Shown here piece by piece: positions 1-64,000 of a DNA stretch of 64,000 bases. The stretch comes from Rhizobium sp. C4 (lineage in GTDB: Bacteria > Pseudomonadota > Alphaproteobacteria > Rhizobiales > Rhizobiaceae): positions 1 through 64,000 of the forward strand of contig NZ_JAJNCX010000017.1 in assembly GCF_021026315.1 (NCBI RefSeq). The letters run 5' to 3'. The translations under genes and the position numbers were made by a program. Numbering within the stretch: position 1 is the stretch's first letter; each line of letters starts with the position of its first letter. The notes below the pieces were generated by a model. It was not told the DNA's origin. It did not search any database and saw only the letters and a program-made list of their open reading frames with translations.

Positions 1-125
1 CCCCACCAAGGGGGAGATGGAAGCAAGCGGTCGCGTCATCCTCCAATCTCCCCACTTGTGGGGGAGAAAGCGATTTCGATGGCTTAGCCGAAGGCTAAAC
101 ATCAGAAATCGCAAGAGAGGGGGCG
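1..125. repeat. Mosaic palindromic intergenic repeat (copy A)
   Basis: This copy has a short CTCCCC/GGGGAG palindrome followed by one long hairpin. The outer arms are GCGATTTC (70-77) and GAAATCGC (105-112), then GATG/CATC, then an apical TTAGCC/GGCTAA around a GAA loop. The same composite occurs at 5.18, 46.30 and 46.42 kb with different outer-stem sequences. It lies just past the 3' end of the DUF1963 gene. It resembles the RIME-type mosaic repeats of rhizobia; that family assignment is from memory. Confidence 0.8.
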
Positions 126-143
126 ATTGATTTCCGGCTGTTA

Positions 144-1331
144 TCAGTGCCCCTCGAAGAAACCTCTGGCCCCGATCCACCGTCTTGCTGCAAGATCATC
201 TGGTGAAATCAGAACGCTGATAAAGCCGACATCACCCCACATCCAAGACAACATATCGTCACATTGGATGGAAAGAAGAGGTATTTCAGCGCTGAAATCC
301 TCCGATGATTGCTGAAAAGTTGGAACCAGACCGAACATCGCGTGTGGAAGGACCCGCCAGCCGGAGCGGCCGCGTTTGTTGATCAGGAAGCTTCGGATTT
401 CATCTGGAATGCGCGCGAAGACTTCAGCGGAATCTGTCATCATGTCTCTGTAAACATCTGATGCAGCGTGACGCAGCTTTGATGTCCCGCCGCCGTACCG
501 GATATGGGGACGCAAAGCTTTCATACTGGTCTCAAGGTCATTAGCCGCGGCCTCTCCCAGCGCCTGAAATGGGTCCATAGTGCCCGAAATATTGTCCCAA
601 TGCTCGATGAAGGCGCGAACGTCCGGCATTTCGACTTCCTTTTTCTGCCAGGCTTCTTCCAGCTTTTGAAGCGTTTCTGCTGGCCAAGGACCGCGTCTCG
701 ATCGGTTGGCGTCATGTTCATTCACGACACGCTTGTAGTCTGATACGAGGCGTGTCACCGCCTGCCACGGAAATTGGGCCGATTCTATTCCTTCGAGGCT
801 ATCCTTTTCAAAAAGGTGAATGCTCTCTGGATTGGGACCAGCGCGGTCGATTGCCGCGCCCAGATCGGGGTATTTGCCGTCTCTAACTTGTGCGAGCGAG
901 AACTCGATTGGCCAGCGCCGAAACACACGAGGTACGTCTTTAGCGATTGAGGAACCCGGATAGTAGTACGCCCAACCATCCCGATACAGGGGCGGGCAAT
1001 CTTCCGGTGGCTGCGCCAGCGTCGTCGATGGATCTTCAGAGTAGACCACGCCGACGCTTGGCTCGTCATCCTTGAGGTACGTATCGATAAAGAAATTCAG
1101 GATTCCTCTACTGGGCAATGCCGGCGTGGTGTTTCCTCTCGGCAAATTGCCGAGGTCAATTTGCGCGATATGATGTAATGGAAAGCCCCCTTTTGGGGAG
1201 CGGGGCCATTTTGTCCCGTCGATGGCGGGCAAGCCTCCGAACCAGCTTGTCGCAGTCTGCCATTTGATTTCGTGATCGCGCTTCATCCGCGCCAAGACGA
1301 TCACGTCCAAAAGATAGCTCTTGTACTTCAT
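144..1331 (-). CDS. DUF1963 (YwqG-like) protein
   Basis: A 395-residue cytoplasmic protein of unknown function. Residues 51-64 (PLHHIAQIDLGNLP), followed by an LPSRGILNFFID stretch, match the core of DUF1963/YwqG proteins, as does the C-terminal CDDMLSWMWGD segment before a DLAARRW motif. I chose the ATG at 1331 because AGGAGAG lies just upstream; an in-frame extension to 1463 has no such site. Its base composition looks less GC-rich than typA beside it. With the repeat at its 3' end this suggests accessory DNA, but I did not compute this. No catalytic residues are known for the family, so no activity is claimed. Confidence 0.75.
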   Translation of the reverse strand: MKYKSYLLDVIVLARMKRDHEIKWQTATSWFGGLPAIDGTKWPRSPKGGFPLHHIAQIDLGNLPRGNTTPALPSRGILNFFIDTYLKDDEPSVGVVYSEDPSTTLAQPPEDCPPLYRDGWAYYYPGSSIAKDVPRVFRRWPIEFSLAQVRDGKYPDLGAAIDRAGPNPESIHLFEKDSLEGIESAQFPWQAVTRLVSDYKRVVNEHDANRSRRGPWPAETLQKLEEAWQKKEVEMPDVRAFIEHWDNISGTMDPFQALGEAAANDLETSMKALRPHIRYGGGTSKLRHAASDVYRDMMTDSAEVFARIPDEIRSFLINKRGRSGWRVLPHAMFGLVPTFQQSSEDFSAEIPLLSIQCDDMLSWMWGDVGFISVLISPDDLAARRWIGARGFFEGH

Positions 1332-1546
1332 CGGCTCTCTCCTACTGGTTGTGCAGTCGTACACGTCAATAGATTTTGTTTTTATGAACGAAAGACGCAG
1401 GGCGCGGAATTTCAAATCCCGGCACCCGGAGCCATTTTCCCCACCCCCCTTTCGCAATTGCAAAAAAAAGGGTATGAGCGCGGCAAAGTAACTGGCGCTG
1501 TCCTCCCCGCATTTTTGCCGCGCCCAAGCCTCAGAGATCTAGAACG

Positions 1547-3385
1547 ATGGAAATTCGCAATATCGCGATTATCGCGCACGTTGACCATGGCAAGACCACG
1601 CTTGTCGACGAACTCCTTAAACAGTCGGGCTCGTTCCGCGAAAACCAGCGCGTTGCAGAACGCGTGATGGATAGCAACGACCTCGAAAAGGAACGCGGCA
1701 TCACCATTCTTGCCAAGGCGACCTCGGTCGAGTGGAAGGGTGTTCGCGTCAACATCGTCGACACCCCCGGCCACGCCGACTTCGGCGGCGAAGTCGAGCG
1801 CATTCTGTCGATGGTGGACGGCGCGATCGTTCTGGTCGATAGCTCTGAAGGCCCGATGCCGCAGACGAAGTTCGTGGTCGGCAAGGCGCTCAAGGTTGGT
1901 CTTCGCCCGATCGTTGCGATCAACAAGATCGACCGTCCGGATGGCCGCCATGAGGAAGTCATCAACGAAGTGTTCGACCTCTTCGCAAACCTCGACGCCA
2001 CCGACGAACAGCTCGACTTCCCGATCCTCTACGGTTCGGGTCGCGATGGCTGGATGAATGTCAGCCCGGAAGGCCCGAAGGATGAAGGTCTGGCCCCGCT
2101 GCTCGATCTCGTTCTCAAGCACGTTCCGCCGCCGAGTGTTGGCGACGAAGACGGCGCATTCCGCATGATTGGCACGCTGCTGGAAGCCAACCCCTTCCTC
2201 GGCCGCATCATCACCGGCCGCATCCATTCCGGCTCGATCAAGCCGAACCAGTCGGTCAAGGTCATCGGCCAGGACGGCAAGCTGATCGAAAACGGTCGTA
2301 TTTCCAAGATCCTCGCTTTCCGCGGCATCGAGCGCACCGCCATTGACGAAGCCCATGCGGGCGACATCGTGGCAATCGCCGGCCTCTCCAAGGGCACGGT
2401 TGCCGACACGTTCTGCGATCCGTCCGTGACCGAGCCGCTGCATGCGCAGCCGATCGATCCGCCGACGGTCACCATGTCCTTCCTCGTCAACGATAGCCCG
2501 CTGGCCGGCACCGAAGGCGACAAGGTGACGAGCCGCGTCATCCGCGACCGTCTCTTCAAGGAAGCCGAAGGCAACGTCGCGCTGAAGATCGAAGAGTCGG
2601 AAGGCAAGGATTCGTTCTTCGTCTCCGGCCGTGGCGAATTGCAGCTCGCCGTTCTGATCGAAACCATGCGCCGCGAAGGCTTCGAGCTGGCCGTGTCGCG
2701 TCCGCGCGTTGTGATGCACAAGGACGAAACGACCGGCGAAACGATGGAGCCGATCGAAGAAGTCGTCATCGACGTTGACGAAGAACATTCCGGCGTCGTC
2801 GTGCAGAAGATGTCCGAGCGCAAGGCCGAAATGGTCGAGCTTCGCCCGTCGGGCGGCAATCGCGTTCGTCTCGTCTTCTTCGCGCCGACCCGTGGCCTCA
2901 TCGGCTACCAGTCGGAACTGCTGACGGATACGCGCGGCACGGCGATCATGAACCGCCTGTTCCACGACTACCAGCCCTACAAGGGCGAGATCGCAGGCCG
3001 CACCAATGGCGTGCTTCTCTCCAACCAGTCGGGGGAAGCGGTCGCCTACGCCATGTTCAACCTGGAAGATCGCGGCCCGATGATCATCGAGCCGGGTGAA
3101 AAGGTCTATGCAGGCATGATCGTCGGCATCCACAGCCGCGACAACGACCTGGAAGTCAACGTTCTGAAGGGCAAGCAGCTGACCAACATCCGCTCTGCCG
3201 GCAAGGACGAAGCCGTTCGCCTGACGCCGCCGATCCGCATGACGCTGGACCGCGCTCTGTCGTGGATCCAGGACGACGAGCTGATGGAAGTCACGCCGAA
3301 GTCGATCCGTCTGCGCAAGTTCTATCTCGATAGCAACGACCGCAAGCGTTTCGAAAAGAGCCGCTCGGCTGTCGGCGCTGCGTAA
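1547..3385 (+). CDS. typA: Ribosome-associated GTPase TypA/BipA
   Basis: A 612-residue translational GTPase of the EF-G superfamily that binds ribosomes and supports growth under stress or cold and late ribosome assembly. G1 is AHVDHGKT (residues 10-17), G3 is DTPGH (72-76) and G4 is NKID (126-129). The EF-G-like domains and the TypA-specific C-terminal part follow, and the length fits the family (about 605-615). It stands alone. It converges on the aldo/keto reductase, with a shared hairpin terminator 20 nt past its stop codon. The Shine-Dalgarno sequence is weak (GAGAT region), but the start is fixed by the conserved N-terminus. Confidence 0.97.
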   Translation: MEIRNIAIIAHVDHGKTTLVDELLKQSGSFRENQRVAERVMDSNDLEKERGITILAKATSVEWKGVRVNIVDTPGHADFGGEVERILSMVDGAIVLVDSSEGPMPQTKFVVGKALKVGLRPIVAINKIDRPDGRHEEVINEVFDLFANLDATDEQLDFPILYGSGRDGWMNVSPEGPKDEGLAPLLDLVLKHVPPPSVGDEDGAFRMIGTLLEANPFLGRIITGRIHSGSIKPNQSVKVIGQDGKLIENGRISKILAFRGIERTAIDEAHAGDIVAIAGLSKGTVADTFCDPSVTEPLHAQPIDPPTVTMSFLVNDSPLAGTEGDKVTSRVIRDRLFKEAEGNVALKIEESEGKDSFFVSGRGELQLAVLIETMRREGFELAVSRPRVVMHKDETTGETMEPIEEVVIDVDEEHSGVVVQKMSERKAEMVELRPSGGNRVRLVFFAPTRGLIGYQSELLTDTRGTAIMNRLFHDYQPYKGEIAGRTNGVLLSNQSGEAVAYAMFNLEDRGPMIIEPGEKVYAGMIVGIHSRDNDLEVNVLKGKQLTNIRSAGKDEAVRLTPPIRMTLDRALSWIQDDELMEVTPKSIRLRKFYLDSNDRKRFEKSRSAVGAA

Positions 3386-3407
3386 GTTTGATGTCATAGG
3401 CAATTAA

Positions 3408-3440
3408 AAAAGGCCCGCTTCGCAAGAGGCGGGCCTTTTT
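3408..3440. terminator. Bidirectional intrinsic terminator between typA and the aldo/keto reductase
   Basis: A 12-bp stem starts AAGGCCCGC (3410-3418), pairs with GCGGGCCTT (3429-3437), and is closed by a GCAA tetraloop. An A-run precedes it and a T-run follows, so it can end transcripts from both convergent genes. Confidence 0.9.
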
Positions 3441-3462
3441 ATTAGCCGATTAATTAGCCGGA

Positions 3463-4287
3463 TTAGAACTTCGCCGTCATCGGGTCCGGGCCGACGCGGT
3501 TGTCGCCGTCGAGTGCATCGAGAACCGCCTTGGCATCCGCATCCAGCGTGAAGTCGAAGACCTTGAAGTTTTCTTCGATGCGGGATGGCGTCACCGATTT
3601 CGGGATGACGATCAGGCCGTTGTCGAGGTGCCAGCGGATGATGACCTGCGCCACCGACTTGCCGAGGCGCTGTGCCACCTTGGCGATTTCCGGGTTTGCG
3701 AGCAGCTTGCCCTGGCCGAGCGGGCTCCAGGACTGCGTGCGCATGCCGAGCTTTTCATGCACGGCGCGGAGCGCCTTCTGCTGGAAATCCGGATGCAGTT
3801 CGATCTGGTTCAGCACCGGTGTTTCGCCGGTTTCGCCGATGATGCGGGTCAGGTGTTCTTCGGCGAAGTTGGAGACGCCGATGGAGCGGGCGCGGCCCTG
3901 TTTCTTGAGTTCGACCAGAGCCTTCCAGGCCTCGACATAGGTGCCGCGATGCGGGGAGGGCCAGTGGATGAGGAAGAGGTCGACATAGTCGGTGCCGAGG
4001 CGCTTCAGGCTTTCGTCGAAGGCCTTCAGCGCTGCGTCATGGCTCTGGCGGTCGTTCCAGAGTTTCGTCGTCAGGAAGATATCGCCGCGCTCGACGCCCG
4101 ACTGGCGGATGCCTTCGCCAACACCCTCTTCGTTTTCGTAGATCGCAGCGGTGTCGACATGGCGATAGCCGACGTCCAGCGCCTTGCGCACGGCCGGGGC
4201 CGCCTCTTCATTCGGCGTCTGCCAGACGCCAAGGCCGATCTGCGGAATGGTTTTGCCGTCGTTGAATGTGATTGTCGGTTGATCCAT
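3463..4287 (-). CDS. Aldo/keto reductase (2,5-diketo-D-gluconate reductase-like)
   Basis: A 274-residue NADPH-dependent AKR with the complete catalytic tetrad: D45 and Y50 in the DTAAIYENEEGVG stretch, K75 in TKLWN, and H108 in HWPSP. The GVSNF motif and C-terminal IPKSVTPSRIEEN are the usual cofactor-site signatures. Its length and motifs fit the AKR5/DkgA branch, which reduces carbonyls such as 2,5-diketogluconate, methylglyoxal or other aldehydes; the physiological substrate cannot be read from sequence. It is monocistronic and ends at the shared terminator with typA. A well-spaced GAGGAACC lies before the ATG. Confidence 0.92.
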   Translation of the reverse strand: MDQPTITFNDGKTIPQIGLGVWQTPNEEAAPAVRKALDVGYRHVDTAAIYENEEGVGEGIRQSGVERGDIFLTTKLWNDRQSHDAALKAFDESLKRLGTDYVDLFLIHWPSPHRGTYVEAWKALVELKKQGRARSIGVSNFAEEHLTRIIGETGETPVLNQIELHPDFQQKALRAVHEKLGMRTQSWSPLGQGKLLANPEIAKVAQRLGKSVAQVIIRWHLDNGLIVIPKSVTPSRIEENFKVFDFTLDADAKAVLDALDGDNRVGPDPMTAKF

Positions 4288-4479
4288 GGGTGGTTCCTCT
4301 TTGGGTGGTCAAGGCTGGTGACGAAAATGCACAAAGTTCCGATTTGTTACCCGTTCTTCACTTGAAACGGGTCCGCTCCTCGGCTTTGTTAGCGCGCGTC
4401 GCGCAAACATGTGCAGCGGTTTTGTGAAAACGACGTGCGAATGCATAAGGCCGCCAAACAGCGAAAAATGGAGAGTGCT

Positions 4480-5151
4480 TTGAAAACGGAATGGATGGAC
4501 ATTACCGCTTCCGACGGGAAGACCATTAAGATGTATATCGCCACGCCGGATGACAAGGTCAAAGGCGCCATTGTCGTGCTGCAGGAGATTTTCGGGGTCA
4601 ACGAGCATATCCGCACAGTCTGCGAACGCTATGCGGCGGAAGGCTATGTGGCGGCTGCACCGGCGATTTTCGATCGCCAGTCGCCCGGCTACGAGCGCGG
4701 CTATGCGCCGGAAGACGTGCAGGCCGGTATCGCCATGATGCAGAGTTTCGACCGCGATGCGGTGATGCTCGATATAGGTGCTGCGGTCGAGGCCGTGAAG
4801 CAGTATGGCAAGGTCGGCGTCGTCGGCTATTGCCTCGGCGGGTCGCTCGCCTATCGCGCCGCGATCAGCCGTGACGATCTCGCAGCCGCCTCCTGCTATT
4901 ATGGCGGCATGGTTTCCGACATGGCGGACATGGCGCCCAAGTGCCCGACGATCACGCATTTCGGCGAGACGGACCAGTCGATCCCGCTCGAAAAGGCGGA
5001 GATCGTCAGGCAGAAGCGTCCGGAAGTGCCGGTTTATATCTACCCGGCGGGCCACGGCTTCAGCTGCGACGCGCGCTCCGCCTATGAGCCGGTCTCGGCC
5101 AAGCTGGCCTGGGAGCGGACGCAGAAGCTGTTTGCGGAGAATGTGGGGTGA
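4480..5151 (+). CDS. Dienelactone hydrolase family protein
   Basis: An alpha/beta hydrolase of about 223 residues. The nucleophile elbow is GYCLGGS (Cys about residue 118) and the C-terminal His lies in GHGFSCDAR, as in carboxymethylenebutenolidase (DLH), which opens dienelactone in chlorocatechol degradation. No other catechol genes are near, so a general hydrolase role is as likely. I placed the start at the TTG at 4480 because GGAGAG lies 5 nt upstream; an in-frame ATG at 4468 and another at 4411 lack a good site. It is divergent from the aldo/keto reductase. Confidence 0.9.
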   Translation: MKTEWMDITASDGKTIKMYIATPDDKVKGAIVVLQEIFGVNEHIRTVCERYAAEGYVAAAPAIFDRQSPGYERGYAPEDVQAGIAMMQSFDRDAVMLDIGAAVEAVKQYGKVGVVGYCLGGSLAYRAAISRDDLAAASCYYGGMVSDMADMAPKCPTITHFGETDQSIPLEKAEIVRQKRPEVPVYIYPAGHGFSCDARSAYEPVSAKLAWERTQKLFAENVG

Positions 5152-5159
5152 GTTTTCTC

Positions 5160-5295
5160 CTCACTCGTTGTGGGGGAGGAAGTGATTTCAATATCTTAGC
5201 CAAAGGCTAAGTGCTAGAAATCGCAGGTGAGTTGTCCAACTTCGGCGAAGCGTTGGACTCCTCGTCCGCAAGCTCCAGCTCGACGCTGGATATAT
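5160..5295. repeat. Mosaic palindromic repeat (copy B) plus two extra hairpins
   Basis: A long hairpin has outer arms GTGATTTC (5182-5189) and GAAATCGC (5217-5224) and apical CTTAGCC/GGCTAAG (5195-5201/5205-5211). Two further perfect inverted repeats follow: GTCCAAC/GTTGGAC (5234-5240/5252-5258) and TCCAGC/GCTGGA (5274-5279/5285-5290). They fill the gap between two convergent genes and may end transcripts from either side. Confidence 0.75.
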
Positions 5296-5384
5296 CGCCT
5301 TGCTAAGGTTTGTTTGTGGCGTTGGGACCTGTCATCGCTCGCCTCGAGCGGACGGAAAGGAAAATATCCCCGTCTGGCGCCCTT

Positions 5385-6131
5385 TCAATCCGCCCCCACC
5401 CGCGTCGTCGGCACCCCCTGCGGCGCGAGCACCGGCACGAAGACCCGGCGAGAGGCGCGCACGGCAACTGGAAGGCCCTGATAGAGCCGTTTGTGCGCCT
5501 CGATGATGACGACGCCGGAAAAGGCGGGCCAGAGTTTGCGGCCGATCTTTTCCATGCCCTGCCACATGCCAAGCAGCGAGCGCCGCGCGGCGGGTGGGAA
5601 GAACAGCGCCTCGCTCATCGCGCCGGGGGTGAAATTGGTCTCGCGTAAGAGTGCGATCAGCTGGCTGCGGGAATAGGGTCGGCCGGTTCCGAACGGCGTG
5701 TTGTCGAGCCGCGCCCAGAGGCCGCGCCGGTTTGGCACGACAATGACGAGGCGGCCGCCGGGGGCGAGGACGCGCCACAGTTCTTTCAGCGTTTCGCGCG
5801 GGCTTTCGGCAAATTCCAGCGAATGCACCATCAGCACGCGATCAATCGCCGCATCCGGCAGCGGCAATTCTTCATCGAATACGAGGGCTGCGGCGGAGAG
5901 GCCCGGAACCGGCCAGTTCACGGCCCCTTGCCCTGCCGGCATGAAGGCGAAGGTGCGTTCCGCACCGGCCTTGAACCGGTCGAGATAGGGCAGCGCGTAG
6001 CCCAGCCCCATCAGCCGCTCGTCGGGCACGCCCTGCCAGATCGCCGCGAGCGCCATGGTGATGGACTGCTCCGCCGTCCGCCCGACGGGCGACAGGTAGA
6101 ATTCTCTCAAATCGACGATATCGGCATACAT
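5385..6131 (-). CDS. Class I SAM-dependent methyltransferase
   Basis: A 248-residue protein of the Methyltransf_11 type. The central region carries the post-II acidic stretch LPLPDAAIDRVLMVHSLEF and then LWRVLAPGGRLVIVVPNR, the strand 4/5 signature of class I methyltransferases. The canonical GxGxG near the N-terminus is poorly preserved (AGAERTFAFMPAGQGAVNW), which is common in this rhizobial family. Its substrate is unknown. It is transcribed divergently from the glyoxalase-II-like gene, 83 nt apart. Homologues next to gloB are a frequent alphaproteobacterial arrangement, suggesting a conserved but unproven link. Confidence 0.85.
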   Translation of the reverse strand: MYADIVDLREFYLSPVGRTAEQSITMALAAIWQGVPDERLMGLGYALPYLDRFKAGAERTFAFMPAGQGAVNWPVPGLSAAALVFDEELPLPDAAIDRVLMVHSLEFAESPRETLKELWRVLAPGGRLVIVVPNRRGLWARLDNTPFGTGRPYSRSQLIALLRETNFTPGAMSEALFFPPAARRSLLGMWQGMEKIGRKLWPAFSGVVIIEAHKRLYQGLPVAVRASRRVFVPVLAPQGVPTTRVGAD

Positions 6132-6214
6132 GAAACGATTGTGACCTGCGGACGGGTGGACATCAAGCCGTGAACGACTAGATTCCAGATAAGGTCAACA
6201 ATCGGGAAAACCAA

Positions 6215-6946
6215 ATGACTGCGCTGGATATCGATCTCTTCTCCTGCCTCTCGGACAATTTCGGCGTCCTCATCCACGATCCGGAAACCGGGCTGACGGC
6301 GGCCATCGATGCGCCGGAAGAAGGCCCGATCCTGGAAGCCCTGCAAAGGCGGGGCTGGACGCTGAGCCATATCTTCATCACGCACCACCACCACGACCAT
6401 GTCGGCGCCATCGCGCCACTTTCCGCCCGCTTCAAGCTCGACGTCATCGGCCCCGAGGGCGAGAAGGAGAAGATCGCCGGCCTCACCCACACGGTCGAGG
6501 ATGGCGAGCGATTCGACTTCGCAGGCCACCCCGTCGAAGTCATCCTGACGCCGGGCCACACGCTCGGCCATATCTGCTACCATCTGCCCGACGACAAGCT
6601 GCTCTTTGCCGCTGACACGCTCTTCGCGCTCGGCTGCGGCCGCGTCTTCGAAGGCACCATGGAGCAGATGCACAATTCGCTGCAGCGCCTCGGTCAGCTT
6701 CCCGACGACACCACGGTCTATTTCGGCCACGAATATACGCTCTCCAATGCCCGCTACGCGCTGACCGTGGAGCCGGAAAACCCGGCGCTTGTTGCCCGCG
6801 CTGGAGAAATCTCTGAACTGCGCGAAAAGAACCGCTTCACCGCCCCGACGACGATCGCGCTGGAGAAACTGACCAACCCCTTCCTGCGGGCGAAGGATGC
6901 GGCCGAATTTGCCGAGATCCGCAAGGGCAAGGACAATTTCAAATGA
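6215..6946 (+). CDS. gloB: Hydroxyacylglutathione hydrolase (glyoxalase II)
   Basis: A 243-residue metallo-beta-lactamase-fold hydrolase that cleaves S-lactoylglutathione to lactate and glutathione, completing methylglyoxal detoxification. The metal site THHHHDHVG is at residues 56-64. GHTLGH, the [17 protein letters not shown] motif and YFGHEYT supply the remaining ligands and the glutathione site. The C-terminal HAGH domain ends in a run of basic residues typical of GloB. Its stop codon overlaps the next gene's ATG by 4 nt, so the two are translationally coupled. Confidence 0.95.
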
Positions 6947-7380
6947 GATCGGCCGAAATGAAACCCGCCGACATCATTGCAGCGCTCGGGATGCAGCGCC
7001 ATCCGGAGGGCGGCTGGTATGCCGAGACCTTCCGCGACACGGAAGGTGGCCCGCGAGGTCATTCCACGGCGATCTACTACCTGCTGGAAAAGGGCGAACG
7101 CTCGCATTGGCACAAGGTGACGGATGCGAGCGAAGTCTGGCTCTATCACGCCGGAAGCCCGCTGACGCTCTCCCTGTCGGAACATGGCAAGACGATCGAG
7201 ACCTACAGCCTCGGCCCCGACGTTGTGGCAGGCGAGCGTCCGCAGGTCGTCGTGCCCGCCGGCTGGTGGCAATCGGCCGAGCCGACTGGCGATTTCACGC
7301 TGGTCAGCTGCACCGTCGCCCCCGGCTTCATCTTCGAAAGCTTTGAAATGGCCCCGCCGGACTGGCAGCCCGGCCTATGA
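6943..7380 (+). CDS. Cupin domain protein (DUF985 family)
   Basis: A 145-residue single-domain cupin. [12 protein letters not shown] near residue 20, then a [18 protein letters not shown] segment and the [18 protein letters not shown] segments, match the DUF985/cupin_5 family. No enzymatic function has been established for it. It shares an ATGA overlap with gloB, so it probably sits in the same transcript and may act in a related carbonyl or sugar step; that is inference. An alternative internal ATG at 6958 is possible. Its stop codon overlaps the end of the convergent DMT transporter gene by 6 nt. Confidence 0.88.
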
Positions 7381-8250
7381 GGTGGCGCGCCGCCTGAAGA
7401 TCATGTCGCGCGCGGCAATCACCGCGCCGGCCGTGATCAGCAGGCCCGCACCGGCAATCCGCCAGGACGGTTCGGCAAAGCCGCCGAGGATCAGCGCGCC
7501 GGTCGACAGCAGCGGTGCGGCGTAGCTTGCCGCCCCCAGCAACTGGATATCGCCCTTTTTCACCCCGTAATCCCAGGTGTAGAAGGCAAGGCCGACCGGG
7601 AAGAGCCCGAGCCCGATCACGGCGACCCATTGGCTGGTCGTTTCCGGCCAGACCGTCTGTTCCAGCGCCAGATGGCTGATCAGCGAGAGAGCCGAGGTGG
7701 CGAGACAAAAGGCCGTCACCGCATCGGTCGGCACGGAGCCGAATTTCCGCGACATCAGCGAATAGGCAGCCCAGGTGAAGGCGCAGAGAAACGCCATGAC
7801 ATAGCCGAGCGTATAGGCCCCATCGAAGGAGAGCCCGTTGCGCGAGACGATGAGGAACGAGCCGGACAGACCCAGCACCGCGCCGATGACATGATGCAGC
7901 CGCAGCCGCTCGCCCGGCAGCAGCGCCGAACCCAGCACGATGAAGAGCGGCCAGAGATAGGCAATGAGCCCTGCTTCCGCCGGCGGCGCGTTGCGCAGCG
8001 CGGTGAAATAGAGAAAGTGATAGCCGAAGAGCCCGGCAATGCCCGTCACCCAGACCGGCCAGGGCTGGCGGAAGGCGGCAATGCGGGCGGGCTTGGCCGC
8101 CAGCATGATCAGACCCGGCAGGCTGCCGATGAGGAAGGTCACGGCGGCAAGCTGGAAGGGCGGCATCTTGCCCGAGGCCGCCGTCATCAGCGCCAGCAGC
8201 GACCACATGAGAATGGCGGTGAAGCCGATGAGAGTAGCGCGGGATTTCAT
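7375..8250 (-). CDS. DMT-superfamily exporter (EamA, YddG-like)
   Basis: A 291-residue inner-membrane protein with ten predicted hydrophobic helices arranged as two EamA repeats. The first starts near residue 7 and the second near 150 (TLGYVMAFLCAFTWAAYSL). The C-terminal DYGVKKGDIQLLGAASYAAPLLST segment resembles aromatic amino acid exporter YddG. Such carriers export amino acids or other small metabolites; the substrate is not resolvable here. It lies 36 nt downstream of the DUF3108 gene on the same strand and may be cotranscribed. Confidence 0.88.
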   Translation of the reverse strand: MKSRATLIGFTAILMWSLLALMTAASGKMPPFQLAAVTFLIGSLPGLIMLAAKPARIAAFRQPWPVWVTGIAGLFGYHFLYFTALRNAPPAEAGLIAYLWPLFIVLGSALLPGERLRLHHVIGAVLGLSGSFLIVSRNGLSFDGAYTLGYVMAFLCAFTWAAYSLMSRKFGSVPTDAVTAFCLATSALSLISHLALEQTVWPETTSQWVAVIGLGLFPVGLAFYTWDYGVKKGDIQLLGAASYAAPLLSTGALILGGFAEPSWRIAGAGLLITAGAVIAARDMIFRRRATS

Positions 8251-8286
8251 CAGCTCGTCTCCGGCCCAAGCCGGAAAAGCCAGCCG

Positions 8287-9093
8287 TCAGGCACCAAATC
8301 GGGTTGCAGCGATCTCGACAGATCCGAACCCAGTCGGCACGAGGATCTTCACCGGCGCATATACATCCGCAACCGGAGATTTGGCAAACCAGATCTCCAT
8401 GTCCTTGAGCTTGGCGACATATTCCATGTCGCTCTTGCCCTTGCGATAGCCGGCCTTCAGCCCGAGCTTCAGCCCGCAGACATGGGCTTCGAGCTTTTCG
8501 CGACCGTTGCGATAGGTCTGCACGCCCTTGTCTGTCAGCTGGAAATCCGTCCGCGCCTCGCCATCGAAAACCGGGATGGTAGCGGCACATGGGTTGGTAT
8601 CGGCGGGCAGGATCAGGCCCGACAAAGGATCCACGGCGCGGGCAATATCGGCCGGCGTCACCGGCACCCAATTTGCCGGCGGACTGAGCGGCGGCTGCGC
8701 CTGGAACGACTTCACCCCGCCGCCGGCAAAGGACACTTCATAGACCTTGTGGGCAGTGCCGGCGACATAGTCGGAACGGTAGTTCTCGGCGACAAAATTG
8801 TCGCCCTTGAGCTTGCCCGACACATTGGCCGTGCCCTCGACCTTTCTGAACAGCCGGGCAAGCCCGGTCGTCTTGAACTGCCCCTGGATCTGGAAATCCT
8901 TGCCGGCAATCTCCGTGCGGAAGGAGGCCTTGGCGAGACTGAGGCCCGAAAGGGTGATCGAATAATCGGTCACATGATTGATGGTCGCCGCCGGCAGCGC
9001 CGAATTGATCGGCGCGGCAATGCCGAGAGCGGACAGGGCAAGAACGGCCAGACGGGCCGGGCGAAAAGGGGGTATCACGCGGTTCTGATCCAT
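8287..9093 (-). CDS. DUF3108 exported protein
   Basis: A 268-residue protein with an N-terminal signal sequence (basic start, hydrophobic stretch through residue 30, then ALPA). The mature part is predicted all-beta and matches DUF3108: a DYSITLSGLSLAKASFRT start, the Y-rich VAENYRSDYVAGTAHKVYEV region and a C-terminal IWFAKSPVADVYAPVKI stretch. Two Cys (in NPCAATIP and HVCGLK) could form a disulfide. Function is unknown; a periplasmic, possibly lipid-binding role is inferred for the family. It is divergent from rpmB, a placement often seen in rhizobia. Confidence 0.85.
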   Translation of the reverse strand: MDQNRVIPPFRPARLAVLALSALGIAAPINSALPAATINHVTDYSITLSGLSLAKASFRTEIAGKDFQIQGQFKTTGLARLFRKVEGTANVSGKLKGDNFVAENYRSDYVAGTAHKVYEVSFAGGGVKSFQAQPPLSPPANWVPVTPADIARAVDPLSGLILPADTNPCAATIPVFDGEARTDFQLTDKGVQTYRNGREKLEAHVCGLKLGLKAGYRKGKSDMEYVAKLKDMEIWFAKSPVADVYAPVKILVPTGFGSVEIAATRFGA

Positions 9094-9219
9094 GGCTTCT
9101 AACCGAAAAAGGAGTAAGACGATCCGAAGGCGATCCTGTCATTCACCGGCTGAATGCCGGCTGAACACTCGGTTCATGATATTGCAGGCCTGAATTTCGG
9201 CCTTTTCATGAGGTTTGGC

Positions 9220-9248
9220 TTGACGGATGTCCGCGTGGTGACTATAGA
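9220..9248 (+). promoter_or_regulatory. Sigma-70-type promoter of rpmB
   Basis: TTGACG (9220-9225) and TATAGA (9243-9248) are separated by 17 nt, close to the vegetative consensus. It is about 92 nt before the rpmB start codon. Confidence 0.75.
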
Positions 9249-9339
9249 ACCGCAACTTTCCAATCATGGCCAGATGGAAAAGGCCGTTCCGGCAACGGAA
9301 ACCTTTTGCCCGGCCGCACGAAAAACATAGGGTGTAACC

Positions 9340-9630
9340 ATGTCGCGCAGCTGCGAATTGACCGCCAAGGGCGTACAGGTTGGCAACAACGTCAGCCATG
9401 CAAACAACAAGACGAAGCGCCGCTTCCTCCCGAACCTCGTCAACGTGACGCTGATTTCGGATGCACTCGGCCAGAGCTTCCGCCTGCGCGTTTCCGCAGC
9501 AGCGCTCCGCTCCGTCGAGCATCGCGGTGGCCTTGACGCCTTCCTTGCCAAGGCAAACGAAAACGAACTCAGCATGCGCGCCCGCCTGCTGAAGCGCCAG
9601 ATCGCCAAGAAGCTCGCTGAAGCTGCTTGA
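9340..9630 (+). CDS. rpmB: 50S ribosomal protein L28
   Basis: A 96-residue protein of the large ribosomal subunit. The N-terminus [20 protein letters not shown] and the [11 protein letters not shown] segment are diagnostic of alphaproteobacterial L28, which is longer at the C-terminus than the enterobacterial form and lacks zinc-binding cysteine pairs. AGGGTG precedes the ATG. It is monocistronic, with a good promoter upstream and a hairpin terminator 26 nt after the stop. The related rpmG is not adjacent, as is usual in rhizobia. Confidence 0.98.
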
Positions 9631-9655
9631 TCGACTGATGCAGTCATTATGATTG

Positions 9656-9685
9656 AAGGCTTGGATGCCCGGCATCCGAGCCTTT
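9656..9685 (+). terminator. Intrinsic terminator of rpmB
   Basis: AAGGCT and GGATG (9656-9667) pair with CATCC and AGCCTT through a 13-bp stem with one T/G mismatch and a small loop, followed by a T-run. Confidence 0.85.
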
Positions 9686-9737
9686 TCTCATGAATGAGAC
9701 CTGCTGGTCTCCCCAATTCACATTTCTGTCCCTCCAA

Positions 9738-9767
9738 CTGGTGGCATCACCCAGGATAAAAAAATGC
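9738..9767 (+). promoter_or_regulatory. Candidate preQ1-I-like riboswitch at the start of the queuosine-precursor transporter
   Basis: CTGG (9738-9741) pairs with CCAG (9751-9754) around a 9-nt loop. The loop's GCAT (9744-9747) can pair with ATGC (9764-9767), which is the start codon plus one base, across an A-rich linker (GATAAAAAA). A short hairpin with an A-rich tail forming a pseudoknot is the architecture of class I preQ1 riboswitches, and the gene controlled transports preQ0/preQ1-type precursors. The AGGA ribosome-binding site (9753-9756) would be occluded. P1 is only 4 bp and an alternative GGTG/CACC hairpin exists, so this is a candidate only. Confidence 0.42.
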
Positions 9768-10402
9768 TGATAGACAAGCGTACTCTGCCCTTCGTGGCCC
9801 TGATGACCCTCGTGGTCGTCTCCTCCAACTACCTCGTCCAGTTCCCGATCCAGGGAACGCTGTTCGGCATCAATCTCGCCGACCTGCTCACCTACGGGGC
9901 TTTCACCTATCCCTTCGCCTTCCTCGTCACCGACCTGACGAACCGCCAGTTCGGCCCCTCGGCCGCGCGCAAGGTGGTTGCCGTCGGCTTTGCCGTGGCC
10001 GTTGTCTTCTCGATCTTTGCCTCCACGCATCGCATCGCGATTGCTTCAGGCACGGCCTATCTGGTCGGCCAGCTGCTCGACATCACGGTGTTCAACCGCC
10101 TGCGCCGCCTGTCGTGGTGGAAGGCGCCGCTGATTGCGAGCCTCTTGGGTTCGGCCATCGACACGATCATCTTCTTCTCGCTGGCCTTCGCCCCCGTCTT
10201 CGCCTTCATCGGCCCGAACGACGACTTCGCCATCGGCTGGGGCACGATCCTCGGCATCTTCTCGACGGAAGCCCCGCGCTGGATCTCCTGGGCCATCGGC
10301 GACTTCTCCGTGAAGCTCCTCTGCGGCATCGTCCTGCTGCTGCCCTACGGCGCCTTCATCTCCGTGGTGAAGCCCATGCCGGGCCAGGCTGCGAAGGCCT
10401 GA
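9764..10402 (+). CDS. Queuosine precursor transporter, VUT/YhhQ family
   Basis: A 212-residue inner-membrane protein with six or so hydrophobic helices. The TYGAFTYPFAFLVTDLTNRQFGP motif (middle of the first half) and the later RWISWAIGDFSVKLLCG segment are characteristic of COG1738/YhhQ (VUT family), which imports preQ0/preQ1 for queuosine tRNA modification. AGGA lies 7 nt before the ATG. A hairpin with an A-rich tail overlaps the start site, a plausible riboswitch consistent with this substrate. It is followed by a strong palindrome and then a convergent gene. Confidence 0.92.
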   Translation: MLIDKRTLPFVALMTLVVVSSNYLVQFPIQGTLFGINLADLLTYGAFTYPFAFLVTDLTNRQFGPSAARKVVAVGFAVAVVFSIFASTHRIAIASGTAYLVGQLLDITVFNRLRRLSWWKAPLIASLLGSAIDTIIFFSLAFAPVFAFIGPNDDFAIGWGTILGIFSTEAPRWISWAIGDFSVKLLCGIVLLLPYGAFISVVKPMPGQAAKA

Positions 10403-10426
10403 GCCTCGAAGGCAATGCCTCTCTTC

Positions 10427-10459
10427 TCCATTGTGCCGGACCTGATCCGGCACAATGGA
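10427..10459. repeat. Perfect 14-bp palindrome of the TGCCGGA/TCCGGCA type
   Basis: TCCATTGTGCCGGA (10427-10440) and its exact reverse complement (10446-10459) flank a 5-nt loop between convergent genes. The core TGCCGGA...TCCGGCA recurs at 25443-25463 and 45319-45339, so this is a dispersed repeat that can also act as a terminator. Confidence 0.8.
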
Positions 10460-10494
10460 AGGAACCCAGAGCCTCATATGAGGAACCCGCCCCT

Positions 10495-11505
10495 TCAATC
10501 CTTCAGCCGAAACTCCAGCATCAGATTGCTTTGCAGGAAGGAATTGTTGTTGTCGGAGACGAGGACAAGATGCGTTGAGCCGTCAGCGGCATGGAACGCA
10601 TCCACGCCTTCCATATTGTCGATCTTGTAGCTCAGATCGGCCACCATCAGCTCCTCGCCATCGACGGTCGCATCCGGCCTGATGTCATCGGCGCGGATCA
10701 GTCGCAAACGGATTGCCACGCCCTGCAACAGGCTGAAGCTGCGCTCCAGCAGCACGAGATCACCGCTCGGCAGGAAGGTGCCGTCGCTGATGTCGAAGGC
10801 GCCATGGCGGCGGACATAGAAGATGCCCTTGCGCGGCCCCTCGAGAACGGCCGCGTAGTTGTCTCCAGCCGCGTTCAGGCTCTCCTCTGCCACGATCACC
10901 GGCGAACCCGCCAGCGGCCCGTTGGCAGGCGCTACAACGACCGTCTCAAGGCCCTTGTTGGCTTTCAGCCGCGCATCCGGGATCAGCTTGGACAATGTAC
11001 GCTTCGGGGGTGAGGTCTGAAAGCCCGGATCGGGATAGACATCGACGCGGTGAACCCGCTCGAAACTCACCAGCACCTCTCCAGTCCTGAATGCCAGGCT
11101 CTCGGCATCCATCTTTTCCTTGCGGGCATCCGGCCTGCCGGATTTCGCCAGCATCGGCGTGACGTCCACGTCTGCGATCCCGGCAAGACGGCCGGCCGCA
11201 TCACGCACCAGCGCACCGGTAATCCAGTCGCCGTTGTCGATCACGCCGACGAAATGTGTCTGGTCGGGCCGCAAGCGGATGGAAGACCAGCCGCCGAAAT
11301 TCGGATCGGGCGATTTCATCACCAGCCCGACGAGAAATTCCAGCCGGCCGAAAACGGTCTCCGAACTGCCCGGGTGAAAGGTTTCGATGCGCTCGCTTGT
11401 CACCGCGACCGGAGCGGCATGCGCCATGGCAGGGGCGACGCCGAGCATGGCGACGACGGCGCAATCCCTCAGGAGACTCTTCACGTCAGGCAAACCTTTG
11501 TTCAA
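10495..11505 (-). CDS. Exported esterase-like activity of phytase family protein
   Basis: A 336-residue protein with an N-terminal signal peptide (hydrophobic stretch ending AMAHA-A near residue 31). The body matches the phytase-like domain (COG4246): a GGWSSIRLRPD segment, repeated VYPDPGF/RHGAFDISDGTFLPSGDLVLLERSF blades and a terminal MEGVDAF...LVLVSDNN motif, suggesting a beta-propeller. It is expected in the periplasm; phosphatase or esterase activity is a family assumption. Its start lies 8 nt past the cobT stop, so it is probably cotranscribed with cobS-cobT. Confidence 0.87.
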   Translation of the reverse strand: MNKGLPDVKSLLRDCAVVAMLGVAPAMAHAAPVAVTSERIETFHPGSSETVFGRLEFLVGLVMKSPDPNFGGWSSIRLRPDQTHFVGVIDNGDWITGALVRDAAGRLAGIADVDVTPMLAKSGRPDARKEKMDAESLAFRTGEVLVSFERVHRVDVYPDPGFQTSPPKRTLSKLIPDARLKANKGLETVVVAPANGPLAGSPVIVAEESLNAAGDNYAAVLEGPRKGIFYVRRHGAFDISDGTFLPSGDLVLLERSFSLLQGVAIRLRLIRADDIRPDATVDGEELMVADLSYKIDNMEGVDAFHAADGSTHLVLVSDNNNSFLQSNLMLEFRLKD

Positions 11506-11513
11506 GCCGGCGA

Positions 11514-13424
11514 TCAGCCCGCGCGGCGCATGCCCCGGCGGCCACTGCCGCCCGCTTCGCTCTCATCGGCAAAGAGGGCTGCCAGCTGCTCGGTCATCGC
11601 GCCGGCCAGCTCGTCCGCATCCACGATGGTCACGGCCTTGCGGTAGTAGCGCGTCACGTCGTGACCGATACCGATGGCGAGCAGCTCGACCGGCGACTTG
11701 GTCTCGATCTGCTCGATGACCGCGCGCAGGTGGCGCTCCAGATAATTGCCCGGATTGACCGACAGCGTCGAATCGTCGACCGGCGCGCCATCCGAGATCA
11801 TCATCAGAATGCGCCGCTGTTCCGGCCGGGCGAGCAGACGGTTATGCGCCCAGATCAGTGCTTCGCCGTCGATGTTTTCCTTGAGCAGCCCCTCGCGCAT
11901 CATCAGACCGAGATTGGCCCGTGCGCGCCGCCAGGGCGTGGCTGCCGACTTGTAGATGATATGGCGCAGATCGTTGAGGCGGCCGGGCGTTGCCGGCTTG
12001 CCGTCAGCCAGCCACTTCTCGCGCGACAGTCCGCCCTTCCAGGCCTTGGTGGTGAAGCCGAGAATTTCGACCTTCACGCCGCAGCGCTCCAGCGTGCGGG
12101 CGAGAATGTCGGCGCAAGTGGCGGCGACCGTGATCGGTCGGCCGCGCATGGAGCCGGAATTATCTATCAGCAGCGTCACGACCGTATCGCGGAACTTCGT
12201 GTCGCGCTCCTGCTTGAAGGAGAGCGGCTGCATCGGGTCGATGACCATGCGCACAAGCCGCGCCGGGTCGAGATAACCCTCTTCGAGGTCGAAGTCCCAG
12301 GAGCGGTTCTGCTGCGCCATCAGGCGGCGCTGCAGGCGGTTGGCAAGACGGCCGACCGCGCCCTGAAGATGCGCCAGCTGCTTGTCGAGGAACGCGCGCA
12401 GGCGCAGGAGTTCCGATTCGTCGCACAGCTCTTCGGCCGGGATTTCCTCGTCGAATTCCTGCGTAAAGACCTTGTAGTCGACCTTGTCGTTGAAATCGTC
12501 GAAGGGGCTCGCCGGGCGCTTCATTTCGCCGGGCGTTTCGCTGTCCTCGTCGCCGTCGTCGCTCATGTCGTCGTCGGAAATCTCCGCGCCGTCCATTTCG
12601 CCGTCGTCCAGCTGCTCGTCGGAGGCCTCGCTGTCTTCGGACGGGGCAGCATCATCGCCGGCCTCTTCCTCGACATTGTCCTGATTTTCCTCGTCGCTGC
12701 GCGGGCTGTCCTCTTCGGAGGAATCGTCCTCGTCGTTATTGTCTTCCGTGTCGTTGTCGCCGTAATTCTCGGCCATTTCCATCGAGGTCAGCAGATTGCG
12801 CACCAGCTTGGCAAAGGCCTGCTGGTCCTCGATCGCAGACGGCAGCTTGTCGAGATCGACCGCGCCCTTCTCTTCGAGGAAATCGCGCCACAGATCGAGC
12901 ACCGCACCCGCTTCCGCCGGGGTCTTGCGCCCCGTCAGCCGCTCGCGCACCAGAAGTGCGACAGCATCGTGGATCGGCGCATCCTCGCGCCGCGTCACGG
13001 TGCGATAATTGGACTTCGACAGCCGGTCGGCCAGGACCGTGTCGAGATTGTCGCCCATGCCGGCCATGCGGTTGGCGCCGATCGCCTCCACACGCGCCTG
13101 TTCAACGGCATCGAACACCGCCTTGGCATCCTCGCCCTGCGGCGACATGACGGCGTGAACCTTGGCATTATGGCAGGCCTTGCGCAAAGCCATGGAATCG
13201 CCAAGGCCGCGCGTCATCGAGACATCATGCGCGGTCGGGCGCTTGGAAAGCTCAGGCAGGCGCATGCGGTCGCCGGCAAAGCCGGGCCGCTCGCTCGAAA
13301 AGACAACCTCGATCTCCGGGCTGCCGGCTACCGCGCGGATACAGCCCGTAATCGCCTGCCGAAGCGGCTCGGTATCAACCCCGCCGCCCGGTTTGGCCTT
13401 CGAATTATCGCCCCTGCCTGCCAT
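11514..13424 (-). CDS. cobT: Aerobic cobaltochelatase subunit CobT
   Basis: A 636-residue subunit that, with CobS and CobN, inserts cobalt into hydrogenobyrinic acid a,c-diamide in the oxygen-dependent B12 pathway. The N-terminal third is alpha-helical. An extremely acidic linker (roughly residues 220-300, runs of D/E) follows, then a C-terminal von Willebrand A domain with the MIDAS motif DNSGSM around residue 425. Length and domain order fit CobT. It follows cobS across a 65-nt gap holding a palindromic repeat. CobN is not in this window. Confidence 0.97.
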
Positions 13425-13443
13425 GATCGTCTTCTTTGTTTAC

Positions 13444-13487
13444 GCGTTTCCGGACGGAAAACCGCTTCACACTTTTCCTGGAAACGC
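13444..13487. repeat. Palindromic repeat between cobS and cobT
   Basis: GCGTTTCC (13444-13451) pairs with GGAAACGC (13480-13487), and inside it GGAAAA (13456-13461) pairs with TTTTCC (13473-13478). It lies directly after the cobS stop on the minus strand. It looks like a common dispersed Rhizobiales element and could stabilise the upstream message or attenuate cobT. Confidence 0.7.
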
Positions 13488-13489
13488 TC

Positions 13490-14479
13490 TTAAGCCGTCA
13501 GTACGATATTGGCAGCGCTTTCCTTGAGCTCGACGCCAAAGGCGCGCTGGTAATGCTCAGCCACCAGCGTGCGCTCCAGCTCGTCGCACTTGTTGAGGAA
13601 GGTCAGCCGGAAGGCAAACGCGACATCGCCGAAGATTTCCGCATTTTCCGCCCAGGTGATGACCGTGCGTGGGCTCATGACGGTCGAAAGATCGCCATTG
13701 ATGAAGGAGGCGCGTGTCAGATCGGCAACGCGGACCATCTTGGAAACCGTGTCGCGACCATTGCCCTGGCGGAAGCTCTTCACCTTGGCGAGAATGATGT
13801 CGACTTCGTTCTCATGCGGCAGATAGTTCAGCGTGGTGACGATCGACCAACGGTCCATCTGGGCCTGGTTGATCTGCTGCGTGCCGTGATAGAGGCCCGT
13901 CGTGTCGCCAAGACCGACCGTGTTGGCGGTCGCAAACAGGCGGAAGGCGGGGTGTGGGCGGATGACGCGGCTCTGGTCGAGCAGCGTCAGGCGGCCCGAG
14001 GATTCCAGAACGCGCTGGATGACGAACATCACGTCCGGGCGGCCGGCATCGTATTCGTCGAAGACGAGCGCGACATTGTGCTGATAGGCCCAGGGAAGAA
14101 TACCGTCCTTGAATTCGGTGATCTGCTTGCCGTCTTTCAGGACGATGGCGTCCTTGCCGACGAGATCGATACGGCTGACATGGCTGTCGAGGTTGACGCG
14201 CACGCAAGGCCAGTTGAGGCGGGCTGCGACCTGCTCGATATGGGTCGACTTGCCCGTGCCGTGATAGCCGGACACCATGACGCGGCGGTTATGCGCGAAG
14301 CCTGCGAGGATCGCGAGCGTCGTGTCGCGGTCGAAGAGATAGTCCGGATCGAGGTCGGGAACGTAAGGGTCGCCCTGGGAGTAGGCGGGAACCATCAGGT
14401 CGCTGTCGATGCCGAAAACCGTGCGCACCGAGACCTTGGTGTCGGGGAGGTTGGAAATTTCCAAATCGATCTTGCTCAT
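13490..14479 (-). CDS. cobS: Aerobic cobaltochelatase subunit CobS
   Basis: A 329-residue AAA+ ATPase that forms a ring complex with CobT and powers cobalt insertion by CobN. Walker A is GYHGTGKST (residues 71-79), Walker B is ALVFDEYD, and LFATANTVG is the sensor 1 region. The protein begins [14 protein letters not shown], the usual CobS N-terminus, and GGAGA lies upstream of that ATG at 14479, so I rejected the longer in-frame start at 14521. It lies 87 nt downstream of the J-domain gene, and cobT follows. Confidence 0.97.
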
Positions 14480-14566
14480 TGCGTCTCCATCGCGGCGGAC
14501 CTCGTCCGGCCGACCGCGCAAGGCCTTCCCTGGCGGCTTTGTTCAATCTTGTCCTATCTCGACGGG

Positions 14567-15193
14567 TTAGCAGAAACCCGCCTGCTTTAGCAACTGATAG
14601 GCCTGGACGACGGCGCGAAAACGCTCCTCCGATCCACGGTCGCCGCCATTTGCATCCGGATGATGCTTTTTGACAAGCTCTTTGTAGCGCGACTTGATGT
14701 CCTCGGGCGTCGCATTTGCGGCAAGAGCCAGCGTCTCGAAGGCCTTGCCTTCCAGCGGCTTGAGTTTCTTCACGCGCGGCTCGAAGCGGGGTCCGCGGCC
14801 GCGCCCCTGTTCGACAAAGCCGAACGGGTCCTTCATGCGCGCCTGGGCGCCTGCAGAGCCGGACCGCGTGGTGCCCTGCGTCGGGCCATGTTTGGAATTC
14901 TTGTTGACCCCCACCGTCCAGGTCGGACGATGACCGGTGATCGCCTCTTTCTGATAGCGCGCGATCTCGGTGTCGGAGAGGCCGGAAAAGTAGTTATACC
15001 CCTTGTTGTATTTCTGCACGTGCTCGAAGCAGAAAAGAAAATACTGTCCCTCCGCGTGACGCCCGACAGGCGCGCGGTGCTTGCCCGGTTCGTCACAACC
15101 GTCCCACTGACAGGTGGGGGCGGAAGGCTCCGGCCTCGCTTGCGCATGCTTTCGCGTGCGGATGCGATCAAAGTATTTGGAATCAAGTTTCAT
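14567..15193 (-). CDS. J-domain molecular chaperone (DnaJ-like)
   Basis: A 208-residue protein whose J domain is at the C-terminus, with HPD in KKHHPDANGG near residue 175; most DnaJ proteins carry it at the N-terminus. The N-terminal half has a C-x4-C pair (CQWDGC) and a C-x2-H (CFEH), which could bind a metal, plus an aromatic YNKGYNYF stretch. J domains stimulate the Hsp70 (DnaK) ATPase. This architecture is conserved beside cobS in rhizobia, but a specific client is unknown. The ATG at 15193 is the conserved start; longer forms read into the bolA promoter region. Confidence 0.9.
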   Translation of the reverse strand: MKLDSKYFDRIRTRKHAQARPEPSAPTCQWDGCDEPGKHRAPVGRHAEGQYFLFCFEHVQKYNKGYNYFSGLSDTEIARYQKEAITGHRPTWTVGVNKNSKHGPTQGTTRSGSAGAQARMKDPFGFVEQGRGRGPRFEPRVKKLKPLEGKAFETLALAANATPEDIKSRYKELVKKHHPDANGGDRGSEERFRAVVQAYQLLKQAGFC

Positions 15194-15295
15194 GAGGCGC
15201 TGAGTATGGGGTTTTAAAAACCCCACCACAAGAATTGACAAGCAAGAATGTTGGTGGCCTTCTGGAACCCTTTTCGCCGCTTTGCAAGGGTGCCA

Positions 15296-15574
15296 ATGTC
15301 CGTTCAATCCGAGATAGAGGAGCTGCTGGGAACACACTTCCAGCCGGAACGCCTCGCCGTGATCAACGAAAGCGACCGCCATGCCGGTCATCGCCCGGAG
15401 GAAGAGGGCAACGAGACGCATATGCGGGTCCGCATCGTCTCGCCCACCTTCGCCGGCATGACCCGCGTTGCCCGCCACCGCGCCATCAATGACGCGCTGA
15501 AGCCCGCCTTCGACAAGGGCCTGCATGCGCTGGCCATCGAGGCCGCCGCCCCCGGCGAGGCAACCCGGTGGTAA
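15296..15574 (+). CDS. BolA family protein
   Basis: A 92-residue protein with the BolA fold. The N-terminal helix is SEIEELLGTHFQPERLAVINES, HAGHRPEEEGNETHMRVRIVSP covers the beta strands and the conserved His, and RHRAINDALKPAFDKGLHAL is the helix-turn-helix-like segment. BolA proteins partner with monothiol glutaredoxins in Fe-S/iron sensing and affect envelope and division genes. I chose the ATG at 15296 because AAGGG precedes it and it matches family length; an upstream ATG at 15248 would add an unusual aromatic extension. It is divergent from the J-domain gene, a conserved alphaproteobacterial pair. Confidence 0.93.
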   Translation: MSVQSEIEELLGTHFQPERLAVINESDRHAGHRPEEEGNETHMRVRIVSPTFAGMTRVARHRAINDALKPAFDKGLHALAIEAAAPGEATRW

Positions 15575-15622
15575 CGCCGGCGGTGACGCGGCCGTCTTTT
15601 GCTGGTAATGCGCAGCCAGCAA

Positions 15623-15634
15623 TGTAAATGTACA
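15623..15634. promoter_or_regulatory. Possible operator upstream of the TetR-family gene
   Basis: TGTA-N4-TACA (15623-15626/15631-15634) lies 5 nt before the ATG of a TetR-type repressor, a position suited to autoregulation. The arms are short, so chance is possible. Confidence 0.3.
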
Positions 15635-15638
15635 ACAC

Positions 15639-16274
15639 ATGAGAGACGACAAGACATCGCGCGACAAGCGCGGCTATCACCACGGCAATCTGCGCGAGGC
15701 GCTGATCGAGGCCGCGCTGAAGCTGATCAACGAGCATGGCTCGGACGGCGTCACGCTGTCGGAAGCCGCGCGCATTGCCGGCGTCAGCGCCGCAGCCCCC
15801 TATCGCCATTTTAAGGACCGTAACAGCCTGATGACGGCGGTGGCCGAACAGGGTTTTGCGACCTTTGCCGAGGTGCTCGAAAAGGCCCGTGCGGCCACGC
15901 CAAACAATCCGGTGAAGTCGCTGATGGCGATCGGCGAGGCCTATCTGGATTTTGCCCGCCGCGCGCCGGCACACTATGCTGCGATGTTCGAAGCCGGTAT
16001 CGCGCATGGTTCGACGCCGGATCTCGCCCGCGAAAGTGCCCGCGCCTTCAACGTGTTGCGCGATGCCGCCACCGACATCCACGCCATTCTCCCACCGGAT
16101 CGCCGCGCCCCTGCGCTGATGATTGCGCTGCATATCTGGTCGCTGACCCATGGCGTTTCCTCGCTGTTTCTCCGCGGTGACAACGCCCGGCGAAACCTGC
16201 CGGTGAAGCCGGAGGAACTGCTGGAATCCGGCGTCCTGATCTATCTCGACGGCCTCGGCTACGCGCCGCGCTGA
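15639..16274 (+). CDS. TetR/AcrR family transcriptional regulator
   Basis: A 211-residue DNA-binding regulator. The N-terminal helix-turn-helix is REALIEAALKLINEHGSDGV followed by SEAARIAGVSAAAPYRHF (about residues 18-58). The C-terminal ligand domain, with PAHYAAMFEAG and ALHIWSLTHGVSSLF, matches the TetR_C_13 (WHG) group. Ligand and targets are unknown. A short palindrome lies just before its start, and a better one (16350-16364) lies in the promoter region of the next gene, so the downstream DUF2852 gene is a candidate target. Confidence 0.9.
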   Translation: MRDDKTSRDKRGYHHGNLREALIEAALKLINEHGSDGVTLSEAARIAGVSAAAPYRHFKDRNSLMTAVAEQGFATFAEVLEKARAATPNNPVKSLMAIGEAYLDFARRAPAHYAAMFEAGIAHGSTPDLARESARAFNVLRDAATDIHAILPPDRRAPALMIALHIWSLTHGVSSLFLRGDNARRNLPVKPEELLESGVLIYLDGLGYAPR

Positions 16275-16349
16275 CGGCGACCGCAACCCAACCGATCAAA
16301 TATTTTCGTTGCCTTCTTGACTTTCCCCAGCACTCCGCCAATCTATGTG

Positions 16350-16364
16350 AATGTTATTAACATT
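16350..16364. promoter_or_regulatory. Perfect 7-1-7 inverted repeat before the DUF2852 gene
   Basis: AATGTTA-T-TAACATT is a perfect palindrome 20 nt before the start codon of the DUF2852 gene and 76 nt past the TetR-type gene. Symmetry and position suit a repressor operator; the cognate protein is not shown by sequence. Confidence 0.45.
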
Positions 16365-16383
16365 AACACCAACGGAGGCAGCG

Positions 16384-16896
16384 ATGAGCATCGCCACCAA
16401 ACTGGATGAAATGGGACGTCCCGCATGGATCGTGGCGATGATTGCCGGCTTCATCATCTTCTGGCCGATTGGCTTGGCCATTCTGGCTTTCACCATATGG
16501 AGTGGTAGAATGGGTTGCAGATCTTACGCATATGCCGGCTATCGTGACGAACGCCGCGCCTGGAAGGAAGCATGGCGGGACCGCAAGCGCGAGATGCGCG
16601 AGATGTTCCGCTCGGAGCGCAACCGCTTCGGCGGTGCGATGAGCGCCACCGGCAACAGCGCCTTTGACGACTACAAGGCCGAAACGCTGCGCCGCCTCGA
16701 ACAGGAACAGGCCGAATTCGGCGAATTCCTCGACAACCTGCGCCGTTCGCGTGACAAGGCCGAGTTCGAACAGTTCATGCAGAGCCGCCGCAACGCGACG
16801 GCGCCTGCAACGACCGAGACCAACGGTTCCAACAACGCCCCGAGCGATATCGAACCCTGGCGCGGCCCGTCGGAAAACAACACGCCGAACTACTGA
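16384..16896 (+). CDS. DUF2852 membrane protein
   Basis: A 170-residue protein with one strong transmembrane segment at about residues 15-40 ([20 protein letters not shown]). A highly charged Arg/Glu-rich coiled region follows (residues 55-135, with [13 protein letters not shown]-like and [21 protein letters not shown] stretches), then a polar tail. It matches DUF2852, an uncharacterised alphaproteobacterial family. I chose the ATG at 16384, preceded by GGAGG. A palindromic putative operator precedes it, and a strong terminator follows. Confidence 0.85.
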
Positions 16897-16914
16897 GTCC
16901 GGCGTGACATCCAG

Positions 16915-16948
16915 AACCGGCATCGTCCCAGGGACGGTGCCGGTTTTC
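16915..16948 (+). terminator. Intrinsic terminator after the DUF2852 gene
   Basis: AACCGGCATCGTCCC (16915-16929) pairs with GGGACGGTGCCGGTT across a single-base apex, with one mismatch, followed by TTTTCGTTTG. Confidence 0.88.
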
Positions 16949-17044
16949 GTTTGTGACCTCGACCGGAACAAATGCTGCGTACCCTGCGTTTGCCTCCCCG
17001 AATGTCACATCATTCGTCAGCGCAGCAGTGCGGAGGTAAAGACT

Positions 17045-17218
17045 ATGCTGAAATGGGCTCTGATTTTTCTCATCATTTCGGTCGTCGCCGGTCTCTTCGG
17101 CTTCACCGGCATTTCCGCGGCGGCAGGCGGCGTTGCGCGCGTCCTGTTCTTCATCGCGATCGTGATCTTCCTGATCTTCGTCGTGCTGGCCATTCTCGGC
17201 ATCGGCGTGGTGGCATAA
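17045..17218 (+). CDS. DUF1328 small membrane protein
   Basis: A 57-residue, almost wholly hydrophobic protein with two predicted membrane helices. [20 protein letters not shown] and the [16 protein letters not shown] segment are the conserved core of DUF1328 (YtjA-like). The gene is short but well supported: GGAGGTAAA lies 5-6 nt before the ATG. Function is unknown; related small proteins are often stress-inducible. It ends 15 nt before the convergent CBS-domain gene. Confidence 0.9.
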
Positions 17219-17233
17219 CGAAGTTTGCCGCCC

Positions 17234-18535
17234 TCAGATATCATCCTCGGCGGCGGGGCGGATGCGCAGCTTGGTAATCCGGTTGCGCTCCCGCTTCATC
17301 ACGATGAAGCGCTTGCCGTAAAAGGTGAAGGCCTGCCGCTCGTCGGGGATGGATTTCGACTCGTGGATGACGAGACCGGCAATCGTTGTCGCCTCTTCAT
17401 CCGGCAGATCCCAGTCCAGCGCGCGGTTGAGGTCGCGGATCGGCACGGAGCCATCCACCACCATCGACCCGTCCGCCTCCTGGCGAACACCCTGCATGTC
17501 GAGATCGTATTCGTCGGAAATATCGCCGACTATTTCTTCCAGAATGTCTTCCAGCGTGACCAGACCCTGCACTTCGCCATATTCATCGACGACAATGGCG
17601 AAGTGGCCCTTGCGGCGGAGAAACGCGTTGAGCTGATCCTTGAGGTTCGTCGTGTCCGGCACGAACCACGGCTTCTGTGCGAGCTTCACGATGTCGATCC
17701 TGGACGTGTCCGCATCGACATCGGCCATCGCCCGCAACAGGTCCTTGGCGTGCAACACGCCGATGATGTTGTCGTTGGAGCCGCGCCAGACCGGCATGCG
17801 CGTATAGGGGCTATCGAGGATGATGCGGATATTCACATCCGGCGGATCATCCGCATTGATCGCCCGCATTGCCACGCGATGCACCATGATGTCGGAGACT
17901 TCCAGTTCGCCGAGATCGAGCACGCCGCCAAGACGGTCGCGGTCGGCTTTCACAACCGAGCCTTCCTTGTGGAGATAATCCACCGCGCCGCGCAGCTCCT
18001 CATGCGCCGTCAGCATGGACACCTCGCTCGAAAGCCTGACCCCGAACAGCGCCATGATGCCGCGCACCAGCCAGTTGACCGCCGCCGAAATCGGCCCGAC
18101 CACCAGCACGAAGAGGCGCACCATCGGCGCAACGGCGAGCGCAAACCGATCCGGCCCGGCAATCGCCCAGCTCTTCGGCAGCACTTCCGAAAATACGACG
18201 ACGATGGCCGATGTCACCAGCGTGGCAATCGCCACGCCGGAATCGCCGAAGACGTCGAGAAACAGGCTGGTCATCAGCGAGCCAGCCAGAATGTTGACGA
18301 TCGTGTTGCCGATCAGCAGCGCGCCGATCAGCCGGTCGCGCCGTTCGATCAGATGCGTCACCATGCCGGCGCGGATCTCGCCGTTATTGCCCAGCGTGTG
18401 CATGCGCGACCGGGACGTCGCCGTCAGCGCGGTTTCCGAGCCCGAGAAAAAGCCGGACAGCAGAACGAGCGCGAGGATGCTGACCATGCTCACCCAGTAA
18501 TTGCCCAGGAAAGTCAGGATCGCGTCAATCGTCAT
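17234..18535 (-). CDS. HlyC/CorC family transporter-like protein (DUF21 + CBS pair)
   Basis: A 433-residue inner-membrane protein. The N-terminal DUF21/CNNM domain (residues 1-190) has about four membrane segments and the SGFFSGSETALTATSRSRM signature. A CBS pair (about 215-340, with RMPVWRGSNDNIIGVLHAKDLL and VDEYGEVQGLVTLEDILEEIVG) and a C-terminal CorC_HlyC domain follow. This family is linked to Mg2+/Co2+ efflux; the old haemolysin name is historical. Its ATG overlaps the aroB stop by 4 nt, so it is the last gene of aroK-aroB-hlyC-like, translationally coupled to aroB. Confidence 0.92.
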   Translation of the reverse strand: MTIDAILTFLGNYWVSMVSILALVLLSGFFSGSETALTATSRSRMHTLGNNGEIRAGMVTHLIERRDRLIGALLIGNTIVNILAGSLMTSLFLDVFGDSGVAIATLVTSAIVVVFSEVLPKSWAIAGPDRFALAVAPMVRLFVLVVGPISAAVNWLVRGIMALFGVRLSSEVSMLTAHEELRGAVDYLHKEGSVVKADRDRLGGVLDLGELEVSDIMVHRVAMRAINADDPPDVNIRIILDSPYTRMPVWRGSNDNIIGVLHAKDLLRAMADVDADTSRIDIVKLAQKPWFVPDTTNLKDQLNAFLRRKGHFAIVVDEYGEVQGLVTLEDILEEIVGDISDEYDLDMQGVRQEADGSMVVDGSVPIRDLNRALDWDLPDEEATTIAGLVIHESKSIPDERQAFTFYGKRFIVMKRERNRITKLRIRPAAEDDI

Positions 18536-19653
18536 CGGGCGAGCTTCTCATCGAGGAACCGCACGACTTCCGAGGCCGGCACGTCGTCGGCAATGAAGGA
18601 CTGGCCGATGCCCCGCGTCAGGATGAAGGTGAGCTTGCCGCCCTTGACCTTCTTGTCCTGCGCGATCGCATCCATCAGCTTGTCGGCCGGCGGCAGTTCG
18701 CCGGGAATTTCCTGCATGGTCGTTGGCAGGCCGACATCCTTCAGGTGGCGGATCACCCGCGCTGCCGCATCGGGGCTTGCAAGGTTCATCCGCGCCGAAA
18801 ATTCATGCGCCAGCACCATGCCGATCGAAACGCCCTCGCCATGGACAAGCCGGGCGCTGTCATAGTGTGTGACAGCTTCCAGCGCGTGGCCGAATGTGTG
18901 GCCGAGGTTGAGAAGCGCGCGGGCGCCGTTCTCGCGCTCGTCGGCCGCCACGACATCGGCCTTGGCCTGACAGCTGGCGGCCACGGCCTCGATGCGGGCA
19001 TCGCCACCGGCAAACACATCGCGCCAGCTCTTCTCCAGCCATTCGAAGAAGTCCGGCTTGTCGATGAGGCCATATTTGGCGACTTCCGCATAGCCGGCGC
19101 GGAATTCGCGCGGGGTCAGCGTATCGAGAACGTCCGTATCGGCCAGAACGAGATCCGGCTGATGAAAGACGCCGACAAGGTTCTTGCCGTGGCGCGTGTT
19201 GATGCCCGTCTTGCCGCCCACGGAGCTGTCGACCTGCGAGAGAAGCGAAGTCGGCACCTGGATGAAGCGCGAGCCACGCCGCACGATCCCGGCCGCAAAA
19301 CCGGTCAGGTCGCCGATGACACCGCCGCCCAGCGCAATCACCGCGTCGCCGCGCTCGATCCGCGCTTCCAGAACGTGATCGACGACGCGGATGAGATGTT
19401 CGAAGCTCTTCGTCTTCTCGCCCGCCGGAAGGGTGAGCGAGGTCGCCGTCAGGCCCGATTTCGTCAGGCTCTCCATGAACGCTTCGAGATAACGTACCCC
19501 GACATTCTCGTCGGTGATGATGGCGAGCTTGCGGCCCTTCAGCCGTGCGGAAATCTCGCGACCGGCTGACGCAATCAGGCCTGGGCCGATCAGGATGTCA
19601 TAGGAACGGTCTCCGAGCGGAACCCGGACGGTGCGTTTTGCTTCAGCCAGCAT
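18532..19653 (-). CDS. aroB: 3-dehydroquinate synthase
   Basis: A 373-residue NAD- and metal-dependent enzyme that cyclises DAHP to 3-dehydroquinate, the second shikimate step. GGGVIGDLTGFAAGIVRRG is the nucleotide-binding signature. PTSLLSQVDSSVGGKTGIN carries active-site residues, and the metal-binding histidines lie in GHTFGHALE and HGEGVSIGM. I placed the start at 19653 (MLAEAKRTVRVPLG), which overlaps the aroK 3' end by 11 nt; a longer in-frame start at 19695 would lie deep inside aroK. Confidence 0.97.
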   Translation of the reverse strand: MLAEAKRTVRVPLGDRSYDILIGPGLIASAGREISARLKGRKLAIITDENVGVRYLEAFMESLTKSGLTATSLTLPAGEKTKSFEHLIRVVDHVLEARIERGDAVIALGGGVIGDLTGFAAGIVRRGSRFIQVPTSLLSQVDSSVGGKTGINTRHGKNLVGVFHQPDLVLADTDVLDTLTPREFRAGYAEVAKYGLIDKPDFFEWLEKSWRDVFAGGDARIEAVAASCQAKADVVAADERENGARALLNLGHTFGHALEAVTHYDSARLVHGEGVSIGMVLAHEFSARMNLASPDAAARVIRHLKDVGLPTTMQEIPGELPPADKLMDAIAQDKKVKGGKLTFILTRGIGQSFIADDVPASEVVRFLDEKLAR

Positions 19654-20248
19654 GGTCGGCCTCTTGAATGGATGCAGGCAAGGCATGGGCGGCAATCGCC
19701 TCCATCACTTCCCGCATGATGATTTCCTTCTTGGCGTCGCGCGACATCACCGTGATATCGGCTTCCGCATAGATCGGGTAGCGCGCGGCCATCAGATTGG
19801 CGAGCGTCTCGCGCGGATTGGCGGTTTTCAGCAGCGGACGATTGTCGCGCTTGGAAACCCGGACCCACAGCGTTTCCAGATCGGCATTGATCCAGACGGT
19901 CAGCCCGCCCATGTCGCGGATGACGCGGCGCGTATTGTCGTTGATGAAGGCGCCGCCGCCGGTCGAGATGACGCGCGGCCCGGTCTTCAGGAGGCGCTCG
20001 ATGACACGCGTTTCCAGCGACCGGAACTCCGGCTCGCCATAGGCGGCGAAAAGGTCGTTGATCGTCATGCGCGACACGCGCTCGATCTCGTGGTCGGAAT
20101 CGACGAAGGGAATGTCGAGCGCCTGTGCCACCATCTTGCCGATGGCCGATTTGCCGGCCCCCATCAGCCCGACAAAGACGAGATCGCGCTTGCCGAGCGC
20201 ACGCCGCGCCCGTGCCACCACATCGTCGTCTTGCATCGTCTCGGACAC
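19643..20248 (-). CDS. aroK: Shikimate kinase
   Basis: A 201-residue P-loop kinase that phosphorylates shikimate at O-3. Walker A is GLMGAGKSA (residues 27-35). DSDHEIE, the GEPEFRSLE segment with its catalytic Arg, and the STGGGAF motif make up the shikimate site, and the DNRPLL lid follows. It is the first gene of the aroK-aroB-hlyC-like operon on the minus strand and is divergent from the small membrane gene before xerD. Confidence 0.97.
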   Translation of the reverse strand: MSETMQDDDVVARARRALGKRDLVFVGLMGAGKSAIGKMVAQALDIPFVDSDHEIERVSRMTINDLFAAYGEPEFRSLETRVIERLLKTGPRVISTGGGAFINDNTRRVIRDMGGLTVWINADLETLWVRVSKRDNRPLLKTANPRETLANLMAARYPIYAEADITVMSRDAKKEIIMREVMEAIAAHALPASIQEADHAG

Positions 20249-20385
20249 GCTCCACCTTCAAAGTCTTGCCGTTTGCCCCTGTTCCTATCGGCAAAAGCAA
20301 AGCGGGCGTCAAGTGCGGCTCGTCTTGTGTTGCCGCCGCGAAGGTCGCATATAGGAAAAAGCTCGATTCGCTTGCGGGATATCCC

Positions 20386-20544
20386 ATGCCGACCTTGTTC
20401 CGCCTCATGCTTTGGTGCGCGATGATCGCCGGAACCGGCTATGCCATCCTCTATGTGCTGGCCTATGGCGTCCAGCCGACGCCGCGCGAGGCTTTCGTGA
20501 AAATACCATCCGAGCGCGTCAACGTGCAGCCGGCGAGCCAGTGA
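20386..20544 (+). CDS. Small single-span membrane protein upstream of xerD
   Basis: A 52-residue protein with one hydrophobic segment ([20 protein letters not shown], about residues 4-23) and a short polar tail. I do not recognise a named family. The gene ends one base before the xerD start codon, so cotranscription and coupling are likely. The ribosome-binding site is poor (GCGGGAT at a short distance), which lowers confidence. Comparable short genes at this position are common in rhizobia, from memory. Confidence 0.6.
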
Positions 20545-20545
20545 G

Positions 20546-21496
20546 ATGGCAGACCTTTCGGGCGCGCATGTCGAAGCCTTTCTGGAAATGATGAGCGCCG
20601 AGCGCGGTGCCGCGCAAAACACGCTCGCCTCCTACAAGCGCGACCTCGACGATGCCCGCGCCTTCATGAAACGGCGCGGCGTGGCGCTGACGGAAGCCGC
20701 CTCCGCCGATCTTTCCGCCTATCTCTCCGATCTGGCCGCCCAGGGCTTCGAGACCTCGTCGCAGGCGCGCAGGCTTTCCGCACTCCGGCAGTTCTACAAG
20801 TTTCTCTATGCCGAAAATCTGCGCGGCGACGATCCGTCCGGGATCATCGACGCGCCGAAGAAAAATCGACCGCTGCCAAAAATCCTCAACGAGGATACGG
20901 TCGGCAGGATGCTGACGCTGGCTTCGGAAGAAGCCCAGCGCCCCGGGCCCGGCCAGACCGACCGGCTGCGCATGGCCGCCCTTCTCGAACTTCTCTATGC
21001 GACCGGCATGCGCGTCAGCGAACTCGTCTCGCTGCCCGCCCGCGTGCTGAACGGCGAAGGCCGCTTCCTGCTGATCAAGGGCAAGGGCAACAAGGAACGC
21101 ATGGTGCCGCTGTCGCGACCCGCGATTGCCGCCCTCGACGCCTATGGCGCCGCACTCAAGGCCGAAGCCGCCGGCAAGGATGGCCCCGAAAGCGCCTGGC
21201 TCTTCCCGGCCCGCAGCAAGGAAGGCTATCTCCCGCGTCAGGTTTTTGCCCGCGACCTCAAGGCGCTCGCGGCACGCGCCGGCGTTCCGGCCGCCAGCGT
21301 CTCGCCGCATGTGCTGCGCCACGCCTTTGCCAGCCACCTTCTGCAGAACGGCGCAGACCTGCGCGCAGTGCAGGAATTGCTCGGCCATTCCGACATTTCG
21401 ACCACGCAGATCTACACCCATGTTCTCGATGAACAGCTGCAGAAATTGGTCCATGAGCATCACCCCCTTGCAAAAAAGCCAAAAAGCGACGATTAG
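20546..21496 (+). CDS. xerD: Site-specific tyrosine recombinase XerD
   Basis: A 316-residue recombinase that, with XerC, resolves chromosome dimers at dif at the FtsK-loaded septum. The N-terminal SAM-like core-binding domain (residues 5-95) is followed by the catalytic domain with Arg in [12 protein letters not shown], Lys in [12 protein letters not shown], HxxR in [12 protein letters not shown], His in [16 protein letters not shown], and the nucleophile Tyr in IYTHV. All catalytic residues are present. Position next to accA is the usual Rhizobiales order. No dif site was recognised nearby. Confidence 0.93.
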
Positions 21497-21572
21497 GGTC
21501 CGCGTAAACTGAAGCTGCCAGCGCTTGAAGCGCGGCTCACGCGCGCGCAAAGTAGCGACCGGAACGGATCAG

Positions 21573-22520
21573 ATGCACAATTACCTCGACTTCGAGAAGC
21601 CGATCTCCGACCTGGAGGGCAAGATTATCGAGCTGAAAAAGCTCGCCGAACAGGACGACAGCGTCGATACGTCTGACGAAATTCAGAAGCTGGAAGCCCG
21701 CGCCCATGAGGCGATGGTGGAAATCTATGCCAAGCTGTCGGCCTGGCAGAAGACGCAGGTCGCCCGCCATCCGCAGCGCCCGCACTTCGTCGATTATATG
21801 GAAGCCCTGTTCGAGGACTTCACGCCGCTCGCCGGCGACCGCGCCTTTGCCGAAGACGCTGCCATCCAGGCCGGCCTTGCCCGCTTCCGCGGTCAGCCGG
21901 TGGCCCTGATCGGCCAGGAAAAGGGCAACGACACCAAGTCGCGCATCAAGCACAATTTCGGCAGCCCGCGTCCGGAAGGCTATCGCAAGGCGATCCGCGT
22001 CATGGAACTCGCCGACCGTTTCGGCCTGCCGATCATTTCGCTGATAGACACCGCCGGCGCCTATCCTGGCGTTGACGCCGAAGAGCGCGGCCAGGCCGAG
22101 GCCATCGCCCGCTCGACGGAAATGTGCCTCAACGTCAAGGTGCCGGTCATCTGCATCGTGCTGGGCGAAGGCGGCTCGGGCGGCGCAATAGCCATTGCCA
22201 CCGGCAACCGCGTCTATATGCTCGAACATGCGATCTACAGCGTGATCTCGCCGGAAGGGGCCGCCTCGATCCTGTGGCGCGATTCCGCCCGCGCCAAGGA
22301 AGCTGCGACCAGCATGAAGATCACCGCCGAAGACCTGAAGGGCCTCGGCGTCATCGACGGCATCATTCCCGAACCCGTCGGCGGCGCCCATCGCGACCCT
22401 GAAGCGGTGATTGCCGCGACGGGCGACGTGATTGCCCGCGCGCTGGCCGACCTCAAGAGCGTCAAGGACCTGCGCAAGCAGCGCCGCGAGAAGTTCCTGG
22501 CCATCGGCCGCAATCTCTGA
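21573..22520 (+). CDS. accA: Acetyl-CoA carboxylase carboxyltransferase subunit alpha
   Basis: A 315-residue subunit that pairs with AccD to transfer the carboxyl group from biotin to acetyl-CoA, the first committed step of fatty acid synthesis. MHNYLDFEKPISDLEGKI is the conserved start. IDTAGAYPGVDAEERGQAEA and GEGGSGGAIA form the CoA/carboxybiotin site, with EGAASILWRD after them. I took the ATG at 21573; a longer form from 21525 adds a basic, non-conserved stretch. It lies 76 nt after xerD, with an intrinsic terminator after its stop. Confidence 0.97.
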   Translation: MHNYLDFEKPISDLEGKIIELKKLAEQDDSVDTSDEIQKLEARAHEAMVEIYAKLSAWQKTQVARHPQRPHFVDYMEALFEDFTPLAGDRAFAEDAAIQAGLARFRGQPVALIGQEKGNDTKSRIKHNFGSPRPEGYRKAIRVMELADRFGLPIISLIDTAGAYPGVDAEERGQAEAIARSTEMCLNVKVPVICIVLGEGGSGGAIAIATGNRVYMLEHAIYSVISPEGAASILWRDSARAKEAATSMKITAEDLKGLGVIDGIIPEPVGGAHRDPEAVIAATGDVIARALADLKSVKDLRKQRREKFLAIGRNL

Positions 22521-22521
22521 G

Positions 22522-22545
22522 GGAAGGGGCTTCAGGCCCCTTTTC
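22522..22545 (+). terminator. Intrinsic terminator of accA
   Basis: AAGGGGC (22524-22530) pairs with GCCCCTT (22536-22542) around TTCAG, followed by a short T-run, directly after the accA stop. Confidence 0.85.
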
Positions 22546-22620
22546 CGCACCATGCAGACTCAGCCGACACGATCCGCCCGTCCTGGAGCGCCTCGTTATA
22601 TAAGCTGGCCATAGTGTTTC

Positions 22621-22731
22621 CACATTTGCCCAAACTTTAACACATTTGGGCTGTTTGCAGTGGATAAGTCCGAATCCTTCATGCGGCGGTGCGTCCTGAT
22701 AAGGTCCGCTTAACGATTTGTGAACTATAAC
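22621..22731 (+). promoter_or_regulatory. Symmetrical elements and possible CtrA half-site pair upstream of the L,D-transpeptidase gene
   Basis: CACATTTG occurs twice with a 20-nt period (22621, 22641). GCCCAAA (22628-22634) forms an inverted repeat with TTTGGGC (22645-22651). Nearer the gene, TTAA-N7-TGAA (22710-22724) is one mismatch from the CtrA consensus TTAA-N7-TTAA and overlaps the upstream side of TATAAC (22726-22731), a possible -10. All are suggestive only. Confidence 0.3.
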
Positions 22732-22785
22732 AGGCTGCCGGCATCGTGCCGGGCTGTCCAGGCGTCAGTTTATCGAGCGGTGAAT

Positions 22786-23973
22786 ATGCGGTTCAAAGCC
22801 TTTGTCATCATGGCCTTTGCGGCAACCATGCTTTCAGCTTGCCAGCAGGAAGACGTGCTGGATATTTCGCGCATCCAGGGCAAGCCGGAACTGCGCCTGT
22901 CCAACGCGACGCTGTCGCGCATGAAGGCGCTGAACATGGATCGCAATTCGCCGATCATGATCCGCATCTTCAAGGAAGAAGGCGTGATGGAGGTCTGGAA
23001 GGCCAACACCTCCAACCGTTACGTCATGCTGAAGAGCTACCAGATCTGCGCCTGGTCGGGAAAGCTCGGCCCGAAGACCAAGGAAGGCGACCGTCAGGCG
23101 CCGGAAGGCTTCTACGACATCACGCCGGCGCAGATGAACCCCAATTCGCGCTACTATCTCGCCTTCAACATCGGCTATCCCAACGCCTATGACCGCTCGC
23201 TGAACCGCGGCGGCACCAACCTGATGGTGCATGGCGCCTGCTCGTCGTCGGGCTGCTATTCGATGACGGATGCGCAGGTGCAGGAAATCTTCGCGCTGGC
23301 GCATGACGCATTTGGCGGTGGCCAGCAGGCTTTCCAGATCCAGGCGCTGCCCTTCCGCATGACGGCGGACAACATGGCGCGCCACAAGAACAGCCCGAAC
23401 ATCGATTTCTGGAAGATGCTGAAGGTCGGCTACGACCAGTTCGAAATCACCCATCGTCCGCCGGTCGTCAACGTCTGCAACCATTCCTACGTCTTCAACC
23501 AGGTCGCAGTCCCGGGACAGAGCTTCAATCCGTCGGGCGCGTGCCCGGCCACCTCGACGCCGCCGGAAATGGCGCAGGCCTATTCGGCCTATCAGGCCAA
23601 GTACAGCACCGACTATGCTGCGGCGGAAAAGAAATATGCCGGCTACATCTGGGACGAGCCGACAGAGGCCCAGCGCAAGGCCGCCGTCGCCGACCTGAAG
23701 AAGAAGAGCACCGACCTCGCCTTCGCCCCCACCGGCAACGGCCTGCAGGCCGGCAAGCTGGTGAAGCTTGAGGACTTCAAGGCCGCGGAACAGCAGCGCG
23801 CCCAGACGGAAGCCGACAAGGCGCTCGCACAGGCCGCCATCAAGGCCGTCGAGAAGACAAGGCGCGCGCCTGTCCCGCAGGCCAACCCGCTCGCACCCGC
23901 CGCCCAGCCGACCACGGCAAGCGTCGCCTCCAACGTTCCGGAAAACCGCCCCTTCTGGAAACTCTGGAACTGA
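22786..23973 (+). CDS. L,D-transpeptidase-like (YafK/DpaA-type) lipoprotein
   Basis: A 395-residue exported lipoprotein. The signal peptide ends in the lipobox LSAC (Cys about residue 19). The central YkuD-type domain carries HGACSSSGCYSM, the H-x5-S-x-GC catalytic motif, as in the murein hydrolase/transpeptidase-like YafK (DpaA). DpaA releases lipoprotein from peptidoglycan. The last 130 residues are Ala/Lys/Gln-rich and low complexity. I took the ATG at 22786, which gives a clean signal peptide; a GTG two codons earlier and an ATG-less extension to 22720 are less likely. tusA follows 5 nt later. Confidence 0.9.
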   Translation: MRFKAFVIMAFAATMLSACQQEDVLDISRIQGKPELRLSNATLSRMKALNMDRNSPIMIRIFKEEGVMEVWKANTSNRYVMLKSYQICAWSGKLGPKTKEGDRQAPEGFYDITPAQMNPNSRYYLAFNIGYPNAYDRSLNRGGTNLMVHGACSSSGCYSMTDAQVQEIFALAHDAFGGGQQAFQIQALPFRMTADNMARHKNSPNIDFWKMLKVGYDQFEITHRPPVVNVCNHSYVFNQVAVPGQSFNPSGACPATSTPPEMAQAYSAYQAKYSTDYAAAEKKYAGYIWDEPTEAQRKAAVADLKKKSTDLAFAPTGNGLQAGKLVKLEDFKAAEQQRAQTEADKALAQAAIKAVEKTRRAPVPQANPLAPAAQPTTASVASNVPENRPFWKLWN

Positions 23974-23978
23974 CGGCG

Positions 23979-24224
23979 ATGACCGGGCAGCAGCCCGAAA
24001 AACCCGACCTCACGCTCGACCTCAGGGGCCTCAAATGCCCCCTGCCGGCTTTGCGCGCCCGCAAGGCCCTGATACCGCTCGGTTCAGGCGCCCTCGTTGA
24101 GATCGAAACCACCGACCCCCTCGCCGGCCTCGACATCCCGCATATGTGCAACGAGGATGGGCATACGCTCGTGTCGTCGGAACGGACTGAGACGGGGCAC
24201 CGATTTCGGGTGCGACGGGGGTAG
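23979..24224 (+). CDS. Sulfurtransferase TusA/SirA family protein
   Basis: An 81-residue single-domain protein. LDLRGLKCPLPALRARKAL (residues 13-31) carries the CPxP motif with the persulfide-accepting Cys, and the C-terminal strand is RFRVRRG. TusA relays sulfur for tRNA thiolation; some paralogues serve molybdenum cofactor or other sulfur relays, and which applies is unclear. It starts 5 nt after the L,D-transpeptidase-like gene and is probably cotranscribed. A repeat-rich region follows. Confidence 0.92.
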   Translation: MTGQQPEKPDLTLDLRGLKCPLPALRARKALIPLGSGALVEIETTDPLAGLDIPHMCNEDGHTLVSSERTETGHRFRVRRG

Positions 24225-24235
24225 GACGGTGCCCC

Positions 24236-24482
24236 CCGCCAATCTCCCCTCATGCGGGGGAGATGCCCGGCATGGCAGAGGGGGGGCCTCACGGAACGTC
24301 CGTCATCGAACGCACCCTTTGAAAGACCCCCTCTGGCTGCCGCCATCTCCCCCACAAGGGGGGAGACGGATGGAGCACCCGCAATGCCCCCATTAACGCC
24401 CGCAGATTTCAAGATTCCGGGCGCAGCAGTGCGGCCGGGTTAAGCCCTCCCCCTTGTGGGGAGGGTTTGGGAGGGGTCTTCA
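24236..24482. repeat. Cluster of CTCCCC/GGGGAG palindromic repeats
   Basis: Three palindromes of the type ATCTCCCC...GGGGGAGAT lie between tusA and the lipoprotein gene: CTCCCCTCATGCGGGGGAG near 24245, CTCCCCCACAAGGGGGGAG near 24347 and CCTCCCCCTTGTGGGGAGG near 24448. They share sequence with the elements at 43.06, 46.36 and 51.03 kb. They account for most of the 420 bases without a gene here; I see nothing else in it besides the flank of the lipoprotein duplication. Confidence 0.8.
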
Positions 24483-25521
24483 ACCACACCCTCGACGCCC
24501 CTCGATCCTCACCAACCCTTAACGACGTTTCCGCTTTCTGACCGCTCCCCCGTCCGAAACCCAGGCATTCCCGCTCTCCACAACTTGCGATTTCCGTCAA
24601 CCCACGGTTATGTTCGAGCCGATCTTTCAAGCGATGGCGTTGCGATGCCGAACCGAAGAGCCATCAATCCCGTGCGCAAGCCATTGAGAATCCTGATCCT
24701 CCTCCTGATTGCGTTGCGGCTGCTGGTGCTGGCGAGTTGCGGCAGGGATTACGACTGGCACCAGAAGCTGACTGTTGAGGTCGAAACGCCTGAAGGCTTG
24801 AAGGCCGGCTCCAGTGTGATGTCAGCAAGGCTCATAGACACGCATGGCCCTTTCGTTCCGGCGGAGGCAAATGGCGTCAGCTTTCAATTGAACGGGGAAG
24901 CCGTTGCATTGGAAGTGTCGCAAGGGCGATATCTGTTCGTGCTTCTCAGAGATATTCCGGCACTGAACTGGCTGATTTATCCCAAGATGGAGAGTGTCAA
25001 GGCGGGCGCACTTCTGGAAAACGGCGATGACGGAGGCGCCGGCATAGTCGCGCTTCCCCGCAGCCAATACCCCCTCCTCGTCACCTTCGACGACATCAAC
25101 GACCCGGCAAGCGTCAAGCGCGTCGACCCCGCCAATCTCGAAGCCACCTTCGGCCCCGGCTATCGACTGAACGGGATCACGCTGTCGCTGACGAAGGAGC
25201 CGGTGACGAAGGGCGAGGTGGAGAAGGTGTTGGGGTGGTGGTGCGAATACAGGACAGAAAACGCCCGATTGAATGGCTCAACCAGTATCGCAATTTCAAC
25301 AAACGAGCTGCCGGATGTTTTGGGGACGGGCGCATTTAGAGTTGGAGATTGCAGCTTGTGATCCGAGATCGAGCCAGCTCGCGTCGGCGAGCTGAAAGGA
25401 CTCTTTAAAAGAGTCTCCCCGCCCGCGGACGCGGGCGACTGGATGCCGGATCGGGTCCGGCATGACGGACGGAGAGGTTGAGCCTCAGTCCCCCACTCCC
25501 CCTTCGCCGCAACCTCCACAC
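24483..25521. repeat. Inverted mosaic duplication, left copy
   Basis: This segment corresponds, in reverse orientation, to 45265-46285. Similarity alternates: an upstream flank (about 24495-24600) looks about 90% identical, the 5' coding part is diverged, a 180-base core (25063-25239) differs at only a handful of positions, the 3' coding part is unrelated, and the downstream flank (about 25405-25521) is again closely similar. The flank includes ATGCCGGA/TCCGGCAT (25443-25463) and a 21-nt piece that in the other copy is the end of tlpA. Confidence 0.85.
24645..25361 (+). CDS. Putative lipoprotein, mosaic paralogue of the gene at 45.4-46.1 kb
   Basis: A protein of about 238 residues with a basic start, a Leu-rich signal segment and the lipobox LASC. 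I do not recognise a named domain. Residues about 140-199 (from QYPLLVTFDDIN to VEKVLGW) are almost identical to the other copy; the preceding half aligns weakly (ALEVSQGRYLFVLL against VLEVAPGRYLFALL), and the last 40 residues are unrelated. A GTG at 24672 matches the start of the paralogue and may be the true one. The new C-terminus could reflect recombination or an old frameshift; a non-functional copy cannot be excluded. Confidence 0.65.
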   Translation: MPNRRAINPVRKPLRILILLLIALRLLVLASCGRDYDWHQKLTVEVETPEGLKAGSSVMSARLIDTHGPFVPAEANGVSFQLNGEAVALEVSQGRYLFVLLRDIPALNWLIYPKMESVKAGALLENGDDGGAGIVALPRSQYPLLVTFDDINDPASVKRVDPANLEATFGPGYRLNGITLSLTKEPVTKGEVEKVLGWWCEYRTENARLNGSTSIAISTNELPDVLGTGAFRVGDCSL

Positions 25522-25524
25522 CCT

Positions 25525-26712
25525 CTAAAACTTCATCCCCGGCACCGCCAGCGGATTGTCCGTCAGCGCCGCCCGATCCGCACCACCCACGCGCGGCTTG
25601 CCGATAAACGCATCGAAGAGATCACGCACGAAATCCTCTTCGAGGTCCTTGGTGATCAGCACCAGCCGCGTGCGGCGATCCTCGCCGGGCCAGGCGTCCA
25701 GCCGCGCCGGCGGGTGGAGCGTCGACTGGGCGGCATGCAGCACCAGCGGCCGCGACGGATCGTCGGAGAGCATGACGATCGCCTTCATGCGCAACAGCTT
25801 CTCGCCATGCGCCGAGCGCAGGAGGTCCACGAACATGGCTACGGCGTTCCGGTCGATCGGCTGGTCATGCACGATGGAGAAGGAGCGGATGCTGGCATCG
25901 TGGCGGTTCACGTCGTCATGGCTGTGGTGATGGTGGCCATGGGCGTGAGGCGCATGATCGTGGTCATGGGCGTGATGATCTTGGCCGTCATGGTGATGAT
26001 GGCCGTGGTCATGGTGCCCATGGTCATCGTGATGATGATCCCGCGCCTTGTCCTCATGTGCCAGCCAGCGCGCCACATCCGGGCTCTTGGCCGTCACGTC
26101 GAAATAGCCGGCTTCCAGCAGCCTGGCCGTGCCCGCCTCATCGCCATCGGCATCGAGGATGCGCGCATTCGGATTGATTGCCATCAGCCGCGCGGCCAGC
26201 ACATTGACCTCGGACGGTTCGGCCATGGCCGTCTTGGAAATCACCAGCCGGTCGGCCACCGCCGCCTGCCGGCGTGCTTCTTCGTGATTGTCGAGCGAGC
26301 GCATGCCATTCAGCGCGTCGATCACCGTCACGACGCCGTCGAGATGGAAATTCTGCGCCAGAACCGGATTGCCGATGACCGATTGCAGAACCGGCACCGG
26401 ATCGGCAAGCCCCGTCGTCTCGATGACGACGCGCGAGATCGGCTTCATCTTGCCCGTCTGCATCAGATCGATGAACGAGGCGAGCGTGTCGACCAGCTCG
26501 CCGCGCACCGTGCAGCAGAGGCACCCGTCGGAAAGCTCCACCATCTGGTCGCCGGATGTCTCGACCAGCATGTGGTCGATGCCGACATCGCCGAATTCGT
26601 TGATGATGACGGCGCAGTCGGAGAGCTGCCGATCCTTCAGCAGCCGGTTGAGCAGCGTCGATTTGCCGGCGCCGAGAAAGCCGGTGATGATGGAAACGGG
26701 GATGCTTTTCAC
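25525..26712 (-). CDS. COG0523 (CobW-like) GTPase with His-rich metal-binding loop
   Basis: A 395-residue G3E-family P-loop GTPase metallochaperone. Walker A is GFLGAGKST (residues 11-19), the metal motif is CLCC (in DGCLCCTVRG), and the guanine motif is SKTA (in LVISKTAMAE). Between the GTPase and C-terminal CobW domains lies a stretch of about 45 residues that is mostly His and Asp (near 225-270). This points to zinc (ZnuA/ZagA-type) or cobalt handling; genuine CobW clusters with cobN, which is not here. It ends just after the duplicated flank and lies 9 nt downstream of the D,D-carboxypeptidase gene. Confidence 0.93.
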   Translation of the reverse strand: MKSIPVSIITGFLGAGKSTLLNRLLKDRQLSDCAVIINEFGDVGIDHMLVETSGDQMVELSDGCLCCTVRGELVDTLASFIDLMQTGKMKPISRVVIETTGLADPVPVLQSVIGNPVLAQNFHLDGVVTVIDALNGMRSLDNHEEARRQAAVADRLVISKTAMAEPSEVNVLAARLMAINPNARILDADGDEAGTARLLEAGYFDVTAKSPDVARWLAHEDKARDHHHDDHGHHDHGHHHHDGQDHHAHDHDHAPHAHGHHHHSHDDVNRHDASIRSFSIVHDQPIDRNAVAMFVDLLRSAHGEKLLRMKAIVMLSDDPSRPLVLHAAQSTLHPPARLDAWPGEDRRTRLVLITKDLEEDFVRDLFDAFIGKPRVGGADRAALTDNPLAVPGMKF

Positions 26713-26721
26713 GAGGCGCCC

Positions 26722-27840
26722 TTACTCTTGCGAAGGACGCGGCTTCGGGATCGGAATGCGCTTGAGCTTCGGCCCGCCATCGCCCTGCTCGATCCCGTCG
26801 CCATTGGCCGCGCCCGGCTCCGGCGGCAGGAGGTCGGCGACGACAAAGCGCGGATCGTGATCCATCTCGTGCAGATAGGGCGACTTGAGCTTCATCTTGC
26901 CCTCTTCGTCACGTCCCTCGGAACGCACCTGCGCGGCCTTCGGATTGCAGATCTCGTCGCGCACGTCGGCCACCTGATCGCGGGTCGCGCCGTAGGGCGC
27001 AAGGCTCGACAATGTGTCGCCGCCCATCATGGTCTTGGTCAGGCCCAGTTGCAGCAGGTCGGCCGCCTGATCGGCGCGCCCGCCAAGGCTGTCGGCGCCG
27101 AGAACGACGGCCACCACCGTGCGCCCGCCGCGCGTGGCCGAGCCGATCTGGTTGAAGCCGGACGAGCAGATGAAGCCCGTCTTCATGCCGTCCGCGCCGT
27201 CGAAACGGCCGATCAGCAGATTGTAGTTGGTGTATTTCTTGGTGCCGTTGATGAAGCCTTCGAGCGAGAAATAGCTCGCATATTCGGGAAACTCGCGGCG
27301 CAGCGCCACGGTCAGCACGGCCAGATCACGCGCCGTCGTATACTGCCCCTGTTCGGGCATGCCATTGGCATTGACGAAATGGCTGGAGAACATGCCGAGC
27401 CTTGCGGCTTCCGCATTCATCATCGACACGAAATTGTCGTCCGAGCCGCCCACTGCCTCGCCGATCGCCATGGCGATATCGTTGGCTGACTTGACCAGCA
27501 TGATCTTCAGCGCCGTGTCCATCGTCATGCGCGCGCCGGGCTTGAAATACATCTTGCTCGGCTTCTGCGCCGCCGCCTGCTTCGACATGACCACGGGCGT
27601 GTCGAGCGTGATGCGGCCGCTTTTCAGCGCCTTGAAGGTGACGTAGGAGGTCATCAGCTTGGTGAGCGAGGCCGGATACCAGCGCTGGAAGGCCTCCTCG
27701 TGATAGATCACCTTGCCGGTCGCGACATCGACGACGATCTTCGGATTGGCAAGCGCATCCGCAGGCAGGGCAATCGTTGCCGCCACAGCCAGCGCCACCG
27801 CGCCGCCCATCACCTTCCGCAGGATGCCGACCGCTACCAT
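26722..27840 (-). CDS. D-alanyl-D-alanine carboxypeptidase (DacA/PBP5-like)
   Basis: A 372-residue periplasmic serine peptidase that trims the terminal D-Ala of peptidoglycan stem peptides. The signal sequence covers about residues 1-31. SxxK is SLTK (S58, K61), the second motif is SAN in KSANDIAMAI, and the third is KTG in GMKTGF. The C-terminal part is short and polar, ending in a Pro/Lys-rich tail, with no clear amphipathic anchor. It precedes the COG0523 GTPase by 9 nt on the same strand; D,D-carboxypeptidases are zinc-independent, so the pairing is not self-explanatory. Confidence 0.93.
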   Translation of the reverse strand: MVAVGILRKVMGGAVALAVAATIALPADALANPKIVVDVATGKVIYHEEAFQRWYPASLTKLMTSYVTFKALKSGRITLDTPVVMSKQAAAQKPSKMYFKPGARMTMDTALKIMLVKSANDIAMAIGEAVGGSDDNFVSMMNAEAARLGMFSSHFVNANGMPEQGQYTTARDLAVLTVALRREFPEYASYFSLEGFINGTKKYTNYNLLIGRFDGADGMKTGFICSSGFNQIGSATRGGRTVVAVVLGADSLGGRADQAADLLQLGLTKTMMGGDTLSSLAPYGATRDQVADVRDEICNPKAAQVRSEGRDEEGKMKLKSPYLHEMDHDPRFVVADLLPPEPGAANGDGIEQGDGGPKLKRIPIPKPRPSQE

Positions 27841-28007
27841 GTGAGAAACTCCTTGAAATGAACGTTCGTCGCTCGAAACCCTGGGTCTATTACCCTATAT
27901 GGACGGGACGAGGAAAGGCCATTGATTGATTTGGCGCGCCGGTCCAAGATCGGTTCGACACCTTTATGGCCCGCCGCATACACACCAATGAAGACAGGAT
28001 TTCGACT

Positions 28008-29168
28008 ATGCCGATTTTGAACCGCGCCGCAGAGCTTCAGGACGAAGTCGCCGGCTGGCGGAGGAAGCTGCACGAGAACCCGGAACTGCTCTACGACGTC
28101 CACGCCACTGCCGCCTTCGTTGCCGACAAGCTGAAGGAACTGGGCGTTGACGAGGTGGTGACCGGCCTTGGCCGCACCGGCGTCGTCGGCATCATCAAGG
28201 GCAAGGGCCCCGGCCGCACGATCGGCCTTCGCGCCGACATGGACGCGCTGCCGATCAACGAACTGACCGGCAAGCCCTGGGCCTCCAAGACCCCCGGCAA
28301 GATGCATGCCTGCGGCCATGACGGCCACACCGCCATGCTCCTGGGTGCGGCAAAATACCTCGCCGAGACGCGCAACTTCACCGGCTCTGTCGCGGTCATC
28401 TTCCAGCCCGCCGAAGAAGGCGGCGCCGGCGGCTACGAGATGGTGAAAGACGGCATGATGGAGCGCTTCGGCATTGCCGAAGTCTATGGCATGCACAATT
28501 TCCCCGGCGTTCCGGTCGGAACCTTCGCCATCCGCAAGGGCGCGATCATGGCCTCGACGGACGAGTTCATGATCACGGTCAAGGGGCTGGGCGGCCATGC
28601 GGCCATGCCGAACCGCGGCGTCGACCCGGTCGTCATCGGCTCGCAGATCGTCATGGCGCTGCAGACCATTGCCTCGCGCAATGCCGACCCGCTGGAATCG
28701 GTCGTCGTCTCGGTCACCAAATTCAATGCCGGCAATGCCCATAACGTCATCCCGAACGAGGCCAAGCTCGGTGGCACTGTGCGCACGCTGAAAAAGGAAA
28801 TGCGCGACCTCGCCGAAAAGCGGCTGAAGGAAATCGCGCAAGGGATTGCCGCCGCCGCCGGCGGCAGCGCGGAGATCTGGTATGACCGCAACTACCCGGT
28901 CACCTACAACCACGATCTCGAAACCGAACATGCGATTGCAGCAGCCGTCGCGATTGCCGGCGAGGCCAATGTCGAGAAGAACATGAACGCCACCATGGGC
29001 GGCGAGGACTTCTCCTACATGCTCGAAGCCCGCCCCGGCGCCTTCATCGTCATCGGCAACGGCGAAAGCGCCAGCCTCCACCACCCGGAATACGACTTCA
29101 ACGACGAGATCATCCCGCACGGGATTTCCTATTGGGTGAAGCTGGCCGAAAGCCGGTTGGCGGGGTGA
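28008..29168 (+). CDS. M20 family amidohydrolase (hippurate hydrolase-like)
   Basis: A 386-residue M20D metallopeptidase that removes acyl groups from N-acyl amino acids or similar amides. Metal ligands are visible in MHACGHDGHTAML, in QPAEEGGAGG, in MHNFP, and near the end in GGEDFSYML and LHHPEYDFND. The dimerisation domain lies at about residues 185-295. I took the ATG at 28008 (MPILNRAAELQDEV), with AGGA 8 nt upstream; an in-frame extension to 27966 is not conserved-looking. It is divergent from the carboxypeptidase. The substrate is unknown. Confidence 0.92.
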   Translation: MPILNRAAELQDEVAGWRRKLHENPELLYDVHATAAFVADKLKELGVDEVVTGLGRTGVVGIIKGKGPGRTIGLRADMDALPINELTGKPWASKTPGKMHACGHDGHTAMLLGAAKYLAETRNFTGSVAVIFQPAEEGGAGGYEMVKDGMMERFGIAEVYGMHNFPGVPVGTFAIRKGAIMASTDEFMITVKGLGGHAAMPNRGVDPVVIGSQIVMALQTIASRNADPLESVVVSVTKFNAGNAHNVIPNEAKLGGTVRTLKKEMRDLAEKRLKEIAQGIAAAAGGSAEIWYDRNYPVTYNHDLETEHAIAAAVAIAGEANVEKNMNATMGGEDFSYMLEARPGAFIVIGNGESASLHHPEYDFNDEIIPHGISYWVKLAESRLAG

Positions 29169-29189
29169 GAGGCTGGTCCTCTCCCCTTG

Positions 29190-29640
29190 TGGGACCGTTG
29201 CATAACTCGCGCTTGTTGGGATTTTGAGGATTGAAGACGCAGCTTTTCGAGCCCGGTTGTTGATGTGCTGGGCTTCTGGGTTGTTCTTTGTCGGCGTTGG
29301 GTGGTTTTGGGCGCAGTTCGCCCCTGGTCAAGTCGTCGTCAGCGTGACTCAGTGGCACATGTTGAAGGTGAGTGGCAGCAAGCAGCACCTGCGCCCTGGT
29401 CTTCGCCAGTGGTTGCGGAAGGTCGCGGTGATGCTTGTTGGCCCGCCGCATCAGGCGCGGCTTGATCCCGCGTTGCATGAGCACCCGCTCCGCGATCATA
29501 GGTGTGATAGGCGCCTCCGACCAGGACCGTGCGCTTGTCGCCGCGGACCAGATCATCGGCCACGACCTTGTCGTTGACATTGGCCGGCGTCGTGATAACC
29601 CCCCGCCGGACTGTCTTCCCACCGCCGCCAGACCCTGCAG
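29190..29640 (-). mobile_element. Degenerate IS5-family insertion sequence remnant
   Basis: This segment carries a broken transposase on the minus strand and lies in a 655-base region with no intact gene. Its left edge (near 29190) directly follows CTCCCCTTGTGGG, the start of a palindromic repeat, as if the element had inserted there. No intact terminal inverted repeat pair or target duplication was found, so the boundaries are approximate. Confidence 0.6.
29326..29601 (-). pseudogene. IS5-type transposase fragment, frameshifted and internally deleted
   Basis: Reading from 29601 downward, one frame gives TPANVNDKVVADDL then RGDKRTVLVGGAYHTYDR, typical of the DDE core of IS5-type transposases around the second Asp. 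The reading then shifts frame to GIKPRLMRRANKHHRDLP, and a deletion joins this to AQVLLAATHLQHV, normally the extreme C-terminus (AQVLLAA-FN-RR). The region with the catalytic Glu is missing and there is no start codon, so it cannot encode an active enzyme. Confidence 0.65.
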
Positions 29641-29666
29641 AACCAGTGCATCATTTCAGTGGAATT

Positions 29667-29696
29667 TTTCCATCTCCCCGCAAGGCGAGATGGAAA
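29667..29696. repeat. Perfect 10-bp hairpin
   Basis: TTTCCATCTC (29667-29676) and GAGATGGAAA (29687-29696) flank a 10-nt loop. The CATCTCCCCGCAAGG core resembles the CTCCCC palindromes elsewhere. It lies 127 nt before hisC. Confidence 0.65.
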
Positions 29697-29823
29697 GTGG
29701 CGCTGAAGGATTCGCCGGACTGGACAATCGTTAGTCTGCGCTGATCCGTCCCAAATCCCCACACTCGACAAAAACCCCTTTCCGCACTATTGCCTTGGCC
29801 TTCCAAATTCAGGGGCTTTTCGC

Positions 29824-30942
29824 ATGACCATGACTGCTTCCGCACCCGTTCCGCGTCCCGGCGTGATGGAGATCTCGGCCTATGTGCCGGGCAAGGATGG
29901 CGCTGGCTTTTCCGGCCGGATCTTCAAGCTGTCGTCCAACGAGACGCCGCTGGGGCCGAGCCCAGCGGCGATCGAGGCCTATCGTCATGCGGCGGAGCAT
30001 CTGGAGCTTTATCCGGACGGTCAGGCGACCGAGTTGCGCGAGGCCATTGGCGCGGTGCATGGGTTGAACCCGGCCAATATCATCTGCGGCGCTGGGTCCG
30101 ACGAACTGCTTGGCCTGATTTGCCGCTGCTATCTGGGTGCTGGCGATGAGGCGATCATCACCGAGCATGGGTTCCTCGTCTATCGCATCCAGATCACCGC
30201 TTCGGGCGCCACGCCCGTCACGGTGAAGGAAGACGATTGCCGGGTGAATGTCGACAACATCCTCGCCGCCGTCACCGACAAGACCAAGGCGGTCTTCATC
30301 GCCAATCCGGGCAATCCGACCGGCTCCTATATTCCGATGGCCGATATCCGCCGCCTGCATGCCGGTCTGCCGGCGCATGTGCTCTTGGTTCTGGATGCGG
30401 CTTACGCCGAGTATGTCCGCCGCAACGATTACGAGACGGGCGTCGAGCTGGTATCCGCCAATCGCAATGTCGTCATGTGCCGCACCTTCTCCAAGGCCTA
30501 TGGCCTGGCGGCGCTGCGCGTCGGCTGGCTCTATGGGCCGGCGGAAATCCTTGCCGCCCTGAACCGTGTGCGCGGACCCTTCAACATGACCGTGCCGGGC
30601 CTTGCAGCAGCGGCTGCCGCCGTGCGCGATCAGGCCTTTGTCGAAAAGGCGGTGGCGCATAATTCGCTCTGGCTGGAAAAGCTGACGCATGCCTTCGAGG
30701 CGATGGGCCTCAAGGTCACGCCATCGGTCGCCAATTTCGTGCTGATCCATTTCCCGGATACCGATGGCAAGCGCGCGTCGGATGCGGATGCGTTCCTGAC
30801 CTCGCGCGGCTACATCCTGCGCGGCGTTGCCGGCTACGGCCTGCCCAATGCCCTGCGCATGACGGTCGGCACGGAAGAGGCCAATCGCGGTGTCATCGAG
30901 GCACTGGATGAATTCATGGCCCAAGAAGCGGGGCGCAAGTAA
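29824..30942 (+). CDS. hisC: Histidinol-phosphate aminotransferase family protein
   Basis: A 372-residue class II PLP aminotransferase. [12 protein letters not shown] near residue 37, the [13 protein letters not shown] motif, LDAAYAEYV, and [13 protein letters not shown] with the PLP Lys fit HisC. Enzymes of this type interconvert imidazole-acetol phosphate and histidinol phosphate, and many also transaminate aromatic 2-oxo acids. The gene is directly followed by tyrC, so this copy more likely serves tyrosine/phenylalanine synthesis; a second hisC may exist elsewhere. It has no partner histidine genes here. Confidence 0.9.
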
Positions 30943-30943
30943 C

Positions 30944-31882
30944 GTGGCAAAGCTTTACGAAAACATTGCCCTGATCGGCATCGGCCTCATCGGCTCGTCG
31001 ATTGCGCGCGACATCAAGGCCCATGGTCTGGCCTCCAAGGTCACGATCTCGACGCGTAGCGCCGCGACGCTGAAGCGCGCGGAAGAGCTGGGGCTGGGCG
31101 ACGCCTATGTGGCGGATGCGGCGGAAGCCGTGCGCGATGCCGATCTCGTCATCGTCTCGGTTCCGGTTGGCGCTTCGGGTGCTGTCGCCGAGCAGATTGC
31201 CGGCAGCCTGAAGCCCGGCGCGACCGTTACCGACGTGGGGTCGACGAAGGCGTCCGTCATTGCGCAGATGCAGCCGCATATGCCGGAACATGTGCATTTC
31301 ATTCCCGGCCACCCGATTGCCGGCACCGAACATTCCGGCCCTGACGCCGGCTTTGTCGGCCTCTTCACGGGCCGCTGGTGCATTCTGACGCCGGTTCCGG
31401 GGACGGATGCTGGAGCGGTCGCCAAGCTGCGCGATTTCTGGAACGCGCTCGGCTCCAAGGTCGAGGAGATGGACCCTGCGCATCACGACAAGGTGCTCGC
31501 CATCGTGTCGCATCTGCCGCATATCATCGCCTACAATATCGTCGGCACCGCGGACGATCTGGAGACGGTGACGGAATCGGAAGTCATCAAATATTCGGCC
31601 TCCGGCTTCCGCGACTTCACGCGTCTCGCCTCCTCCGATCCGACCATGTGGCGGGATGTGTGCCTGCACAACAAGGACGCGATCCTGGAAATGCTGGCGC
31701 GGTTTTCCGAAGACCTCGCCTATCTCCAGCGGGCGATCCGCTGGGGCGATGGCGACAAGCTCTTCGATCTCTTCACCCGCACCCGCGCCATCCGCCGCTC
31801 GATCATCGAGGCGGGCCAGGATACGGCAGCGCCGAACTTCGGCCGTAACGCTGCCGCCGGCGAGCTCAAAGCGGGGGAATGA
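30944..31882 (+). CDS. tyrC: Prephenate/arogenate (cyclohexadienyl) dehydrogenase
   Basis: A 312-residue NAD-dependent dehydrogenase that decarboxylates prephenate or arogenate on the way to tyrosine. The N-terminal Rossmann motif is GIGLIGSSIA. HPIAGTEHSGPDAG carries the catalytic His and GGR-type residues, and SHLPHIIAYNIVG follows. There is no chorismate mutase or ACT domain. I took the GTG at 30944, one base after the hisC stop; an ATG further upstream would overlap hisC. Its 3' end overlaps the convergent DUF2125 gene by 17 nt. Confidence 0.92.
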   Translation: MAKLYENIALIGIGLIGSSIARDIKAHGLASKVTISTRSAATLKRAEELGLGDAYVADAAEAVRDADLVIVSVPVGASGAVAEQIAGSLKPGATVTDVGSTKASVIAQMQPHMPEHVHFIPGHPIAGTEHSGPDAGFVGLFTGRWCILTPVPGTDAGAVAKLRDFWNALGSKVEEMDPAHHDKVLAIVSHLPHIIAYNIVGTADDLETVTESEVIKYSASGFRDFTRLASSDPTMWRDVCLHNKDAILEMLARFSEDLAYLQRAIRWGDGDKLFDLFTRTRAIRRSIIEAGQDTAAPNFGRNAAAGELKAGE

Positions 31883-32864
31883 CCCCAAGCGGAATGATGC
31901 CGAGCTGGACGCGCCCGTCGCGGATGTTCAGCGTCACCTTGCCGGTCTTGCCGTCGGCCGAGAGGCTTTTCAGCAGGATCGAGGCGGTGTCGATGATGGT
32001 GGTTGCCCGCGGGAAGCTCTTGGAGAGCGTCGCCTGAAGGGCGGCGTAATTTTCCACATCGATGGTCAGGTCGCCGGTGAGCAGGCCGTTTTCGGCGATC
32101 CGGAACGGGCCGGAAACGGCGAGCGTGCCGTTACTGCCGAAATTGATGGCGAGCCGCTTGATGTCGCCCTGGATTGCCTCGCCGGCAACGATGGGCGCGC
32201 CGGAGAGAACATTGCCGCGCCCGTCGAGCGTCGCCTCCAGGCTGGTCGAAAATACCGGCAGGTTGACCGGGATGAAGCCGGTTTCGACCTTCGAGCCTTC
32301 CGAGCGGGAGGATATGTCGAGATCCGGGCCGTTCTGGCGGACATTGAGTTCGGCGTGATCGCTGGTGATCTTCAGCGGGGTCGGGCCCGAGGGCAGCGTG
32401 ACCGTACTGTCGATCTTGCCGATCTGGACCAAGCCGTGGGTGATGCCTGTGAGGTCGCCGCCAATATCGCTGTCGAGGTTCTGCCAGTTCGTGTCGGTGG
32501 TCAGGCCGTTGGCGAACTTCGCCTTGACCGGGCTTGCGATCGAGAATGTGGCGTGTAGCGGATCATGGACGAAGGTGGTCGTGCGCACCGTGCCGGTGGA
32601 AAGATCGATGCCTGTCACCGGGTCCACGAATTTCGCCGACTTGCAGACAGCGGAAACCCGCGCCGGCAAGCCCGTGAAATCATATTCGGCGCAGCTGTCG
32701 GGCGCATTCGTGCCCGGCGGGGCAACGACGGCATTCAGATAGACCCTGGCCTGATGCGCGGCGAAATAGAGGGCCCCACCATAAAGCACGACAACGAGCA
32801 GGATCAGTTTGGCCCACCAGGGAAATCGGCGGCGGCGATTGACGGGCTCGCTGTAAGTCGGCAT
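31866..32864 (-). CDS. DUF2125 exported or membrane-anchored protein
   Basis: A 332-residue protein with a basic N-terminus and a single hydrophobic segment (WAKLILLVVVLYGGALYFAA, about residues 17-36) that anchors or exports it. The remainder is beta-rich, with an early Cys pair (SCAEY and AVCKSA), and matches DUF2125, an alphaproteobacterial family of unknown function with AsmA-like character. It converges on tyrC and is divergent from the ChaC-type gene, 47 nt away. Confidence 0.87.
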   Translation of the reverse strand: MPTYSEPVNRRRRFPWWAKLILLVVVLYGGALYFAAHQARVYLNAVVAPPGTNAPDSCAEYDFTGLPARVSAVCKSAKFVDPVTGIDLSTGTVRTTTFVHDPLHATFSIASPVKAKFANGLTTDTNWQNLDSDIGGDLTGITHGLVQIGKIDSTVTLPSGPTPLKITSDHAELNVRQNGPDLDISSRSEGSKVETGFIPVNLPVFSTSLEATLDGRGNVLSGAPIVAGEAIQGDIKRLAINFGSNGTLAVSGPFRIAENGLLTGDLTIDVENYAALQATLSKSFPRATTIIDTASILLKSLSADGKTGKVTLNIRDGRVQLGIIPLGVIPPL

Positions 32865-32911
32865 GGAAAACTCCGTGTTGGTGATCGAACAGGCGTATAC
32901 TGAGGCGCGAT

Positions 32912-33454
32912 ATGGAAGATTTTTGGGTCTTTGGCTATGGCTCGCTGATGTGGAATCCGGGCTTTGCCTTCGAGGAGCGGCAGATTGCCCGCGCCTATGG
33001 CTATCGGCGCTCGCTCTGCATACGCTCCTGGGTGCATCGCGGCACGCGTGAAAAGCCGGGTCTGGTGCTCGGGCTCGACCGCGGCGGCAGCTGCAAGGGT
33101 GTGGCTTTCCGCGTGTCGGAGGCCGAGCGAGAGGCCGTGCTTGAATATCTGCGCGCCCGCGAACTCGTCACCAATGTCTATCTGGAGCGGTTCGCCCAGG
33201 CTCGCCTGGCCGATGGGCGCTGGGTCCGGACGCTGATCTATGTCGCCGATCCGGGCCATGAACAGTTCGAGCGGCCTTCAAGCCCGGAAGAAGCGGCGGG
33301 CATTGTCGCGAACGCTGTCGGCGCGTCAGGCGACAATCTCGACTATGTGCGCAATACGGTCACGCATATGCGCGAGCTTGGCATTCGCGATCACTGGCTG
33401 GAAGGCGTTCTGCACCACGCCGAATCGGTCGAAATGCCGATTACTGGCTCCTAA
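32912..33454 (+). CDS. chaC: Glutathione-specific gamma-glutamylcyclotransferase (ChaC-like)
   Basis: A 180-residue enzyme that splits glutathione into 5-oxoproline and Cys-Gly. The substrate loop FGYGSLMWNPGF is at residues 7-18, and LRARELVTNVYLER carries the catalytic Glu. Length and motifs fit the ChaC1/2 group. The gene is short, monocistronic and sits between convergent plsC (14-nt overlap) and divergent DUF2125. A -10-like element lies close to the ATG; I could not place a firm -35. Confidence 0.93.
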   Translation: MEDFWVFGYGSLMWNPGFAFEERQIARAYGYRRSLCIRSWVHRGTREKPGLVLGLDRGGSCKGVAFRVSEAEREAVLEYLRARELVTNVYLERFAQARLADGRWVRTLIYVADPGHEQFERPSSPEEAAGIVANAVGASGDNLDYVRNTVTHMRELGIRDHWLEGVLHHAESVEMPITGS

Positions 33455-34223
33455 GCTCCGAGATCCGCTTCTTCGCCGTCGGCGGCAGGATGAGGTGAGG
33501 ATTGGCGTCCACCGTATCGAGGAGGCACTTGTCGCTGGCCTCTTCCATCGTCTTCACCAGATGGTCGAAGAATTCCTTCTCGTCCATGCCCGGTGCGATC
33601 GGCGGCAGGATGCGCGCCTTGATGACGCCGCCCTGGCGGATCGACTTGCGGCGCGGCCAGAAAATGCCGGCATGGTGGACGACTGGGACGACCGGCATCT
33701 GCAGGTCGCGATAGAGCCGCGCGATGCCGTATTTGTAGACGGGCTCGGCGCCTGACGGGCGGCGCGTGCCTTCCGGATAGATGATCAGCTGGCGGCCGGT
33801 CTTCATTTCCTCCAGCGTCCGGGCCATGACATCGGTCATGGCCTTGCCGCGGGCGGCGCGGTTGACGCCGATCATGCGCTGCTTGGCGACATACCAGCCG
33901 AAGACGGGAATCCAGAGAAGTTCGCGCTTCAGGATGAAAAGCGGGTCTTCGATATGCGGCAGGAAGGCGAATGTGTCCCAGAAGGACTGGTGCTTGGGCG
34001 CGAAGATGAAGGGCCCCTTGGGCAAGTTTTCCAACCCCTCGATCTCGACGCGCGTGCCGACGATCACCTTCATCAGCCAGAGGTTCGAGCGCGCCCAGAA
34101 CTTGGGGACGAAATAGGCCTTCTTGCGGGGCAGGATGAAGTAGATCGGCGTGAAGATGATCATCTCGGCGATGAACATCATGTAGAACAGCACGTTGAAA
34201 ATTACCGACCGGATCGCGACCAT
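33441..34223 (-). CDS. plsC: 1-acyl-sn-glycerol-3-phosphate acyltransferase
   Basis: A 260-residue inner-membrane acyltransferase forming phosphatidic acid from lysophosphatidic acid. An N-terminal hydrophobic segment (residues 5-29) precedes the HX4D motif in KHQSFWDTFAF and the block YPEGTRRPSGAEP. I took the ATG at 34223, with GGAAGG 6 nt upstream; the same frame continues far upstream without a start signal. It is the last gene of ftsE-ftsX-ydcF-plsC, a conserved rhizobial order, 116 nt after ydcF. Confidence 0.93.
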   Translation of the reverse strand: MVAIRSVIFNVLFYMMFIAEMIIFTPIYFILPRKKAYFVPKFWARSNLWLMKVIVGTRVEIEGLENLPKGPFIFAPKHQSFWDTFAFLPHIEDPLFILKRELLWIPVFGWYVAKQRMIGVNRAARGKAMTDVMARTLEEMKTGRQLIIYPEGTRRPSGAEPVYKYGIARLYRDLQMPVVPVVHHAGIFWPRRKSIRQGGVIKARILPPIAPGMDEKEFFDHLVKTMEEASDKCLLDTVDANPHLILPPTAKKRISELRSQ

Positions 34224-34339
34224 TCTTGCCTTCCGCCTTACCAAAGCTCCGTCCTGCCCGACGGGCCCGGATGTTGCGGGAAGAGCTACACGAAAACCAA
34301 TCTGGACAAAAGCAAGGAAAGTGCTTCCTCGCAAAGATC

Positions 34340-35029
34340 TCAGCGCTCGCCTTTGCCGCTGCGCAGGCTCGATGTGTCCGGCGTGAAGAGATGCGCCCGG
34401 ATCGTCGCGCCGACGAGTTTCACATATTCCGAGACCATCGCCTTGACGACCTCGGGCATGGCCATCCAGTTTTCGGATTTCAGGTCCGTGTAGACGATCG
34501 GGTAGCCGACATACTGGGTTTCCGGGTCGATGCGGTGCAGTTCGAGAAGGCTGCGCGGCATGTGGTAGTTGCTGGTGACGACCAGCACGCGGCGATATTT
34601 GTGTGCGCGCACCCATTTGGCGGTTTCGAGCGCATTGCCCACGGTGTCGATCGCGTCATAGCCGAGGTCGACGCAGCAGACGAAGAGGCTTTGCGGCGCG
34701 CGGGTCATTTCGCGGATGCGGGCCGCCGACGTATCGGGATGCACGCCGGAAATCAGCAGGCGCTGGCCGGTGCCGGTCTCCAGAAGATTGACCGCCTGGT
34801 CGATGCGCTGGGTGCCGCCGGTCAGAACGACGACGGCATCTGCCTTCGGCTTTTCGGGCGGCAGCAGGCCGGCCACGGTGTCGGCAAAGCGCAGGAAGCC
34901 GCCGAAGAGCAGGCCGACGATGATCAGCACGACATAGCTCAGCCGGCGCAGGAAGACACGGTGGATGGGACGCGTGGATTGCCACGCGCCTCGACCTTCC
35001 CGAGATGACCGTGCGTTCACATTCGCCAT
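34340..35029 (-). CDS. YdcF/SanA-like DUF218 membrane protein
   Basis: A protein of about 229 residues with one N-terminal membrane span (LSYVVLIIVGLLFGGFLRFA) and a DUF218 domain: ADAVVVLTGGTQRI, a GNALETAKWVRAH helix and VTSNYHMPRSLLE. The DUF218 fold binds SAM-like nucleotides in YdcF, while SanA-type members affect envelope permeability; the biochemical role is unknown. Start alternatives are the ATG at 35029 and a GTG at 35044. It sits between ftsX and plsC, so an envelope role is plausible. Confidence 0.9.
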   Translation of the reverse strand: MANVNARSSREGRGAWQSTRPIHRVFLRRLSYVVLIIVGLLFGGFLRFADTVAGLLPPEKPKADAVVVLTGGTQRIDQAVNLLETGTGQRLLISGVHPDTSAARIREMTRAPQSLFVCCVDLGYDAIDTVGNALETAKWVRAHKYRRVLVVTSNYHMPRSLLELHRIDPETQYVGYPIVYTDLKSENWMAMPEVVKAMVSEYVKLVGATIRAHLFTPDTSSLRSGKGER

Positions 35030-35075
35030 GACTATTTCATACACTCAGATTGCGGCGGCTGGCGGTTGATCACGC

Positions 35076-36077
35076 TCATGTGTTCAGACCGTCGCTGCGG
35101 GCGGGATCGGAGCGGATCTGGTCGATCTCGTAGATGGTGCGCATCACCGTCAAGCGCGCCGTGAGCGTTGTCAGGCCGGCAATCAGGATCATGGTGAGCG
35201 CGATCCCGACATAGCCGAGCCAGCCGACCGAGAATGTGCCGAAAAGGGCGGTTGCCTGATCGCTTGCCGGGGTGGCGAGCGAGCGGGACTGCCACCATGA
35301 GGCCAGCATGAAGAACAGCGCCGCAAGCGCGCTGCCGGCACCCGACCCCTTGAGGCTGATGATCAGAAAGTGCTTCTGGAATTCGTTGGCGACGAACGAG
35401 GCTTCCGCGCCGACGAAGTGCAGGACTTCCACGATATGCCTGTTGCCGGAGAGCGCGCCGCGCGTGGCGAAGATGACGGTCAGCACCATCGCCGAAAACA
35501 CGAGGACGAGAACGCCGGTGCCGATGGCGACCGTGGTGCGTGCCATGGAGACCAGGCGGTTGACCCAGGTGCGGTGATCGTCGAGCGAGGCCTGCGGGAT
35601 CTTCTTCGACAGCGCATCGCGCAGTGCCGCGAAATCCGGTGGCGCGCTTTCGTCGATCGTGACGATCACGAGGCGAGGGACCGGAAGCTCGTCGATATCG
35701 AGGCTCGCGCCGAGCCAGGGCTCCAGCAGGCGCGAGGTCGCCTGCTTGTCCATGATGGTGGCACCGGTGACGCCGACGAAGGAGGAGGCGAGGTTGCGCG
35801 CGTCATTCAGCGCCTTTTCCATGTCGAAATTGTCGTCGGGCTTGATCTGGATGGTGATCTCGCGGGAGATCTGGCTCTGCCAGCTCGCCGCCGTGGCGCG
35901 CACCATGCTGACGCCGCCGAGCGTCAAGCAGGCGAGGAAGGACATGATGGCGATGACCGCGAGCAGCGCGCTGCCCTGGACATTGGCCGATGGCACGATC
36001 GGCCCATGCGGGCGGGTCGCGCCGTCATTCAGCCTTTTCCGCTCCGGCGGTGCCGGTGTCTTCTCGGCGACGCTCAT
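35076..36077 (-). CDS. ftsX: Cell division protein FtsX
   Basis: A 333-residue inner-membrane partner of FtsE. About four transmembrane segments: one near residues 38-60, three in the last 160 residues, separated by the extracytoplasmic domain (about 65-180). The complex activates murein hydrolases at the septum. The sequence includes a long charged N-terminus. The ATG overlaps the ftsE stop by 4 nt (coupled translation). The C-terminus (YEIDQIRSDPARSDG) is alphaproteobacterial in type. Confidence 0.93.
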   Translation of the reverse strand: MSVAEKTPAPPERKRLNDGATRPHGPIVPSANVQGSALLAVIAIMSFLACLTLGGVSMVRATAASWQSQISREITIQIKPDDNFDMEKALNDARNLASSFVGVTGATIMDKQATSRLLEPWLGASLDIDELPVPRLVIVTIDESAPPDFAALRDALSKKIPQASLDDHRTWVNRLVSMARTTVAIGTGVLVLVFSAMVLTVIFATRGALSGNRHIVEVLHFVGAEASFVANEFQKHFLIISLKGSGAGSALAALFFMLASWWQSRSLATPASDQATALFGTFSVGWLGYVGIALTMILIAGLTTLTARLTVMRTIYEIDQIRSDPARSDGLNT

Positions 36078-36733
36078 GAGAAAATTTCCAGCCGGCCTTC
36101 GGAGAGAATCATCCGGCGCGCGTCGACCTGGTCCATGAGGGCGAAATCGTGAGTGGCGATGAGAACGGCAGTGCCCTGCCGGTTCAGTTCGCGGAAGAGG
36201 CCGAGCAGTCGGCGCGCCATCGGCGGATCGACATTGCCGGTCGGTTCGTCGGCGAGCAGAATTTCCGGCCGGTCCATCAGTGCGCGGGCAATCGCTGCGC
36301 GCTGCTTCTCGCCACCGGACAGAACCGGCGGCAGGACATTGATGCGCTGGCCGAGGCCGACCCACTTCAGAAGCTCGATCACGTCGCTGCGATAGGTGTG
36401 CTCTTCCTTGCCGCGCACGCGCAGCGGCAGGGAGACATTCTCATAGGTCGTGAGATGATCGAGCAACTGGAAATCCTGGAAGACGATGCCGATGCGCCGG
36501 CGGAGCATCGGCAGGTCTTCGCGGGGAATTGAGGCAATGTCGCGGTCGAACATGCGGATGAGCCCGCGCGTCGGCTTGAGCGACAGGAACAGGAGCTTCA
36601 GCAACGTCGTCTTGCCGGCGCCCGAAGGGCCGGTCAGGAACTGGAACGAGCTTGCGGGGATATCAAAGGTGATGTCCCGGAGAATTTCCGGCCCGAGCCC
36701 ATAGCGCAATCCGACATTTTCGAAATGTATCAC
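36074..36733 (-). CDS. ftsE: Cell division ATP-binding protein FtsE
   Basis: A 219-residue ABC ATPase driving FtsX. Walker A is GPSGAGKTT (residues 35-43), the Q-loop is VFQDFQLL, the signature is LSGGEKQR, Walker B is ILLADEP, and the switch His is in IATHD. It lacks any membrane part. It heads the ftsE-ftsX-ydcF-plsC operon and is divergent from the DUF3426-like gene, with 191 nt between them. Confidence 0.96.
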   Translation of the reverse strand: MIHFENVGLRYGLGPEILRDITFDIPASSFQFLTGPSGAGKTTLLKLLFLSLKPTRGLIRMFDRDIASIPREDLPMLRRRIGIVFQDFQLLDHLTTYENVSLPLRVRGKEEHTYRSDVIELLKWVGLGQRINVLPPVLSGGEKQRAAIARALMDRPEILLADEPTGNVDPPMARRLLGLFRELNRQGTAVLIATHDFALMDQVDARRMILSEGRLEIFS

Positions 36734-36924
36734 GGCTGATCGCGGTTCCTGATCGACGTTTCCAGAGGGGCACGCCGCATGGGTTGTTTCAAGATCGGCG
36801 CATCGCGCCGGGATACCCGGTTTTGCGAAGCATTAACCATTATCGTTTACGTCTCATAAGGATTCGTTTCAATGCCCGAGCCCGCTTGTCCAATACTGCG
36901 GCATTCCGGGCTGGAGGTTAGGTC

Positions 36925-37584
36925 ATGGCTCCGTTCCACTCCGACAGCAGCGCGCGCATCGCCTATGACGTGATCCCGCCGGAGCGGTCGCTGCAGCGGA
37001 CGGGTCGCAGGGCCGCCGCGATGCGCGATGTCGAGGATGCCGAATTCGAGGTGGTCTCCGCGTCTCCCAAGGCCCGGGCGCATGCGACATTCAACGACAA
37101 CAGCCACAATACTGCACGGCGCCGCCCCCAGACGAGCGCGCGCGAGAATTTCGGCATGGGTGCGACCCCGGTCAAATCCGAGGCGATGGCGTCTGGTTCC
37201 CGACTGCCGCAATATGGCCTTGCCGGTCTTGCCGTTGCATTCCTGCTGACGCTTGGCATTGCCGCCTTTTTCAATCTCGGTGCCTTTGCCGCAGCCGATG
37301 GCGGGCTTGTGATTACCGAACTCCATCAGTCGCCGATCGATTCGAACGGGCTTCGCGTCATGGAGCTTTCCGGCAATGTCGTGAACCGCTCGCGCGAGGC
37401 ACAGCCCCTGCCGGCGCTGATTGCGCAGATGAAGTCGGACACCGGCGCCATCAACCAGTCGGCAATCAGCCTGGGCGATGGGGTGCTGGCAGCCGGCGAA
37501 ACGGCGCGTTTCAGGCTTCGCATTCCCTCTCCCGGTGGAAAACGTCAGGAAGTCTCGATCTCCTTTGCACCAAAGGGTGTCTGA
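36925..37584 (+). CDS. DUF3426-like single-span membrane protein
   Basis: A 219-residue protein with a basic cytoplasmic N-terminus (about 95 residues), one membrane span (YGLAGLAVAFLLTLGIAAFF) and a C-terminal periplasmic beta domain. LRVMELSGNVVNRS, the VLAAGETARFRLRIPSPGG segment and the N/Q-rich middle resemble DUF3426. Family members usually start with a CPxC zinc ribbon (MJ0042 type), which is absent here, so assignment is tentative. It is divergent from ftsE, which is conserved in rhizobia. Confidence 0.8.
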   Translation: MAPFHSDSSARIAYDVIPPERSLQRTGRRAAAMRDVEDAEFEVVSASPKARAHATFNDNSHNTARRRPQTSARENFGMGATPVKSEAMASGSRLPQYGLAGLAVAFLLTLGIAAFFNLGAFAAADGGLVITELHQSPIDSNGLRVMELSGNVVNRSREAQPLPALIAQMKSDTGAINQSAISLGDGVLAAGETARFRLRIPSPGGKRQEVSISFAPKGV

Positions 37585-37637
37585 TCTGCCAAGCCCGTGC
37601 TAGGCATACGGGAGTTTCATTCCCCCGGAGCCCCTTC

Positions 37638-38180
37638 ATGCCTGTCATTCGTGGTAAAATCATCGAGCCGCTGTTCACGTCCGAGGTGATTGCCAAGCGC
37701 AATGACGAACTGGCCGCCGAAATTTCCAAGGGCCCGACGCAGGACCTGCTGGTCATTTCGATCCTCAAGGGCTCCTTCATCTTCGCCGCCGACCTGATCC
37801 GCTCGCTCCACCATGTCGGGCTTGCGCCGGAAGTCGAGTTCATCACCCTGTCGAGCTACGGCAAGGGCACGGTCTCGCAGGGCGTGAAGATCATCAAGGA
37901 CATCGACAGCGATGTGCACGGACGCGATGTCCTGCTCATCGACGACATTCTCGAATCGGGCCGCACCCTGCAGTTCGCCCGCGATCTCATGTATGAGCGC
38001 GGTGCCGCCAATGTCTCCATCGCCGTCCTTCTCGACAAGAGCGTCAAGCGGCAGGAGAACCTGGAGGCCGACTATGTCGGCTTCGAATGTCCCGACTATT
38101 TCGTTGTCGGCTATGGCATGGACGTGGCCTATGCCTTCCGCGAACTGCCCTTTGTCGGGGTCGTGACGGGTGACGCATAA
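37638..38180 (+). CDS. hpt: Hypoxanthine phosphoribosyltransferase
   Basis: A 180-residue purine-salvage enzyme making IMP (and GMP) from hypoxanthine/guanine and PRPP. The PRPP motif is DVLLIDDILESGRTL (about residues 96-110). LKGSFIFAADLIRS is the flexible-loop region, and the C-terminal DYFVVGYGMD stretch contacts the base. GGAG lies before the ATG. It stands between two unrelated genes on the same strand and needs no partner. Confidence 0.95.
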   Translation: MPVIRGKIIEPLFTSEVIAKRNDELAAEISKGPTQDLLVISILKGSFIFAADLIRSLHHVGLAPEVEFITLSSYGKGTVSQGVKIIKDIDSDVHGRDVLLIDDILESGRTLQFARDLMYERGAANVSIAVLLDKSVKRQENLEADYVGFECPDYFVVGYGMDVAYAFRELPFVGVVTGDA

Positions 38181-38318
38181 CGGCACCAGCGGTCGCTGTT
38201 TGTTAACCACAGTCGCGATGTGAGGGGTCTGAAGCGATCTCTTCGGCCGGATGTTTACCTGTCGACAAGGAAAGTCTGGTGTTTTGTCCCATAAGACAAC
38301 ATGAGCAGGGATAGACAC

Positions 38319-38678
38319 GTGGCCAGGATTCTTATCACCGAAGACGAAGATTCATTGCGGTCCTTCGTCGCCCGTGCGCTCCGTCTCGACGGACACGAAA
38401 CCATGGAAGCTGCCGACGGGGCCGAAGGCCTCGAACGCCTGACCGAAGGCGAATTCGATCTTCTTCTTTCCGATATCCGCATGCCCGTCATGGACGGCAT
38501 CGAGCTTGCCCATCAGGCGGCCGACCGTTTCCCTGGCCTGAAAATCCTGCTGATGACCGGCTATGCCGAGCAGCGCGAGCGCGCCGACGACCTCGCGGTG
38601 AAGATCGTGGACGTCGTCTCCAAGCCCTTCAGCCTGCCCGATATCCGCCTTGCGGTCGCGCAGGCGCTCGCGGCCTGA
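38319..38678 (+). CDS. cpdR: CpdR-type single-domain response regulator
   Basis: A receiver domain of about 119 residues and nothing more. Acidic residues TEDEDS, the phosphoacceptor Asp in LLSDIRMPVMDG, Thr in LMTGYAE and Lys in VSKPF are all present. CpdR, phosphorylated through ChpT, controls ClpXP-dependent proteolysis of CtrA and related regulators; the short length and the TGYAEQRERA segment fit this group. I chose the GTG at 38319 because AGGGA lies 7 nt upstream; an ATG at 38301 has no such site. Confidence 0.88.
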   Translation: MARILITEDEDSLRSFVARALRLDGHETMEAADGAEGLERLTEGEFDLLLSDIRMPVMDGIELAHQAADRFPGLKILLMTGYAEQRERADDLAVKIVDVVSKPFSLPDIRLAVAQALAA

Positions 38679-38724
38679 GTTCTCTCATCTTCCGAATAGT
38701 GACGGTTGAACAGGAGCAGCTGCG

Positions 38725-41400
38725 TTACTGCAGCTGCAAAAGCCGTTCGAGATACTGGCGTTCCAGATCGTTGGGTTTGGCATTTTCGCCGAGCTTGCGG
38801 CGGATGGTTTCAAGAATCTGACGTGCGCGTTCCGCGTCAAATTCATCCGGCACCTTCACGTCGTTGTCGAGTTCCGCGCTTGTACGGCCCTGTTGACGGC
38901 CAAGCGGGTCGAGGCCTTCGCGGTTCTGGCCCTGCTGCTGCATGCCGCCCTGACCGCTGCCCTGCTGCCCCTGCTGGGCAAGCTGCTGCATCAGTTCGCC
39001 CGCACCCTTGCGCAGCGCCTCGATGGCGCGGCCCTGCGAATCAAGCGCGCTCTGCCCCTTGCCGTCGTTGAGTGCCCCGGTCGCGTCCTTCATTTCCTTG
39101 CCGGCGCTGTTGAAGCCTTCTCCCGGCTTGACGCCGAACTTGCGCAGGCCTTCCTGCAGGCTCTTCAGATCCTTCTCGAGCTGCTTCTGGCGCTCTGACA
39201 GCTCCTTCAGCGCCTGCTTCAGCTGTTCCTTGGTCATGGAATCTTCCGGCCGGCCGCCCTGTTGCGGCTTCTGCGCGCCGGGATCCGGCGGCATCGGCTG
39301 GTTCATTCCATCCTGCTGTTCATTTGGCTGGCCGTTCGGATCGCTATCTTCGTTCTCGCCCTGCTGGTTCGGGGCGTTTTCGAAGAGCTGCTGGTCCTGC
39401 CCGTTGTTCGGATCGCCATATTGCATGCGATCGCGCAGCGCCCGTTCCTTCGAGAACGTATCGTCGAGAAGCTTCTTCTGGTCCTGCAGCAGCTTGCCGA
39501 GCTTGTCGATCTCGGCGCGCATCTGGTCCTTGCCCTGCTGCTTGCCCTGATTGGGGCGGGCGGTCTGCAGGTTGTTCATCATGCGTTGCATCTGGTTCAG
39601 AAGATTGCGTGCCTCGTCGCGTGACCCGCTTTCGGCCAGCTTCTGGATCTCGTCCAGCATCTTTTCCAGATCCTGCTGGCGCAGCATCTTGCGCTGATCG
39701 GCCGACATCTGGTTCTGGTCGGGATTGTTCTGCATCTGCTTGGCGAGCGCCTGCATGAACTCGTTCATGGCCTTGCGCAGTTCGTTCGTCAGCTTGCGGA
39801 TTTCCTCGTCCGAGGCGTTGCGGTTCAGAGCGTCGGAGAGTGCCTGCTGCGCATCCTTGACCCTGCGCTCGGCATTGGCGACATCGCCGCCTTCGATCCC
39901 GAGCGCGATCTGCCAGAGGTAATCCGCGGTCGCCTTCAGGTCCTTCTCGGAACGGGCAAGCCGCATCTGCTGGCCGGCGGAGCGGATGAGCAGGAATTGC
40001 GAGAGGTCGGGGATGGTTTCTTCCGGGCGGATGAACAGCGCCTCGTTCAACTCGATGGCGCGGTCCAGCTTGCGCTCGTCGAGTGCGAAGACCTGACGCT
40101 CTTCGGCAACGGCGGCGGCCAGCGGTTCGCGGAAATTGCGCGCCGGCAGGATGATGTCCTTCGTTTCGCTGCGGCCGGTATGGCCGGCAGCATCGGTGGC
40201 GATCAGCGTCAGATGCACCTTCTTGCCGGCCAGCGGATGCTCGGTCAGGTCGCGGCTCGTCACGCCCTTGGCCTCGCGCGCGTCGGTGCGCGGTAGTTCG
40301 AGGCGGAAGTCCGGCAGCGGGTAGAGTGCGACCGCGCCCGGTTCCTGTTCCGCCGGCTCGATCAGCGCCTGTGCGGAGGTGAGCCCGTAATCGTCGCTTG
40401 CCTTGTAGGTGATTTCGAGCGCGCCGCTGACGGCCCGCTGCGGTTCGCCTTCGAAGGCGATCTTCGGCGTCTCGTCCCTCTGGATCGCGAAGGTCCAGCG
40501 GTTGCCGCCGACATCAAGCATGCCGGCAACCGTCAACGCCACCTGGAAGGTCTTGCCGTCGGCTGGCTGCTTGTCTTCTGCCTTCGGATTGCCTTCGGCG
40601 ACGAGCGGAACGGGCGTTTGCGCGCCGGTGGGCGCGAAGGTCACCGGCACATCCGTCTTGTCGCCCGAGAGGCGAACCGTCAGGCGCGAGCCTTCCGGGA
40701 CGGTGAGCGGCTTCGGGTCGCCGGCATTGGCATCGACGGTCAGGAAGACCGGCGGCTTGCGGGTGTAGACCGGCGGCGTCACCCAGGCATCGACACGCAG
40801 CCCGGCAATGGCACCGCTGGCCGGCATCGGGCGGAACGGATCGGAAAGCCGGCCGGCATTGTTGGACCAGGAAAAGCCGAAGGCGACGAAAAGCAAGAGC
40901 GCCGGGATGGCGCGAAGCGCGAAGCGGTCGTGTGCGGCGATATCGGGCGTCGGCGTGCCGGCCGTCAGCGAGCCGACAAGGCGGGCCATGCGGCGCTTGT
41001 GCTCGCGCCACAGCGCCTCGCCGAAGGGGCCGCTTGTGGTGGCCGGAACGTCTTCGAGTGCGGCCAGCGCCCGGTGTGCAAGGCCGCTGCGTTCTTCAAT
41101 ACGCCGGGTGGCTTCCGCATCCGTCGGCCATTTGGCGGTGACGATGCGCAGGAGCGACCAGAGGAAGACGAGACCCAAAAGAATGGCAAGGCCGCGCGCA
41201 AGGCTTGGCGGCATCAGCCGGAAGAGGCCGAACCAGCTTGTCGCGACATAAAGGGCCGCGACCGACAGCGCAGGCAAGCCGAGCGGCATCAGCCGCTCGA
41301 TTAAAAGCACGATCTTGGCAAGGCCGCGCGAGAGCGCAATACGCCGTTTCAGGCGGCTCATGCCGTCTTCCGCGCCTGCGCCTGTCTCGCGATTATCCAT
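38725..41400 (-). CDS. TIGR02302/DUF4175 large membrane protein
   Basis: An 891-residue protein matching the alphaproteobacterial TIGR02302 (DUF4175) family, function unknown. Two or three N-terminal membrane spans lie before residue 170. A beta-rich extracytoplasmic part (about 190-430) follows, then a long helical segment (about 430-700) very rich in Gln, Asn and Met, including QQ-rich runs. The C-terminus is Gln-rich before a helical tail. AAGGAG precedes the ATG at 41400. It is the last gene downstream of argH-lptM-lysA. The Q/N-rich part may be disordered. Confidence 0.9.
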   Translation of the reverse strand: MDNRETGAGAEDGMSRLKRRIALSRGLAKIVLLIERLMPLGLPALSVAALYVATSWFGLFRLMPPSLARGLAILLGLVFLWSLLRIVTAKWPTDAEATRRIEERSGLAHRALAALEDVPATTSGPFGEALWREHKRRMARLVGSLTAGTPTPDIAAHDRFALRAIPALLLFVAFGFSWSNNAGRLSDPFRPMPASGAIAGLRVDAWVTPPVYTRKPPVFLTVDANAGDPKPLTVPEGSRLTVRLSGDKTDVPVTFAPTGAQTPVPLVAEGNPKAEDKQPADGKTFQVALTVAGMLDVGGNRWTFAIQRDETPKIAFEGEPQRAVSGALEITYKASDDYGLTSAQALIEPAEQEPGAVALYPLPDFRLELPRTDAREAKGVTSRDLTEHPLAGKKVHLTLIATDAAGHTGRSETKDIILPARNFREPLAAAVAEERQVFALDERKLDRAIELNEALFIRPEETIPDLSQFLLIRSAGQQMRLARSEKDLKATADYLWQIALGIEGGDVANAERRVKDAQQALSDALNRNASDEEIRKLTNELRKAMNEFMQALAKQMQNNPDQNQMSADQRKMLRQQDLEKMLDEIQKLAESGSRDEARNLLNQMQRMMNNLQTARPNQGKQQGKDQMRAEIDKLGKLLQDQKKLLDDTFSKERALRDRMQYGDPNNGQDQQLFENAPNQQGENEDSDPNGQPNEQQDGMNQPMPPDPGAQKPQQGGRPEDSMTKEQLKQALKELSERQKQLEKDLKSLQEGLRKFGVKPGEGFNSAGKEMKDATGALNDGKGQSALDSQGRAIEALRKGAGELMQQLAQQGQQGSGQGGMQQQGQNREGLDPLGRQQGRTSAELDNDVKVPDEFDAERARQILETIRRKLGENAKPNDLERQYLERLLQLQ

Positions 41401-41466
41401 GCCGCTCCTTCATGTGTTCGAGCGTCAGAATAACATTCTTTGTGGCAAAGGCGAGGGCAGGACGGC

Positions 41467-42735
41467 TTATTCCAGCCAGTCGGGCACGGAATCCAGACCG
41501 ATCAGTTCCTCGTAGCTCGTGCGCGGGCGGATCACATGGTAGCGATCGCCGTGGACCAGAACCTCGGGGACCAGAAGACGGCTGTTATAGGTGCCGGCCT
41601 GAACCGCACCGTAGGCGCCAGCCGACCCGATGGAGAGAAGATCACCGGGCTTCGGCATCATCATCTCGCGGTCGAGCGCCATATAGTCGCCCGTCTCGCA
41701 GACGGGGCCGACGACATCTGCCTTGATGAGCGGTGCGCTGGCAGCGGAAATGACGGCCGGCTTGATCTCGTGCCAGGCCTCGTAAAGCGTCGGGCGGACG
41801 AGGTCGTTCATCGCAACATCGACAATCACGAAGGTCTTCTCGCCGCCGTCCTTCACATAGAGGACTTCGGTCAAGAGGATGCCGGCATTGCCGGCGATCA
41901 GGCGGCCGGGTTCGGCGACGATCTTGCAATCGAGCCCGCGCAGCTGGTTCTTCACCACGTCGGCATAATCGGCCGGGAGCGGCGGAATGTCGTTGCTGTC
42001 CTTGTACGGAATGCCGAGGCCGCCACCGATATCGACATGCTCGATCGTGTGGCCATCAGCGCGCAGCGTCTCGACCAGTTCCTTCAGCAGGCGGAAAGCA
42101 TCGGCAAAGGGCTGCAGCTCGGTGATCTGGCTGCCGATATGCATGTCGATGCCGGTGACTTCGATGCCGGGCAGGCGCGCGGCATGGGCATAGACGGCGC
42201 GTGCGCGGTCATAGGAAATGCCGAACTTGTTTTCCTTCTTGCCGGTCGAAATCTTGGCATGCGTCTTGGCGTCCACATCGGGGTTGATGCGGAAGGAGAC
42301 CGGCGCGCGCTTGCCGGCCTTGACGGCGCGGGCGTTCAGAACTTCGAGTTCCGGCTCGGATTCGACATTGAAGCAATAGATGCCGGTTTCCAGCGCCAGA
42401 TCCATTTCGCGCACGGTCTTGCCGACGCCCGAAAACATGATGCGCGAGGCGGGAATGCCGGCAGCCAGCGCACGGCGCAGTTCGCCTTCGGAAACGACGT
42501 CGATGCCGGCGCCGAGGCGGCCCAGAACCTTGAGCACGGCCTGATTGGAATTCGCCTTCATCGCATAGCAGACGAGCGAATCGACATCCTTGAAGGCCTG
42601 CGAGAAGACCGTGTAGTGGCGTTCCAGCGTTGCGGTCGAATAGACATAGCAGGGGGTGCCGACGGCGGCGGCGATTTCTGCCACCGGCACGTCTTCGGCG
42701 TGGAGCACGCCGTCGCGATATTCAAAATGGTTCAC
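41467..42735 (-). CDS. lysA: Diaminopimelate decarboxylase
   Basis: A 422-residue PLP enzyme converting meso-diaminopimelate to lysine. CYAMKANSNQAVL carries the PLP Lys, HVDIGGGLGIPY is the phosphate-binding glycine loop, EPGRLIAGNAG is nearby, and CETGDYMALDR supplies the other subunit's active-site Cys. No gross alterations. It lies 12 nt after the small lipoprotein gene and belongs to argH-lptM-lysA-TIGR02302. Confidence 0.97.
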   Translation of the reverse strand: MNHFEYRDGVLHAEDVPVAEIAAAVGTPCYVYSTATLERHYTVFSQAFKDVDSLVCYAMKANSNQAVLKVLGRLGAGIDVVSEGELRRALAAGIPASRIMFSGVGKTVREMDLALETGIYCFNVESEPELEVLNARAVKAGKRAPVSFRINPDVDAKTHAKISTGKKENKFGISYDRARAVYAHAARLPGIEVTGIDMHIGSQITELQPFADAFRLLKELVETLRADGHTIEHVDIGGGLGIPYKDSNDIPPLPADYADVVKNQLRGLDCKIVAEPGRLIAGNAGILLTEVLYVKDGGEKTFVIVDVAMNDLVRPTLYEAWHEIKPAVISAASAPLIKADVVGPVCETGDYMALDREMMMPKPGDLLSIGSAGAYGAVQAGTYNSRLLVPEVLVHGDRYHVIRPRTSYEELIGLDSVPDWLE

Positions 42736-42747
42736 GGGGGAGCGACC

Positions 42748-42948
42748 TTATAGAAGCGGATCGAGAATGAAGGGCTTGTCTTCCTTCGGGAGCGGCTTGG
42801 TCTTGACCGTGCCGGTTGCCTTGTCCATCGGCTGGCCCTCATAGGTGCCGGGCGCATCAAGGTCGCCCTTGCGGCCGCAGGAGGAAACGCTTGTCACAAT
42901 GGCGACGCAGACGGCGGCAAGCGCCAGTTTCTTGAACAATTCCGGCAT
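42748..42948 (-). CDS. lptM: Small lipoprotein, LptM/YifL-like
   Basis: A 66-residue lipoprotein. The signal peptide ends with the lipobox SSCG (Cys about residue 24), directly followed by GRKGDLDAPG, the CGxKGxLxxP motif of the YifL/LptM family. LptM assists maturation of the LptDE LPS translocon in E. coli. Position between argH and lysA is the typical rhizobial setting. The remaining 30 residues are polar and probably unstructured. Confidence 0.9.
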   Translation of the reverse strand: MPELFKKLALAAVCVAIVTSVSSCGRKGDLDAPGTYEGQPMDKATGTVKTKPLPKEDKPFILDPLL

Positions 42949-43049
42949 CGGAAATGCAGGCCCTTCTTGTTAACTTGCGAAAACACATAGCGGATTGCCG
43001 GCGCGCTTGCACTCCAATTTTGCTGAAGTGAAATCGCGGATGGTGATTG

Positions 43050-43200
43050 ATGGGCGAAGGCAGTGCCACATCCGTCTCCCCCCTTGTGGTGGAGATGGCG
43101 GCAGCCAGAGGGGGCCTTTGCCGCGAATGCTGAGCAAGCGGAGATAAAGACCCCTCCCCAACCCTCCCCACAAGGGGGAGGGAGAGCGGCCGTCGCGGCC
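43050..43200. repeat. CTCCCC/GGGGAG palindromic repeats between argH and lptM
   Basis: The unit CCGTCTCCCCCCTTGTGG-TGGAGATGGCGGCAGCCAGAG is followed by CCCTCCCCACAAGGGGGAGGG and a GGCC-rich end. Nearly the same 150 bases, in the opposite order, occur at 51.02-51.20 kb. The block lies inside a gap of the argH-lysA operon; lptM might be read from a promoter inside or beyond it, but I could not identify one. Confidence 0.8.
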
Positions 43201-43202
43201 CC

Positions 43203-44597
<1,395 letters not shown>

Positions 44598-44625
44598 GGA
44601 TCACGATTCCGGAGTTGATGTCGAT

Positions 44626-45288
44626 ATGGTCACTGAAAACCGAAAGGCGCTTCCCGTCTTCACGCTCGCCGCAGCGGCAGTGGTTCTGGGTGTCCTGTCC
44701 GGAGCCGTCGCGGTTTACATGAAGAGTTCCGGGTCTGGCAATGGTGCCGTTGCCGCGAGTGGCGATTGCGCCAAGGCGGATGGGCTTCTGACGAAGCTGA
44801 AACCGCTGATGAAGGGTCAGGTTGCCGCCCTTGTCGCCGCCAATCCGCCGCGCTCGCTGGGCGACTTCTCCTTCAAGGGGCCGGACGGCAAGACGATGAC
44901 ACTTGCCGATTTCAAGGGCAAGACCGTGCTTCTCAATCTCTGGGCGACATGGTGCATCCCCTGCCGCACCGAAATGCCGGAGCTGGATGCTCTGCAGAAA
45001 GAAATGGGCGCGGACGGGAAGTTCGAGGTCGCGGCGATCAATATCGACACCGGCAACGACGACAAGCCCAACGCGTTCCGGAAGGACACCGGCATCACCT
45101 CGCTCGCCGTCTATCGCGACAAAACGCTCAACACCTTCAATCGCCTCAAGAAAGAAGGTCTAGCCTTCGGCCTGCCGGCAACGATGCTGATCGACAAGGA
45201 CGGGTGTCTGGTCGCCGCGATGAACGGGCCGGCGGCGTGGCATAGCGATGATGCCAAGGCGCTGGTGGTTGCGGCGAAGGGGGAGTGA
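44626..45288 (+). CDS. tlpA: TlpA-type periplasmic thiol:disulfide oxidoreductase
   Basis: A 220-residue thioredoxin-fold protein with one N-terminal membrane anchor (about residues 9-31). The active site is WCIPC (C110, C113) followed by RTEMPELD, and GLPATMLID is the cis-Pro loop. TlpA reduces copper-binding chaperones and CoxB during cytochrome oxidase assembly. I took the ATG at 44626, with GGAG upstream; an in-frame ATG at 44596 is possible. Its last codons (VVAAKGE) lie in a stretch of about 21 nt that is repeated in the left copy of the mosaic duplication. Confidence 0.92.
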   Translation: MVTENRKALPVFTLAAAAVVLGVLSGAVAVYMKSSGSGNGAVAASGDCAKADGLLTKLKPLMKGQVAALVAANPPRSLGDFSFKGPDGKTMTLADFKGKTVLLNLWATWCIPCRTEMPELDALQKEMGADGKFEVAAINIDTGNDDKPNAFRKDTGITSLAVYRDKTLNTFNRLKKEGLAFGLPATMLIDKDGCLVAAMNGPAAWHSDDAKALVVAAKGE

Positions 45289-46285
45289 GGGGGCGGAGGC
45301 TCAACCTCTCCGTCCGTCATGCCGGACCCGATCCGGCATCCAGTCGCCCGCGTCTGCGGGCGGGGAAACGCTTCAATTTGCGTCCTTTCAAGCGGGATAC
45401 TTAGCGAATCTGCGTCGCCTCTTCACTTCTTCCAATGATCAAGCGAAAGAAAGTCGGCGGGCGTAATTAGTTGCTCTGGTGTAAAGTCTTTCATCAGCGA
45501 CGGCGCATGAGGATCGAGATAGAAGCGCTTGTTACCAACATCGATCAGCCACCCCAACACCTTCTCCACCTCGCCCTTCGTCACCGGCTCTTTCGTCAGC
45601 GACAGCGTGATCCCGTTCAGCCGATAGCCGGGGCCGAAGGTGGCTTCGAGATTGGCGGGGTCGACACGCTTGACGCTGGCCGGGTTGTTGATGTCGTCGA
45701 AGGTGACGAGGAGGGGGTATTGGTTGCTCGAAAGTTCGCGGGTCTCGCCGGTCATGGCCTTGAACTTCTCGATGGTGGCCTGCGGACCCTCACCGGGGAA
45801 AAACACGTTCCATGGGTCACGGTTGCTGCTGAGCAGTGCGAAGAGATATCGGCCCGGCGCAACCTCCAGAACGACGGCTTCGCCCCTTCGGGTGATTGTC
45901 GCATTATCGAAGCCCGCAGCGGGTCCCTTTAGCAGCGGCGGCGTGTAGGAGATTTCCTCGACGCTTGATGTAGTCTTTTCGCCGCTTGGCGTTTGCACAG
46001 ACAGCTCCACTTTTTGCCTGACGACATATTTGTCGAAGCACCCCGTCAGCACCAGCAGGGGCAGGACGATGACGATCAGGCTTCTCAAGAAAGCGCGCAT
46101 GGGGTCGAGGGCTCTCCGGTTCGGCGAGGATGCCGTTGCTTGCAGGATCGGTTCAACCATAGAGGTCCCGCCGCTGAAATCGCAAGTTGCAGAGGGCGGG
46201 AATGCCTGGGTTTCGGGTGGGGGAGCGGCCGGAAAGCGGAAATGTCGTTAAGGGTTGGTGAGGATGAGGGGCGTTGAGGTTGTGG
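45265..46285. repeat. Inverted mosaic duplication, right copy
   Basis: This is the counterpart of 24483-25521 in reverse orientation. Closely similar blocks: the tlpA end with the ATGCCGGA/TCCGGCAT palindrome (45319-45339), the 180-base coding core (about 45548-45725) and the 5' flank (about 46170-46280). The intervening coding parts differ. The two copies are about 19.7 kb apart and inverted, so recombination between them would invert the cobW-to-tlpA segment. Confidence 0.85.
45423..46100 (-). CDS. Putative lipoprotein, mosaic paralogue of the gene at 24.6-25.4 kb
   Basis: A protein of about 225 residues with a signal peptide and lipobox LTGC (Cys about 19). The mature part begins with a beta-rich half (VELSVQTPSGEKTTSSVEEI); the core from QYPLLVTFDDIN to KVLGW is almost identical to the other copy; the tail (RFYLDPHAPSLMKDF) is different. 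Function unknown. I took the ATG at 46100, with GGAGAG upstream; an ATG at 46160 in frame would put 20 residues before the signal peptide. It converges on tlpA. Confidence 0.75.
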   Translation of the reverse strand: MRAFLRSLIVIVLPLLVLTGCFDKYVVRQKVELSVQTPSGEKTTSSVEEISYTPPLLKGPAAGFDNATITRRGEAVVLEVAPGRYLFALLSSNRDPWNVFFPGEGPQATIEKFKAMTGETRELSSNQYPLLVTFDDINNPASVKRVDPANLEATFGPGYRLNGITLSLTKEPVTKGEVEKVLGWLIDVGNKRFYLDPHAPSLMKDFTPEQLITPADFLSLDHWKK

Positions 46286-46293
46286 TGGACCCC

Positions 46294-46475
46294 CCTCTCT
46301 TGGAATTTCTAGCACTTAGCTGAAGCTAAGATGCTGAAATTCCGTTCTCCCCCTCCAAGGGGGAGATTGGAGTGCGCGGGGTCGGCATTCTCCCCATCTC
46401 CCCACTTGTGGGGGAGAAAGCAAAATCATGGTCTTAGCCAAAGGCTAAGTCATAGATTTTGCAAGAGAGGGGGCT
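46294..46475. repeat. Two mosaic palindromic repeats (copies C and D)
   Basis: Copy C: GGAATTTC (46302-46309), AGCA, CTTAGC, loop TGAA, GCTAAG, TGCT, GAAATTCC (46336-46343). Copy D: GCAAAATC (46420-46427), ATG, CTTAGCC, GGCTAAG, CAT, GATTTTGC (46455-46462). CTCCCC/GGGGAG palindromes lie between them (about 46346-46416). They fill most of the 391 bases between the lipoprotein and hbdA genes. Confidence 0.85.
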
Positions 46476-46491
46476 GCTACCCTGCGCCGAG

Positions 46492-47367
46492 TTACCGCGT
46501 CGGAACCGGCACTTCCCCACGATAATCGTAGAACCCGCGGCCCGTCTTGCGACCAAGCCAGCCGGCTTCGACATATTTGACCAGAAGCGGGCAGGGGCGG
46601 TATTTGCTGTCGGCCAGCCCGTCGTAGAGGACCTGCATGATCGAGAGGCAGGTGTCGAGGCCGATGAAGTCGGCGAGTTGCAGCGGGCCCATCGGGTGGT
46701 TGGCGCCGAGCTTCATCGCCGTGTCGATCGCCTCGACCGAGCCGACGCCTTCATAGAGCGTGTAGATCGCCTCGTTGATCATCGGCAGCAGGATGCGGTT
46801 GACGATGAAGGCGGGGAAGTCCTCCGACACCGTGATGGTCTTTTCCAGCGCCGTCACATAGGCGCGGGCCGCCTGGAAGGTCGGGTCGTCGGTGGCGATG
46901 CCGCGCACCAGTTCGACCAGTTTCATGATCGGAACCGGGTTCATGAAATGGATGCCCATGAAGCGTTCCGGCCGGTCTGTTGCGGATGCCAGACGAGTGA
47001 TCGAAAGCGACGAGGTGTTGGTCGCCAGCATCGCCGAGGGCTTCAGCAGCGGGCAGAGCTGGGCGTAAATCTTGCGCTTGATCGTCTCGTCTTCGGTTGC
47101 CGCCTCGATGACGAGATCGGCTTCAGACAGAACCGCCATGTCGGAACCGCCGGAAATGCGGGCCATGGCGGCGTCGCGGGCTTCGGCCGTGATCTTGCCG
47201 CCGGCGACCTGACGGGCCATGTTGGCGCCGATGGTCGCAATGCCGGCCTCGACGCGCTCTGCGGAAATGTCGTAGATGGCGACCTTGTAGCCGGCGAGCG
47301 CGCTGACCTGCGCGATGCCGCCGCCCATCTGGCCTGCTCCGATGACGCCAATCTGTTCGATGGCCAT
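46492..47367 (-). CDS. hbdA: 3-hydroxybutyryl-CoA dehydrogenase
   Basis: A 291-residue NAD(P)-dependent dehydrogenase interconverting 3-hydroxybutyryl-CoA and acetoacetyl-CoA. The Rossmann motif is GAGQMGGGIAQ (residues 10-20), and HFMNPVPIMKLVE holds the catalytic His; Ser/Asn of TNTSSLSI and the VNRILLPMINEA segment also fit. I took the ATG at 47367, preceded by GGGGGAG. In rhizobia it usually follows etfB-etfA; here 3.9 kb of other genes lie between. Confidence 0.95.
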   Translation of the reverse strand: MAIEQIGVIGAGQMGGGIAQVSALAGYKVAIYDISAERVEAGIATIGANMARQVAGGKITAEARDAAMARISGGSDMAVLSEADLVIEAATEDETIKRKIYAQLCPLLKPSAMLATNTSSLSITRLASATDRPERFMGIHFMNPVPIMKLVELVRGIATDDPTFQAARAYVTALEKTITVSEDFPAFIVNRILLPMINEAIYTLYEGVGSVEAIDTAMKLGANHPMGPLQLADFIGLDTCLSIMQVLYDGLADSKYRPCPLLVKYVEAGWLGRKTGRGFYDYRGEVPVPTR

Positions 47368-47465
47368 GATGTTCACTCCCCCAAGTATTTCCGCTCGTAA
47401 CCCTTGAAATCTTTTGGCTTCAAAGCCTTGCCTAGTGATAACGTCAGAGAGTGTCGATGACCAGC

Positions 47466-47485
47466 CATTTCGCAAGTGCGAGATG
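47466..47485. promoter_or_regulatory. Inverted repeat between hbdA and the FAD oxidoreductase gene
   Basis: CATTTCGCA-AG-TGCGAGATG: 9-nt arms with one mismatch, 2-nt spacer, 56 nt before the oxidoreductase start and about 100 nt before hbdA. It could be an operator for either direction; the GntR regulator nearby is one candidate, without proof. Confidence 0.35.
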
Positions 47486-47540
47486 ATTTCAATCGATTTG
47501 GATTTGCAGAATTCTCAAGTGTAAAAAGGTTGCGACGCTT

Positions 47541-48926
47541 ATGCAGGTCAAGATGAACGGCAATGTGTCTTTCTGGTATGCCGATCTTGGAGGTCTGCCG
47601 AAAAAGCGCCCCGGCCTGCCGGGCGACAGGCAGGCCGATATCTGCATCATCGGCGCCGGTTATACCGGGCTTTGGACCGCCTATTATTTGAAGAAGACCA
47701 ATCCTTCGCTTTCCATTGTCATCGTCGAGCGGGAATTTGCCGGTTTCGGTGGAGCAGGGCGCAATGGCGGGTGGCTGTCCGGCGGGTTCGACTGGTCGCG
47801 GGAGAAATATCTGAAAGGGTCCAGTCGGCAGGCGGTGATTGCCATGCAGCGGGCGATGGCGGGCACCGTGGACGAGGTGATCCGCATTGCTGCGCTTGAA
47901 GGGATCGATGCCGATATTCTGAGAGCCGATAATCTGGTTGTCGCCACCAATGTCGCGCAGATGGAGCGACTGATTGATGACCACAAGACGATGCTCGACT
48001 GGGAGGTGCCGGCGGAAAAGATCGGACTGCTTTCGGCCCATGAGGCGGCGGAGCGGGTTTGCGTGGCGGGTGTCCGGGGCGGGCTGGTGACGCGCGGCAT
48101 GGCGCGGGTGCAGCCGGCGAAGCTCGCGCGCGGGCTGGCTAAGGCCGTGGAGCGGCTGGGCGTGACGATTTATGAGGGGACGGCTGTCACGGGCTATCGC
48201 AACGGCGTGGTGGAGACGGATCTGGGCAACGTGCGTGCGCCGGTGATCCTGCGGGCGACGGAAGGGTTTACGGCGGGTCTGAAAGGCCATGAGCGGGAAT
48301 GGTTGCCGCTCAACAGTGCCCAGATCGTGACGGAACCCTTGCCGGATGCGCTCTGGGACGAGATCGGCTGGCGGGGACATGAATTGCTGAGCGAAGGTGC
48401 GCATGCCTATTGCTATGCGCAGCGCACGCGGGAAGGCCGCATCGCCATGGGCGGGCGCGGCGTGCCCTACCGCTTCGGCTCGCGCACGGATGTGAACGGG
48501 CAGACGCAGGACGCAACGATCGCGCAGCTGCAGGCGATCCTTTTCCGGTTGTTTCCGCAGGTGAAGGGGATCGGCATCGACCATGCCTGGTGCGGCGTGC
48601 TTGGCGTGCCGCGTGACTGGTGCACGACGGCGGGCTTTGATGTGGCAAGCGGCATCGGCTGGGCCGGCGGCTATGTGGGCCTGGGCGTTTCAAGCTCCAA
48701 CCTTGCCGGCCGCACGCTGACGGATCTGGTGCTGAAGCGGGATACGGAGTTGGTGCGCCTGCCCTGGGTGAACCGAAGCGTCAGCCGCTGGGAGCCGGAA
48801 CCGTTGCGCTGGCTTGGCGTTCACACCATGTATCAGTTGTACCGCCTTGCCGACGAACGCGAGGCGCAGGGACTGGGGAGAACATCGCGGCTCGCGCGTT
48901 TTGCCGACAAACTCACGGGACATTGA
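47541..48926 (+). CDS. FAD-dependent oxidoreductase (DAO family)
   Basis: A 461-residue flavoprotein. IIGAGYTGLWTAYYL (about residues 36-50) is the FAD dinucleotide-binding motif, preceded by the FWYADLGG stretch typical of a DadA/glycine-oxidase-like subgroup. GGAGRNGGWLSGG follows, and the C-terminal part GIGWAGGYVGLGVSSSNLAG contains the second FAD contact. It presumably oxidises an amine or amino acid. A second enzyme of the same family lies downstream, with a GntR regulator between. Substrate not resolvable. It is divergent from hbdA. Confidence 0.88.
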   Translation: MQVKMNGNVSFWYADLGGLPKKRPGLPGDRQADICIIGAGYTGLWTAYYLKKTNPSLSIVIVEREFAGFGGAGRNGGWLSGGFDWSREKYLKGSSRQAVIAMQRAMAGTVDEVIRIAALEGIDADILRADNLVVATNVAQMERLIDDHKTMLDWEVPAEKIGLLSAHEAAERVCVAGVRGGLVTRGMARVQPAKLARGLAKAVERLGVTIYEGTAVTGYRNGVVETDLGNVRAPVILRATEGFTAGLKGHEREWLPLNSAQIVTEPLPDALWDEIGWRGHELLSEGAHAYCYAQRTREGRIAMGGRGVPYRFGSRTDVNGQTQDATIAQLQAILFRLFPQVKGIGIDHAWCGVLGVPRDWCTTAGFDVASGIGWAGGYVGLGVSSSNLAGRTLTDLVLKRDTELVRLPWVNRSVSRWEPEPLRWLGVHTMYQLYRLADEREAQGLGRTSRLARFADKLTGH

Positions 48927-49019
48927 TGCCCGATTGTAACGGGGCACTGGCATCGCGACGCAACTGACGATAATCTCCGCCACGCACTTTTGATCAATCG
49001 CCGGGTGAACGGGAAAAAC

Positions 49020-49685
49020 TTGCTGAAGCCTTTGGACAGGAACACGCGTGAAAGCGTGAAGAAATGGACCTACCGGTCGCTGCGCTATTCGGTGATGACC
49101 GGGCGTCTGCCGCCCGGCCAGGCGGTCACCATCACCGGGCTTGCGGAACAGCTTGGCGTTTCGGCCATGCCGATCCGCGAGGCGCTGCATCTGCTGGTGG
49201 CCGACGGGGCGCTGGAACATCTCGACAATCGCCGCGTGCGCGTGCCCAACATGACGCCGGAGAAATTCGACGAGACGTTGTCCGCACGCATTGCGCTCGA
49301 AACGCTGGCGGCCGAACGCGCCATGCTGCATGTCGACGAGGCGCGGCTGATGCGCATGCAGAAGATCGATTCCGAGATCGACGAGGCCTATGATGCCGGC
49401 GACATCGAAACCGGGATCGAGCGCAATTTTGCCTTCCACCGCTGTCTCTACGAGACGCGCTCGTCTGCCGTGCTGCTGCCGCTGATCGAATCGGTCTGGG
49501 TGCGGCTCGGGCCGTTCATGCGCGAAGCGACGGAAAATCTGGAAGAGACCTATCGTTTCGACCGCCATGCCGAGGCAATGCAGGCGATCCGCGACAAGGA
49601 TAGCGAAGCGCTGAGACGCGCCATCGAGTCCGATATTCAGGACGGGGCAGGCTATCTGGGACGCAAGCGTTTTTCCGAGGCGTGA
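49020..49685 (+). CDS. GntR-family transcriptional regulator (FCD/FadR type)
   Basis: A regulator of about 221 residues. The N-terminal winged helix includes SLRYSVMTGRLPPGQAVTI, a TGLAEQLGVSAMPIREALHLLVADGALE helix-turn-helix, and the wing NRRVRVP. The C-terminal FCD domain has metal-ligand-like residues (HRCLYETRSS and RHAEAMQAIRDKD). No ATG precedes the conserved part; TTG codons at 49020 (GGGA upstream) or 48990 and a GTG at 49005 are candidates. It sits between two FAD oxidoreductase genes (10 nt before the second), so it probably regulates this module. Confidence 0.87.
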   Translation: MLKPLDRNTRESVKKWTYRSLRYSVMTGRLPPGQAVTITGLAEQLGVSAMPIREALHLLVADGALEHLDNRRVRVPNMTPEKFDETLSARIALETLAAERAMLHVDEARLMRMQKIDSEIDEAYDAGDIETGIERNFAFHRCLYETRSSAVLLPLIESVWVRLGPFMREATENLEETYRFDRHAEAMQAIRDKDSEALRRAIESDIQDGAGYLGRKRFSEA

Positions 49686-49695
49686 AGGTGGTTGC

Positions 49696-51000
49696 TTGGA
49701 TATCCTGACGATCAACGGCGATACCGGCCGCTATCCCAAGAGCTATTACGCGGCCACAGCCCATCCGTTTGAGGCGGCGCCGGCGCCGCAAGGCGATATA
49801 AGCTGCGATGTCTGCATCATTGGTGGCGGGTTTACCGGGGTGTCGAGTGCGCTGCATCTGGCCAAGCGCGGCTACAAGGTCGTGCTGCTGGAGGCGAACC
49901 GCATTGGCTGGGGTGCTTCAGGGCGCAATGGCGGGCAGGTGAATACCGGCATGCGGCTCGACCAGCCGGTGCTGGAGGCGAAATACGGGCGCGAGACGGC
50001 GCATCGGCTGTGGGCAGTTGCGACGCAGGCGGTCGATCTGGTAAAGGGGCTGATTGCCGAACATGGGATCGATTGCGGCTTCAAGCCGGGCGTGATCCAT
50101 TCTTCGCACCGTCCCGGCGATGCGCTACATCTGGCCGAACTGACCGACGCGATGCGTGATCATTACGGTGTCCAGTCGATGGAGTTGCTGGACCGCGATG
50201 CGCTGCATGCGCTGCTACCGACGGATTTTTATTGCTGCGGCTTGCTGGATCGCGATGCGGGGCATCTGCATCCGCTGAACTATCTCTTCGGCCTTGCCCG
50301 TACGGCGCAGGCGCAAGGTGCGGTGCTGCATGAGAACGCGCGCGTCGTTTCCATCGAGAAGGGTAGCCCGGCTATCGTAAAGACGGATCGGGCGACGATC
50401 CGGGCGGATCACGTCGTGGTTGGCGTCAATGGCTATGGCGGACGGCTGGTTGGCGAGGATGCGCCCTTTGTCATGCCGATCAATGCCTATGTCGGCACGA
50501 CGCGGCCTCTGACGTACGACGAGGCGGCGCGGGTGCTGACCGAGGATTACGCCGTTGCGGACTCCAAATTCGTCATCAATTACTTTCGTTTGACGCAAGA
50601 TCGCCGGCTGCTGTTCGGCGGTGGCGAAAGCTATGGCTATCGCTTCCCGGCCGATCTCGACGGGATCGTGCGGCGGCCGATGAGCCGAGTCTTCCCGCAT
50701 CTGCGCGACGTGCCCTTCGACTATCGCTGGGGCGGAACGCTCGGCATTACCATGAGCCGGATGCCGCATTTCAGACGGCATGCGGGGAATATCCTGACGG
50801 CGGGTGGCTTCTCGGGCCAAGGTGTGGCGCTGGCGACGCTGGCGGGTCAGGTGATTGCCGATGCGGTTGCGGGGCAGGCGGAGCGGTTCGACCTCATGGC
50901 CTCGCTGCCGGCGGTGCCTTTCCCCGGTGGAACGGCGATGCGGCTGCCGCTGCTGGTGCTGGCGATGACGTGGTATGCGCTGAGGGACCGGCTGGGGTAA
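49696..51000 (+). CDS. FAD-dependent oxidoreductase (PuuB-like, gamma-glutamylputrescine oxidase type)
   Basis: A 434-residue DAO-family flavoprotein. The start region SYYAATAHP and IIGGGFTGVSSALHLAKRGY (about residues 41-60) resemble PuuB (gamma-glutamylputrescine oxidase), as do ASGRNGGQVNTGM and the C-terminal GGFSGQGVALATLAGQVIAD. PuuB oxidises an amine with release of an aldehyde, NH3 and H2O2. No puuA, puuC or puuD was seen nearby, so the true substrate is open. Start: TTG at 49696, following GAAGGTGG. A palindromic repeat follows. Confidence 0.87.
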   Translation: MDILTINGDTGRYPKSYYAATAHPFEAAPAPQGDISCDVCIIGGGFTGVSSALHLAKRGYKVVLLEANRIGWGASGRNGGQVNTGMRLDQPVLEAKYGRETAHRLWAVATQAVDLVKGLIAEHGIDCGFKPGVIHSSHRPGDALHLAELTDAMRDHYGVQSMELLDRDALHALLPTDFYCCGLLDRDAGHLHPLNYLFGLARTAQAQGAVLHENARVVSIEKGSPAIVKTDRATIRADHVVVGVNGYGGRLVGEDAPFVMPINAYVGTTRPLTYDEAARVLTEDYAVADSKFVINYFRLTQDRRLLFGGGESYGYRFPADLDGIVRRPMSRVFPHLRDVPFDYRWGGTLGITMSRMPHFRRHAGNILTAGGFSGQGVALATLAGQVIADAVAGQAERFDLMASLPAVPFPGGTAMRLPLLVLAMTWYALRDRLG

Positions 51001-51019
51001 TCCCGGCTTCGGTAAGAAT

Positions 51020-51200
51020 AAAGGCCCCTCCCCACCCTCCCCACAAGGGGGAGGGAGGCCGTGCGGCCCCCATAAGTGCGCCATCAATCGCAAACGGCGT
51101 GGAAAACTCGGTGCTCAATCGAGGCGTTGCAGGCGCATCTATCCGTCTCCCCCCTTGTGGGGGAGATGGCGGCAGCCAGAGGGGGTCTTTACCCACAAAC
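51020..51200. repeat. CTCCCC/GGGGAG palindromic repeats after the FAD oxidoreductase gene
   Basis: CCCCTCCCCACCCTCCCCACAAGGGGGAGGGAGGCCG-type repeat near 51025-51062 and GTCTCCCCCCTTGTGGGGGAGAT near 51147 closely match the block at 43.05-43.20 kb. They end the 3' side of the FAD oxidoreductase-GntR module; a similar block lies on the other side of hbdA. This and the tail of etfA leave nothing else in the gap. Confidence 0.8.
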
Positions 51201-51252
51201 GAAAAACGGGCCGGCAAGCCGACCCGTTCTTCAATCACAATGCCTTGATGGC

Positions 51253-52182
51253 TCAGAGCGCCTTTTCGAGCTCCGGCAGGGCTTCGAAGAGGTCTGCGAC
51301 GAGGCCGTAGTCGGCGACCTGGAAGATCGGGGCTTCCTCGTCCTTGTTGATCGCAACGATGACCTTCGAGTCCTTCATGCCGGCGAGGTGCTGGATGGCA
51401 CCGGAAATGCCGCAGGCGATGTAGAGTTCAGGCGCGACCACCTTGCCGGTCTGGCCGACCTGCCAGTCGTTCGGGGCGTAGCCGGCGTCGACGGCAGCGC
51501 GCGAGGCGCCAACGGCGGCACCGAGCTTGTCGGCGACGGGCAGGATGACTTCCTGGAACTTCTCGGAAGAGCCGAGTGCACGGCCGCCCGAGATGATGAT
51601 CTTGGCGGAGGTCAGTTCCGGACGGTCGGAAGACGACAGTGCATCCGAGACATGGGCCGAAAGGCCCGGGTTTGCAGCAGCGCCGACGGTTTCAACAGCA
51701 GCCGAACCGCCTTCAGCAGCGGCCGCGAAGGAGGCCGTGCGGACCGTGATCACCTTCTTGGCGTCAGTGGACTGAACCGTCTGGATGGCGTTGCCGGCAT
51801 AGATCGGACGCTTGAACGTGTCAGCCGAGACGACCTCGATGATTTCCGAGATCTGCATGACGTCGAGCAGGGCAGCAACGCGCGGCATGATGTTCTTGGC
51901 CGAGGCCGTTGCGGCGCCAACGATGGCGTCATAGGAGCCGGCGAGCGACACGATGAGGGCGGCAACCGGTTCAGCCAGCTGATGGCCATAGGCGGCGTCA
52001 TCGGCAACCAGAACCTTGGCAACGCCTTCAAGCTTGGCAGCCTGTTCGCCAACAGCAGACGCGCCGGCACCGGCCACCAGCACATGCACGTCGCCGCCGA
52101 TCTTGGCGGCAGCGGTCAGTGCCTTGGCGGTCTGGTCGGAAAGGGTCTTGTTGTCGTGGTCGGCAACGAGAAGAATGGTCAT
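51253..52182 (-). CDS. etfA: Electron transfer flavoprotein subunit alpha
   Basis: A 309-residue subunit that with EtfB forms the FAD-containing dimer carrying electrons from acyl-CoA dehydrogenases to ETF-ubiquinone oxidoreductase. The C-terminal FAD domain shows [13 protein letters not shown] and the [17 protein letters not shown] and [17 protein letters not shown] motifs. Ala-rich throughout, as usual. It lies 22 nt after etfB and is cotranscribed with it. It converges on the FAD oxidoreductase module. Confidence 0.96.
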
Positions 52183-52204
52183 GATGGTTCTCCCTTCCGT
52201 AACT

Positions 52205-52954
52205 TTAGAGGACGCCAGCGGACTTGAGGCTGGATACCAGCTCAGCCACGGACTTGACCTTGACGCCCGCCTTGCGGCCGCCCGGCTCTTCGGTCTTCAG
52301 CACCTTGAGGCGCGGCGCGACATCGACGCCGTAATCGGCAGGCGACTTCTTGTCGAGCGGCTTCTTCTTGGCCTTCATGATGTTCGGCAGCGAGGCGTAG
52401 CGCGGCTCGTTCAGACGCAGGTCCGTCGTGACGATGGCGGGCAGCTTGATCTCGATGGTCTGGAGACCACCATCGACTTCGCGGGTGACGTTGGCCTTGG
52501 AGCTGTCCACGATCTCGATCTTCGAGGCGAACGTGCCCTGGGCCCAGCCGAGGAGGGCGGCCAGCATCTGGCCGGTCTGGTTGTTGTCGTCGTCGATCGC
52601 CTGCTTGCCAACGATGACGAGGCCAGGCTGTTCGGCTTCGACGACACCCTTGACGATCTTGGCAACGGCGAGCGGCTCGACGGTTTCGTCGGTCTCGATC
52701 AGGATGCCGCGGTCGGCGCCCATGGCGAGCGCGGTGCGGATGGTTTCTTCTGCCTTGGCAGGACCGACCGACACGACAACAACTTCGGTTGCCTTGCCGG
52801 CTTCCTTCAGGCGAAGCGCCTCTTCAACGGAGATTTCGTCGAACGGGTTCATAGACATTTTCACGTTCGCCAGTTCGACGCCCGTTCCGTCGCCCTTGAC
52901 GCGGATCTTCACGTTGTAATCCACAACGCGCTTCACTGTGACAACAATCTTCAT
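52205..52954 (-). CDS. etfB: Electron transfer flavoprotein subunit beta
   Basis: A 249-residue ETF subunit. [20 protein letters not shown] is the conserved start. [39 protein letters not shown] (the AMP site) and the [28 protein letters not shown] stretch near the recognition loop are all present. I took the ATG at 52954; a longer in-frame form lacks a ribosome-binding site. A promoter with a possible MerR-type operator in its spacer lies 190 nt upstream. Confidence 0.96.
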
Positions 52955-53146
52955 GGAGCCCTTCCTTCGCAATTTCCTGGAGGAACATGCGTCAATCCAC
53001 ACACGGCCGTTTGCCGGTTGGCGACATGGATAAGCGTTTTTCCTCCAAATTCAACGCGCATCACCCCGCCATGGGGATTTTTTTGTCGGCACCTGGAGTT
53101 TGTCCGCGGGACAATCGATCCGCGGCGCCTCCGGGTTTCGGGCAGT

Positions 53147-53175
53147 TCTCTATCTTACGTTTACGTGAAGGTCAA
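53147..53175 (-). promoter_or_regulatory. Promoter of etfBA with possible MerR-type (LiuR-like) operator in the spacer
   Basis: On the minus strand TTGACC (53175-53170) and TAGAGA (53152-53147) are 17 nt apart. The spacer reads TTCACGTAAACGTAAGA, containing ACGT-N2-ACGT (53156-53166 region), like the MerR-family LiuR motif that controls acyl-CoA oxidation genes in proteobacteria. The assignment of the operator is from recalled motifs. Confidence 0.5.
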
Positions 53176-53241
53176 TAATCTTCACGGTCGATCATCTGAA
53201 AGCGACAAATTCACGCATGGGAATTTGGTTCCCGATGGCCG

Positions 53242-53955
53242 CTATTCGCCCCCGCCCTCCGCCGGTTTCGGCGTCCCGCGGTCGAAGAGATGGACGCTCC
53301 GCCGCTTGAGGATGATCACCAGCACGGCACCGGCGACGATCCCGCCCGTGTGGGCGCCCCAGGAGACCATGCCGCTATGGTCCGTCGCCAGCATGTAGAA
53401 TTGTTCGCCGATCCACAAGAGGAGTGGAATGAAAGCCGGAAGGGGCAGGGGAATGCCGAAGAGGACCAGCGCCCAGATGCGCACACGCGGGTGCAGCAGG
53501 ACATAGGCCGAGAGCACGCCCGAAACCGCGCCGGACGCGCCGATCAGCGGCAGCTGCGATGTCGGGTCCGTCAGGCCGTGGACAAGCGCCCCGAAGGCGG
53601 CGCAGGCGAGAAAGAAGAACGCGTAGCGGATGTGGCCGAGTGCATCCTCGATATTGTCGCCGAAGACCCAGAGGAACAGCATGTTGACCGCAACATGCAT
53701 GGTGTCGATGTGGAAGAAGGCATAGGTGACGAAGGTCGCCCAGGTCGGCACGAGCGCGATCGAGGCATCGAGCCGGTCGCCATTGAACACGGTCCCGGGG
53801 ATGAAGCCAAGCGCCATCTGGAGCGTGTTCTGCTCCAGCACGGTTTCGCGCCGCATGGCGATCCAGATCAGAAGGTTGACGATAATCAGGGCATAGTTGA
53901 CGTAGGCGCGCTTGATGTATCGGAGGCCGTTCTGATCGTGGATCGGCAGGAACAT
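53242..53955 (-). CDS. Rhomboid family intramembrane serine protease
   Basis: A 237-residue inner-membrane protein with about six membrane segments. The catalytic Ser is in GASGAVSG (S141) and the His in WGAHTGG. The HVAVNMLFLWVFGDNIED segment matches the rhomboid HxxxN oxyanion region. Substrates are unknown. I took the ATG at 53955; longer in-frame starts would overlap the adenosyltransferase gene. It is 4 nt after that gene, part of the SDR-HIG1-pduO-rhomboid series. Confidence 0.92.
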   Translation of the reverse strand: MFLPIHDQNGLRYIKRAYVNYALIIVNLLIWIAMRRETVLEQNTLQMALGFIPGTVFNGDRLDASIALVPTWATFVTYAFFHIDTMHVAVNMLFLWVFGDNIEDALGHIRYAFFFLACAAFGALVHGLTDPTSQLPLIGASGAVSGVLSAYVLLHPRVRIWALVLFGIPLPLPAFIPLLLWIGEQFYMLATDHSGMVSWGAHTGGIVAGAVLVIILKRRSVHLFDRGTPKPAEGGGE

Positions 53956-53959
53956 GGTG

Positions 53960-54538
53960 CTATCTGTCCTTCCCCGGCACCCAGAGCACGTCGCTCGCGC
54001 CATTGTCGTTGGCGACTCGGGCGGCGACGAAGAGCAGGTCGGACAGGCGGTTGATGTAACGCATCGCCGCCGGGTTGATGGTGCCGTGCTCGCGGTCGTT
54101 CAGCGCCACCATCAGGCGTTCGGCGCGGCGCGAGACCGTGCGGGCAACGTGAAGGGCGGCGGAAGCCGGCGAGCCGCCGGGCAGCACGAAGGAGCGCAGC
54201 GGCTGGAGATTGGCGTTCAGCGCGTCGATCGCGTGTTCGAGATCGTCCACCTGTTTCTGTGTCACGCGCAGCGGCTCATAGCCCAGCTCTTCCGGCGTGC
54301 CGGGCGAGGCGAGGTCTGCGCCGAGGTCGAAAAGCGCATTCTGGATTGCCGCGAGGATCGGGTCGAGACTTGGCATATTGGCGGTCGACAGACGCGCCAT
54401 GCCGATGAAGGAATTGGTCTCGTCGACCACGCCATAGGCCTCGACGCGGAGATCGGTCTTGGAAACGCGGTCGCCGCCGGCAAGACCCGTCGTGCCGTCA
54501 TCGCCGGTGCGGGTATAGATCTTGTTGAGCTTCACCAT
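53960..54538 (-). CDS. PduO-type cob(I)alamin adenosyltransferase
   Basis: A 192-residue enzyme that attaches 5'-deoxyadenosyl from ATP to cob(I)alamin, forming coenzyme B12. YTRTGDDGTTGLAGGDRVSK (residues 8-27) is the ATP site; VDETNSFIG and the RTVSRRAERLMV and YINRLSDLLFVAAR motifs complete the PduO signature. It is distinct from the CobA/CobO type used in de novo synthesis, and presumably supports methylmalonyl-CoA mutase or reductase cofactors. It lies 6 nt after the HIG1-like gene. Confidence 0.94.
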   Translation of the reverse strand: MVKLNKIYTRTGDDGTTGLAGGDRVSKTDLRVEAYGVVDETNSFIGMARLSTANMPSLDPILAAIQNALFDLGADLASPGTPEELGYEPLRVTQKQVDDLEHAIDALNANLQPLRSFVLPGGSPASAALHVARTVSRRAERLMVALNDREHGTINPAAMRYINRLSDLLFVAARVANDNGASDVLWVPGKDR

Positions 54539-54544
54539 GTGCGA

Positions 54545-54742
54545 TCAGCGGCCCCCGCCGGTCAGCCACAGTGTCAGCATGATCAGCGCCACGGCGATGG
54601 CCTGCAGGGCGACGCGCATCTGCATGAGCTTGTTGGACGTGTTGCCGCTGCCACCTCTGAGGAGGTTCCAAAGGCCCCGGATCAGGACGAGGGCGGTGGC
54701 GACCATGAAAATGATCGCCAGAACGTAGGTAAATCCCCCCAT
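54545..54742 (-). CDS. Twin-transmembrane (HIG1-domain-like) small protein
   Basis: A 65-residue protein with two membrane helices: VLAIIFMVATALVLIRGLWN and AVALIMLTLWL, separated by a loop with NTSNKLMQMRVALQ. The RxxLQ region matches the HIG_1_N/HIG1 motif also found in mitochondrial respiratory supercomplex factors. AAGGAAA lies 5 nt before the ATG. Function in bacteria is not defined. It lies between the SDR gene and the pduO-type gene. Confidence 0.88.
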   Translation of the reverse strand: MGGFTYVLAIIFMVATALVLIRGLWNLLRGGSGNTSNKLMQMRVALQAIAVALIMLTLWLTGGGR

Positions 54743-54767
54743 GACATTTCCTTGATGGTTGCGGCGT

Positions 54768-55598
54768 TCAGCCGACTCTTGAGATCAGTTTGTAAAACAT
54801 ATCCGCAGGAAGCAGCTTTTTCAAAAGCATTCCCTGCCTTGCCACTGTGGTTACGGCATAATGCGGCTTTGGATTGGGCGAGGTCAGCGCTTTTTCCAGA
54901 ACCGCCATCACCGCCTCCGGCCCCAGCTTGCCCTTGGCGCGGCGTTCGCCCTTCAGGCGGTGGAGCTGGCGCTCGTAGGATGCGGCGTGAACCGAGTTGC
55001 GATAGTCGATATTCGCCAGGAACTTCTCGAGCGCGGTGGCGAGAAAGCGCGAGTCGATCGGGCCGGGCTCGATCAGGCAGACATGAATACCGGTGCCGGC
55101 AAGTTCCATGCGCAGCGTGATCGACAGGCCTTCAAGCGCGAATTTCGAGGCCGTGTAGGCGCCGCGATAAGGTGCCGGGACGACGCCGAGGATCGACGAG
55201 CACTGCACGATGCGGCCATGGCCCTGCCGGCGCATGATGGGGACAATGAGCCGGGTGAGTTCGTGCCAACCGAAGAAATTGGCGTCGAACTGGGCTTTCA
55301 GTACCTCGACGGTCAGGTCTTCGACGGCGCCGGTCTGGCCGTAGGCGCCGTTGTTGAAAAGCGCATCGAGCGTGCCGCCGGTTCGCGCCGTCACGTCGTC
55401 CACAAGGTGGCGGATGCTTTGAAGGTCCGTGTAGTCCATCAGGAAGGTTTCGATGCCATCGGCTTCGAGCGGGCCGCGATCATCCTCCCGCCGGACCGTT
55501 GCAAAAACGCGCCAGCCTTTTTCCTTCAATGCCTGGGCGCAAAATGCACCGATGCCCGAGGAACAGCCGGTGATCAGAATCGTTTTGCCAGATGTCAT
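54768..55598 (-). CDS. SDR family NAD(P)-dependent oxidoreductase
   Basis: A 276-residue short-chain dehydrogenase. ITGCSSGIG (residues 7-15) is the cofactor motif, FNNGAYG (NNAG equivalent) follows, Ser is in QCSSILG, and YTASKFALEG contains the YxxxK pair. The extended C-terminal tail (from about 205) contains a charged stretch and no membrane anchor. The substrate is unknown. I took the ATG at 55598, preceded by AGGAA; earlier in-frame Met codons lack a site. It is divergent from yihY. Confidence 0.9.
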   Translation of the reverse strand: MTSGKTILITGCSSGIGAFCAQALKEKGWRVFATVRREDDRGPLEADGIETFLMDYTDLQSIRHLVDDVTARTGGTLDALFNNGAYGQTGAVEDLTVEVLKAQFDANFFGWHELTRLIVPIMRRQGHGRIVQCSSILGVVPAPYRGAYTASKFALEGLSITLRMELAGTGIHVCLIEPGPIDSRFLATALEKFLANIDYRNSVHAASYERQLHRLKGERRAKGKLGPEAVMAVLEKALTSPNPKPHYAVTTVARQGMLLKKLLPADMFYKLISRVG

Positions 55599-55657
55599 GG
55601 GGGATTCCTGTACAAACTCCTTTGCATTTCCCATATTCGAGAGAGTGACGCAACGAA

Positions 55658-56659
55658 ATGCCAATGGTTCGCGACGCTGAAACGACAACCTTGGAAGAAA
55701 GCGGAGGTCCGGTGCCGGTATTTGTGAAGGTGATCTACAGGGTGATCTATGACGCCCTCTACCACTTCACCGACGATGACGGCTGGGCGATGGCCAGCCA
55801 TGTCGCGCTGTCGTCGCTGCTGGCCATCTTTCCCTTCCTGATTTTCGGCACGACGCTGGCGACCTTTCTCGGCGCGAAGGAATTTGCCGAAACGGCGGTG
55901 CATCTCATCTTCGACACATGGCCTGCAACGATTGCCGAACCGATCGCCAAGGAAGTCGTGCAGGTTCTCACCATTCCGCATGGCGGCTTGCTGACGATCT
56001 CGGTTCTGGCGGCGGCCTACTTTGCCTCCAACGGGATCGAGGCGCTGCGCATTTCGCTCAACCGTGCCTATCGCGTCCACGAGATGCGCCCGTGGTACAT
56101 CACGCGCGCACTCAGCCTCATCTATGTGCTTGCTGCGGTGCTCGCGCTTGCTGCGGTCAGCGTCTTTCTCGTCGTCGTGCCGCTCGCTGCGGGCTATGTG
56201 GAGGGCTGGCTGCCCTGGACCCAGGCGATCATCAAGGTGATCGAGAGCTGGCGGGTCTGGGGCACGATCATCGTTCTGACGGTCGCGCTGTTCATCGTCC
56301 ATCTCTACATGCCGGCGGGGCGGCGGCGGTTCATTCAGGTGGTTCCGGGCATTGCCTTCACGCTGATTGCCTGGGCACTCTCGGCCTTTGTCTTTGCCTA
56401 TTACATCTCGACCTTCGCCAACTATACCCGCACCTATGCGGGTCTGGCGTCGATCATGATCGTGCTGGTGTTTCTGTACATGGTGGGCGTGATCTTCATC
56501 ATCGGCGGCGAGATCAATGCGGCGATGATGAAATTCCGGGTATTTCGCATGTTCAGCCGAACGCCGGCGCATGCCTTTCCCGCCCATGCCGGCTCAGACG
56601 AGACCCACGCGCCGGCGGATGTCGAGGGGCGAAAGGCCGTCAGCCCGCAGCGCCGCTAG
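55658..56659 (+). CDS. YihY/virulence factor BrkB family membrane protein
   Basis: A 333-residue inner-membrane protein with about six spans and the conserved WAMASHVALSSLLAIFPFLIF and YYISTFANYTRTYAGLASIM motifs of the YihY/BrkB family (once misnamed RNase BN). Its function is unknown. The charged C-terminal tail (residues 300-333) is encoded in DNA that also encodes the end of gluQ on the other strand: the two genes overlap by 66 nt tail to tail. An ATG at 55664 is an alternative start. Confidence 0.92.
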   Translation: MPMVRDAETTTLEESGGPVPVFVKVIYRVIYDALYHFTDDDGWAMASHVALSSLLAIFPFLIFGTTLATFLGAKEFAETAVHLIFDTWPATIAEPIAKEVVQVLTIPHGGLLTISVLAAAYFASNGIEALRISLNRAYRVHEMRPWYITRALSLIYVLAAVLALAAVSVFLVVVPLAAGYVEGWLPWTQAIIKVIESWRVWGTIIVLTVALFIVHLYMPAGRRRFIQVVPGIAFTLIAWALSAFVFAYYISTFANYTRTYAGLASIMIVLVFLYMVGVIFIIGGEINAAMMKFRVFRMFSRTPAHAFPAHAGSDETHAPADVEGRKAVSPQRR

Positions 56660-57481
56660 CGCGGTGTCGCCCTGGCTCTTCGACAGCTTGCGACCGTCTT
56701 CGCCAAGGATCAGGCGGTGATGGTGGTAGATGGGCGCGGGCAGGTCGAGCAGCGTTTGCAGCAGGCGGTGAACCGGTGTTGCCGCAAAGAGATCAAGGCC
56801 GCGCACGACATGGGTCACGCCCTGCAGCGCATCGTCCACCACGACGGAGAGATGGTAGCTTGACGGTGCGTCCCAGCGCCAGAGCATCACATCCCCCCAG
56901 ACGGCGGGATCGAGCGTCAGCGTGCCGGCGTGCGTGGGGCCGGTTTCCGTGAAGGATGGAGCCTTGCCGACTAGCGCCAGCGCTTTTGCCATATCGAGCC
57001 GCCAGACATGCTGATCGCCGGCGGCGATACGCGCTTCGGCTTCAGGTTTCGGGATGCTTTTGTCGAGCGGCGGATAGAGCGGTGCGCCATCCGGATCGCG
57101 CGGCCATTCACTTCCGGCCGCTTCTTCCTCTGCGACCAGACGCTTGACCTCGCCCCGGCTCATGAAGGCCGGGTAGATGAGGCCCATGGCTGCCAGGCGG
57201 TCGAGTGCTTCACGATAGGCGTCCGTGTGTTCCGATTGCCGGCGGACGGGGCGTTCGTAGTTGATACCGAGCCAGGCGAGGTCGTCGTGGATTGCCTGTT
57301 CATATTCCGGCCGGCAGCGCGTGATGTCGATATCCTCGATGCGCAGCAGCAGGCGTCCGCCTGCTGCTCGTGCCATATCGTGGTTGAGCAGAGCGGACAG
57401 CGCGTGGCCGAGGTGCAGATAGCCGTTCGGGCTCGGCGCGAAGCGGAAAACGGGTGGCGTGGTGGCGGGCTTTTCGGGCAT
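56594..57481 (-). CDS. gluQRS: tRNA glutamyl-Q(34) synthetase (GluQ-RS)
   Basis: A 295-residue truncated glutamyl-tRNA synthetase paralogue that attaches glutamate to queuosine at the wobble position of tRNA-Asp. The HIGH-like HLGH is at residues 23-26 after PSPNGYL, and the KMSKS-like KLSKS lies in GRKLSKSQGD. The zinc-binding Cys pair usually found after the catalytic core (CxCTR) is replaced here by YPAFMSR (103-109). I took the ATG at 57481, with GGAAAG upstream; a longer frame continues without support. It needs queuosine, linking it to the YhhQ-type transporter at 9.8 kb. Confidence 0.94.
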   Translation of the reverse strand: MPEKPATTPPVFRFAPSPNGYLHLGHALSALLNHDMARAAGGRLLLRIEDIDITRCRPEYEQAIHDDLAWLGINYERPVRRQSEHTDAYREALDRLAAMGLIYPAFMSRGEVKRLVAEEEAAGSEWPRDPDGAPLYPPLDKSIPKPEAEARIAAGDQHVWRLDMAKALALVGKAPSFTETGPTHAGTLTLDPAVWGDVMLWRWDAPSSYHLSVVVDDALQGVTHVVRGLDLFAATPVHRLLQTLLDLPAPIYHHHRLILGEDGRKLSKSQGDTALAALRADGLSPLDIRRRVGLV

Positions 57482-57524
57482 AGCTTGTCTTTCCAGAATT
57501 TGCACCCGATGCCAAGGAGGGGCC

Positions 57525-58172
57525 GTGCAGCCGATTACATGTGAGGCCGATATTGCCCGCGGGCTGGATGCGCTGGTGGCGCTTGATCCGCGTCTTGATG
57601 AGATCGCCGCGCAGGCCGGTCCGGTGCCGCTTCGGCTGCAGCCGGCGGGCTTTGCGGGGCTCTCCGAAATCGTTGTCTCACAAATGGTGTCGAAGGCATC
57701 GGCTTCGGCGATTTTCGGGCGGCTTGTGGCAAGGCTCGATGGTGGCGTGACCGGGGCCGGGGTCAGGGACCTTGGCGCGGACGGCCTGTTTGCCGTCGGC
57801 CTTTCGCGAGCCAAGGCCTCGACGTTGCTGGCTATCGCCGAGGCGGAGCTTGCGGGCCAACTCGATCTGGAAGGCGTTTGTGGTCTGGAGACTGCGGCGG
57901 CGATTGCGCATTTGAGCGCAGTCAAGGGCGTGGGGCCGTGGACGGCGGAGGTCTATCTGATGTTCTGCGCCGGCCATCCGGATATCTTCCCGGTTGGCGA
58001 TATCGCGCTGGTTCACGCTGTCCACCATGCTTTCGGCCATGATGAGAAATTGAACGGTCGCAGGCTCGCGGCCTTTGCCGAAAGCTGGTCACCGTGGCGA
58101 TCTGTCGCAGCGCGGCTCTTCTGGGCCTTCTATTCCCGCCAGTTGCGCCGGGCTGCCGACCCCTTGGGCTGA
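57525..58172 (+). CDS. DNA-3-methyladenine glycosylase II (AlkA-like HhH-GPD)
   Basis: A 215-residue base-excision enzyme removing alkylated purines. The helix-hairpin-helix LSAVKGVGPWTAEVYLMF (about residues 130-147) precedes the catalytic Asp in VGDIALVHAV (D159). The protein lacks the N-terminal Ada-like domain and the [4Fe-4S] motif, in keeping with the compact AlkA group. The start is a GTG at 57525 with AGGAGG 6 nt upstream. It is divergent from gluQRS. Confidence 0.92.
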   Translation: MQPITCEADIARGLDALVALDPRLDEIAAQAGPVPLRLQPAGFAGLSEIVVSQMVSKASASAIFGRLVARLDGGVTGAGVRDLGADGLFAVGLSRAKASTLLAIAEAELAGQLDLEGVCGLETAAAIAHLSAVKGVGPWTAEVYLMFCAGHPDIFPVGDIALVHAVHHAFGHDEKLNGRRLAAFAESWSPWRSVAARLFWAFYSRQLRRAADPLG

Positions 58173-58299
58173 GCCGTTTTTGACACCGCGCAAGCCACGG
58201 GAAAACGAAGTAATTCCGGCTTTTCGCAGGGGCTTCACAATAGCGTCAAAACAAGCCTAGTATAGGAATTGCAGATGCCGAATCGATCAGGAGAACGCC

Positions 58300-58857
58300 T
58301 TGACGATTGCAGTCTCACCGCAGTCCTTGCCCGCGCTGGTGCTCAACGCGGATTACAGGCCACTGAGTTATTATCCCTTGTCGCTGTGGTCCTGGCAGGA
58401 CGCGATCAAGGCGGTCTTTCTTGACCGCGTGAATATCATCGCGGAATACGATCACGCGGTTTCGTCGCCGACATTCTCGATGCGCCTGCCAAGCGTCGTT
58501 TGCCTGAAAAGCTATGTGAAGCCGGCGCGCTATCCGGCCTTCACCCGCTTCAACGTCTTCCTGCGTGACAAGTTCGAGTGCCAGTATTGCGGCTCGGAGG
58601 ACGAACTCACCTTCGACCACCTGATCCCGCGCGCCCATGGCGGCGAGACCCGCTGGGACAATATCGTCACCGCCTGCGCGCCCTGCAATCTGCGCAAGGG
58701 CTCCAAGCTTCCGCATCAGGCGGGCATGCATCCGCGCCAGAAGCCATGGCACCCGACGGTGCAGGAGTTGCACAACAACGGCCGCTTCTTCCCGCCGAAC
58801 TATCTGCATGAAAGCTGGATCGATTATCTCTACTGGGACAGCGAACTCCAACCTTAA
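58300..58857 (+). CDS. HNH endonuclease family protein
   Basis: A 185-residue protein with an HNH nuclease fold. C94-x2-C97 in ECQYCGS and C126-x2-C129 in CAPCNLRKGS form a zinc site, and DHLIPRAHGGETRWDNIVTA carries the catalytic His and the N and H residues. The N-terminal part (residues 10-60) is conserved in alphaproteobacterial homologues. It may be a DNA-repair or maturation nuclease; no phage or defence partner is adjacent. The start is a TTG at 58300 with AGGAGAA upstream. Confidence 0.92.
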   Translation: MTIAVSPQSLPALVLNADYRPLSYYPLSLWSWQDAIKAVFLDRVNIIAEYDHAVSSPTFSMRLPSVVCLKSYVKPARYPAFTRFNVFLRDKFECQYCGSEDELTFDHLIPRAHGGETRWDNIVTACAPCNLRKGSKLPHQAGMHPRQKPWHPTVQELHNNGRFFPPNYLHESWIDYLYWDSELQP

Positions 58858-58873
58858 GACGCGCATAAATCTC

Positions 58874-58978
58874 CGGCGGCGGGCTGCAAATCAGGTCGGC
58901 CTGCGTTTCCGGTGCTCACGTACCTTCGAGTACGCTCCGCTCCGGTTCTCGCCCGACCTTATTTTCGCCACGCCGCCG
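58874..58978. repeat. Long nested hairpin repeat (first copy)
   Basis: From outside in: CGGCGGCG (58874-58881) pairs with CGCCGCCG (58971-58978); AGGTCGG (58893-58899) pairs with CCGACCT (58953-58959); then a conserved core TTCCGGTGCTCACGTAC...GTACGCTCCGCTCCGG, with apical CGTAC/GTACG (58919-58923/58930-58934). Its core is almost identical to the second copy, but the outer arms are different. It lies between convergent genes. Confidence 0.8.
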
Positions 58979-59009
58979 AAAATTTCTGCACGTCTTAGAA
59001 TCGGACTCA

Positions 59010-59104
59010 GGTGGCCTGCAAACGGCGCTGCCTGCGCTTCCGGTGCTCACGTACCGTCAGGTACGCTCCGCTCCGGTTCTCGGCAGCACCGTTTTCGGCT
59101 CACC
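59010..59104. repeat. Long nested hairpin repeat (second copy)
   Basis: GGTG (59010-59013) pairs with CACC (59101-59104); AAACGG-C-GCTGCC (59020-59032) pairs with GGCAGC-A-CCGTTT (59082-59094); the core is shared with the first copy, ending in apical CGTACC/GGTACG (59050-59055/59060-59065). The two copies plus a short linker fill the 300 bases between the HNH and dsbB genes; nothing else was seen there. Confidence 0.8.
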
Positions 59105-59157
59105 CCGACGAATTTCTGATCTGAAATCGGCACCGTTGGAGGGTGCCGCAGCGAGCT

Positions 59158-59661
59158 TCAAGCCTTGCGGCCGATGCCCCAGGCGGCGATGCCGGCGAGG
59201 ATGAGGCTGGCAATCACGTTCCAGCCGGCGAAGGAGAGGCCGAGGACGCGGAGCGCTGCTTCCGTGCAGGACGGGCCGTGTACGGAATTGAGGTCGCTCA
59301 GCAGATTGCCGGCGTCCTTGGTCACGGCGTTGACCGGGGTCGAGCAGGTCGATGGGCCGGGCCAGAAGCCCCATTCGGCGCCGGCGTGATAGGTGCCGAG
59401 CCCCGCGCCGATCAGCATGGCGACCATGATGATGGCGATCAGTGCCTTGACGATCCAGGACGGCATGTTGATCAGCGCGGCAATGGCCGCCACGATCGCG
59501 ACCGGGATCGAATAATAATAGGGCTCGCGCTCCATGTAGCAGAGCGCGCAGGGGATGTAGCCGCCGATATACTGAAATCCGAGCGCGGTCCCGACCGTTG
59601 CCGCCATGCCGACGGCGAGGATGAGAGCGGGGAGGAGCTGTGGCTTTGCGGAAGCGTTCAT
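59158..59661 (-). CDS. dsbB: Disulfide bond formation protein B
   Basis: A 167-residue inner-membrane oxidase that re-oxidises DsbA and passes electrons to quinone. Four membrane spans. The first redox pair is CALC (C38, C41) in IPCALCYMER; the second pair lies in the TCST and SCTE segments (about residues 107 and 132). The gene has no DsbA neighbour. It lies 14 nt after the DedA/YqaA-type gene on the same strand, probably cotranscribed. Confidence 0.92.
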   Translation of the reverse strand: MNASAKPQLLPALILAVGMAATVGTALGFQYIGGYIPCALCYMEREPYYYSIPVAIVAAIAALINMPSWIVKALIAIIMVAMLIGAGLGTYHAGAEWGFWPGPSTCSTPVNAVTKDAGNLLSDLNSVHGPSCTEAALRVLGLSFAGWNVIASLILAGIAAWGIGRKA

Positions 59662-59675
59662 GGCCTTGCCGATCG

Positions 59676-60269
59676 TCAGGATGCGTGCAGGTAGTGCAGC
59701 ACGAGATAGAGGATGATGAGGAGGGCGGCGATTGCACCGGCGATCAGCCCGAGCCGCTTTTCGATGAACTCGCGGATCGGCTCGCCGTAGATTCTCAGAA
59801 GAGCCGCGAGCAGGAAGAAGCGGGCGCCGCGCGCCACGATGGCCGTGATGATGAACAGGCCGAGATGCACATTGGCAACGCCCGCGAGAATGGTCACGAC
59901 CTTGATGGGGGGCAGGTGGGCAAGGCCCGAGGTGATCAGCAGCAGCACGATCATGCCAAAGCCGGTTTCGGCCTTCAGGCGCTCGAATGTCTCCAGCTTG
60001 CCGTAGAATTCAAGCACAGGCTTTGCCACGGCCTCAAAGGCATAATGCCCGATATACCAGCCGAGAATGCCGCCGAGAACGGAGGCGACGGTGGCGATCA
60101 GCGCATAGCGCCAGGCGCGCTCGGGCCGTGCCAGCGCCATGGGCAGGAAGAGCACATCGGCAGGCACCAGGAAGAAGGAGCTTTCGACGAAGGCGATGAC
60201 GGCCAGCCAGACTTCGGCGCTTTTCCTTGCGGCCAGCGAGATCGTCCAGTCATAAAGTCTGCGGAGCAT
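59676..60269 (-). CDS. DedA/YqaA-like (SNARE-associated Golgi, VTT domain) membrane protein
   Basis: A 197-residue inner-membrane protein with about five spans. ESSFFLVPADVLFLPMALA and GGILGWYIGHYAF, followed by ETGFGMIVLLLITSGLAHLPPIK, match the YqaA/VTT-domain family (DedA superfamily), involved in lipid scrambling and envelope integrity. I took the ATG at 60269, with GAAGGA upstream; an ATG seven codons earlier is possible. It is upstream of dsbB in one unit, and divergent from tRNA-Leu. Confidence 0.9.
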   Translation of the reverse strand: MLRRLYDWTISLAARKSAEVWLAVIAFVESSFFLVPADVLFLPMALARPERAWRYALIATVASVLGGILGWYIGHYAFEAVAKPVLEFYGKLETFERLKAETGFGMIVLLLITSGLAHLPPIKVVTILAGVANVHLGLFIITAIVARGARFFLLAALLRIYGEPIREFIEKRLGLIAGAIAALLIILYLVLHYLHAS

Positions 60270-60415
60270 GGAAGTCCTTCGCGTGTTCACCGGATTGGGG
60301 TTGGCCGGCTTTTGCTGTGCTGCAATAGCGGGCTTTGGCGGTGCTGTAAATTCGGCTGGCGTTCAACACTTCGTCAATTCGGATGCCAAGCTCTGCATGC
60401 AACGACATTTTCCGG

Positions 60416-60443
60416 TTGACCGGCGATAGCCTGTCCGTATAGT
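60416..60443 (+). promoter_or_regulatory. Probable promoter of tRNA-Leu
   Basis: TTGACC (60416-60421) and TATAGT (60438-60443) are 16 nt apart, and the tRNA begins 42 nt after the -10 element. Close to the vegetative consensus. Confidence 0.65.
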
Positions 60444-60484
60444 CCGGCGCGTCCCGGCCTTGCTTCGCATGTTGCAACGGATGA

Positions 60485-60570
60485 TGCCCCATTGGCGGAA
60501 TTGGTAGACGCGCTCGACTCAAAATCGAGTTCCGCAAGGAGTGCTGGTTCGACCCCGGCATGGGGCACCA
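60485..60570 (+). tRNA. tRNA-Leu (anticodon CAA)
   Basis: Acceptor arms TGCCCCA (60485-60491) and TGGGGCA (60561-60567) pair fully, followed by an encoded CCA. The D arm has GGCGGAATTGGTAGAC. The anticodon stem CTCGA/TCGAG encloses CTCAAAA with anticodon CAA at 60520-60522. A long variable arm (CCGCAAGGAGTGC) fits a class II tRNA, and GGTTCGA is the T loop. It reads UUG codons. Confidence 0.96.
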
Positions 60571-60607
60571 CAGGCCTTTCACCCCAGAAGCGCAAGGTGC
60601 GATTTCA

Positions 60608-60922
60608 ATGCAGAACCTCTTGATGATGGTCTTGCTGTCCGTGGTCGCGTACGCGCTGATCACCGGCCTATTTGTGTTTCTCGGCATGCGCTGGAATGCG
60701 CTGATAGCGGGGGCCGTGCTTTATCTGTTGTTTGGCGGCTTTGTCGCCATGGCACAGTTTGCCGGTGCCGGTGCTTGCCCGAGCTGGAGGACGGATGGGG
60801 TTCTCATCCCGGTTCTGGCGTGGCCGGGCGACTTCTACGTCAATGTCGTTACCGGCGATATCACGGCGCGACGCTACCTCATTCCGCGCACCTGCGAGCT
60901 GCGCGTCTCCATGGTGCGTTGA
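60608..60922 (+). CDS. Small hypothetical membrane protein
   Basis: A 104-residue protein with two or three hydrophobic segments (MMVLLSVVAYALITGLFVFL at about 6-25 and IAGAVLYLLFGGFVAMAQFA) and a polar C-terminal third with two Cys (GACPSW and RTCELR) that could form a periplasmic disulfide. I do not recognise a family. The start at 60608 lies 38 nt after the tRNA; the ribosome-binding site is weak. It may be cotranscribed with the glycosyltransferase that follows 80 nt later. Confidence 0.6.
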   Translation: MQNLLMMVLLSVVAYALITGLFVFLGMRWNALIAGAVLYLLFGGFVAMAQFAGAGACPSWRTDGVLIPVLAWPGDFYVNVVTGDITARRYLIPRTCELRVSMVR

Positions 60923-61002
60923 CAGCTTTTCCTTCCAATTTCCACACTGGCGCAATAAAAGACCGCCAAATGCCGGATCCGGCACAGATTTTCGAGGTTT
61001 AG

Positions 61003-62697
61003 ATGATCGCGAACGCGAACTCTCCGGCTAGCCGCGCAGGCAGTCTCTGGCTGCCCTTCCTGATTTCGGTAGGCATCGCGCTTTTCCTGATGACGCTGAT
61101 GCCCACGACGATGTTCTGGGATCGTGACGAGGCCTTCTATGCGCGTGCCGCCGTCGAGATGATCCAGTCCGGCAACTGGATCCTGCCGACGTATAACGAC
61201 GCCGTCTTCCCCGACAAGCCGCCGCTGATCTACTGGCTGATGATGTTCTTCATGCACATTTTCGGTGAGAACGAGTTCGGCGCCCGCTTCGTCTCGGCGC
61301 CGGCCACGGCTGCCTCCGCGTTTCTCGTGTTCCTGATTGCCAGCCGGCTTTTCGACCGTCGCGCCGGGCTGTGGTCCATGCTGGTCTTCGCGTCGTCGAC
61401 GCTCAGCATCTATCTCGGCATCACTGCAATGCTGGATGCCGTTCTCGTCGCCTTTATCTGCCTGGCGCTCTGGGCCTTCCTCGCCATCATGCAGGAGCGT
61501 GAGGGCTTCTGGTTCAAGGCCGCAGTCTTCCTCGTCGCGATGTCCTTGGCATTGCTGACTAAGGGCCCGGTTGGCCCGGCCGTCATCGTTCCTGCGGTTG
61601 CCATCACCTGGTTCCTGACCCGGCGTGATGAGCGCGCGCCGTTCTGGCAGATGGTGGCCCTAGCGGTCGCGACCTTTGTCGGCGTCGGCATCTTCCTGCT
61701 CTGGGCCATTCCGGCCAACAACATGAGCAATGGCGAAATGCTGCAGGCAGGCATTGGCGAACATGTCATCGGTCGTGCGCTGAAGCCCATGCAGAACCAC
61801 GGCGCAGCTGGCTGGCTGGGGTATCTCGCTTTCCTGCCGGCCTATATCCCGACGCTCTTCATCGGTTTCATGCCGTCGACGCTGTTCCTGCCCGCCGCAC
61901 TCGTCGGTGTTTCGCGCCGTGCTGCCGCCCTCGGAAGCCCGTCGCCGCGGCTCTTCCTGCTGTCGTGGATGGTGCCGGGCTTCGTGATGTTCTCGCTCGC
62001 GGCAACCAAGCTGCCGCATTACATCGAGCCGATGATCCCGGCCTTTGCAATTGCCGCTGGTGGTCTCGTTGCAGGCAACCTTGCCGGCGGCATCGCCTCG
62101 CTGCGGATTGGGCGCTGGCTCTATATCCTGCAGATCGCCGGGCTGGCTGCGGCCCTTCTGGCGGTCGTGGTGCTTGCGCCGACCTTCCTGCTGAAGGTGG
62201 CCCTGGTCGTGATCGCGCTCGGCTGCATCGGCTTTGCGTTCCGCATTTCCGTCCTGCATCGGGAGGGCGAATTCGAAACCGCGATGCGGGTGGCTCTCGT
62301 TTCCGTCTTCCTGCTTATGGAAAGCATGTTCCTTCTGGTCATCCCGGCAATCGAGAAGGACATCAAGCTCTCCAAGCCCGTCGCCGAGCTGCTGCGCAAG
62401 GAGTTCAAGCCGGGAACGCCGATCTTCGAGGCCGACTATCTCGAGCCCAGCCTTGTGTTTTATGTTGGCTGGCCGGTCGACAGCCCCATTCGCGACATCC
62501 CGGGCGATCAGGCGGGCCGCATGGCCTTCCTCGCCGCTCCCGGCGAGCATGCGCTTGTTGCAACGCGGGAGCAGTACGAGGCCCTGAAGGCTCTCGATCA
62601 CGCCGGTCGGCTTGTCGAGCTCGGCTCGTTCACGGCATGGAACACCAACGTTTCCGGGCGTTTGCAGACGGTTCTGGTGGCGCGTCTGAAGCCATGA
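61003..62697 (+). CDS. ArnT-like PMT-family glycosyltransferase
   Basis: A 564-residue inner-membrane protein with about 12 spans. The N-terminal WDRDEAFYARAAVEM motif (the D-E pair after the first span) and PTYNDAVFPDKPPLIYWLM identify the GT83/ArnT (PMT) family, which transfers a sugar from a polyprenyl phosphate to lipid A or other acceptors. A periplasmic C-terminal part (about 450-564) follows the last helices. The donor and acceptor are unknown. GAGG precedes the ATG. Confidence 0.9.
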   Translation: MIANANSPASRAGSLWLPFLISVGIALFLMTLMPTTMFWDRDEAFYARAAVEMIQSGNWILPTYNDAVFPDKPPLIYWLMMFFMHIFGENEFGARFVSAPATAASAFLVFLIASRLFDRRAGLWSMLVFASSTLSIYLGITAMLDAVLVAFICLALWAFLAIMQEREGFWFKAAVFLVAMSLALLTKGPVGPAVIVPAVAITWFLTRRDERAPFWQMVALAVATFVGVGIFLLWAIPANNMSNGEMLQAGIGEHVIGRALKPMQNHGAAGWLGYLAFLPAYIPTLFIGFMPSTLFLPAALVGVSRRAAALGSPSPRLFLLSWMVPGFVMFSLAATKLPHYIEPMIPAFAIAAGGLVAGNLAGGIASLRIGRWLYILQIAGLAAALLAVVVLAPTFLLKVALVVIALGCIGFAFRISVLHREGEFETAMRVALVSVFLLMESMFLLVIPAIEKDIKLSKPVAELLRKEFKPGTPIFEADYLEPSLVFYVGWPVDSPIRDIPGDQAGRMAFLAAPGEHALVATREQYEALKALDHAGRLVELGSFTAWNTNVSGRLQTVLVARLKP

Positions 62698-62765
62698 AAA
62701 TCGTTCAAGCTTGATCCTTTGTTGCATTCGGTGCTATTCCGCAGTGCACAAAGGATCGATGCTCC

Positions 62766-64000
62766 ATGCTGTTGCCGTCACGCGAGACTTACGAAGAGCT
62801 AGTCCGGGATTTTGCCTGGAACATACCTGCCGACTTCAACATGGGTCGCGCGGTCAGCGACGATTGGGCTCAACGAGACCCTGAGCGGGTCTGTCTTGAA
62901 CACTTCAGCCCGGATGGCGACCATATCAACCTGACCTATGGGCAATTGTCGGACCGCTCGTCCCGACTGGCCGCGGCGTTCGTTGCGCTCGGTGTCCAGC
63001 GGGCAAGCCGCATCGCCATCCTGCTGCCGCAGGGCTTCGAGACAGTCATTTCGCATGTGGCGGCCTACAAGATCGGGGCGGTTGCCTTGCCGCTGGCACT
63101 TCTCTTCGGTGCCGACGCCATCGAATACCGACTCAACGATTCCGGCGCCGAGGTCGTGGTGACGAACCGGTTCGGCCTTGCCAAGCTGAAGGATGTTCGC
63201 GGCAGCCTGCCGGCGCTGAAACACATCATCCTCGTCGGGGACGAGGATGATGGCGTTCTGAATTTCGACGACCTGATCGCCACCCATCCGCCGCTTGTTG
63301 CGCAGGCCGAAACGGGTCCGGACGACCCGGCGCTGATGATCTATACGTCCGGCACGACAGGCCCGCCCAAGGGCGCGCTTCACGGCCATCGGGTGCTGGC
63401 AGGCCATATGCCCGGCATCCAGTTTGCCCACCCTGATCTTGGCCTGGACGGGGACAAGATGTGGACGCCGGCGGACTGGGCCTGGGCTGGCGGCCTTCTC
63501 AACTGTCTTCTGCCGGCTCTGCTTCTCGGTGTCCCGGTCGTCTCGTCGCCGGGCCAGAAGTTCGATCCGGAAATGGCGTTCCGGATCATGGCGGAGATGG
63601 GCGTGCGCAACGCCTTCATTCCGCCGACGGCGCTGCGACTGCTGCGTCCGGTCGAAAATCCGCTGGCGCGCTTTGATCTCAGGCTGCGCACGATCGGCTC
63701 CGCCGGGGAATCTCTCGGTCGCGAGACCTATGAGTGGGCGCGCAGCACGCTCGGGATCACCGTCAACGAATTCTATGGTCAGACGGAGTGCAATTTCGTG
63801 CTCTCTGCCAGCGCGCGCTATGGCGTGACGAAGTCGGGCTCGATGGGCAAGCCCGTGCCGGGCCACCGCGTTGCGATCATCAACGAGAAGGGCGAGGTGT
63901 TGCCGGCGGGCGTTGCGGGTCAGGTCGCCGTTGCACGGCCCGATCCGGTGATGTTCCTCGGCTACTGGAACAACGAGGCGGCGACCGAGAAGAAGTTCAT
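62766..64000 (+). CDS. Acyl-CoA synthetase, AMP-binding (3'-truncated by the window edge)
   Basis: The first 411 codons of an adenylate-forming enzyme; the gene runs off the window. The ATP/AMP motif YTSGTTGPPKGALHGHR (P-loop-like) and the FYGQTECNF motif are complete, and the reading frame stays open to the end. The A-domain adenylates an organic acid and forms the CoA thioester; the C-terminal lid domain is not visible. The N-terminus (MLLPSRETYEEL) and PADWAWAGG resemble acetyl- to medium-chain acyl-CoA synthetases of rhizobia. The substrate cannot be fixed. Confidence 0.9.
   Translation, partial: MLLPSRETYEELVRDFAWNIPADFNMGRAVSDDWAQRDPERVCLEHFSPDGDHINLTYGQLSDRSSRLAAAFVALGVQRASRIAILLPQGFETVISHVAAYKIGAVALPLALLFGADAIEYRLNDSGAEVVVTNRFGLAKLKDVRGSLPALKHIILVGDEDDGVLNFDDLIATHPPLVAQAETGPDDPALMIYTSGTTGPPKGALHGHRVLAGHMPGIQFAHPDLGLDGDKMWTPADWAWAGGLLNCLLPALLLGVPVVSSPGQKFDPEMAFRIMAEMGVRNAFIPPTALRLLRPVENPLARFDLRLRTIGSAGESLGRETYEWARSTLGITVNEFYGQTECNFVLSASARYGVTKSGSMGKPVPGHRVAIINEKGEVLPAGVAGQVAVARPDPVMFLGYWNNEAATEKKF

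What the first reader, a model, noticed from the sequence alone, without database searches (positions are those of the whole stretch)
24483..46285. Two inverted, mosaic copies of a lipoprotein locus with alternating conserved and divergent blocks
The loci at 24.5-25.5 and 45.3-46.3 kb share both flanks and a 180-bp coding core of very high identity, while the N-terminal coding half is only distantly similar and the C-terminal tails are unrelated. Simple duplication followed by drift would not give this; gene conversion or recombination at fixed blocks would. A conserved core plus variable ends in a secreted lipoprotein suggests a diversifying surface or inhibitor-type protein family. No such system is known to me under this arrangement.
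Basis: partly seen in the sequence, partly recalled or inferred. Interest (0 to 1): 0.75.

Follow-up and report, generated by a model that had tools for sequence, protein, structure and literature searches.

The report
Mosaic lipoprotein pair, probable toxin antidotes
Two copies of a small membrane-anchored protein gene have nearly identical middles but swapped ends; relatives of this gene sit next to a secreted bacterial toxin gene, so they are probably antidotes that bacteria reshuffle to survive neighbours' toxins.

Summary
Copies A (24675-25361 +) and B (45423-46100 -) share flanks and a 55-codon core (160/165 nt, 29/32 fourfold sites), while N-module (31% aa) and tail (14% aa) differ. B is the older locus, beside a tlpA-like gene; sister genomes carry other N-module/tail combinations there. 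A is a later copy carrying a tlpA scrap.

The genes belong to a family with no Pfam name (33 members scanned). Relatives lie directly upstream of an RTX protein with a lipase-like N-terminus; in Shinella the operon also has HlyC-type acyltransferase and T1SS genes. Of 86 full-length genes in lipoprotein-selected loci, 36 have the toxin start beside them, 34 as short scraps; 12 of 68 loci are tandem.

Best reading: immunity lipoproteins of T1SS RTX lipase-type toxins. A and B would be orphans; no toxin homologue was found in their genome. Immunity is inferred, not shown. Similar cores with dissimilar N-modules recur in 18 of 25 within-locus pairs. Staphylococcal TilA/Lpl lipoproteins work alike without detectable homology.

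The parts
24505..24594 (+). upstream block of copy A shared with B
   Evidence: 91% over 90 nt to 46176-46265; no other match in the genome at E<=0.001
24675..25361 (+). copy A lipoprotein gene (GTG start by comparison with B; ATG at 24645 possible); lipobox LASC by eye
   Evidence: ORF; family HMM; codon alignment
25068..25232 (+). conserved core of A (55 codons); the variable N-module lies before it
   Evidence: 160/165 nt with B; coordinates from the block lengths
25233..25358 (+). variable tail of A, of a class also found in L027, L087 and L097
25409..25518 (+). downstream block of A: dispersed repeat, then an outer part ending in about 26 bp of tlpA-like 3' end (about 25493-25518)
45263..45373 (-). 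downstream block of B; 45263-45288 is the 3' end of the tlpA-like gene
44494..45288 (+). tlpA-like (thioredoxin-fold by eye) gene, convergent neighbour that marks the B locus in six genomes
45423..46100 (-). copy B lipoprotein gene (ATG at 46100; ATG at 46160 possible); lipobox LTGC by eye
45555..45719 (-). conserved core of B; variable N-module upstream of it
45426..45554 (-). variable tail of B
46176..46265 (-). upstream block of B, conserved in sister alleles

Best explanation
A and B encode immunity lipoproteins for type I-secreted RTX toxins with an N-terminal lipase-like domain. In the complete Shinella operon the order is HlyC-type acyltransferase - lipoprotein - RTX toxin - ABC - HlyD. 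The lipoprotein, anchored outside the cytoplasm, would bind and block the toxin's N-terminal domain (inferred). In this genome both copies are orphans: no toxin homologue was found, so they would protect against toxins of neighbours. New variants arise by homologous recombination through the conserved core and flanks, which exchanges N-module and tail separately. Copy A arose when a B-type allele, with its flanks and a scrap of the tlpA-like gene, was copied to the 24.5-kb site.
For: Shown: the toxin start lies next to the family gene (gaps -7 to +42 bp) in 36 of 86 full-length genes of lipoprotein-selected loci, 25 of 74 without the eight loci that seeded the toxin HMM; 48 of 53 toxin-HMM hits follow a family gene. 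11 of 13 loci fetched by a toxin search have a family gene upstream, three of them partial. Of 7 plasmid records with the toxin, L054 and L058 have clear members upstream, L145, L146 and L148 divergent ones (HMM E 7e-18, 4e-14, 7e-35 in an eight-sequence search), L147 one by eye, L149 none listed. Operon. Toxin scraps (34 of 36), tandem copies (12 of 68 loci). Toxin N-terminus similarity tracks that of lipoprotein core and N-module (Mantel 0.585, 0.537; n=30; 0 of 1000 permutations). No toxin homologue in the own genome. Allele swapping at the B locus. Core homogenised within loci (fourfold 559/715 against 0.40 between loci; N-module 341/630). Precedents: TilA-TslA (PMC10730906), Smlt3024/Smlt3025 (PMC6759196).
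Against: No binding, toxicity or protection was measured. 50 of 86 family genes have no toxin start beside them, A and B among them. The lipase call rests on a GHSLGG motif and sub-threshold Pfam hits (Lipase_3 19.8 bits, cut-off 22; E 0.05 in L128). L129 has a long toxin-like ORF without a detected family gene. Two AlphaFold models of modest confidence (pLDDT 70.9, 74.3) match no known immunity fold. FrpD, another lipoprotein upstream of an RTX gene, was proposed to be a tether. Toxin similarity tracks the tail least (0.26), and the covariation may be co-inheritance. Not all paralogue pairs fit: L038, L051, L105, L112 and L130 have diverged cores.
Confidence: 0.75

Rival explanations
1. FrpD-like accessory: the lipoprotein tethers or presents the secreted RTX protein, or its N-terminal piece, on the producer's surface rather than neutralising it.
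For: FrpD is a lipoprotein encoded just upstream of an RTX gene and binds the RTX N-terminus; tethering was proposed (PMC3034196, PMC5233953 passages). Same gene order here.
Against: 34 of 36 toxin starts beside family genes are short scraps, 50 of 86 genes have none, and the own genome has no toxin homologue; a tether without cargo would not be expected to persist, multiply and diversify. Smlt3025, of FrpD topology, is an immunity protein (PMC6759196).
Confidence: 0.12
2. Lipase chaperone: a membrane-anchored folding factor for the toxin's lipase-like domain.
For: Adjacency to a lipase-like domain and membrane anchor; membrane-anchored lipase foldases are known (recalled).
Against: T1SS substrates bypass the periplasm (established knowledge); orphans and arrays without toxin.
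Confidence: 0.04
3. Diversifying surface antigen or receptor decoy unrelated to the toxin; adjacency to the toxin is incidental to some members.
For: Variable ends, conserved core, membrane anchoring; 50 of 86 genes without toxin.
Against: Toxin starts lie within 42 bp of the gene, often overlapping its stop, and nearly all toxin-selected loci carry a family gene upstream (11 of 13).
Confidence: 0.05
4. Plain duplication of B to A followed by drift under uneven constraint, without recombination.
For: Core is the most conserved part across the family (mean column identity 0.67 against 0.43 and 0.36).
Against: Silent sites: core 29/32 against N-module 8/20; sister species carry other ends at the same locus; tails of one class occur with different N-modules; GC3 step at the core-tail border in five of five alleles.
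Confidence: 0.03

Closest known systems
Staphylococcus aureus TilA / tandem lipoproteins (Lpl, DUF576) with the T7SS lipase toxin TslA (PMC10730906)
   Same: Immunity lipoprotein encoded just upstream of a toxin with an N-terminal lipase domain; several non-identical copies; shuffling across a conserved central stretch of about 130 nt (discussion section).
   Different: No profile match and no fold match; the toxin here is an RTX protein with HlyC and T1SS genes; Gram-negative hosts; single orphans as well as arrays.
FrpD-FrpC of Neisseria meningitidis (PMC3034196, PMC5233953)
   Same: Lipoprotein encoded immediately upstream of an RTX gene; FrpD binds the N-terminal part of the RTX protein.
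   Different: No profile match to any PDB chain at E<=1; FrpD not among the 50 listed Foldseek hits of either model; a tethering role was proposed for FrpD; end-swapping was not looked for in those papers.
Smlt3024/Smlt3025 of Stenotrophomonas maltophilia (PMC6759196)
   Different: Effector delivered by a T4SS; immunity protein with FrpD topology; no relation found here by profile.
EsaG and TipC immunity genes (PMC9484751)
   Same: Immunity paralogues shuffled through blocks of high similarity, with different histories of the variable regions (abstract and one results section).
   Different: Different toxins and secretion (T7SS), tandem clusters in Gram-positives; no sequence comparison with them was made.
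RTX bacteriocins of Rhizobium leguminosarum (PMC3034196)
   Same: RTX proteins of the same bacterial order reported as bacteriocins, on plasmids (passages and table).
   Different: Their sequences were not compared and the original paper is not held, so whether the toxin here is one of them is open.
Homogeneous polyimmunity loci of polymorphic toxin systems (PMC3482391)
   Same: Tandem paralogous immunity genes without a full toxin (passages).
   Different: Here the antidote lies upstream of the toxin, so the scraps are toxin N-termini, and the antidotes are lipoproteins.

Membership tests
TilA / Lpl (DUF576) immunity lipoproteins | Sequence family (profile match) | tested here: not met
   33 members scanned against Pfam-A: no family shared, each stray hit in one member, best E 0.023; no PDB chain by profile at E<=1
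TilA / Lpl (DUF576) immunity lipoproteins | Lipoprotein encoded directly upstream of a toxin with an N-terminal lipase domain | tested here: inconclusive
   Position met for part of the family (36 of 86), not for A or B; lipase assignment weak
TilA / Lpl (DUF576) immunity lipoproteins | Shuffling through a conserved central block | tested here: met
   165-nt core
TilA / Lpl (DUF576) immunity lipoproteins | Toxin secreted by T7SS | tested here: not met
   RTX repeats and annotated T1SS genes in Shinella
FrpD / Smlt3025 | FrpD topology | tested here: inconclusive
   Models of pLDDT 70.9 and 74.3; FrpD not among 50 listed of 816 and 612 matches, listed TM 0.25 or less; the second aligner was not available
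FrpD / Smlt3025 | Binding of the RTX N-terminal region | not testable with these tools
   needs a binding assay
T1SS RTX toxin operon | Acyltransferase, RTX protein and T1SS exporters in one operon | tested here: met
   Complete in L054; HlyC upstream of 7 of 86 lipoprotein-selected genes; neither HlyC nor toxin found in the window
Immunity proteins | Protects against the cognate toxin | not testable with these tools
   bench test
Polyimmunity locus | Tandem immunity paralogues without a full toxin | tested here: met
   12 of 68 loci tandem, for example L050, L087, L088, L102 with three or four copies; A and B lie 20 kb apart, not in tandem
Bacterial lipoprotein | Signal peptide with lipobox | tested here: met
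   By eye only: LTGC in B, LASC in A; several relatives have an N-terminal hydrophobic segment without the cysteine

The most novel reading that the evidence does not exclude
Alphaproteobacteria carry a widespread, unnamed antagonism system: RTX lipase toxins exported by T1SS with a HlyC-type acyltransferase, opposed by a dedicated lipoprotein family that is kept as orphans and arrays after the toxin is lost, and whose variants are renewed by core-mediated exchange of two separate variable ends. It would be a Gram-negative, apparently non-homologous counterpart of the staphylococcal TslA/TilA system.
Probability: 0.6. Interest if true: 0.75.

Novelty: new variant of a known kind. Interest (0 to 1): 0.62.

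Why it matters
If right, it gives a function to an unnamed protein family found in 47 of 394 sampled genomes of the window's bacterial family, and points to a class of RTX toxin-immunity pairs that my literature searches did not find described. One fixed locus with several allele combinations across species is a natural experiment on which end of an immunity protein sets its specificity. It also suggests that the core-recombination design of staphylococcal Lpl genes arose more than once.

Tried and rejected
Tried without result: Pfam, NCBIfam, PADLOC and PHROGs gave no family above threshold for A and B (one PHROG of unknown function at E 0.012 for A), nor Pfam for 33 members. PDB by profile: none at E<=1. 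Two AlphaFold models (pLDDT 70.9, 74.3) gave no match at E<=0.001 in PDB; the second gave none in the viral library. LolA-like hits and S. aureus SAOUHSC_02783 appear with TM 0.20 or less and were disregarded. No phage relative at E<=1e-3.

Rejected: the core as a conserved domain only (silent sites); both flanks as dispersed repeats (only about 60 bp of the 3' flank is); a frameshift as the source of A's tail (related tails occur in other genomes). A first identity count with free end gaps inflated low values and stopped with an error; the codon alignment replaced it. Single-linkage tail clustering merged 93 of 95 tails; average linkage was used instead.

Limits: the toxin HMM came from eight sequences that themselves follow family genes; counts without those loci are given. 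Loci L127-L139 were chosen by a toxin search and are kept apart, except that the 53 toxin hits, the 30 Mantel pairs and the 25 within-locus pairs (one pair, L130) include them. Within-locus pairs of one array are not independent. Eleven fragments of family genes (model span under 140) were left out of the 86 and 95. Plasmid records and genomes may include related strains, though no two of the 95 proteins were identical. Genomes from the genome search are unnamed; the window's genome is a draft of 50 contigs.

Literature: 'not found described' rests on the searches in an open-access library; abstracts, passages or single sections were seen, no paper was read whole.
Full report
Observation. The two loci are as described. 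The shared blocks are 90 nt upstream (91%), a coding core (186 nt, 95%) and a downstream block (85 nt, 94%; 111 columns by blastn), in inverted orientation. Aligned by codons, A and B agree in 54/55 core residues, 160/165 nt and 29/32 fourfold sites, but only in 33/105 residues and 8/20 fourfold sites of the N-module and 5/37 residues of the tail. Upstream block and core have no other comparable match in the genome. About 60 bp of the downstream block is a dispersed intergenic repeat (36 matches in the genome, A and B included).

History of the two loci. B lies between a tlpA-like gene and a 3-hydroxyacyl-CoA dehydrogenase-like gene (names by eye). The same place is occupied in G005 (L045) and in a Rhizobium MAG (L024); in G003 (L044) the tlpA side is the same but the other side is rearranged. 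It is empty in G001, G002 and G004. Locus A is empty in G002, G003 and G005 and holds other sequence in G004; in G001 the left side did not align. The downstream block of A contains about 26 bp of the 3' end of the tlpA-like gene. So B-type DNA was the source and A is the later copy. A is not a copy of the present B allele alone: its N-module is closest to that of the G003 allele (51/109 aa, 60% nt, against 33/105 aa, 45% nt with B).

Allele swapping. The four B-locus alleles and A share the core at 90-97% nt in all ten pairs. N-modules are at 43-49% nt, except B with L024 (87%) and A with L044 (60%); tails are at 33-46%. The core's fourfold identity between B and L044 or L045 (29/32, 26/32) is close to, or a little above, that of the tlpA-like gene (88/119, 86/117), so the core behaves like resident DNA and the ends like imports. 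GC3 falls from 0.85-0.91 in the core to 0.45-0.56 in the tail in all five alleles.

The family. Members were found in 11 of 61 genomes of a first draw, the own included, in 47 of 394 genomes of the window's family, on nine plasmid records, and in no phage record. No Pfam family is shared by the 33 aligned members. By eye some members have a lipobox and others an N-terminal hydrophobic segment, so anchoring outside the cytoplasm is the common trait.

Toxin link. On Shinella sp. PSBB067 plasmid unnamed2 the gene lies between an annotated toxin-activating lysine-acyltransferase and a 1258-aa calcium-binding protein, followed by T1SS ABC and HlyD genes. Pfam gives HlyC (4e-11), HemolysinCabind (4e-21), and Lipase_3 and Mbeg1-like just below their cut-offs; the protein has a GHSLGG motif. 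The start of this toxin was then found directly after other family genes. With a toxin HMM from eight sequences, 36 of 86 full-length genes in lipoprotein-selected loci have it at -7 to +42 bp from their stop; without the eight seed loci, 25 of 74. Of 53 toxin hits in all scanned loci, 48 follow a family gene; the five others are in L028 (two), L029, L129 and L132. Of 13 loci fetched by a toxin search (12 of 397 genomes of the order matched), 11 have a family gene upstream, three of them partial. Of seven plasmid records with the toxin, five have a family gene upstream by HMM (L054, L058, L145, L146, L148), L147 one by eye, and L149 none in its gene table.

Orphans and arrays. In 34 of the 36 cases the frame from the toxin start is only 23 to 333 aa long; two run 1258 and 2631 aa. 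Several truncations fall at or just after GHSLGG, as in L091, L096 and L110. Twelve of 68 loci hold tandem copies; in L050, L090 and L102 short toxin scraps stand between successive copies. This is what one expects if antidotes are kept when toxins are lost. In the window genome no toxin homologue was found: none at E<=1e-3 with the Shinella N-domain, and best E 0.082 over 32 residues with the same-genus scrap. A and B have no toxin scrap behind them.

A general rule. Over 25 within-locus pairs the core is alike (83% aa, fourfold 559/715) while N-module (40% aa, 341/630) and tail (28% aa, 46/96) are not; between loci the core has 54% aa and fourfold 0.40. By my count of its rows, 18 of 25 pairs have core >=83% nt with N-module <=56% nt. 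Of the other seven, L090 and one L087 pair have similar N-modules, and L038, L051, L105, L112 and L130 have diverged cores. N-module and tail vary almost independently (Mantel 0.071, p 0.04, n=91); eight tail classes of three or more members recur between loci; nine pairs have similar N-modules (score ratio >=0.75) with dissimilar tails (<0.35), and 11 pairs the reverse (tails >=0.7, N-modules <0.4).

Mechanism. Shown: linkage, orphan state, arrays, block-wise exchange. Inferred: that the lipoprotein binds and blocks the toxin's lipase-like domain. Toxin N-terminus similarity follows that of lipoprotein core (0.585) and N-module (0.537) and less that of the tail (0.26); none of 1000 permutations reached these values, n=30. 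That fits contact but also co-inheritance, and it speaks more for the N-module than for the tail.

Known systems that work alike. TilA of S. aureus is a lipoprotein encoded just upstream of the lipase toxin TslA, binds it with Kd 14.2 nM, comes in several copies and is shuffled across a conserved central stretch of about 130 nt (PMC10730906: passages and discussion section). EsaG genes recombine through three blocks (PMC9484751: abstract and one results section). FrpD is a lipoprotein encoded upstream of the RTX gene frpC and binds the FrpC N-terminus (PMC3034196, PMC5233953: passages). Smlt3025 is an immunity protein of FrpD topology against an effector like RTX N-termini (PMC6759196: passages). 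RTX bacteriocins are reported from R. leguminosarum (PMC3034196: passages). So the principle is known; this family, its toxin type and its hosts were not found described in the searches made. I call it a new variant of a known kind and do not file it under TilA or FrpD.

Noticed in passing
window 25409-25472 and 45310-45373: GC-rich palindromic intergenic repeat of about 60 bp; 36 matches to the 3' flank query in the genome, A and B included.
   Followed up: partly
window 46291-46473, 1-123, about 5156-5231: Another partly palindromic repeat at these places; in relatives it also stands at occupied and empty lipoprotein sites.
   Followed up: no
L044 10397-10434 (G003): In G003 the upstream flank of the B-locus gene is followed by DNA matching window 10495 onward: a rearrangement with its break at the lipoprotein gene.
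   Followed up: no
L078 7464-8250 (G004): Locus A in G004 holds about 780 bp of other sequence with a 102-aa ORF that looks secreted and contains cysteines.
   Followed up: partly
L028 176-3870, L029 3677-4678 (Thalassobius sp. Cn5-15): Family core, an out-of-frame toxin piece and a HlyC-like stretch run together in three similar scrambled ORFs.
   Followed up: no
L052 (R. leguminosarum bv. viciae 248 plasmid pRle248d): A family gene without a toxin-HMM hit, with caspase-family protein genes on both sides nearby; an RTX bacteriocin is reported for strain 248 (PMC3034196).
   Followed up: no
L130 6368-6794: A toxin N-terminus runs into RTX-like repeats in one short frame, as if the middle had been deleted.
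   Followed up: no
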